Part shown: positions 1 to 28,733 of the stretch, one piece after another
How the letters are laid out: each line of letters begins with the position of its first letter
Numbering within the stretch: the stretch's first letter is position 1
Assembly (NCBI GenBank): GCA_017987055.1
Contig: JAGNUJ010000004.1
Location: 1 to 28,733, forward strand
Source of the DNA: Giesbergeria sp.
GTDB lineage: Bacteria; Pseudomonadota; Gammaproteobacteria; Burkholderiales; Burkholderiaceae_C
Reading direction: 5' to 3'
Length of the DNA stretch: 28,733 nucleotides
Made by a program: the position numbers and the translations under genes
Notes under the pieces: model-generated
What the model saw: only the letters and a program-made list of their open reading frames with translations
The model's database searches: none
Told to the model about the DNA's origin: nothing

Positions 1-478
1 CCGAGACCTTGTCCAGCGGAATCTGGTCGAACAAGATTTTCATGTCCTCGACCGAGTCAATCGCTACGCCGGCCTTGCCAACGTCGCCGGTGACGCGCGG
101 GTGGTCGCTGTCGTAGCCCCGGTGCGTGGCCAAGTCAAAGGCGACGGACACGCCTTGACCGCCCGCAGCCAGTGCTTTGCGGTAGAAGGCGTTGGATTCT
201 TCTGCCGTGGAGAAACCGGCGTATTGGCGAATCGTCCACGGGCGCACCGCATACATGGTGGCTTGGGGGCCGCGCAGGTAAGGCTCAAAACCGGGCAGCG
301 TGTCGGCGTAGGACAGGTCGGCGGTATCGGCAGCGGTATAGAGCGGCTTGACGACGATGCCGTCGGGCGTGGTCCAGTTCAGCGCGGAGACATCGCCGCC
401 GGGGGCGGACTTGGCAGCGGCGCGCTCCCAGTCGGCAAGGGTGGAGGGCTTGAAGTTTGGTTCAGTAGAGCTGGTCAT
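1..478 (-). CDS. methylmalonyl-CoA mutase, N-terminal part (cut by window edge)
   Basis: This frame runs off the left edge, so only about the first 159 residues are present. It starts at the ATG whose complement is at 476-478 and begins [14 protein letters not shown]. Further on come [17 protein letters not shown], the segment [11 protein letters not shown], and [18 protein letters not shown], which are hallmarks of the large substrate-binding subunit of B12-dependent methylmalonyl-CoA mutase. The family interconverts methylmalonyl-CoA and succinyl-CoA in the cytoplasm, the last step of propionyl-CoA assimilation. The B12-binding C-terminus lies outside the window. A GntR/FCD regulator is divergently transcribed 127 bp away and is the obvious candidate controller. 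The ribosome binding site is weak. The mutase family is secure. Whether this is the ordinary enzyme or the closely related isobutyryl- or ethylmalonyl-CoA type cannot be decided from the N-terminus alone. Confidence 0.9.
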
Positions 479-573
479 GGCGGTGTCACTGGGTTCGTAA
501 AGCAGTCGCAAAACGTTACATACAGGCGTAATGCCCGGGAGTTTACCCGATTCGTAATTATTAATTTATAGTT

Positions 574-594
574 TTTGGTGCCATGGTTTGGTAC
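574..594 (+). promoter_or_regulatory. candidate operator: direct repeat TTTGGTRC in the mutase/GntR intergenic region
   Basis: TTTGGTGC at 574-581 and TTTGGTAC at 587-594 are repeated 13 bp apart, just before the GntR start. The stretch in front of them (about 552-576) is AT-rich. FCD-type GntR regulators often bind GGT-containing sites between themselves and a divergent target. This is inference from position and repetition only. Confidence 0.3.
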
Positions 595-605
595 ATTCCA
601 GCGCT

Positions 606-1241
606 ATGTCCGCAGTCACCCTGACCCCCCGCGCTCTGTACCAAGAAGTTGCCGAGCAATTGCGCCAGCGCATCTTTAACCGCGAGCTGGAGCCGGGCAG
701 CTGGATTGACGAGCTGAAAATTGCCGAAGAATTTGGCATCAGCCGCACGCCGCTGCGCGAAGCTTTGAAGGTGCTGGCGGCTGAAGGCTTGGTGACGATG
801 AAAGTGCGCCGGGGCGCTTACGTTACCGAAATGAGCGACAAAGACCTGCGCGATGTGTACCACCTGCTGGGCTTGTTAGAGAGCGATGCCGCCGCCGTAG
901 TTGCCACCAGCGCCAGCGCTGAACAAAGACAAAGCCTGCAAGATTTGCATGCCGAGCTAGAGAGCGCCGTTGGTGAGCGCGAGCGCTTTTTTGCTATCAA
1001 CGAGCGCTTTCACCTGCGCATCTTGGAGCTGGCCGACAACCGCTGGCGCTGCCAGATGGTGTCAGATTTGCGCAAAGTGATGAAGCTTAATCGGCACAAC
1101 TCGCTGCTCAAGCAAGGGCGCATGGAGGAGTCGCTGCAAGAGCACCGCACCGTTTTGGCGGCCATCTTGGCCGGTGATGCATTTGCCAGCCAGCGCGCCA
1201 TGCAGGCGCACTTTACGCGCGGGCTGGAAGCGGCCGCCTGA
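606..1241 (+). CDS. GntR-family transcriptional regulator, FCD (FadR-like) subfamily
   Basis: This is a 211-residue cytoplasmic DNA-binding regulator. The winged helix-turn-helix occupies about residues 10-76 and includes SWIDELKIAEEFGISRTPLR and EGLVTMKVRRGAYV. The all-helical FCD ligand domain follows (about 80-205), with the usual histidines in ERFHLRI, EHRTVL and MQAHF that normally bind a metal. I chose ATG 606 over the upstream TTG at 588 because the family N-terminus (TPRALYQEVAEQLRQ) follows directly and residues from the TTG start add nothing. The gene is divergent from the methylmalonyl-CoA mutase, so it probably senses a metabolite of propionyl-CoA metabolism. That role is inference, and no specific ligand can be read from the sequence. 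The length is normal for the family. Confidence 0.88.
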   Translation: MSAVTLTPRALYQEVAEQLRQRIFNRELEPGSWIDELKIAEEFGISRTPLREALKVLAAEGLVTMKVRRGAYVTEMSDKDLRDVYHLLGLLESDAAAVVATSASAEQRQSLQDLHAELESAVGERERFFAINERFHLRILELADNRWRCQMVSDLRKVMKLNRHNSLLKQGRMEESLQEHRTVLAAILAGDAFASQRAMQAHFTRGLEAAA

Positions 1242-1277
1242 GGCCTGAGCGGGGCACTTACGTCCTCTCAGCGCTGC

Positions 1278-1940
1278 TTATTGCATGGAAGCGACAAACG
1301 CCACGATGGCATTGATATCGGCATCGGTCATGTCTTTGGTGTTGGCCACCATCACGGAGTCGGCACGTCGACCACCACCGGCGCGGTAGTTTTTCAGGGT
1401 TTGCGTCAGATAAGCCACCTGCTGACCGGCGATGCGCGGAAACTGCGCGCTGCCACGCCCATCGGTGCCGTGACAGCTAAAGCAGACTTTGTTGAAGTAT
1501 TCCTGCCCTTTGGCGGCCAAAGCCACGTTGATGGCTGGCGTGCGCACCACTTGCTGCGAGCTATAGAACAGCACCATGCCGATTTTCTCGTCGTTGTTCA
1601 TGGCGCGGATCATGCCTTCCATGAACATATCACGGCGCCGGCCATCGGCAAACTGGCGCACTTGCTCTAGCAAATAGGCCGGGTTTTGTCCGGCCAAGTT
1701 GGGAATCTCGGGTTTGACGCTGTTGCCGCCTTCGCCGTGGCAATTGGCGCATACCGCTGCCACTTTGCGCCCTGTGCTGAGCAATTTGGCACTCAGCTCG
1801 GGATCGGCCTGCACTTGGGCAAAGCGCGCGCTCAGGTCGATTGGCGCGCGTTTGGAGCTTTGGGCCAACGCCACAACCGGCTGCAATAAGACCGCTGCTA
1901 GAAGTGCTACCACCCATCTCTTTTGAACGCGCTGTGCCAT
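1278..1940 (-). CDS. dihaem c-type cytochrome (cytochrome c4-like)
   Basis: The protein has 220 residues. An N-terminal export signal (basic start, then VVALLAAVLLQPVVALAQ) predicts a periplasmic location. Two haem-attachment motifs are visible, CANCH at 64-68 and CFSCH at 153-157, each opening a cytochrome c domain of about 90 residues, as in cytochrome c4. Candidate axial methionines lie in RRRDMFMEGM (first domain) and in ADSVMVANTKDM (second domain). Such proteins shuttle electrons to terminal oxidases. No oxidase gene is adjacent, so the partner is unknown. The gene stands alone, convergent with the GntR gene. It is followed upstream by a dispersed repeat copy (2030-2131). No clear Shine-Dalgarno sequence precedes the ATG. 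The function class is secure and the specific electron partner is not. Confidence 0.9.
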   Translation of the reverse strand: MAQRVQKRWVVALLAAVLLQPVVALAQSSKRAPIDLSARFAQVQADPELSAKLLSTGRKVAAVCANCHGEGGNSVKPEIPNLAGQNPAYLLEQVRQFADGRRRDMFMEGMIRAMNNDEKIGMVLFYSSQQVVRTPAINVALAAKGQEYFNKVCFSCHGTDGRGSAQFPRIAGQQVAYLTQTLKNYRAGGGRRADSVMVANTKDMTDADINAIVAFVASMQ

Positions 1941-2029
1941 ATGGTGTCCACTTAGAAAAAATGGTCATTTTAGGCCGGATGTACGTTTTGTCTCCAATTA
2001 TTCAGCGCTGGTACGCGGGCTGCGGCTGC

Positions 2030-2131
2030 GCTATTAAAAAAGAAGCTTCAACCGCACGCATTTAAAGGCTTTCAGTATTAAATCTGCCTGAAAGCTATAT
2101 AAATCAAGCGGTATAAGCTATTGTTTTTGAA
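2030..2131 (+). repeat. dispersed repeat, long form, copy A
   Basis: This stretch of about 102 bp aligns almost end to end with 3441-3543. Shared blocks include CCGCACG, ATTTAAAGG, TTTCAG, TGAAAGC, ATATAAAT, AAGCG, TATAAGCTAT and GTTTTT. The two copies point the same way and enclose the decayed CheB-CheR-EAL gene. The inner core CCGCACGYATTTAAAGG also appears in the copies at 23898 and 27458, which places it in the wider family. Confidence 0.85.
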
Positions 2132-2139
2132 TAGGCGCT

Positions 2140-3430
2140 TCAAGCACTCCAAGCGGCATCGGGTTGCCAAGAGGCGGCCCATGCGGGCAGCTGCTCGGCG
2201 GGCATGGTGTGGGCAATGACGTTGCCTTGCGCCATCTCGCAGCCCAGTTGCAGCAGGGCGACGCCGTGGGCTACGGTCTCGACGCCCTCGGCAATCACTT
2301 CGCGTTTGAAGGCGGCGGCCAGCCCGATAACGCCCTTCAAAATGGCCAAGTCGCTCGGGTCTTCCAGCATGTCGCGCACAAAGCTTTGGTCAATTTTGAG
2401 CTGGGCCACGCGCAGGCTTTTAAGGTAGATCAGCGACGAGTAGCCGGTGCCAAAGTCGTCCAAGGCAAATTGCACGCCGATGTGGCTGCAGTCTTCAATC
2501 AGCTGCGATATCTGCGCCATATCGGCCAGCGCGCTGGTCTCTAGCACTTCCAGCCACAGTCGGGCCGGCTCGATGCCCGGGTGCTGGGTCAGCAGGGTTT
2601 GGAGCCGCTCGAAAAAGTCCAGTTGCTGCAACTGGCGGGCGCTGATGTTGACTTCGTGCTGCACCGGCAGCAGCGTATCGAGCACTTATGCACTCAAACA
2701 GCAAGATGGCCAGCGAATAGGCCTCTTCGCCCGTCGAGCAGCCAGCCGACCAGACCCGCAGGCTGTGCTGGTTGGCCTTGTTGGCCGATTTGCTGGCAAA
2801 CAGCTGGGGGGTGATGTGCGCTTTGAGCGCCGCAAAGGCCTCGGCGTCGCGAAAAAAGTGGGTAACGCCAATCAGCAAGTCGCCAAACAGAGCGTCAATC
2901 TCGGACGGTGTTTTTTGCAGGTATTGGACATACGTCTCCAAGTCGCCAACTTGGTGTACTGCCATGCGCCGCTCGATGCGCCGGCAAATGGTGCTGGGCT
3001 TGTACTGAGAAAAGTCGTGCCCGGTTTGGGCGCGCAGCAGCGCAAAAATCTTGTGCAGCGCCCCTTCCGTTTGCGCCATGGCCAGCTTGTCGGCCACCGC
3101 CAGCTTGCCAAAGGCGTGCGCGACGTAGGCCAACAGCTGGGCGCGCGGCGCAGCCGGCTCCAGCAGGTGCAGCACGCCTTGGCGCAGGCTCATGTCGTAG
3201 TTGGGCGCAATGATGTAGACGCAGTTGGCCTGCACCACCATCGCGTCTTGCACCTCCAACACCTGCATGCGGGTGTAGCGGCCAATCAGCTGCGAGAGGA
3301 GGCTTTTGTGGTCGGGCGCCAAGTGCTGCACCAGCACAAAGGCCATGCCGGGGTCTTTGTCGGCGGGCAGGCCCGAAGAAATAAAGACATAGCGAGGGAT
3401 CAGCGCAGCAGAAAAAAGCTGCGTTGTCTC
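2140..3430 (-). pseudogene. decayed CheB-CheR-(PAS-GGDEF)-EAL signalling protein
   Basis: Reading from the right, the open frame shows the middle of a CheB methylesterase (DPGMAFVLVQHLAPDHKSLL). Next comes a CheR helical domain (QYKPSTICRRIERRM) and the start of the CheR SAM fold (VWSAGCSTGEEAYSLAILL). At about 2685-2700 it jumps in another frame into the second half of an EAL phosphodiesterase (VNISARQL, LDDFGTGYSSL, KIDQSFV, VIAEGVET), ending at 2140. Three defects are visible. The N-terminal CheB part with its nucleophile motif (GASAGG) is missing, and the frame starts inside a repeat copy. The rest of CheR plus the expected PAS/GGDEF and first half of EAL are deleted. The two remaining pieces are out of frame. 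The parent would have been a large multi-domain chemotaxis/c-di-GMP fusion of a kind common in these bacteria. The surviving EAL half (2140-2685) has no plausible start or first half, so I do not expect a working product. Confidence 0.85.
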
Positions 3431-3440
3431 TGCAATATGT

Positions 3441-3543
3441 GCTTTTAAAATTGATAGCTACAGCCGCACGTATTTAAAGGATTTCAGCGTAAAAACCATT
3501 TGAAAGCCATATAAATAAAGCGCTATAAGCTATGGTTTTTAAA
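3441..3543 (+). repeat. dispersed repeat, long form, copy B
   Basis: This copy aligns with 2030-2131 over its full length. It begins with a TTGATAGCTACAGC block like the short family members and ends with GCTATAAGCTATGGTTTTTA, roughly the inverse of its start. The whole unit could therefore fold back on itself. It cuts off the N-terminus of the CheB-like pseudogene and reaches to within 50 bp of dusA. Confidence 0.85.
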
Positions 3544-3591
3544 GCAGCTTTGCCGCGTCTGCGCACCGCCTCGGCGGGGATAATCGCCGCC

Positions 3592-4659
3592 ATGTCTGAA
3601 ATTGCCCCTGCTTTGAATACTCCTTTGAATACTCTTTCGGCCCTTTCCCCCGGCCCGCACAGCCCGTGGCGCATGAGCGTTGCCCCCATGATGGAGTGGA
3701 CTGACCGCCATTGCCGCTACTTTCACCGGCTGCTCAGTCGCCGGACGTTGCTCTACACCGAGATGGTCAATGGCGGCGCGGTCATCCACGGCGGCACTGA
3801 GCGGCATTTGCGCTTTAACGCGGAAGAGCATCCCGTCGCCCTGCAGCTGGGCGGCAACGAGCCGGCGACGCTGGCGCGCAGCGCGCAACTGGGCGCGCAG
3901 TGGGGCTACAACGAAATCAACCTCAACTGCGGCTGCCCCAGCGACCGGGTCAAGCGCGGCGCGTTTGGCGCCAGCTTGATGAAGGCGCCGGCCTTGGTGG
4001 CCGATTGCGTCAAGGCGATGCTCGATGCGGTCGAGGCGCCGAATGTGCCCATCACCATCAAGCACCGCATTGGCATCGACAAGGAGGAGAGCTATGACTT
4101 TGTGCGCGACTTCATCGGCACCGTGGCCGAGGCGGGCTGCAGCACTTTCATCGTCCACGCGCGCAATGCGTGGCTCAACGGCATCAGCCCCAAAGAAAAC
4201 CGCCAAATTCCGCCGCTGCGCTACGCGGTGGTGGCGCAGCTCAAGCGCGATTTCCCCCACCTGACGCTGGCCATCAATGGCGGCATCAGCAGCGATGCAG
4301 TGGTGCTGGAGCAGCTGGCGCTGGTCGATGGCGTGATGGTCGGGCGCGAGGCCTACCACAACCCGTGGTGGCTGGCGCGCTGGGACGAGCTGTTTTATGG
4401 CGATGCACCCAACACCGCCATCACCCGCGAGGGTGTCGAGGCGGCGATGGTCGATTACATGGAGCGCGAGCAGGCGCTGCATGGCACGCCGTGGGCCAGC
4501 ATGGCGCGGCATATGCTGGGTTTGCGCCACGGCCTGCGCGGCGCGCGGCGCTGGCGCCAGATTTGGAGTGACCACCAGCTCAAAGAGCTGCCGGTGCGGC
4601 AGGTGGCGGCGATGGCAGCGTTGGCGCACACCGACGAGGCGGCGGCGGACAGGGCTTAG
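3592..4659 (+). CDS. dusA: tRNA-dihydrouridine(20/20a) synthase DusA
   Basis: This FMN enzyme reduces uridines in the D-loop of tRNA with NADPH. The family signature SVAPMMEWTDRHCRYF opens the TIM barrel. It is followed by EMVNGGAVIHG, the nucleotide-binding ALQLGGNEPATLA, and NLNCGCPSDRV, whose Cys115 is the expected catalytic acid. Then come IKHRIGIDKEESYDF, FIVHARNAWLNGISPKENR and the flavin-phosphate segment INGGISS with DGVMVGREAYHNPW. The choice of product (DusA rather than DusB or DusC) rests on WTDRHCRYFHR and HARNAWL. I chose ATG 3592 (355 residues). The in-frame ATG at 3532 lies inside repeat copy B and adds residues unlike the family. A GATAAT box lies 11 bp before the chosen start. 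The gene converges on the CHASE-GGDEF-EAL gene and the two stop codons overlap. Confidence 0.95.
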   Translation: MSEIAPALNTPLNTLSALSPGPHSPWRMSVAPMMEWTDRHCRYFHRLLSRRTLLYTEMVNGGAVIHGGTERHLRFNAEEHPVALQLGGNEPATLARSAQLGAQWGYNEINLNCGCPSDRVKRGAFGASLMKAPALVADCVKAMLDAVEAPNVPITIKHRIGIDKEESYDFVRDFIGTVAEAGCSTFIVHARNAWLNGISPKENRQIPPLRYAVVAQLKRDFPHLTLAINGGISSDAVVLEQLALVDGVMVGREAYHNPWWLARWDELFYGDAPNTAITREGVEAAMVDYMEREQALHGTPWASMARHMLGLRHGLRGARRWRQIWSDHQLKELPVRQVAAMAALAHTDEAAADRA

Positions 4660-7025
4660 CTGCTGTGGTGCAGCTGCTGGTCTAGCCACGACTGCATCAG
4701 CATCGGGCGCTCGAACAAGTAGCCTTGCAGATCGTCACAGTGGTGGGTTCGCAAAAAATCGGCCTGCGCTTGGGTTTCGACCCCTTCGGCGACTACGCGC
4801 AAATTGAAGTGCATGGCCATGGCCAAGATGGCTTGCACGATGGCGGTGTCGTCGGGGTCGTGCGGGATGTCGTTGATGAAACTCTTGTCAATTTTTAGCT
4901 CAAACAGCGGCAGTTTTTTCAGGTAGGACAGGCTGGAGTAGCCGGTGCCAAAGTCGTCAATTGAAAAGCGAATGCCCATTTGCACCAGCTCGCTCATGCG
5001 CACAATGGTGTCGAGGCTGTCGACGAGCAGGGTTTCGGTGATTTCTAAAATCAGCTGCGTCGGCGGCGCGCCGGTTTGCTGCAAGATGCTGCGAATGCGT
5101 TCAACAAAGTCCTCTTGGTGAAACTGGCGCGGGCTGACGTTGACCGACAGCGACAGAGTCGGGCGCGTCGCTTGCAGCTGCGCTAGCGCTTGGCAGGCCT
5201 GCACGATGACCCAATCACCCAGTCGCAAAATCAGCCCAGATTCTTCAGCCACCGAGATAAACCTATCCGGCGACACGCTGCCGCGCAGTGGATGGTTCCA
5301 GCGCAGCAGCAGCTCGCCGCCAACCACCGTGTCGGTAGCGGCAGCATTGACCTGCGATTGCACATACAGCGAGATTTCTCCGCGTTCTAGCGCAGTTTTG
5401 ACGTCTTGCTCTAGCGACAGACTTTCTTGCGCATCGGTCAGCATTGCGCTTTCGAATAGGCAGATGCGGTTGTGCTCCATTTTCTTGGCCAAGCACATGG
5501 CGGTGTCGGCCTCGCGCAGCAGAACATCGACGTTTTCAGAGTTTTTGGGGAATAAAGTGATGCCGATGCTGGCGCTGCTGGCGTATAGGTTGCCCTCGAG
5601 CTGATGCGGCACCTCCAGCGCGCTGCGCACTTGCTCGGCAATGCGCAGCGCCGCTGCTGTAGCGGCATGCATATCGCGCGACAGGTCGTTGAGCAGCAAC
5701 ACAAATTCGTCGCCGCCCAAGCGCGCCAAGATGTCACTGCTGCGCAGTAAATGCTTGAGACGCTGGGCAACTTGTATCAGCAGCGCATCCCCTACGGCGT
5801 GACCACGCGCATCATTGATTTGTTTGAAATTGTCTAAATCCAGAAAAATCAGTGCGCCCATTTGCCCTGAGCGCTGGTGCAGCATGATGGCGTTGCGCAG
5901 CCGCTCTTGCAGCAAGGCGCGGTTGGGCAAGCCCGTGAGGGTGTCGTAATAGGCCAGCTTGTGTTCGGTGATGTCGCGCGCCAAGGTAATGCCGCGCTCA
6001 CGCCCAGTCAACAGCAGCCAAATGAGCCAGCCCAACAGCACGCTGCCGATAGCGCTTATGCCAGCAATCCAGTCATGTAGCGTTCGAGCGTGTTGCTCGA
6101 TGAAGCCAGCGCGTGGCTGCGACACCAGCGTCCAGCTGCGTCCGCCCAATGTCAATTGGCGGCTCGATTGCAGCCTTGCTGCCAGTCCGGTGAGCGGTGC
6201 CGAGCTGGCATCCTGTAGCGTCGTGCTGTGGCTGTCGGCGTTGCTGTAGAGCAGCTGCCCCTGCAGTGGCGCGCCGTCATAAATGCGCAAATCTATGTTG
6301 CTATCGATTTTTTCGGGCAGGCCCTTCATTAGCGTTGGCATTCGAAATTGCACGCTTACCCAGCCATACAGTGCCGCGCGGCGCTGCTCCAGCGTCGCTA
6401 TAGCGGCATTGTGCAGGTATAGCGGAAGATAAAGTACCAATGCAGCCGGCGCTTTGGTGATGTCGATGTCCATGTCTTGGGCAAACTGTAGTTTGCTGGT
6501 GATGGATGGCTCGCCGCTGTCTCGTGCGCGCTCTAGTGCTTCCCAAGATTGAGGGCGGGTAGCAATGTCAAAGCCCAAGACGCGTTGATTTTCTTCGGTG
6601 AGCGGTTCAATAAAAGCAATCGGCGCGTAGTGCGCACGCCTGCCATCGGGAGCAGCAACGTCCAGCCATCGAATCATGGAGACGCCCTGTAAGCCAGGTT
6701 TGTTTTCTTCTAACTGCAGGGCACGGATGTAGACAGCAAACTCGGTTTGGCTGATGTGTTCTGAGCTGTCAAAAAAGCCTTTCATGCCACGCAACACCAG
6801 CTCGTAGGCATCCATGCGGTCTTCAAGGTTGTCGGCGATGCGGTTGACTGTGCGCTGAAAATCTTGCGCTACTTGGCTTGCTGCTTGGCGTTTTTGTTCT
6901 TGCCAGTACAGAGCGCTAACGCCCAACATCAACAACGTGAGCGCGCCTGCCACCAGCAACGGCCAGCGCCACTGCATGGCGCGGCCTGCCATTGTGTGGC
7001 GCGGGTCGGGGTGTGGTGGATGCAT
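4656..7025 (-). CDS. membrane CHASE-GGDEF-EAL c-di-GMP turnover protein
   Basis: This 789-residue inner-membrane signalling protein starts with a membrane helix (about 19-38), then a periplasmic CHASE sensor domain (about 65-280) with typical GFDIATRPQSWEALERAR and ALVLYLPLY segments. A second helix (about 320-340) leads to a GGDEF domain with the intact motif GGDEF at 437-441 and an upstream RSSD that fits an inhibitory I-site. The EAL domain has ELLLRWNHP in place of EALLRW, but keeps VNVSPRQF, LEITET, DDFGTGYSSL, KIDKSFI and VAEGVET, so phosphodiesterase activity is plausible. Both synthesis and breakdown of c-di-GMP are possible, and the net activity cannot be told. I chose ATG 7025 over an in-frame upstream start at 7055 because a GATAAT box sits just before it, as with dusA. 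The 3' end overlaps dusA by four bases. Confidence 0.92.
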   Translation of the reverse strand: MHPPHPDPRHTMAGRAMQWRWPLLVAGALTLLMLGVSALYWQEQKRQAASQVAQDFQRTVNRIADNLEDRMDAYELVLRGMKGFFDSSEHISQTEFAVYIRALQLEENKPGLQGVSMIRWLDVAAPDGRRAHYAPIAFIEPLTEENQRVLGFDIATRPQSWEALERARDSGEPSITSKLQFAQDMDIDITKAPAALVLYLPLYLHNAAIATLEQRRAALYGWVSVQFRMPTLMKGLPEKIDSNIDLRIYDGAPLQGQLLYSNADSHSTTLQDASSAPLTGLAARLQSSRQLTLGGRSWTLVSQPRAGFIEQHARTLHDWIAGISAIGSVLLGWLIWLLLTGRERGITLARDITEHKLAYYDTLTGLPNRALLQERLRNAIMLHQRSGQMGALIFLDLDNFKQINDARGHAVGDALLIQVAQRLKHLLRSSDILARLGGDEFVLLLNDLSRDMHAATAAALRIAEQVRSALEVPHQLEGNLYASSASIGITLFPKNSENVDVLLREADTAMCLAKKMEHNRICLFESAMLTDAQESLSLEQDVKTALERGEISLYVQSQVNAAATDTVVGGELLLRWNHPLRGSVSPDRFISVAEESGLILRLGDWVIVQACQALAQLQATRPTLSLSVNVSPRQFHQEDFVERIRSILQQTGAPPTQLILEITETLLVDSLDTIVRMSELVQMGIRFSIDDFGTGYSSLSYLKKLPLFELKIDKSFINDIPHDPDDTAIVQAILAMAMHFNLRVVAEGVETQAQADFLRTHHCDDLQGYLFERPMLMQSWLDQQLHHSS

Positions 7026-7091
7026 GGTGCAATTATCAGCAACCGCGCGCCGCAACTTACGGCTTCCCGTAGGATGACCATGGGGGGTTAT

Positions 7092-7119
7092 TTGTCACAC
7101 CCCTATCAAAAAATATAAT
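7092..7119 (+). promoter_or_regulatory. sigma70-type promoter upstream of phaZ
   Basis: TTGTCA at 7092-7097 and a perfect TATAAT at 7114-7119 are separated by 16 bp. Transcription would start near 7126 and leave an untranslated leader of about 165 bases before the depolymerase start. The rest of the gap to 7257 shows nothing else I recognise. Confidence 0.65.
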
Positions 7120-7257
7120 GTTTAACAATTAAAAAACCAGTACATTTCGCTAAGTTCGACCACGATGTCTAAGTCATTGATATTTCGCAAACTTGTAGTG
7201 CGTCAGCAACTCAACAAGAACGAGGCATCCAGCCACTTCTTGAAGTAACCAAGTGCT

Positions 7258-7280
7258 GTTATATTGCACTGCAACATAAC
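7258..7280 (+). promoter_or_regulatory. 23-bp near-perfect palindrome, candidate operator of phaZ
   Basis: GTTATATTGCA and TGCAACATAAC are inverted around one central base, with 10 of 11 positions matching. The inner TTGCA-N-TGCAA is notable because PhaR-type repressors of PHA genes are known to recognise TGC/GCA-rich inverted sites. It sits just before the likely ribosome binding site (AAGG at 7282-7285). Binding by PhaR is inference, and no phaR gene is present in the window. Confidence 0.5.
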
Positions 7281-7292
7281 TAAGGCCATGCC

Positions 7293-8750
7293 ATGCTTTA
7301 CCAGATTTACGAAACTCAGCGCTCTTTAATGGAGCCTTTTGCCGACTTCGCTCAAGCTGCGGCTAAGTTGTACGGCAACTCAATGTTTCCCTTGAGCAAG
7401 ACGCCGCTGTCGCAGCGTATTTCTGCCGGCTACGATCTGGCGTATCGCTTAGGCAAAGGTTATGAAAAGCCGGTGTTTGGCATTACCACGGTGGATGTGG
7501 ACGGCGTCGGCGTTGCTATCCATGAGCGCATTGAGCTGGAAAAGCCTTTTTGCGAGCTGCGTCGCTTTAAGCGCTTCTCGGACGACACCACCACGCTGAA
7601 CAAGCTGAAAAATCAGCCTGTCGTACTGGTGGTGGCTCCCCTGTCGGGCCACTACGCCACGCTGCTGCGCGATACCGTGCGCACCATGCTCAAAGACCAC
7701 AAGGTCTACATCACCGACTGGAAGAATGCCCGCTTGGTGCCACTGTCCGAGGGCGAGTTTCACTTGGACGACTACGTTAACTACGTTCAAGAGTTCATTC
7801 GCCACCTGCAAGGCAAATATGGCAATTGCCACGTGATCAGTGTGTGCCAGCCGACGGTGCCGGTGCTGGCCGCTGTGTCGCTGATGGCCAGCCGCGGTGA
7901 GACTACGCCGCTGACCATGACCATGATGGGCGGCCCGATTGATGCACGTCGCTCGCCGACCGAGGTCAACACCTTGGCCTCAACGCGCAGCTACGAGTGG
8001 TTTGAGAAGAACGTTATCTTCTCAGTACCTGATAGCTTTCCCGGTGCCGGTCGCCGTGTGTACCCCGGCTTTTTACAATACACAGGCTTTGTGGCGATGA
8101 ACCCCGATCGCCACGCCACCAACCACTACGACTATTTTCAAGACCTGATCAAAGGCGATGGCGCCAGCACCGAGGCGCACCGCAAGTTCTACGATGAGTA
8201 CAACGCTGTGCTCGATATGGACGCGCATTACTATTTAGAAACCATCAAAACGGTGTTCCAAGACTACTCGTTGATGAACCACTCTTGGGATGTGCGCGCA
8301 CCCGACGGATCGCTTGAGCGTGTGCGCCCACAAGACATCACCACCACCGCATTGCTGACGGTGGAAGGCGAGTTGGACGACATCTCCGGCCCAGGTCAGA
8401 CGTACGCGGCACACGACTTGTGTTGCAACTTGATCAATAAAGAGCGTAGCCACTTAGAAGCCGCCGGCGCTGGCCACTATGGCATTTTCAGTGGCCGCCG
8501 CTGGCGCGAAAACGTCTATCCAACGGTGCGCCAGTTCATTTTGGAGAACAACGTCGTAGCTACTGCTGCCAATACTGCTACCGCAGCTAAAGCTGCTGAA
8601 GCTGTAGCTGAGGCAGTGGCTCCTGCAGCGCCAGTGACAGGTGCAGCAGACAGCGCACCAGCGCCAGAGGCCAAAGAAGGCCAGCGTGTGGCAGCAGTGA
8701 CTGCTGCCGCACCCCTGACCAAAGGTCGCCGCCGCAACCATAAGTCTTAA
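7293..8750 (+). CDS. phaZ: intracellular polyhydroxyalkanoate depolymerase
   Basis: This 485-residue alpha/beta hydrolase degrades stored poly(3-hydroxybutyrate) granules in the cytoplasm. The N-terminus MLYQIYETQRSLMEPF, the segment VVLVVAPLSGHYATLLRDT and VYITDWKNARLVP are typical of the Ralstonia-type PhaZ. The nucleophile is a cysteine in SVCQPTVPVLAA (Cys185), as known for PhaZa1 of R. eutropha. The acid and histidine probably lie in VEGELDDISGPGQT and GAGHYGIFSGRRW. Family members end near residue 420, but this one continues for about 65 residues of Ala-rich sequence with lysines, ending KGRRRNHKS. That tail resembles the basic Ala-rich tails of some granule-associated proteins. The AAGG at 7282-7285 supports the start. 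The rnfB-like gene follows after 9 bp, so the two may be cotranscribed. The phaCAB genes are 6.5 kb away. Confidence 0.93.
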   Translation: MLYQIYETQRSLMEPFADFAQAAAKLYGNSMFPLSKTPLSQRISAGYDLAYRLGKGYEKPVFGITTVDVDGVGVAIHERIELEKPFCELRRFKRFSDDTTTLNKLKNQPVVLVVAPLSGHYATLLRDTVRTMLKDHKVYITDWKNARLVPLSEGEFHLDDYVNYVQEFIRHLQGKYGNCHVISVCQPTVPVLAAVSLMASRGETTPLTMTMMGGPIDARRSPTEVNTLASTRSYEWFEKNVIFSVPDSFPGAGRRVYPGFLQYTGFVAMNPDRHATNHYDYFQDLIKGDGASTEAHRKFYDEYNAVLDMDAHYYLETIKTVFQDYSLMNHSWDVRAPDGSLERVRPQDITTTALLTVEGELDDISGPGQTYAAHDLCCNLINKERSHLEAAGAGHYGIFSGRRWRENVYPTVRQFILENNVVATAANTATAAKAAEAVAEAVAPAAPVTGAADSAPAPEAKEGQRVAAVTAAAPLTKGRRRNHKS

Positions 8751-8759
8751 GTTCTGGCA

Positions 8760-9365
8760 TTGCATTTGGTTGAACTAGCGGCACGCATTGATGCCGCCCT
8801 GCCGCAGACGCAATGCACGCGCTGCGGCTTTTCTGATTGTGCGCACTACGCACAGGCGCTAGCCCAAGGTAGGGCAGGTATTGACCAGTGTCCGCCCGGC
8901 GGTGAAGAGGGTATTGCCCGCTTGGCTGCCATTACTGGGCAGGCGGTGCGCCCACTCAATCCGCTACACGGCGCAGAAACTGCGCGTACGCTGGCGCTGA
9001 TTGACGAAGACTGGTGTATTGGCTGCACTTTATGCATACAAGCCTGCCCTACCGACGCCATTTTGGGTGCCAACAAGCTGATGCACACTGTCATTGCCGC
9101 GCATTGCACCGGTTGCGAGCTGTGTATTCCAGTGTGTCCGGTCGATTGCATTGCGCTGCTTAACGTCAGCGGCGCAGCCTCGGGCTGGGCGGCATGGTCA
9201 CCCGCGCAGGCACAGCACGCGCGCCAGCGCTATTTACAGCGCCAATCGCGTTTGGCGCTGTCCGAGCCTCGGCCAGAAGCGCTAGAAAATACCAGCGCAC
9301 TGGGCGATAAAAAATCGGTCATTGCAGCTGCTTTGGCGCGCGCCCGCGCACAGCGCGAGCGTTGA
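8760..9365 (+). CDS. rnfB: RnfB-like electron-transport iron-sulfur protein (RnfB/RsxB family)
   Basis: The 201-residue soluble protein has a Fer4_8-type N-terminal cluster (CTRCGFSDC, then a later Cys in QCPPGGEEGI). Two ferredoxin 4Fe-4S motifs follow, CIGCTLCIQACPTDAI and CTGCELCIPVCPVDCI. This matches the betaproteobacterial RnfB/RsxB-type protein that lacks the membrane anchor of classical RnfB. No other rnf genes are near, so it probably acts as a stand-alone electron carrier. The start is uncertain. The first codons after the phaZ stop are TTG 8760 and TTG 8766, and there is no ATG before the conserved LAARIDAALPQTQC. The C-terminal 60 residues are variable. The 9-bp gap suggests transcription with phaZ. 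Confidence 0.8.
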   Translation: MHLVELAARIDAALPQTQCTRCGFSDCAHYAQALAQGRAGIDQCPPGGEEGIARLAAITGQAVRPLNPLHGAETARTLALIDEDWCIGCTLCIQACPTDAILGANKLMHTVIAAHCTGCELCIPVCPVDCIALLNVSGAASGWAAWSPAQAQHARQRYLQRQSRLALSEPRPEALENTSALGDKKSVIAAALARARAQRER

Positions 9366-9415
9366 TCATTGCCCTGTACTGGGGGCAAGGCAGGCATCCG
9401 TGATAATCGCGTCCC

Positions 9416-9466
9416 ATGAACCGCGCTAGCCCAAGCACACAGACCTTAACCAGAGACACACCATGA
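9416..9466 (+). CDS. possible 16-codon leader ORF coupled to the pilU-like gene
   Basis: An ATG at 9416 opens [16 protein letters not shown] and ends in a TGA that overlaps the ATG of the next gene (ATGA at 9463-9466). A GATAAT box 9 bp before this ATG resembles those ahead of dusA and the CHASE-GGDEF-EAL gene. It may be a short leader that delivers ribosomes to the downstream start, or simply untranslated sequence. Confidence 0.3.
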   Translation: MNRASPSTQTLTRDTP

Positions 9467-10632
9467 GCACAATGGAGCGCATTTTGCGCCTGATGGCTGA
9501 AAAAAAGGCCTCAGACGTTTATTTGTCGGCGAATGCGCCTGCACTCATCAAAATCAACGGCGAGTGTGTGCCGATCAATAACCAAATCTTGCCGCCCGAT
9601 GCACCGCGCAACCTGCTGTCTGAGGTGGTACCGCCCGAACGTATCGAGGAGCTGGAAGAAACCGGCGAGCTCAACATGGGTGTGCCGATTAAAAATGTTG
9701 GGCGCTTTCGTGTCAGCGCGATGCGCCAGCGCGGCACCTATGCGGTGGTGATTCGCTTTATCTCGCAAGACATTCCCAGCTTAGACAGCCTGAACCTGCC
9801 GCCCATCTTGGGCGACCTGATTTTGGAAAAGCGCGGTTTAGTGTTAGTCGTCGGTGCCACTGGATCGGGTAAATCGACCACGCTGGCAGCGATGATCGAC
9901 CGGCGCAACGGCCTGCAAACGGGCCATGTGCTGACCATCGAAGATCCGGTGGAGTTTCAGTTCAGAAACAAGAAATCCATCATTAACCAGCGCGAAATTG
10001 GCAGCGACACGCAGTCGCTGCAAATGGCGCTGAAAAACGCTCTGCGCCAAGCGCCTGACGTAATCTTGATTGGTGAAATTCGCGATCGTGAAACCATGTC
10101 GGCTGCTATTGCCTACGCGCAGTCAGGACACCTGTGTTTGGCTACGCTGCACGCCAACAACAGCTACCAAGCGCTCAACCGCATCTTGAGCTTCTACCCG
10201 GTCGAGGTGCGCGCCACCATGCTGGGCGATTTGTCTTCGGCGCTCAAAGCCATCATCTCGCAGCGCTTAGTGCGCACGGCCAGCGGCGAGCGCGTGCCAG
10301 CGGTGGAGGTGCTGCTCAATACCAAGCTGATTTCAGAGTTGATTGAAAAAAGCGATTTTTCTGGTGTGCGCGAGGCGATGGAAAAATCGATGGCCGAAGG
10401 ATCGCAAACCTTTGAAGAAGACTTGGCGCGCTTGATCATGCAAAACCGCATTGATCGCAAGGAAGGTTTGGCCTACGCCGATTCGCCGACCAACTTGATG
10501 TGGCGGCTGCAAAACGACTTTTCGCTGGCGGCCAATGCGGCCAAGGCCAACCAAGCGGCGCAAAACGAGAAAGCCCAAGACGAAGAACCCTCGTTCACTG
10601 AAATTGTCCTCGACGTTAAGTCAGGCACCTGA
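9463..10632 (+). CDS. pilU: PilT/PilU-family type IV pilus retraction ATPase, PilU-like
   Basis: This is a 389-residue cytoplasmic hexameric ATPase that powers pilus retraction for twitching. The N-terminal domain begins [21 protein letters not shown] with [12 protein letters not shown], the PilU-like version. The Walker A motif GATGSGKST lies at 131-139. It is followed by the Asp box [10 protein letters not shown], Walker [12 protein letters not shown] and the His box [12 protein letters not shown]. The C-terminal tail (about 345-389) is Ala/Asn-rich and then acidic, as in many PilU proteins. The pilT partner that usually accompanies it is not in the window. dapE starts 7 bp after the stop, so they are probably cotranscribed. 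PilU versus a PilT paralogue is decided only on the N-terminus, so the symbol carries some uncertainty. Confidence 0.88.
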
Positions 10633-10639
10633 TTTTCTG

Positions 10640-11866
10640 ATGTCACGTACTTTGACACTGGCTGAACAGCTAATTTCCTGCCCCTCCGTTGTGCCCGATA
10701 CGCCTGATGGTGCAGCTTGCTTGCCTTTGCTGGCGGCACACTTGAAGACGCTGGGTTTTGTTTGCGACACCATAGACAGCATTCCAGCCACCTTGCGCAG
10801 CCTAGGCGATTTAGGTACTTTAAGGGCTGGTAATTTATGGGCTAAATGGACTGCAGCCCAACAACATCAAGCGCTAGCAGCTATTAAAACAATAGTGTTT
10901 TCCGGCCACACCAAGCTGCTGCCGACCGGGCCGCTGGCGCAGTGGCGCAGCCCGCCGTTCACGCCCACCCAGCGCAATGGCAAGCTGTATGGGCGCGGCG
11001 CTAGCGGTATGAAAACCTCGATTGCTGCCTTTGTTGTCGCTGTGGAAGAGTTTTTGGCCACTACACCCGAGCCGCTCCTGAACATTGCCGTACTGCTCAC
11101 GGGCGACGATGAACATGCTTTGGCTGACAGCACCAAAGTCAAGCCAATGATTGAGCAACTCAAGGCGCGCGGCGAGCGGCTGGACTATTGCATCGTTGGC
11201 GAGCCTACAGCGGTCAAGCGCACAGGCGACATGATTAAACATGGTCGGCGCGGCACACTCAGCGGCGCGCTCACTGTGCGCGGCGTGCAGGGCCACATTG
11301 CCTATCCGCAGCTGGCGCGCAACCCCATCCACGAGGCCATGCCCGCCTTAGTCGAGCTGGCCAACACGGTGTGGGACCGAGGCGATGCGTTTTTTCAGCC
11401 CACCAGCTGGCAAATAAGCAACATCCACGGCGGCACCGGCGCTGGCAATCAGATTCCGGGCGACGTCAGCATTGATTTCAACTTTCGCTTCAGCACCGCG
11501 TCCAGCGCTGAAGGGCTTAAACAGCGTGTCCATGCAGTGCTGGACCGACACAGCTTGGAATATGCCTTGCAGTGGACGCTGGGCGGCCAGCCGTTTCTGA
11601 CTTCGCCGGGCGAATTGGTCGCTGCCATGCAGCAAGCTATTGCCGCCGAGACAGGATTGACCACCGAGTTATCCACCAGCGGCGGCACCAGCGACGGGCG
11701 CTTTATCGCCACTTTGTGCCCCCAAGTCATTGAGTGCGGTCCGCCCCATGCGGACTGCCACCAAATTGATGAGCACATCGCCATTGCCGATATTGAGCCA
11801 CTGAAAAACATTTACCGCCGTACCCTTGAAAATCTCCATGCGCAAGCATTAGCGACACAGGCATGA
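10640..11866 (+). CDS. dapE: DapE-family succinyl-diaminopimelate desuccinylase with degenerate active site
   Basis: By fold and length (408 residues) this is DapE, the dizinc peptidase-like enzyme that frees LL-diaminopimelate for lysine and peptidoglycan synthesis. Later segments match well: [63 protein letters not shown]. The catalytic core does not. GHTDVVPTG reads GHTKLLPTG (Lys92 for the catalytic Asp, His90 kept). GASDMK reads GASGMK (Gly123 for the metal-bridging Asp). SDEEG reads GDDEH (Asp157 for the general-base Glu). Glu158, Glu188 and His374 remain. Just before His90 a dispersed repeat copy (about 10840-10898) is translated in frame. The start ATG 10640 is 7 bp after pilU, and the stop overlaps the prmB start. 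The enzyme is probably inactive or repurposed. A second dapE elsewhere would then be needed. Confidence 0.85.
10840..10898 (-). repeat. dispersed repeat, short form, inside dapE
   Basis: Read on the minus strand this is TTTTAATAGCTGCTAGCGCT followed by a spacer and GGGCTGCAGTCC, matching the family. In dapE it is read on the opposite strand, without breaking the frame, and gives QALAAIKT. Compare QALSAIKS at the pgeF copy. Confidence 0.8.
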
Positions 11867-12798
11867 GCACACCTCCCCACACACCCCCAACTTCTACTTT
11901 GCAAGGCGATACCGTCGGCGAACTGATCGCCTCGGGCGCGCAGTGGTTGCAAAGCGCTGGCATCGCTTTTGGCCACGGCACCACCAATGCCGATGACGAA
12001 GCCGCATGGCTGGTGCTGTGGCGCTTAGGTTTGCCGCTGGATGCGCCGCTGGGCGACGATATAGATTCAGTAGAAAATCAGGCTGTAACGCCGGCTGGGC
12101 GTGCGCTAGTAGCTACACTTTTTGAAGAGCGTATCAGCACGCGCAAGCCTGCCGCCTACCTGACGCGCGAGGCATGGCTACAGGGCGTATCGTTTTATGT
12201 CGATGAGCGCACCATCGTGCCGCGCAGCCTGATTGCGGAGCTGATTGCCAATGGCGGCTTTGACGACTGGCTAGGCGAGCACACCCAGCAGGTGCTCGAT
12301 TTATGCACTGGCAACGCCAGCTTGGCAGTGCTGTCAGCGTTGGCGTGGCCCGAAGTGCAAATCACCGGCGCTGATATTTGCCCCAATGCGCTGGCTGTGG
12401 CACAAATCAACGTTGAGCGCCACCAGCTGCAAGAGCGCATTACCCTGCAACACAGCGACGGCTTGGCCGCGCTGCCCGGGCCGTGGGACTTGATCATTTG
12501 CAATCCGCCTTATGTCAATGCCAGTAGCATGGCTGCGCTGGCACCCGAATACCGCGCCGAGCCGGTGCTGGCGCTGGCCGGCGGCAGCGACGGCATGGAT
12601 TTCATCAGCCAATTGCTGCGCGACGCGCCCGCCCGGATGAGCCAAGACGCGGTATTAGTGCTCGAAATTGGCAATGAGCGGAAGTTTTTTGAAGCCCGTT
12701 TTGCACAATTGCCCGTCTTTTGGCTGGAAACGAGCGCGGGCGAAGACCAGGTTTTGCTGGTCACCCGTGAAGCACTCAGCGGCTTTTTCTCCATTTAA
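11863..12798 (+). CDS. prmB: 50S ribosomal protein L3 N5-glutamine methyltransferase PrmB
   Basis: This 311-residue SAM-dependent enzyme methylates a glutamine of ribosomal protein uL3. The N-terminal helical domain ends in [11 protein letters not shown] and [20 protein letters not shown], which is the PrmB form of the family (PrmC/HemK differs here). The SAM motif is [14 protein letters not shown] (146 onward; the usual GNGS is GNAS), followed by a possible ribose-binding GADICPNAL. The substrate-amide motif NPPY is at 214-217. The ATG overlaps the dapE stop (ATGA), so translation is probably coupled. Residues of about 68-88 are encoded by another copy of the dispersed repeat, lying between the N-terminal helices and the conserved core where family members vary. 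Function should be intact. Confidence 0.92.
12071..12125 (-). repeat. dispersed repeat, short form, inside prmB
   Basis: On the minus strand it reads GTAGCTACTAGCGCACGCC, close to the intergenic copy at 21150. prmB reads it in the same orientation and frame as the dapE and pgeF copies (RALVATLF). The far half is more diverged. Confidence 0.65.
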
Positions 12799-12832
12799 TT
12801 TTCCGGCTTCATTTTTTGGCAGCACCCCGCTG

Positions 12833-12853
12833 CCTTGTACCTTGTACCTTGTA
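12833..12853 (+). repeat. three perfect tandem copies of CCTTGTA
   Basis: CCTTGTA is repeated three times without a gap between prmB and the ABC-F gene. It follows a small hairpin (GGCAGC/GCTGCC at 12818-12834). There is no obvious function, and it may be slippage-prone and alter leader spacing. Confidence 0.8.
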
Positions 12854-12886
12854 TCGCGTGCGCCACGCTGCGCACTTTAAGTTTCC

Positions 12887-14947
12887 ATGATTACTCTCAA
12901 AAACGTCATCTTGCGCCGCAGTGCCAAGGTGCTGCTCGACGGCGTCAACGCCACCATCAACCCCGGAGAAAACGTCGGCTTGGTCGGGCGCAATGGCGCT
13001 GGCAAATCCAGCCTGTTTGCGCTGTTCAACGGCACGCTGCACGAAGACGGCGGCAATTTCAACATTCCAGCGCAGTGGCGCATGGCGCAGGTGGCGCAAA
13101 ACATGCCCGAAACCGACGAGCCAGCGACCGACTTTGTTGTCGCTGGCGATACCCGTCTAGCCGAGCTAGAAGCCGCCTTGGCGCAAGCCGAAGCCGACGA
13201 CGATGGCATGGCGATTGCCCACGCCTACACCGACTTGGCTGACGCTGGCTCGCACGACGCCGTGCCGCGCGCACAAGCGCTGATTTTGGGCTTGGGCTTT
13301 AAGGTGTCAGAGCTGGACAAGCCGGTCAACAGCTTCTCGGGCGGCTGGCGGATGCGCTTGCAATTGGCGCGCGCGCTGATGGCGCCGTCCGACTTGTTGC
13401 TGCTGGACGAGCCGACCAACCACTTGGACTTGGACGCGCTGGTGTGGTTGGAGGCGTGGCTCAAGCGCTACACCGGCACAATGATTGTCATCAGCCACGA
13501 CCGTGAATTTTTGGATGCCATCACCAACGTCACGCTGCATATCGACAACGCGCAGCTGACGCGCTACGGCGGCAACTACAGCAAGTTTGAAGAGCTGCGC
13601 GCCCAGCAGCTAGAGCTGCAAAGCGCCAGTTTTGCCAAACAGCAGGACAAAATCGCCCACCTGCAAAAGTTCATTGACCGCTTTAAAGCCAAGGCCAGCA
13701 AGGCCAAGCAGGCGCAAAGCCGCGTCAAAGCCATTGAGCGCATGGAAAAAATCGCGCCCGTGCTGGCCGATGCCGACTTCACCTTTGAATTCAAAGAGCC
13801 GGCCAACTTGCCCAACCCGATGTTGGCCATTAGCGATGCCTCTTTTGGCTATGTGGCCGAAGATGGCAGCCAAAAAATCATTCTGCAAAACGTCAACCGC
13901 AGCGTGTTGGCGGGGCAGCGCATCGGCATTTTGGGTGCCAACGGTCAGGGTAAATCGACCTTGGTTAAGACCATTGCCCGCACTATGAGCGCACTGGCGG
14001 GCACGGTGACCGAAGGCAAAGGTCTGTCGATTGGCTACTTTGCCCAGCAAGAGCTGGACGTGCTGCGTCCACACGAAAACCCGTTGGAGCACATGGCACG
14101 CTTAGCACGCGAACTCGGCGCTAGCAGCCGCGAACCCAGCCGAGAGCAAGACTTGCGCAGCTATTTGGGCACCTTCAACTTCAGCGGCGACATGGTCAAG
14201 CAAAGCGTTGGCAGTATGAGCGGCGGTGAAAAAGCCCGCTTGGTGCTGGCGATGATTGTTTGGCAGCGCCCCAACTTGCTGCTGCTGGACGAGCCTACCA
14301 ACCACCTTGACTTGGCTACGCGCGAGGCGCTGTCAATGGCGCTGAACGATTTTGAAGGCACCGTCATGCTGGTCAGCCACGACCGCGCCCTGCTGCGCGC
14401 TGTATGCGATGAGTTCTGGATGGTCGGGCGCGGCGCGGTCGGCCCGTTTGATGGCGACTTGGATGCTTATCAGGTCTATCTGCTCGACGAAGCCAAACGC
14501 CAGCGCGAGTTGGCCAAGCTTGAAGCAGCGGCAGAAAGTTTGGCTGCAAAAAACGCAGCGGCTGCGCCTGCGGCTGTAGCTGCGGTTGCTTCTATTTCAA
14601 TAGCTGCTAGCGCACAATCCGTAAGGGCTACAGGCCAAAATGATGTAAAAAAAACCAGCAGCAGCGCTGAACAGCGCAAGCAAGAGGCCGCCTTGCGCCA
14701 GCAGCAGTTGGAGCGGTTGCGCCCACTCAAGCGCGAGTTGGAACAGGTGGATAAGCACATGGCGGCCTTGGCGACAGAAAGCACCGCGCTACACGAGCGT
14801 TTGGCACAAGCTACGCTGACTCCCGCCGACATCGCTGAAAGCGGCCGCCGCCTTAAAGCCATTGACGACGAGACAGCGGCGTTGGAAGAGCGCTGGCTGG
14901 AGTTGAATGAGCAGATAGAGGCAGCCGCCACAGAGAGTACGGTTTAA
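12887..14947 (+). CDS. ABC-F family ATPase (YheS/Uup-like, ribosome-associated)
   Basis: This 686-residue protein carries two ABC ATPase domains and no membrane part, typical of ABC-F factors that act on stalled or assembling ribosomes. Domain 1 has Walker A GRNGAGKS (34-41), signature NSFSGGWRMRLQLARAL and Walker B LLLLDEPTNHLDLD. A linker rich in Lys and Gln follows (about 240-310). Domain 2 has GANGQGKST (350-358), signature GSMSGGEKARL and LLLLDEPTNHLD. The C-terminal tail (about 545-686) has an Ala-rich hinge and then a coiled coil starting near QRKQEAALRQQQLERL. The hinge residues of about 568-586 (ISIAASAQSVRATG) come from a dispersed repeat copy. The pattern of domain 1 and the length suit the YheS group, though Uup is an alternative. 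It follows prmB by 88 bp and may be in the same transcript. Confidence 0.9.
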   Translation: MITLKNVILRRSAKVLLDGVNATINPGENVGLVGRNGAGKSSLFALFNGTLHEDGGNFNIPAQWRMAQVAQNMPETDEPATDFVVAGDTRLAELEAALAQAEADDDGMAIAHAYTDLADAGSHDAVPRAQALILGLGFKVSELDKPVNSFSGGWRMRLQLARALMAPSDLLLLDEPTNHLDLDALVWLEAWLKRYTGTMIVISHDREFLDAITNVTLHIDNAQLTRYGGNYSKFEELRAQQLELQSASFAKQQDKIAHLQKFIDRFKAKASKAKQAQSRVKAIERMEKIAPVLADADFTFEFKEPANLPNPMLAISDASFGYVAEDGSQKIILQNVNRSVLAGQRIGILGANGQGKSTLVKTIARTMSALAGTVTEGKGLSIGYFAQQELDVLRPHENPLEHMARLARELGASSREPSREQDLRSYLGTFNFSGDMVKQSVGSMSGGEKARLVLAMIVWQRPNLLLLDEPTNHLDLATREALSMALNDFEGTVMLVSHDRALLRAVCDEFWMVGRGAVGPFDGDLDAYQVYLLDEAKRQRELAKLEAAAESLAAKNAAAAPAAVAAVASISIAASAQSVRATGQNDVKKTSSSAEQRKQEAALRQQQLERLRPLKRELEQVDKHMAALATESTALHERLAQATLTPADIAESGRRLKAIDDETAALEERWLELNEQIEAAATESTV
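14590..14642 (+). repeat. dispersed repeat, short form, inside the ABC-F gene
   Basis: It reads TTTCAATAGCTGCTAGCGCA followed by a spacer and GGGCTACAGGCCAAAA, a good match to the family consensus. Unlike the dapE, prmB and pgeF copies it is read on the forward strand. It adds about 17 residues to a flexible Ala-rich hinge, leaving the frame open. Confidence 0.8.
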
Positions 14948-15041
14948 GCGGGATTGAATACTGTTACAGTTTTTTTGTGTTCTAGCTGTCAACGCCAGCA
15001 GCGGAGATTGCGTTGTAGCTTCATCACCGGAACTTATCCAT

Positions 15042-15125
15042 ATGACTACCATGAACACCACCATCATCTTGACCGCTTGGCCCGAAGACGAACGTGATCG
15101 CAAACGCGCTCCCGCTCGCTGCTGA
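15042..15125 (+). CDS. possible 27-residue small protein
   Basis: The ORF MTTMNTTIILTAWPEDERDR continues for 7 more residues, ending PARC, and stops 18 bp before a strong terminator. It is hydrophobic at first and charged afterwards. The lone position between the ABC-F gene and a terminator, and the good codon look, argue for a real transcript. No Shine-Dalgarno sequence is clear and I do not recognise the protein. It could equally be the untranslated tail of the ABC-F message. Confidence 0.3.
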   Translation: MTTMNTTIILTAWPEDERDRKRAPARC

Positions 15126-15142
15126 TACAGCGCCCCCAATAC

Positions 15143-15170
15143 TAAAAACCCGCAACTGCGGGTTTTTTAT
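15143..15170 (+). terminator. Rho-independent terminator after the ABC-F gene
   Basis: AAAACCCGCA pairs with TGCGGGTTTT and is followed by more T residues. It ends the plus-strand transcript from prmB/ABC-F or the small ORF. Confidence 0.85.
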
Positions 15171-15205
15171 TGGGTGCGAGATATTACTTAATCAACCTCC
15201 ACCCA

Positions 15206-15236
15206 CAAAAAAACCGCCTTTGAAAGGCGGTTTTTT
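15206..15236. terminator. bidirectional terminator at the end of the pha operon
   Basis: AAAACCGCCTTT and AAAGGCGGTTTT form a stem flanked by an A-run and a T-run, so it can work on both strands. It lies 41 bp past the phaB stop and most likely ends the phaCAB transcript. Confidence 0.85.
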
Positions 15237-15276
15237 AGCAGTTTAGCAGGCGCTGTGAGCGTAGCGCCTGAGTGCT

Positions 15277-16014
15277 TTAGCTCATGTGCAAGCCACCGTT
15301 GACAGCGAACTCAGCACCAGTAGCGTAGCCGCCTTCGTCCGATGCCAGCCAAGCAATGATCGAAGCGATTTCACTGGGCTCACCCAAGCGCTTGACGGGC
15401 ACGGTAGCAACAATTTTTTCCAGCACATCGGGGCGAATGGCTTTGACCATTTCGGTGCCAACATAGCCAGGGCTGACGGTGTTGACAGTCACGCCCTTGG
15501 TTGCCATTTCTTGTGCCAAGGCCATCGAGAAACCATGCATACCAGCTTTAGCCGCCGAGTAGTTGGTTTGGCCAGCTTGGCCCTTGGCACCGTTGACCGA
15601 CGAGATGTTGATGATGCGACCCCAGCCTTTTTCCACCATGTCGGCCACCACTTGCTTGGTGACGTTAAACATGCTGTTGAGGTTAGTCTCAATCACGCCA
15701 TCCCAGTCTTCGCGCGTCATTTTCAAGAACATGCGGTCGCGGGTGATACCGGCGTTATTTACCAGCACATCAATGCTGCCATGCTCGGCTTTTGCCTTGC
15801 TAAAGGCCTCGACGGTGGAATCCCAATCACCGACGTTACCGACGGATGCATAAAAGGTAAAGCCCAGTGCCGCTTGCTCGGCAACCCACTTAGCGTGGTC
15901 ACGCGTGGGGCCGCAGCCAGCGATCACCGTAAAGCCTTCTTTGTGCAGGCGTTGGCAAATTGCGGTTCCGATGCCACCCATGCCACCGGTGACGTATGCT
16001 ACTTTTTTGCTCAT
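15277..16014 (-). CDS. phaB: acetoacetyl-CoA reductase (NADPH)
   Basis: This 245-residue short-chain dehydrogenase reduces acetoacetyl-CoA to (R)-3-hydroxybutyryl-CoA, the monomer for PHB. The Rossmann motif VAYVTGGMGGIGTAIC is at the N-terminus. NNAGITRD and the catalytic YSAAK (Tyr152, Lys156) follow, with INISSVNGAKGQAGQTNYS and PGYVGTEMV typical of PhaB rather than FabG. The Shine-Dalgarno sequence is strong (AAGGAGA, 6 bp before ATG). It is the last gene of a phaC-phaA-phaB cluster and sits 146 bp after phaA, a gap long enough for its own promoter. A bidirectional terminator follows the stop. The length and all catalytic residues are normal. Confidence 0.95.
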   Translation of the reverse strand: MSKKVAYVTGGMGGIGTAICQRLHKEGFTVIAGCGPTRDHAKWVAEQAALGFTFYASVGNVGDWDSTVEAFSKAKAEHGSIDVLVNNAGITRDRMFLKMTREDWDGVIETNLNSMFNVTKQVVADMVEKGWGRIINISSVNGAKGQAGQTNYSAAKAGMHGFSMALAQEMATKGVTVNTVSPGYVGTEMVKAIRPDVLEKIVATVPVKRLGEPSEIASIIAWLASDEGGYATGAEFAVNGGLHMS

Positions 16015-16160
16015 TCAACTTCTCCTTAATAGTTCTTAGGGACAGACTCCACTCTAACCAGAAAATACCCTGTTAGCAGGAAGGAAAACACTGAGGTGAT
16101 ACCGACCGTGACAAACTGTATTGCTTGTTGAGCGAAGTCTTGGATACAAAAAGCGGGTGC

Positions 16161-17339
16161 TTAGCGCTCCAGTGCCAAGGCGACACCCATGCCGCCGCCA
16201 ATGCACAGCGCTGCCAGGCCTTTTTTGGCGTTTTGGCGCTGCATTTGGTGCAGCAAGGTGACCAAAATACGGCAACCAGACGCACCAATTGGGTGACCGA
16301 TAGCAATCGCACCGCCGTTAACGTTGACCTTAGATGGGTCAATCGCCAGTTCTTGGTTCACAGCGCAGGCTTGGGCCGCAAAAGCTTCGTTCAACTCAAA
16401 CAGGTCGATGTCATTAGCGCTCCAGCCGGCACGCTGCAAGGCGCGGCGCGTGGCCGACACTGGCCCCATGCCCATGGTGGCCGGATCCAAGCCGGTGGTA
16501 GCGAACGAGGCAATACGTGCCAGCGGCGTCAAGCCCAAAGCGGCTGCTTTTTTAGCGCTCATCACGACCACAGCTGCTGCGCCGTCGTTCAGACCCGAGG
16601 CATTACCCGCAGTGACACTGCCGGCTTTGTCAAACGCCGGACGCAGACCCGCCAAAACATCAGCCGTGCTCTTACGGTTCAAATATTCATCCACATTGAA
16701 AACCACCGGTTCACCCTTGCGCTGGGGAATGCTGACACCAACAATTTCATCGACAAAGCGACCAGCGTCTTGCGCTGCTGCGGCTTTTTGCTGGCTAGCC
16801 AGTGCTAAAGCGTCTTGCATTTCGCGCGTAATGCCGTATTGTTTGGCGACGTTTTCAGCGGTGATGCCCATGTGGTACTGGTTGTAGACATCCCACAGAC
16901 CGTCAACAATCATGGTGTCCTGCATTTTCCAGTCGCCCATGCGCTGGCCATCGCGCGAGCCGTTGAGCACGTGCGGACTAGCACTCATGTTTTCTTGGCC
17001 GCCAGCTACGACGATTTCGTTGTCGCCCGTCATGATTGACTGCGCTGCCAACATCACCGACTTCAGACCCGAGCCGCACACTGCGTTGATAGTTAGCGCA
17101 GGTGTTTCTTTGGCAATACCAGCCTTCATCAGCGTCTGGCGCGCTGGGTTTTGACCTAAGCCAGCGGTGAGCACTTGGCCCATGATGACTTCGCTGACTT
17201 GGTCAGCGGGCACGCCAGCGCGGGCCAAAGCCTCGCGCACCACCGTGCTACCCAAATCGGTGGCCGCGACTTTGGCTAATGTGCCACCAAACTTGCCAAC
17301 TGCCGTGCGTGCAGCAGAAACGATAACGATGTCTTCCAT
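16161..17339 (-). CDS. phaA: acetyl-CoA C-acetyltransferase (beta-ketothiolase)
   Basis: This 392-residue thiolase condenses two acetyl-CoA to acetoacetyl-CoA, the first step of PHB synthesis. The catalytic cysteine is Cys88 in NAVCGSGLKSV. His349 lies in GGAIAIGHPIGASG and Cys379 in CIGGGMGVAL, so all three thiolase motifs are intact. The N-terminus MEDIVIVSAARTAVGKFGG is typical. The gene lies between phaC and phaB on the same strand, which supports the biosynthetic role over beta-oxidation. A BktB-type preference for longer substrates cannot be excluded by eye. The 84-bp gap from phaC and a GA-rich stretch just upstream (AGAGAGAG near 17355) leave the ribosome binding site unclear. Confidence 0.93.
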   Translation of the reverse strand: MEDIVIVSAARTAVGKFGGTLAKVAATDLGSTVVREALARAGVPADQVSEVIMGQVLTAGLGQNPARQTLMKAGIAKETPALTINAVCGSGLKSVMLAAQSIMTGDNEIVVAGGQENMSASPHVLNGSRDGQRMGDWKMQDTMIVDGLWDVYNQYHMGITAENVAKQYGITREMQDALALASQQKAAAAQDAGRFVDEIVGVSIPQRKGEPVVFNVDEYLNRKSTADVLAGLRPAFDKAGSVTAGNASGLNDGAAAVVVMSAKKAAALGLTPLARIASFATTGLDPATMGMGPVSATRRALQRAGWSANDIDLFELNEAFAAQACAVNQELAIDPSKVNVNGGAIAIGHPIGASGCRILVTLLHQMQRQNAKKGLAALCIGGGMGVALALER

Positions 17340-17423
17340 AGTGCAATCCAGTCAGAGAGAGAGAGAAAATTTAAGCTTTATTGAAAATCAATAAGCGCTA
17401 AAACGAAGGCCAGATAGTCGGCG

Positions 17424-19124
17424 TTAAGCTTTTTGCTTGACGTAACGACCCGGAGCTGGCTCGATCACTTTGAAACTATTGCCTTTGCCATAGGTTTTAG
17501 GCGCGGGGATTAATTTGCCGCTGTGCTTTTGCAGCCAAGAAGCCCAGTCAGTCCACCAGCTACCAGCATGCTCTTGCGCACCGTCAAGCCAAGCTTCCAG
17601 CGTCGCGGGCAACGCACCGTCTTCGCGTATCCAGTGGCTGCGCTTGTTTTTTGCTGGAGGATTAATCACTCCAGCAATGTGGCCAGAAGCGCCCATGACA
17701 AAGCGCTTTTCACCTGGCAACACTTGCGTGCTGGCGTAGGCAGAGTGGATTGGCACGATGTGGTCTTCACGCGAGCCATAGATGTACGACGGTAGCGTCA
17801 CCAAATTCAAATCAATTGACTCACCGCACACAGTCAGCTTGCCGGGTTTGACGAGGTTGTTCTCAAGGTACATGTTGCGCAAGTACCAAGCGTAAAACGG
17901 CCCAGGCAGGTTGGTGCTGTCGCTATTCCAATAAAGAAGGTCGAATGGCGGCGGAGTTTCACCCTTGAGGTAATTGCCCACCACATAATTCCAAACCAAA
18001 TCGTTAGGACGTAAGAAGCTGAATGTAGAAGCAAGGTCTTTGCCCTTCATTAAGCCACCCTGGCCCATTTCCATTTCACGGTATTTCACTGATGCCTCAT
18101 CGATGAACAGGTCAAGAATGCCGGTGTCATCAAAATTGATCAGGGTGGTAAGAAAGGTAGCACTAGCAACCGGTTCGCGGTCGCGCGCGGCAAGTACCGC
18201 CAAAGCGTTGCTCAAAATGGTGCCGCCAACGCAAAAACCTAAAGCGTTGATTTGCTCTGCACCCGAGATTTGCTGCACTACGCTGATGGCCTCAATCACT
18301 CCGTCTTCGACGTAGTCATCCCACGTTTTTTTGGCCAGAGATGCATCGGCATTGCGCCAGCTAACGACAAAAGTGCGTTGGCCTTGGCTAATCGCATAAC
18401 GCACGAAGGAGTTTTCAGGCTGCAGATCGAGGATATAAAACTTGTTGATGCACGGCGGAATAAACAAAAACGGACGCTCATGCACTTTTGCCGTCAGGGG
18501 TTTGTATTCGATGAGCTGAAACAGCTCGTTTTCAAACACTACTGCACCCTCGGTGGTGGCCACGTTGTGGCCAACTTCGAACAGGCTCTCATCAGTCATC
18601 GACACATGGCCTTGCTTAATGTCTTTCAGCAAGTTCTGCATCCCTTTGGCAATGCTTTCACCCTTGGTTTCGATGGCTTTTTTCTGGGCTTCGGCGTTGA
18701 AGGCTAGAAAGTTGCTCGGAGCCATGGCGGCAACCCATTGTTCGACACCAAAGGTGATACGGGCGCGCGTTTTGGCATCAGCCTCGACTGCATCAGCCAA
18801 TCCCATCAGGGTGCGCGCGTTGAGCAAATAGGTAGCAGCAGAAAAGGCCGCCGCAGGGTTGCTAGACCAGCTTTCACCACTAAAGCGCCGATCGCCTTCG
18901 ATTTTGGGCGTACCTTGCAAGCCTTGAACCCACAGCTCGCGCGCTTCATCCATGTATTGCTGTTGTAGCGTTTTCAGTTTTTCGGGCGAAAACTTCACCT
19001 GCGGTTTTATTGTGTCGGCAGAAGCACCTATGCCCTGGAATGATTCCAACGCACGCGACCAACTATCGCCGAAAATTTGCTGGAATTGCTGGGCACTTTC
19101 AACCCAGCCAGAATCAGAATTCAT
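17424..19124 (-). CDS. phaC: class I poly(3-hydroxyalkanoate) synthase
   Basis: This 566-residue polymerase joins (R)-3-hydroxyacyl-CoA into PHA at the granule surface. The alpha/beta hydrolase core has the lipase-like box GFCVGG with nucleophile Cys298. The acid is Asp454 in GSREDHIVP and the base His482 in GASGHIAGVINPP. Other family segments are PPCINKFYILDL, FVVSWRNADASL and LLYWNSDSTNLPGP. The length and the absence of a PhaE/PhaR partner gene fit class I. The ribosome binding site is excellent (AGGAGG 5 bp before the ATG). It opens the phaC-phaA-phaB cluster. No phasin or phaR gene is adjacent in the window. Confidence 0.96.
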   Translation of the reverse strand: MNSDSGWVESAQQFQQIFGDSWSRALESFQGIGASADTIKPQVKFSPEKLKTLQQQYMDEARELWVQGLQGTPKIEGDRRFSGESWSSNPAAAFSAATYLLNARTLMGLADAVEADAKTRARITFGVEQWVAAMAPSNFLAFNAEAQKKAIETKGESIAKGMQNLLKDIKQGHVSMTDESLFEVGHNVATTEGAVVFENELFQLIEYKPLTAKVHERPFLFIPPCINKFYILDLQPENSFVRYAISQGQRTFVVSWRNADASLAKKTWDDYVEDGVIEAISVVQQISGAEQINALGFCVGGTILSNALAVLAARDREPVASATFLTTLINFDDTGILDLFIDEASVKYREMEMGQGGLMKGKDLASTFSFLRPNDLVWNYVVGNYLKGETPPPFDLLYWNSDSTNLPGPFYAWYLRNMYLENNLVKPGKLTVCGESIDLNLVTLPSYIYGSREDHIVPIHSAYASTQVLPGEKRFVMGASGHIAGVINPPAKNKRSHWIREDGALPATLEAWLDGAQEHAGSWWTDWASWLQKHSGKLIPAPKTYGKGNSFKVIEPAPGRYVKQKA

Positions 19125-19245
19125 GCTGCCTCCTGAGATAACGGAAAATCAAGCCCGGTGCTGATTTTTTGCCCCGGGCATTACTAGTCACAGGAGATGG
19201 TAACGCTTTCACGCCCTTTCGATTCCCTTATCTGGATATTCTTCA

Positions 19246-19533
19246 ATGTATTTGGTCGTTATCGCTTGGCTTTATGTCGTTCTCATGGCCGCTTTGGTTG
19301 AGGCCACGAGCAATGTCGGCACCGTGCTGGGTGCGGTGGTTACTTTTGTTTTGTACGGGCTACTGCCGCTGTCGATTGTGATGTATATCCTTGGCACGCC
19401 GGGGCGTAAACGCGCTTTGTATGCACAAGCTATGGCCGAGCGCGCAGTAAATTCAGCTGCGCCAGATGCAGACAGCAAAGCGCCCACTAGCGCCCAAAAT
19501 AGCGCTGTCGCGGCGGTGCGAGAAGAAGTGTGA
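19246..19533 (+). CDS. conserved small membrane protein of unknown function
   Basis: The 95-residue protein has two predicted membrane helices (about 4-20 and 27-50), with VEATSNVGTVLGAVVTFVLYG between and within them. A soluble Ala/Ser-rich tail follows GTPGRKRALYA. I recall similar two-helix proteins in related Comamonadaceae but know no function. It is divergent from phaC (121 bp between starts). Its last 81 bases overlap the 3' end of pgeF on the other strand. The conserved part lies before the overlap, so the tail may be a recent extension. Confidence 0.65.
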   Translation: MYLVVIAWLYVVLMAALVEATSNVGTVLGAVVTFVLYGLLPLSIVMYILGTPGRKRALYAQAMAERAVNSAAPDADSKAPTSAQNSAVAAVREEV

Positions 19534-20346
19534 AGGATTGCCCACGGTACACCAAGCAGCGCTGCTGTCGTTGCCGTATATATGCGTGACGCCTAAAGCG
19601 CGCAAGCGTTGGCGGGCTAATGCTGCTAAATCGGCGAAGTATTTACCAGCACTGCTGGGAACAAAATGCGCCGCTGCTGCACCGTCGTGCGCACAAAAGG
19701 CGGCGCGCACCTCTGCGCCGACTTCAAACGCCTGCGGACCAATGCAAGGGCCTAGCCATACCAGAGTGTCCGCAGCGACTAAGGTCTCCTCTGCTGCATT
19801 TTTTACTCCTGATTTAATAGCTGATAACGCTTGATTTGACTGGGCTAGAGCCATAAATCGTTCAAAAACCTTCTCTAAAACCCCTGTTCCTACCCCTTTG
19901 CTGCTGCCAGCCAGTCCGCGCCAGCCGGCATGGGCGGCGGCTACGGCGCTGCCTTGGCGATTGGTCAGCAAGACAGGAAGACAGTCGGCCACCATGATGG
20001 TGCAGGCCAGATGCGCAGCGCTGGTGGCAGCGGCGTCGGCGCAAGGGGCTGTCGCCCCAACTGGCACCTTACTGTGGTCTTTAGCGCGCAAATCCACCAC
20101 CTCGCTACCATGCACCTGCTGCAAAAACACCGGTTGTGTTCCCGGCGTGATAGCGTGGAGCGCCGCTTGCAATATCTGCCGATTGGCATGGACTGCCGCT
20201 GGTAAGTCACCAACGTGATCGCCGATATTCAAGCTATCAAACGGCGCAGCGCTCACGCCGCCAGCGCGGGTCGTACACAGCGCGTGGATATGGGCGGGTG
20301 CTGGCCAATCAGGGCGCAACCCATTGGGAGTGATGTCGAGATGCAT
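19453..20346 (-). CDS. pgeF: PgeF (YfiH/DUF152) purine nucleoside phosphorylase-like, peptidoglycan editing factor
   Basis: This 297-residue protein belongs to the YfiH/LACC1 family. E. coli PgeF is linked to removing L-Ser misincorporated in peptidoglycan precursors, and family members also show purine nucleoside phosphorylase activity. The metal-site residues are in place: His79 in QQVHGSEVV, Cys122 in VADCLPVLL and His139 in AAHAGWRGL. LGPCIGPQAFEVG and NPSHFFSHRRDS complete the pattern. I chose ATG 20346 because the family start (PDWPAPAHIHALCTTR) follows. The open frame extends upstream without support. Residues of about 165-181 (LAQSNQALSAIKSGVK) derive from a dispersed repeat copy inserted before LGPCIGP. 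The gene is divergent from the FAA-hydrolase gene (84 bp apart). Confidence 0.9.
   Translation of the reverse strand: MHLDITPNGLRPDWPAPAHIHALCTTRAGGVSAAPFDSLNIGDHVGDLPAAVHANRQILQAALHAITPGTQPVFLQQVHGSEVVDLRAKDHSKVPVGATAPCADAAATSAAHLACTIMVADCLPVLLTNRQGSAVAAAHAGWRGLAGSSKGVGTGVLEKVFERFMALAQSNQALSAIKSGVKNAAEETLVAADTLVWLGPCIGPQAFEVGAEVRAAFCAHDGAAAAHFVPSSAGKYFADLAALARQRLRALGVTHIYGNDSSAAWCTVGNPSHFFSHRRDSAILGASGRFAVCIWRS
19803..19852 (+). repeat. dispersed repeat, short form, inside pgeF
   Basis: The plus strand reads TTTAATAGCTGATAACGCTTG, a spacer, then GGGCTAGAGCC, matching the dapE copy closely after orientation is adjusted. pgeF reads the opposite strand as QALSAIKS, nearly the same peptide as in dapE. 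Confidence 0.8.
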
Positions 20347-20430
20347 TGCCGCAGTGTACGGCGCGGCATAGACAGCGTGGCACACTGGCAACTTACAAAA
20401 AATCGCTAAAAGCCCAATAGAAAGAGCTGT

Positions 20431-21126
20431 ATGAGCTACGTATTTTCTCCTCCTACACCCGCCAGCGTTTCGGTCATTGGATTGGTACAGCGTTTTCCAG
20501 TCCACCGCATTTACTGCGTCGGTCGCAACTATGCCGAGCACGCCAAAGAGATGGGCTTTACTGGCCGTGAACCACCGTTTTTCTTTATGAAGCCGGCCGA
20601 TGCCGTGTTGGCTGTCAACGACGGTGAAATGGGCACCCTGCCCTACCCCAGCCTGAGCACTAATTTGCACCACGAAATTGAGCTGGTGGTTGCTATCGGC
20701 AAAGGCGGCAAAAACATTGCTGCCGCCGACGCTTTGCAGCATGTGTACGGCTACGCCATTGGCCTAGATATGACACGGCGCGATTTGCAAAACGAGATGA
20801 AAAAGCAAGGTCGCCCGTGGTGCATTGCCAAAGGCTTTGATGACAGCGCCCCTATTGGCACCATCACGCCGGCTGCGCAAGCTGGTGATGTGGCGCAAGC
20901 GGCCATTTGGCTCAAGGTCAATGGCCATGAGCGCCAACGCAGCAACGTCTCGCAACTGATTTGGAGCATTGCAGAAACCATAGAACACTTGTCTAAGGCA
21001 TGGCTGCTGCAACCGGGCGACTTGATTTACACCGGCACGCCCGAAGGTGTCGGCGCGGTAGTTTCAGGCGATGTATTGGAAGCAGGCATCGACGGTTTAG
21101 GCACACTGTGTTTGCGTGTGGCATAA
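20431..21126 (+). CDS. fumarylacetoacetate hydrolase family protein (fumarylpyruvate hydrolase-like)
   Basis: The 231-residue enzyme is the short, single-domain type of the FAH family, which cleaves C-C bonds in beta-diketo acids. RIYCVGRNYAEHAKEMG and PPFFFMKPADAV are typical starts. The divalent-metal ligands are Glu82 and Glu84 (HHEIELVVAIG) and Asp113 (GLDMTRRDLQ). GDLIYTGTPEGVGAV near the end completes the site. The N-terminus and length resemble fumarylpyruvate hydrolases of the gentisate pathway, but no gentisate genes are nearby. Related proteins also include oxaloacetate tautomerases and acylpyruvases, so the substrate stays open. It is divergent from pgeF. Confidence 0.88.
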   Translation: MSYVFSPPTPASVSVIGLVQRFPVHRIYCVGRNYAEHAKEMGFTGREPPFFFMKPADAVLAVNDGEMGTLPYPSLSTNLHHEIELVVAIGKGGKNIAAADALQHVYGYAIGLDMTRRDLQNEMKKQGRPWCIAKGFDDSAPIGTITPAAQAGDVAQAAIWLKVNGHERQRSNVSQLIWSIAETIEHLSKAWLLQPGDLIYTGTPEGVGAVVSGDVLEAGIDGLGTLCLRVA

Positions 21127-21149
21127 AAGCGTCGATTTGTTTAACTTCG

Positions 21150-21200
21150 TTTTTGATAGCTACTAGCGCACGCCTTACAAGCGCTAGAGGCCGATTTGAT
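21150..21200 (+). repeat. dispersed repeat, short form, intergenic
   Basis: TTTTTGATAGCTACTAGCGC, a short spacer and AAGCGCTAGAGGCC form one of the best copies of the family. Two CGCTAG/CTAGCG blocks face each other, so it can fold as a hairpin. It fills most of the gap between the FAA-hydrolase gene and the Nudix gene. Confidence 0.85.
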
Positions 21201-21219
21201 ACAAATAAAATACCCGCTT

Positions 21220-21771
21220 ATGACCTTTCGCAGCCAAATTCAATATTGCCGCCAGTGCGGCAGCGCCGTAGAGCACCGCGTGCCTGACGATGGCGACACC
21301 CGCCCGCGTGCTGTTTGTCCTGCTTGCCAAACCATTCATTACGAAAACCCCTTGAACGTCGTCGGCACTATTCCAGTGTTGGCCGATGGCCGTGTGTTGC
21401 TGTGTAAACGCAATATTGAGCCTCAACTGGGCAAATGGACATTGCCTGCCGGATTTATGGAATTGGGTGAAACCACCTCACAAGGCGCTGCACGCGAAAC
21501 AGATGAAGAAGCAGGAGCGCAGTTTGAAATCGGCGCATTGTTTAGCTTGATGAACGTTCCTCGGGTGGGTCAAGTGCATATGTACTATCGGGCTACGCTA
21601 CTTAGCGACCAATTCAATCCCGGCGTTGAGACGATGGAAGCCCGTCTTTTCAGTGAAGCCGAAGTGCCTTGGGACGAGCTAGCATTTCGCACTGTGAAAG
21701 AAACGTTAGAGCATTTTTTTGCTGATCGTCAGCGGGGACAATTCGGAGTGCATTTGGTGGATTTGGAATAG
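21220..21771 (+). CDS. zinc-ribbon Nudix hydrolase
   Basis: This 183-residue pyrophosphohydrolase has a zinc ribbon at the N-terminus (Cys10, Cys13, Cys33, Cys36 in YCRQCG and CPACQ). A perfect Nudix box follows at 78-100 (G, five residues, E84, then REtdEEaG). This layout is shared by NADH pyrophosphatase-like and ADP-ribose pyrophosphatase-like proteins, and the true substrate is unknown. I chose ATG 21220 because an earlier in-frame start at 21196 is not followed by family-like residues and borders the repeat copy. The gene ends before a very AT-rich stretch (21772-21846) and a strong terminator shared with prpE. Confidence 0.9.
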   Translation: MTFRSQIQYCRQCGSAVEHRVPDDGDTRPRAVCPACQTIHYENPLNVVGTIPVLADGRVLLCKRNIEPQLGKWTLPAGFMELGETTSQGAARETDEEAGAQFEIGALFSLMNVPRVGQVHMYYRATLLSDQFNPGVETMEARLFSEAEVPWDELAFRTVKETLEHFFADRQRGQFGVHLVDLE

Positions 21772-21846
21772 CCAATATTTTTAACTTTTGCTTTGATATT
21801 TATTTTTATTAAATTTAATTTTGTAAGTTACATTCAAAGTCTATAA

Positions 21847-21886
21847 AAAAGCAGCTGCACTGGGCTAAGCCAGTGCAGCTGCTTTT
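21847..21886. terminator. long bidirectional terminator between the Nudix gene and prpE
   Basis: A perfect 17-bp stem (AAAAGCAGCTGCACTGG and its inverse) with a 6-base loop has an A-run on one side and a T-run on the other. It can end both convergent transcripts. Confidence 0.9.
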
Positions 21887-21917
21887 ACGTTGGTGCCGAC
21901 TATTTACCCAACGCCGA

Positions 21918-23813
21918 TCAATTGCCGACGATGTCGCGCACTTGTTGCAGTGCAGCGGGGTCTTCCATCGTCGTCAAATCACCCGTATCGCGGCGCTCAG
22001 CCACGGCCTGCAAGGCGCGGCGCAGCAGCTTGCCGCTGCGGGTTTTGGGCAGCGCGTTGACAAAATAGACGCGCGATGGGCGCGCTACAGCGCCCAATTG
22101 GCTATCGACTTGCTTCATCACCTCAGCTTCCAAGCGATCGCGCTCGGCAGGGTCGTTTAGCAGCGCGGCATTACGGGCGACAGCAAATGCCATCGCCACT
22201 TGGCCTTTGAGCGTATCGGCTACGCCGACTACGGCCACTTCAGCGACGTTCGGGTGCGAAGAAATGCTCTCCTCAATCTCACGCGTACCCAAGCGGTGGC
22301 CGGCAACATTGATCACGTCATCGGTGCGACCCAAGATGAAGTAGTAACCGTCCGCATCGCGGATGCCCCAGTCAAAGGTGCTGTAAATCTGGCGACCCGG
22401 CACGCTGCTCCAGTAGGTGCTGACAAAGCGCTCATCGTCACGCCACACGGTTTGCAGGCAACCGGGCGGCAAGGGGCCTTCGACAGCGATGACGCCTTTT
22501 TGGTTTGGCGTGGTCAGCTCTTGGCCAGTTACTTCGTCAATCAGTTTGAGGTTGTAGCCATACATGGCTTTGCCGGGGCTGCCAAAGCGGGTGGTTTGCT
22601 GCTCGACACCGTTGGCCAGCGTCATGATGGGCCAGCCGGTTTCGGTCTGCCAGTAGTTGTCGATGATAGGCACCTCCAGCGCTTCGCTGATCCAGCGCGC
22701 GGTTGGCTCGTCCAGCGGCTCGCCAGCGAGCCACAGCGCTTTGAGGCTGGAGATGTCGTACTTTTTCAGCCACGATGGATCGTGCTTTTTCAGCACGCGC
22801 ACTGCCGTCGGTGCCGAGAACATGTGCGTGACTTTGTACTTTTCTACGATGCTCCACCACACGCCGGCGTCGGGACGCACTGGCAGACCCTCGTACATGA
22901 TGGTGGTCATGCCACCAATCAGCGGGCCATAAATGATGTAGCTGTGGCCCACCACCCAGCCGATGTCGCTGGTGGTGAAGAAGGTGTCGCCGGGCTTGGC
23001 ACCAAAAATGTGCTTCAGGCTCGCCGCCAGCGCCACGGTGTAGCCGCCGGTATCACGCTGCACGCCCTTGGGCTTGCCGGTGGTGCCGCTGGTGTAGAGG
23101 GTGTAGCTGGGCTCGGTAGCTTCGACCCACTCGCAGGGTACGACGGCGTTCAGGTGCTGCTCGCGCAACGCGCTCCAGACGTGGTCACGCCCTTCGACCA
23201 AATTGAGCGGGGCCAGACCTCGGTCAATCAGCAGCACGGCAGTAGGCTTGTGCTTGGACAAGCGAATCGCCTCGTCCAGCAGCGGCTTATAAGGCACCGG
23301 CTTGCCACCACGAGAACCCGCATCGGCGCTGACGATGACCACCGGCTCAGCGTCTTCAATGCGCGAGGCCAGCGAGCCCGAGGCAAAACCGCCAAACACC
23401 ACCGAATGCAGCGCGCCAATGCGCGCGCAGGCCAGCATGGCAAAAGAAGCCTCGGCAATCATCGGCATATAGATCAGTACGCGATCGCCCTTTTTGACGC
23501 CCAGCGACAGCAAGGATGCCGCCATGCGCTGCACTTCCAAATGCAGCTCGGCAAAGCTGTAAGTGCGCTCAGTGTTGGTTTCGGTCGAGATGGCGACCAG
23601 CGCGGCTTGATCTGGGCGGTCTTTCAAGTGGCGGTCGATGGCGTTGTGGCACAAATTGGTGGTGCCACCGACAAACCAGCGCGCAAACGGCGGGTTGTTG
23701 TAGTCGCAAATTTGCTCGGGCTGCGTCTGCCAATCGATCAACTTGGCCTGCTCAGCCCAAAAGGTGTCGCGGTCGTCGATGGACTGGCGGTAAAAATCTG
23801 CGTAGCTTGTCAT
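21918..23813 (-). CDS. prpE: propionate--CoA ligase (propionyl-CoA synthetase)
   Basis: This 631-residue AMP-forming acyl-CoA synthetase activates propionate (and less well acetate) to the CoA thioester. The start SYADFYRQSIDDRDTFWAEQ and IDWQTQPEQICDYNNPPFARW are the PrpE form, not Acs. The P-loop YTSGTTGKPKGV, the DNYWQTETGWPI motif and GRTDDVINVAGHRL follow. The catalytic lysine is Lys595 in PKTRSGKLLRR, the site usually controlled by acetylation. I chose ATG 23813, which has AAGGAA about 8 bp upstream. The longer frame to 23855 lacks support. The product would feed the methylmalonyl-CoA mutase at the left edge and could supply C5 monomers to the PHA genes. A repeat copy lies 85 bp upstream. 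Confidence 0.93.
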   Translation of the reverse strand: MTSYADFYRQSIDDRDTFWAEQAKLIDWQTQPEQICDYNNPPFARWFVGGTTNLCHNAIDRHLKDRPDQAALVAISTETNTERTYSFAELHLEVQRMAASLLSLGVKKGDRVLIYMPMIAEASFAMLACARIGALHSVVFGGFASGSLASRIEDAEPVVIVSADAGSRGGKPVPYKPLLDEAIRLSKHKPTAVLLIDRGLAPLNLVEGRDHVWSALREQHLNAVVPCEWVEATEPSYTLYTSGTTGKPKGVQRDTGGYTVALAASLKHIFGAKPGDTFFTTSDIGWVVGHSYIIYGPLIGGMTTIMYEGLPVRPDAGVWWSIVEKYKVTHMFSAPTAVRVLKKHDPSWLKKYDISSLKALWLAGEPLDEPTARWISEALEVPIIDNYWQTETGWPIMTLANGVEQQTTRFGSPGKAMYGYNLKLIDEVTGQELTTPNQKGVIAVEGPLPPGCLQTVWRDDERFVSTYWSSVPGRQIYSTFDWGIRDADGYYFILGRTDDVINVAGHRLGTREIEESISSHPNVAEVAVVGVADTLKGQVAMAFAVARNAALLNDPAERDRLEAEVMKQVDSQLGAVARPSRVYFVNALPKTRSGKLLRRALQAVAERRDTGDLTTMEDPAALQQVRDIVGN

Positions 23814-23897
23814 CCTGTTTTTCCTTGAGCAAATTTTGAATTCATAATTATTCAAACCTGCGCTTGCTAGAAACTGACTTAACGCACACGTTAGATT

Positions 23898-23980
23898 GCT
23901 TTTATATTGATAGCTGCTAGCGCCCGTATTTAAAGGGCTAGCGGGCTATTTTTCTTATTTTTTATAGCCCATAGCCCGCA
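23898..23980 (+). repeat. dispersed repeat, copy upstream of prpE
   Basis: TATTGATAGCTGCTAGCGCC leads into CGTATTTAAAGGGCTAGCGG, combining the short-form core with the CGTATTTAAAGG block of the long copies. It then adds a 9-bp inverted pair (GCGGGCTAT/ATAGCCCGC, 23941-23979) around an AT-rich loop. It ties the long and short forms together as one family. Confidence 0.85.
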
Positions 23981-23997
23981 CTGCGCCCAAAGTCGGT

Positions 23998-24597
23998 TTA
24001 TTTGACCAAGGCCAACATCTCTTTGAACGCTGGATTTTCGCAACTGCGCAGCCATTCAAAGGCGACCATTTCGGTGGTCACCAGCTCGGCGCCAGCGCCG
24101 GCCAAGCGGTCAAACGCAGCGTCGCGATTGCGCTCAGTGCGCGAGCTGCAGGCATCGGTCACCACCCAGACATCAAACTCGTCTTCAATCAAATCCAGCG
24201 CGGTTTGCATCAGGCAGACATGCGCCTCGCAGCCAGCAATGACGATCATGCTGCGCTGCATCTCGGGCGCAGATTTTTGCAGGTGCTTGGGCAGGCTGCG
24301 GGCGTTGCCGCCTTGCGGTTTAGCCGGTGGGCGCAGCCACTCGCCCAAACCTTCTTCGGTGGCGCTGAAGTGCATTTTGGACAGCGTGCGGTCGCACAGT
24401 GCGCGCAGCGCCTCGTCGTTAGGCCCTAAGCGGGAAGGATTTTGCTCGGTGCCAATCACCGGAACTTGCATCAGTTTGGCCAATTGGGCTAAACGCATGG
24501 CGTTGGCCAAGGCACTAGCGCCCTCAAAAATGACCGGCATCAAGCGGGTCTGGTAATCGACCAGCACGAGTTGGGAGTCAGAAGCATCAAGCAACAT
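23998..24597 (-). CDS. isochorismatase-family cysteine hydrolase
   Basis: The 199-residue protein has the isochorismatase-like catalytic triad: Asp14 in LVLVDYQTRL, Lys74 in SKMHFSA, and Cys128 in GCEAHVCLMQTA, with the expected cis-peptide region just before. The family includes nicotinamidases and other amidases, and nothing here fixes the substrate. I recall related proteins annotated as generic hydrolases. I chose ATG 24597, which has GGA 8 bp upstream; a TTG at 24609 would add four residues. The right end of the IS200/IS605 relic begins only about 20 bp upstream of the start, so the native promoter may have been displaced and expression affected. Confidence 0.87.
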   Translation of the reverse strand: MLLDASDSQLVLVDYQTRLMPVIFEGASALANAMRLAQLAKLMQVPVIGTEQNPSRLGPNDEALRALCDRTLSKMHFSATEEGLGEWLRPPAKPQGGNARSLPKHLQKSAPEMQRSMIVIAGCEAHVCLMQTALDLIEDEFDVWVVTDACSSRTERNRDAAFDRLAGAGAELVTTEMVAFEWLRSCENPAFKEMLALVK

Positions 24598-24626
24598 AGT
24601 GTCGTCCAAATTGAGATTGACATCCT

Positions 24627-24646
24627 CCCCGCCCTAAAGGACGGGG
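24627..24646 (-). other. IS200/IS605 right-end hairpin, possible omega-RNA scaffold relic
   Basis: CCCCGCCC and GGACGGGG flank TAAA. On the minus-strand RNA the single mismatch becomes a G-U pair, so the helix would hold. The sequence GGGGAGGATGTCAA beyond it is a common right-end motif of this IS group. In TnpB systems the guide RNA overlaps the 3' end of tnpB and this right end. The tnpB stop codon lies in the loop. Confidence 0.5.
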
Positions 24647-25095
24647 ATTCCTACTGCCAGACGGCGATGTCGCGCCGCGAGAATGTTTTTGGCGGCGTTT
24701 ACGCCTCTGTCGTGGACAGTAGCGCAAGTGCTACAAACCCATTCTCTTATTCGCAAACCCGCTCTACCTTTCGGACTGCTGGCGGGAATCGTCCCGCAGC
24801 ACGAACAAGTCTGGGTTGAATAACTTGCATTGACTACCTCAAAGACGATACCGGCCTGATGGCTCTTGTATTCCAACATCGTCTTGAACATCGACCCGCC
24901 TGCGTCTAGCGTGCTTTTGGCCATTTTGGTTTTGACCAGCTTGCTACTGGCCACATCACCGTCAAAAGGGCGCGCCGCTTTGGCCGAGGTGGCGTTGATA
25001 TGGTTCCAGACCTGATTGACTTCGCGTGCCACCTGACACAGCACTTTGGCGTGCTTGTCTTTGAGGCGCAGTTTGAGGGTTTTGATGCAATCCAT
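24634..25095 (-). pseudogene. tnpB/OrfB relic 1, internal deletion
   Basis: The 153-codon frame joins a TnpB N-terminus (MDCIKTLKLRLKDKHAKVL, REVNQVWNH) directly to the C-terminal third (SKLVKTKMAKSTLDAG). It then has the zinc finger CSCCG ... CSTC and the last RuvC motif HDRGVNAAKNIL. Full members have about 350-400 residues. The first RuvC aspartate motif is missing, and a segment that is normally FEEVNE reads FEVVNA. It therefore cannot be an active RNA-guided nuclease. The finger and RNA-binding end survive. Confidence 0.8.
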
Positions 25096-25149
25096 AGCGG
25101 GATTATGGGTTCAAATAAGGGCGAGATACAAGCCCTGCGGGCTAAGGTC

Positions 25150-25328
25150 AACAGCCCGCTACTGGCCACGTTGCCCACGAAGATGGCGGCGTTTTCTTGC
25201 AACAGCTTGCTGCTGAACTGGTGCAGCGCGTCTTTGCGCTGGTTTTTGCGCTGGTTTTTGATTTGGGCGTGAATGGCTTTGGCGCGCTTGTCTTTGAGGC
25301 GTAGTTTCAGGGTTTTGGTGCAATCCAT
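25150..25328 (-). pseudogene. tnpB/OrfB relic 2, N-terminal and middle fragment
   Basis: MDCTKTLKLRLKDKRAK is followed at once by IKNQRKNQRKDALHQFSSKL and AAIFVGNVASS, which is the middle piece missing from relic 1. The sequence then loses similarity. Relics 1 and 2 are therefore complementary pieces of the same ancestral gene, separated by a duplicated start. Confidence 0.7.
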
Positions 25329-25478
25329 AGCGGGTTTATAGGGCAAAGCAAGGGGGTCAACGATCGCGCTGCGCCATCTGCGCTAGATCAGTGTTTGGGG
25401 GGTTTCTCCATGCATTGAGCTGCGTTTGGATCTATTTCGCCCGAATGGATGGCGGCGGGCGTGTTACCCTCGCGCCCC

Positions 25479-26204
25479 ATGTCTAAATGGTTTTGCACTC
25501 TCGCCCTCCTGCTGGCAAGCACCGCCCACGCAGTACACGCCACCCCCACCACTTCAAGCCCAGAGACCAACGACGTCGTTGACCACTGGATGATGAATCC
25601 TCCTGAGGTGATTGACCGTTGGCTAGCCCCCCAAAAAACCAAGCCTGTCGTCGCTAGCGCACAAATAGACAGTGTGGCCGACCGCTGGATGATGAATCCG
25701 CACGAAGTCATCGACCGCTGGATGAACCAAGGCAGCGCTAAAGCCACCGATAAAGCGTCCAGCATGATGAGCCAGCTCGATGCCGCGCGCAATGACGTTG
25801 CAGACAAAACCGCTGACCTCGTCACCACCGCGATGGGCTTGCTGGGCGTGCCTTATCGCCGTGGCGGCAACAGCGCTGAAACTGGCTTTGACTGCAGTGG
25901 CTTTGTCCGCAGCATTTACAGCCAAACCGTCGGTATGGTGCTGCCGCGCCGCGCCGTCGAGCAAGCAGCGGCCACGCAAACCATTGACAAAAAAGAGCTC
26001 AAACCGGGTGACTTGGTATTTTTCAACACCATGCGCCGCACCTTTAGCCATGTCGGCATCTACATTGGCGATGGCAAATTTGTGCATTCACCGCGCACCG
26101 GCAAAACGGTGCGGGTCGAAAGCATGCAAGATTCTTACTGGAAAAAGCGCTTTAACGGCGCTCGCCGTGTCGTCGATTACTCCCTGACCGCGCAAGTCCA
26201 ATAA
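25479..26204 (+). CDS. secreted NlpC/P60 (C40) cell-wall peptidase with N-terminal repeat
   Basis: This 241-residue protein starts with a signal peptide (MSKWFCTLALLLASTAHA), so it is exported to the periplasm, where it would cut D-Glu-diaminopimelate stem-peptide bonds. The C-terminal papain-like domain (about 105-235) has Cys139 in GFDCSGFVRSIY, His191 in FSHVGIYIGDG and His203 in KFVHSPRTG. Between signal and enzyme lies an unusual pair of 17-residue repeats at 33-49 and 66-82, each WMMNP-EVIDRW, spaced 33 residues apart. I do not know this motif; it could bind the wall or a partner. I chose ATG 25479 because the signal peptide begins there. The glsB-type gene follows after 3 bp. Confidence 0.9.
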   Translation: MSKWFCTLALLLASTAHAVHATPTTSSPETNDVVDHWMMNPPEVIDRWLAPQKTKPVVASAQIDSVADRWMMNPHEVIDRWMNQGSAKATDKASSMMSQLDAARNDVADKTADLVTTAMGLLGVPYRRGGNSAETGFDCSGFVRSIYSQTVGMVLPRRAVEQAAATQTIDKKELKPGDLVFFNTMRRTFSHVGIYIGDGKFVHSPRTGKTVRVESMQDSYWKKRFNGARRVVDYSLTAQVQ

Positions 26205-26207
26205 GCC

Positions 26208-26456
26208 ATGCTCTCCCTCATCGGAACCATTTTTGTCGGCCTGATTGTGGGTCTGATTGCCCGCGCCATCAAACCCGGCGATGACAAACTGGGCTGGACC
26301 ATGACTGCCCTGCTGGGCATTGGCGGCTCTTTTCTTGCCAGCTACGCCGGCAGCGCGATGGGCTGGTACCCACCCGGCGCGCCCGCTGGCTGGATTGCCT
26401 CCATCATCGGCGCCGTGGTTTTGCTGGTGATTTACGGCTTGGTCAAAAAGAAATAA
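26208..26456 (+). CDS. GlsB/YeaQ/YmgE-family stress-response membrane protein
   Basis: This 82-residue protein of the transglycosylase-associated family (Pfam Transgly_assoc) has three short membrane helices rich in Gly and Ala. Characteristic segments are GTIFVGLIVGLIARAIKPG and ALLGIGGSFLASYAG. The family is induced by osmotic or general stress in many bacteria, and its molecular role is not known. It starts 3 bp after the NlpC/P60 stop and surely shares its transcript. It converges on the RlmI-like gene with a 3-bp gap, leaving no room for a terminator between the two. Confidence 0.9.
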   Translation: MLSLIGTIFVGLIVGLIARAIKPGDDKLGWTMTALLGIGGSFLASYAGSAMGWYPPGAPAGWIASIIGAVVLLVIYGLVKKK

Positions 26457-26459
26457 GCC

Positions 26460-27416
26460 TCACAGGGGCGGCGCCCGGTACACCAGCACCTTGAGCGCAC
26501 GCTCAGGCGCCATATCGGCAAAAACGGCCGGATTGGCCAGCCGCTCGACAAAGACCAACTCTGGCGCCAAGTCGCGCATTTGGTCTTGCAGAAAATCCAT
26601 GCCCAGCTCTGGCGCATTCAGGCACAGCAGCGCGTGGCCGTCAGGCGCGAGCAAATCGGGTAAACGGCGCATCAGGCGGGCGTAGTCTTTGGTGGCAATA
26701 AAACTGCCTTTTTGAAAACTGGGCGGGTCAACAATCACCAAGCCATAGGGGCCGCTGCGGGTGATTTTTCCCCACGTACTAAAGATGTCGTGCGCCAAAA
26801 AACTCGCCCCAGTGGTAATGCCGTTGAGTTGGTGGTTGTACTGGCCGGTGGCAATGGCACTGCGCGACATATCGACGTTGACCACTTGGCGCGCACCGGC
26901 CTGCAGCGCCACCACCGAAAACGCGCAGGTGTAGGCAAACAAATTCAGCACCTTGGTGGCGTGATAAGCAGTGCCAGCCGCCACCTGCGCGGCAATGTAG
27001 TCATGCACCCAGCGCCGCCCCTGCGCCATGTCCAAAAACAGGCCGTGGTTTTGCCCCTTATCAACCTGCACGCGAAACTGCGCGCCCCGCTCAGTGACGG
27101 TGTGCGGCTCGGGCACGCTGCCGGCCATCAAACGCGTATCGGTGCCGCGCCCGTGGCGGTACTGAAACACCCAGTTCAGCGGCGCGCCCTCGGGCGCAAT
27201 CTGCTGCCAGCGCTGCGCTAGCGCAGCGCCCACTGTCGCCAAATCGGCGTCACTGACTGGGGCAAAGCTGGTCAGCACCCACACTGGCGGATAGGCGTCC
27301 AGCGCCCACTGCTCGCAGCCGGGAAATAAACCACCGCGCCCATGGAACACGCGCTGCGCCTCGGTGGGCAGCGACAGGGCGGCAATGGCATCGAGCAAGG
27401 CTTGCATGGTGGGCAT
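26460..27416 (-). CDS. RlmI-like class I SAM-dependent methyltransferase
   Basis: The 318-residue protein matches the C-terminal catalytic part of RlmI/RlmK-type 23S rRNA methyltransferases. It has DKGQNHGLFLDMAQGRRWV, the SAM motif VLNLFAYTCAFSVVALQAGA (about 157-175), NVDMSRSAIATG and the active-site DPPSFQKGSF (230-239). The N-terminal PUA domain of RlmI is replaced by about 110 unrelated residues. Methylation of rRNA is a fair guess, but the target is unproven. The start is uncertain: ATG 27416 is my choice, ATG 27407 and TTG 27452 are options, and none has a clear ribosome binding site. A dispersed repeat copy lies just upstream (27458-27529). Confidence 0.82.
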   Translation of the reverse strand: MPTMQALLDAIAALSLPTEAQRVFHGRGGLFPGCEQWALDAYPPVWVLTSFAPVSDADLATVGAALAQRWQQIAPEGAPLNWVFQYRHGRGTDTRLMAGSVPEPHTVTERGAQFRVQVDKGQNHGLFLDMAQGRRWVHDYIAAQVAAGTAYHATKVLNLFAYTCAFSVVALQAGARQVVNVDMSRSAIATGQYNHQLNGITTGASFLAHDIFSTWGKITRSGPYGLVIVDPPSFQKGSFIATKDYARLMRRLPDLLAPDGHALLCLNAPELGMDFLQDQMRDLAPELVFVERLANPAVFADMAPERALKVLVYRAPPL

Positions 27417-27457
27417 AGTTAACAACGGCTTCAAACAATTAAATGGGCACAAGAATG

Positions 27458-27529
27458 CGGCTATTTTCAGGCCATTTAGGCCTCTAGCCCTTTAAATACG
27501 TGCGTTATTAGCTATTATTTTGATAACCC
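27458..27529 (-). repeat. dispersed repeat, copy upstream of the chemoreceptor gene
   Basis: On the minus strand it reads AAATAATAGCTAATAACGCACG, then TATTTAAAGGGCTAGAGGCC, close to the prpE-upstream copy. It lies between the divergent RlmI-like and chemoreceptor genes, so it may affect their promoters. Confidence 0.8.
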
Positions 27530-27601
27530 ATCGCCGATACAAATATTTTCACTCCCTGATAGCATCTAGCCATCACGTCGATGTAAATAAGGGAAAACAC
27601 T

Positions 27602-28733
27602 GTGGGCACTCAAAAAATAACGGTCAGACAAAGTCTCTACTTGGGGTTTGGCGCCATGATTGTGGTGATGCTGGGCGTGACCATTGCCGCCATCGTCAAG
27701 GTGCAAGCCATCGAGTCGGCACTCAAACTCAATAGCGAACAGCACGCGGTGATGCAGCGCCACGCCATCAACTTTCGTGGATCGGCACACGATAGGGCCA
27801 TTGCGATTCGCGACATGGTGCTGGCCGAAACCGCTGCTGAGCGCCAAAAAGAAGCGGCCACTATCGCTGATTTAGCGGCGTTTTATGCCCAATCAGCCGT
27901 ACCGCTACAGCAGTTGATCGAGCGCTCGGCCAACGTCGTTGCCCTGAAAAAATTCAATGCTGACATCCAAGCTATGGAAGCGCAAGCGACGCAAACCACT
28001 GCCGCCATCATCCAAAAAATGGAGGCCGGTGACACTGAAGGCGCAAAGCAACAACTGTGGACACAGGCCAAGCCACAGTACGTGCAGTGGTTAGCGGCGA
28101 TTAACCGGCTCATTGACTTCAAAGAAGTCAACATCCAAGCGCAAAACACCACCGCGCTGGAGGGCGCCAAAGGCTTTTTGACGGTAATGCTGGCCGCTAT
28201 GTGCGTGGCGCTGGTGATGGCGGTGTTGTTAGCGTGGTGGATTTCGCGCAGCGTGCTGATGCAGCTGGGCGCTGAACCCGCAGAGCTGGGCGCCGTGGCC
28301 GAGCGCGTGGCGCAAGGCGACCTCAGCCCCGTGCGCAACGCCGCGCAGGCCCCCGAGGGCAGCGTGCTGGCCTCGCTGGTGAAGATGCAGCGCAGCCTGA
28401 GCGAGCTGGTCAGCCGGGTGCGCGAAGCGTCGGATGCGATTGCCACCGGTGCCGAAGAAATTGCCAACGGCAACACCGACCTGTCGCACCGCACCGAGCA
28501 GCAAGCATCCAGCCTGCAGCAAACCAGCGCCTCGATGGCCGAGATGAACAGCACCGTGCAACACAACGCCGACACCGCGCGCCAAGCCACCGAGTTGGCC
28601 GGCGGCGCCAGTGCCACCGCGCAAAAAGGCGGTCAGGTGGTGGGCGAGGTGGTGACGACGATGCAAGAGATCACCGCCAGCTCGCACAAAATTGCCGACA
28701 TCATTGGCGTGATTGACTCGATTGCCTTCCAAA
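27602..28733 (+). CDS. methyl-accepting chemotaxis protein, N-terminal part (cut by window edge)
   Basis: The frame runs off the right edge after 377 codons. It starts with GTG, supported by AAGGGAA 8 bp upstream; no ATG precedes it in frame. A first membrane helix (about 13-33) is followed by a four-helix-bundle periplasmic sensor with VQAIESALKLNSEQHAVMQRH. A second helix comes at about 190-213, then a HAMP linker with LGAEPAELGAVAERVAQGDL. The cytoplasmic signalling coiled coil follows, with NTDLSHRTEQQASSLQQTSA and HNADTARQATELA, typical of Tar/Tsr-like receptors of Burkholderiales. The hairpin tip contacting CheA/CheW lies outside the window. The ligand is unknown. Confidence 0.92.
   Translation, partial: MGTQKITVRQSLYLGFGAMIVVMLGVTIAAIVKVQAIESALKLNSEQHAVMQRHAINFRGSAHDRAIAIRDMVLAETAAERQKEAATIADLAAFYAQSAVPLQQLIERSANVVALKKFNADIQAMEAQATQTTAAIIQKMEAGDTEGAKQQLWTQAKPQYVQWLAAINRLIDFKEVNIQAQNTTALEGAKGFLTVMLAAMCVALVMAVLLAWWISRSVLMQLGAEPAELGAVAERVAQGDLSPVRNAAQAPEGSVLASLVKMQRSLSELVSRVREASDAIATGAEEIANGNTDLSHRTEQQASSLQQTSASMAEMNSTVQHNADTARQATELAGGASATAQKGGQVVGEVVTTMQEITASSHKIADIIGVIDSIAFQ

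Follow-up and report, generated by a model that had tools for sequence, protein, structure and literature searches.

A dispersed REP-like repeat of Comamonadaceae, with copies inside genes that in part appear to have replaced codons

Nine copies of a short, near-palindromic repeat are found in the window analysed here (the whole stretch of 28,733 nt from Giesbergeria sp., GCA_017987055.1), and they belong to a repeat family that is real and dispersed. Some of the copies lying inside genes appear, from comparison with orthologues, to have arisen by replacement of resident codons and not by insertion, a pattern suggestive of a sequence signal maintained by an active process. The explanation that we put forward tentatively, giving it somewhat less than an even chance, is a Comamonadaceae family of REP-like sequences, the copies of which would be maintained at their sites through recognition or drive.

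The repeat, its placement and its distribution

The profile of the copies in this genome defines a conserved unit of about 61 nt with A/T-rich flanks and a consensus GC content of about 39% (24/62, counted by eye); its core of about 36 nt is composed of ATAGCTNNNAGCGC, 11 nt and GSGCTAGAGGCC. The first-pass annotation had reported the nine window copies and proposed a genome scan as a check: the iterated profile (nhmmer) recovered all nine and found 140 copies in 638,660 nt of this 61% complete draft, about 220 per Mb, against 0 matches in the reversed-sequence control, so that the copy number is far above chance. A 13-mer pattern allowing at most 1 mismatch has 308 matches in the genome versus 3 for the reversed pattern; with at most 2 mismatches it has 9 in the window (shuffles: mean 2.2, maximum 7), eight of them within reported copies and one elsewhere (14118), the copy at 2031 being missed. 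The information content of the motif is 58.0 bits here and 51.5 bits in the near relative G006. The model search of the genome scored 150 of 780 candidates, and Rfam at its gathering threshold returned no match for the repeat.

Two of the window copies are long forms with facing halves. The one at 2031..2130 has a forward half at 2031-2075 and a facing half at 2072-2130 (nhmmer E 3.3e-4 on the + strand and 1.6e-3 on the - strand; z of the 98-nt fold -4.0), and it repeats with 3456-3543; the other, at 3445..3543 (+ strand, E 5.7e-7, 81% to the copy at 2044), has its forward half at 3445-3490 and a facing 13-mer match with 2 mismatches at 3520-3532. Three copies are intergenic: 21146..21205 (+, E 4.5e-14), between an FAH-family gene and a NUDIX gene and present at the same site in relatives, and 23899..23951 (+, E 4.5e-14) and 27468..27524 (-, E 3.4e-12), both with lineage-specific loops. 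The remaining four lie inside genes.

Genome-wide, only 30 of the 140 copies are intragenic, thus copies avoid genes; this count omits two more copies (L055, L088), each in an open frame that precedes a called start. The median distance to a gene 3' end is 10 nt, with 97 of 124 distances within 30 nt, and copy density in convergent spacers is 13-fold that in divergent ones. Genes of this sample were called with a hexamer script, which did not call pgeF, truncated dapE at its start and may err at gene ends.

The core pattern exceeds background, defined as a genome total of at least 20 (highest control 18), in 46 of 200 Comamonadaceae genomes and in none of the 195 genomes from outside the family; totals sum both strands, and a near-palindromic copy may count twice. 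Many genomes of the family have copies by the hundred. In G006, of which 835,228 nt were available, a copy occupies the same site for 20 of the 23 own copies with placeable flanks (23 of the 140 being comparable). Outside genes (12 pairs) the loops of partners differ by 7.08 of 14, against 7.53 for a random G006 copy and 4.64 for a random own copy, and the loop type is common to both partners in 4 of the 12; inside genes (8 pairs) the loops match the orthologue, with a difference of 4.38 versus 7.84 at random. Outside genes, sites are mostly shared between related species and loops are mostly lineage-specific, a concerted signal that rests on 20 pairs.

Two Giesbergeria genomes, L094 and L137, score 0-3.5 at five scorable sites in dapE, prmB and pgeF, so that the motif is absent at the scored sites in a lineage that branches within the carriers (SH-aLRT 98). 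Weak scores of 9.5 and 14.6 bits come from L093, which groups with Giesbergeria and S. metamorpha, and loss may therefore be gradual; L125, L139, L142, L146, L149-L151 and L104/L132/L143 score below 6 at the sites scored. The FAH-NUDIX spacer is collapsed to 14-17 nt in L094, L102 and L129, and no clean pair of filled and empty sites, from which target-site duplications of a MITE could be read, was found among the relatives compared. All 15 good genomes from the same genus carry ComEC, those with zero copies included; it is thus uninformative as a cause of motif loss, and it neither supports nor explains uptake.

Copies inside genes

The four intragenic copies of the window lie in open frames, as the first-pass annotation had stated. 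In dapE (10640..11866, +, NCBIfam dapE_proteo) the copy is at 10834..10895 (-, E 2.5e-8) and is read as 15 residues; orthologues occur both with and without it, and the product has altered conserved Asp positions (HTD to HTK, ADMK to SGMK, in alignment to 4ppz). The copy of prmB (11863..12798, +, NCBIfam L3_gln_methyl) is at 12067..12127 (-, E 1.1e-7) and leaves length unchanged relative to most orthologues. In the ABC-F gene (12887..14947, +, NCBIfam ABC-F matches) the copy at 14589..14649 (+, E 1.3e-11) aligns to a variable Ala-rich linker, and in pgeF (19453..20352, -, NCBIfam TIGR00726) the one at 19806..19866 (+, E 1.2e-8) falls in a variable linker, longer than in 1rw0. The common orientation and frame claimed for the dapE, prmB and pgeF copies was also borne out. 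When extended to the genome, the frame part of this claim stood: 13 of 29 intragenic copies (one of the 30, with an incomplete core, being omitted) use one of the six frames, with P 0.00013 when the open-frame rates of intergenic copies serve as the expectation and P 0.019 against an even split among the three commonly open frames, a bias partly set by stop codons within the repeat. Orientation in genes is unbiased (17 opposite, 12 same), and that part fell.

Insertion of a 61-nt element would predict about 20 additional residues. In prmB the net length is 0: among the 73 orthologues that span the site, 64 have exactly the same length of 21 residues (5 are shorter by 1-3 and 4 longer by 3-11), and the region is ungapped against HemK 1sg9; the residues are present without the repeat DNA, and the copy is not an insertion. 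The RNase II-like gene and tldD also show net length 0 relative to orthologues lacking the repeat DNA. These no-gain copies are weak matches, of 30.9 bits in prmB, 29.2 in the RNase II-like gene and 28.1 in tldD. Gains are found in dapE (+8), aroE (+10) and pgeF (about +30); against PDB homologues, which are distant, the net lengths are -2 for selO, +4 for miaA, about +1 for a hydroxyisobutyryl-CoA hydrolase and about +3 for an asparaginase. Peptide insertion, as the annotation proposed it, therefore fails as a general mode, while dapE, aroE and pgeF did gain residues.

Codon usage, RNA structure and mobilisation as explanations

Could the intragenic copies, at least the weaker ones, be chance products of codon usage? 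Several matches, among them the three no-gain copies, reach no more than 20-32 bits, and the commonest frame gives ordinary Ala/Leu-rich helix residues. Synonymous shuffling speaks against it: 613 coding sequences contain 33 matches versus 0-4 in each of 40 shuffles, or 26 versus 0-3 at 25 bits or more. The matches in prmB, dapE, pgeF, the ABC-F gene and tldD recur in 0 of 40 shuffles, that in the RNase II-like gene in 4 of 40, and reversed controls gave 0 matches. As a general account chance is already disfavoured, and even for the weaker copies we consider it very improbable. It is also improbable, though less so, that the repeat is a transcript 3'-end hairpin, a terminator or mRNA-protecting stem under selection for RNA structure. 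A position after stop codons, near symmetry and indifferent orientation at gene 3' ends (66 same, 58 opposite) would suit such a stem, but in each of three sets of copies (own, G006, other relatives) the arms pair about as often as they do after shuffling. Covariation between them is slight or lacking, and in none of these sets is a stem upheld by compensatory change; single loci seemed to covary by eye, and a pairing-based function was rejected on the set-wide result. A small pairing excess exists at the normally mismatched position 17-43 (22 versus 17.5 in own copies, 39 versus 33.4 in G006). Moreover, one stem position is a G.G mismatch in 118 of 138 own copies, T tracts are weak, 30 of the 140 copies are intragenic, and no terminator-like stem is listed within the 7 copies of window positions 10001-28733, although a listing limited to loops of 8 nt is biased against them. 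The palindromic hairpin of the first-pass annotation is weak: only 2 of the 9 window copies fold better than z = -2.

Another possible reading, though on the doubtful side, is that of a miniature element of the classical REP or RPE type that a transposase copies in trans, mostly intergenic with an occasional in-frame insertion and with old copies decaying. High copy number, placement at 3' ends and in convergent spacers, and facing long forms match REPs as far as these are covered in the parts of PMC3733652 available; the residue gains in three genes, the high information content and copy numbers that vary strongly within genera (319 and 1 in g88, 280 and 9 in g145) agree with it as well. The evidence on a mobiliser is divided. 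At 4 of 19 loci of the RAYT-like gene of the genus (L197, L198, L199, L205) the repeat stands at the gene 3' end, and at L197 the gene is bracketed by facing copies, as one would expect of a RAYT and its REP; against this, 14 of the 19 have no adjoining match, most are accompanied by a different palindrome of AATTGGGGTCAGACCCCAATT type, and the gene is also carried by genomes (G002, G005) that have no exact core copy. No Y1 transposase or RAYT-like gene was found in the incomplete own genome, and a GTAG or CGTC tag is absent from the consensus ends. Mobilisation by the RAYT-like gene of the genus is possible but not supported. Linked column pairs with z > 6, among those with mutual information above 0.12, number 45 in own copies and 35 in G006 and are all at most 8 nt apart; this lack of long-range linkage, the lack of near-identical copies and the three genes without length gain also count against a REP-type element. 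A recent burst of whole-element copying was rejected, because 0 of 6,320 copy pairs are 95% alike and flanks are hardly co-copied: flank identity in 34 copies with near-identical loops is only 0.56 and 0.53, and 0.47 in older copies.

Possible recognition or drive and the known systems

On the reading of a REP-like family under recognition or drive, a putative recogniser of the sequence would cause its copies to be retained and remade where they are. In favour of this reading stand the copy number and the placement just behind genes, the shared sites with differing loops outside genes, the linkage limited to 8 nt, the lack of near-identical copies, the near-shuffled arm pairing, the three genes of unchanged length, the result of the synonymous shuffles and the nested Giesbergeria pair. 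Candidates are a component for DNA binding or DNA uptake, with a preference that changes from lineage to lineage; alternatively, copies might convert one another over very short tracts. Resident DNA that is already similar would be where new sites form, and intragenic copies would persist where the codons, often rich in Ala, Leu, Gln and Ile, are tolerated. DNA uptake signals have a core plus A/T flanks, occur as dialects and spread without insertion. A more specific form of the idea is a family-wide signal of about 36 nt, A/T-flanked, with an uptake-signal-like drive; it would spread by overwriting similar DNA, codons included, shift its form by lineage, and vanish genome-wide once the recognising system is lost. 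We judge this specific form unlikely. An information content above the usual need of a recognition site suggests copying, and the gains in dapE, aroE and pgeF, the weakness of the three no-gain matches, the shuffle matches in the RNase II-like gene, the density per Mb, the weak L093 and the low scores in other relatives also go against recognition or drive in general. We know of no uptake-signal-like drive in Comamonadaceae.

In its behaviour, as we read it, the repeat resembles uptake signals more than it does Rickettsia palindromic elements. Uptake signals likewise combine an A/T-flanked core with lineage-specific forms and with intragenic copies that arise without insertion; the present motif is longer and has a density of about 220 per Mb, and the likeness is one of sequence and placement. 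Those of Pasteurellaceae and Neisseria, as covered in the parts of PMC1852404 available, also share with it the placement at gene ends. Such signals generally number at least 1,000 copies per genome; the density here extrapolates to about 800 for a genome of 3.7 Mb. Rickettsia elements, the parallel drawn by the first-pass annotation, likewise lie in frame within conserved genes, but in the portion of PMC3733652 available they are inserts, while here the three tested copies overlie residues of repeat-free orthologues; the parallel is apt for the frame and fails for the way in which the copies of these three genes (prmB, the RNase II-like gene, tldD) arrived. The GTAG- and CGTC-tagged REP/BIME described in the same partial text resemble the repeat in copy number, 3'-end and convergent placement, facing dimers and some in-frame copies, so that it is a high-copy short palindrome near gene 3' ends, and they differ in that the repeat lacks a tag and is not consistently linked to a RAYT, its stem covaries little if at all, and three intragenic copies brought no gain in length. 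BRE, as covered in the parts of PMC3110155 available, also occurs in beta-proteobacteria including Polaromonas, with some intragenic copies; with a length of about 90 bp and a GC content of 69% in Bordetella, and with at most 29 copies counted, it differs from the present unit in length and composition.

The annotation's impression that the family is undescribed was nearly right. In the available parts of PMC5217627 two unnamed motif pairs, ATAGCT(N)22CAAAAG in Polaromonas naphthalenivorans (125 copies, 18 inside genes) and GCTTAT(N)5AAGCG in Acidovorax ebreus (114 copies, 5 inside genes), are mostly intergenic, near gene ends, and many are convergent; we identify them, on our own comparison of letters and spacing, with the present repeat. 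The parts of that paper covering the pairs contain no analysis of element, family, evolution or coding, and no other description was found in the open-licence literature, as far as its available text goes.

If copies truly overwrite codons at constant length, a peptide derived from a repeat is not necessarily an insertion, and intragenic palindromic repeats elsewhere would merit re-examination. Moreover, since the motif is present in some species and absent from their neighbours, the search for a recognising factor becomes a direct comparative test.

The repeat family and its placement

The repeat family is real and wide in distribution. In the draft genome that contains the window (1.68 Mb, 61% complete), the 13-mer TAGCTRCTAGCGC is matched 308 times with at most one mismatch, against 3 times for the pattern read backwards. 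An iterated profile search of the window and 60 contigs (up to 20 kb each; 638,660 nt together) found 140 copies, with E < 1e-5 for 130; the reversed sequence yielded none, which places copy number above chance. All nine window copies reported in the first-pass annotation were recovered; two (2031 to 2130 and 3445 to 3543) are long forms of two facing halves each. The consensus is CTATTAAATTAATAGCTGCTAGCGCACGTATTTAAAGGGCTAGAGGCCGATTTGACTCTAAA, with a core of about 36 nt and A/T-rich flanks.

In 46 of 200 Comamonadaceae genomes the core pattern (at most three mismatches) has at least 20 matches, with a maximum of 628, the highest reversed control being 18; across 195 genomes of the order from outside this family, no total is above 8, with controls of up to 30. 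Members of one genus can have many copies or hardly any (280 and 9 in g145; 59 and 0 in g31; 319 and 1 in g88). Two genera of the survey, represented by G059 and G070, show apparent variant motifs, such as AGCCGGC/GCCGGCT arms in G059, which are possibly further lineage forms. A tree of ABC-F, PrmB and DapE (74 rows) identifies Simplicispira psychrophila as the nearest named relative; it also groups L111, labelled Akkermansia muciniphila, with Limnohabitans and L143, labelled Pantoea sp., with Acidovorax sp. CCYZU-2555, so that both database labels look wrong. The family had been thought undescribed and is indeed scarcely described, but two motif pairs, ATAGCT(N)22CAAAAG in Polaromonas naphthalenivorans and GCTTAT(N)5AAGCG in Acidovorax ebreus (PMC5217627, where the section on them gives no element name), fit the letters and spacing of the repeat, an identification that is our own.

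Genes in the sample were called with our own gene caller. Only 30 of the 140 copies lie inside genes (28 in called genes, plus those of dapE and pgeF, added by hand), though the sample is 89% coding, while 26 overlap a gene at its 3' end and 5 at its 5' end. Copies outside genes lie a median of 10 nt from a gene 3' end (97 of 124 distances are at most 30 nt) and show no preferred orientation to the gene (66 to 58); their spacers are convergent for 35 copies, codirectional for 54 and divergent for 9, with 10 at contig edges. The placement near genes that is described for REPs in PMC3733652 is the same.

Copies inside genes

Protein sequence and codon usage do not account for the matches inside genes, since 613 coding sequences hold 33 of them and each of 40 synonymous shuffles 0 to 4. 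The orientation and frame shared by the dapE, prmB and pgeF copies had been considered unexpected under random insertion; among the 29 copies inside genes whose core is complete, orientation is not shared (17 opposite to the gene, 12 along it) but 13 use the frame of those three. There is a real, though modest, frame bias, part of which stop codons in the repeat explain: P is 0.00013 when open-frame rates are taken from 77 intergenic copies, 0.019 when the three commonly open frames are assumed equally likely, and 0.14 when the latter test is limited to the 11 copies of at least 40 bits.

The proposal that copies are in-frame insertions fits the lengths of some genes and not of others. At repeat sites DapE has 8 residues more than Neisseria DapE, PgeF about 30 more than 1rw0, and AroE exceeds that of two same-genus genomes, which may carry decayed copies, by 10. 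By contrast, PrmB is the clearest case of no insertion: 73 of 75 orthologues cover the site, 64 with exactly the same 21 residues, 5 with 1 to 3 fewer and 4 with 3 to 11 more; Thermotoga HemK aligns at the site without a gap, and in the Acidovorax-Simplicispira group the DNA is repeat-like despite unchanged length. In the RNase II-like gene the residues under the copy are conserved, with no change in length, in two relatives without the repeat (L176, L177), and in tldD six relatives are equal in length, with a repeat match only in L175; these no-gain copies are weak matches (prmB 30.9, RNase II-like gene 29.2, tldD 28.1 bits). Because orthologues without the repeat already have these residues, the Rickettsia palindromic elements, offered as the closest parallel, are only partly apt. 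Differences from distant homologues are -2 residues in SelO (59.1 bits), +4 in MiaA, about +1 in hydroxyisobutyryl-CoA hydrolase and about +3 in asparaginase; in ABC-F and DnaX the repeat falls within variable linkers, unsuited to length comparison.

The window DapE (10640-11866), the draft genome's single match above the family cut-off, has HTK for HTD, which S. psychrophila keeps, SGMK for ADMK, and a 9-residue duplication near the repeat; given these changes in its sequence, it may be inactive.

Persistence, apparent loss and candidate mobilisers

In the near relative G006 (835,228 nt) both flanks could be placed for 23 copies of the window's genome, and 20 of them are paired with a G006 copy in the same place, outside genes in 12 cases and inside them in 8, against a chance expectation of about 4% per site. 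Outside genes the loop differs from its G006 orthologue at 7.08 of 14 positions (random value 7.53; random copy of the window's genome 4.64), and 4 of the 12 pairs have a common loop type; inside genes it differs at 4.38, against 7.84 at random. In neither genome do strongly linked columns (45 pairs in the window's genome and 35 in G006, among pairs with mutual information > 0.12) lie further apart than 8 nt; flank likeness is 0.56 and 0.53 for copies with near-identical loops against 0.47 for old copies, and no pair among 6,320 reaches 95% identity. Shuffling the copies leaves stem pairing the same, or nearly so, in both genomes and in other relatives, the sole departure being a small excess at position 17-43, which is normally mismatched. 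Neither recent whole-element transposition nor selection for a fold fits these data; maintenance and remodelling of the sequence at its site does. At alignment columns 34-35 and 50-51, copies of the window's genome alternate between AA and TT doublets, almost without AT or TA intermediates.

Some lineages appear to have lost the repeat at the sites scored. In two Giesbergeria (L094, L137) the scorable dapE, prmB and pgeF sites reach only 0 to 3.5 bits, against 12 to 34 in many relatives, and both genomes fall within the carrier clade, together with S. metamorpha and L093 (SH-aLRT 98); the argument is tempered by the weakness of L093 itself (9.5 and 14.6 bits). Several other lineages also have no repeat at scored sites (e.g. 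L125, L139, L142, L146), and three (L106, L108, L133) keep it at dapE and have none at prmB. The remaining Limnohabitans, Variovorax and similar sites have none at 12 bits (0/36 dapE, 0/37 prmB), with reversed controls of at most 4.1.

A Y1 transposase was not found in the window's genome, an incomplete draft. Most same-genus genomes have a RAYT-like transposase gene (L197-L215), mostly accompanied by AATTGGGGTCAGACCCCAATT-type palindromes, which looks like a separate REP-RAYT pair; genomes that have no exact core copy also carry the gene. In 4 of 19 loci the repeat stands at the gene's 3' end, and L197 has it on both sides; this is a possible link but not a strong one, given that copies follow roughly one gene in five. 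ComEC presence does not track the motif, and none of the terminator-like stems listed falls within the 7 copies in the scanned part of the window. Overlapping short ORFs with a 78-nt direct repeat (24634-25354) resemble, from their translation, decayed TnpB-like (IS605 OrfB) remnants, and the gene at 25449-26204 has repeated DHWMMNPPEVIDRW-like units N-terminally, followed by what appears by eye to be an NlpC/P60-type domain.

A structural element of gene 3' ends is improbable given the stem pairing. A classical mobile palindrome would account for the residues gained in DapE, AroE and PgeF and is a serious possibility, set against the absence of near-identical pairs, the short range of linkage and flanks that are barely co-similar. 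Above both, though only narrowly above the palindrome, we place, tentatively, a REP-like recognition sequence that would be maintained in place.
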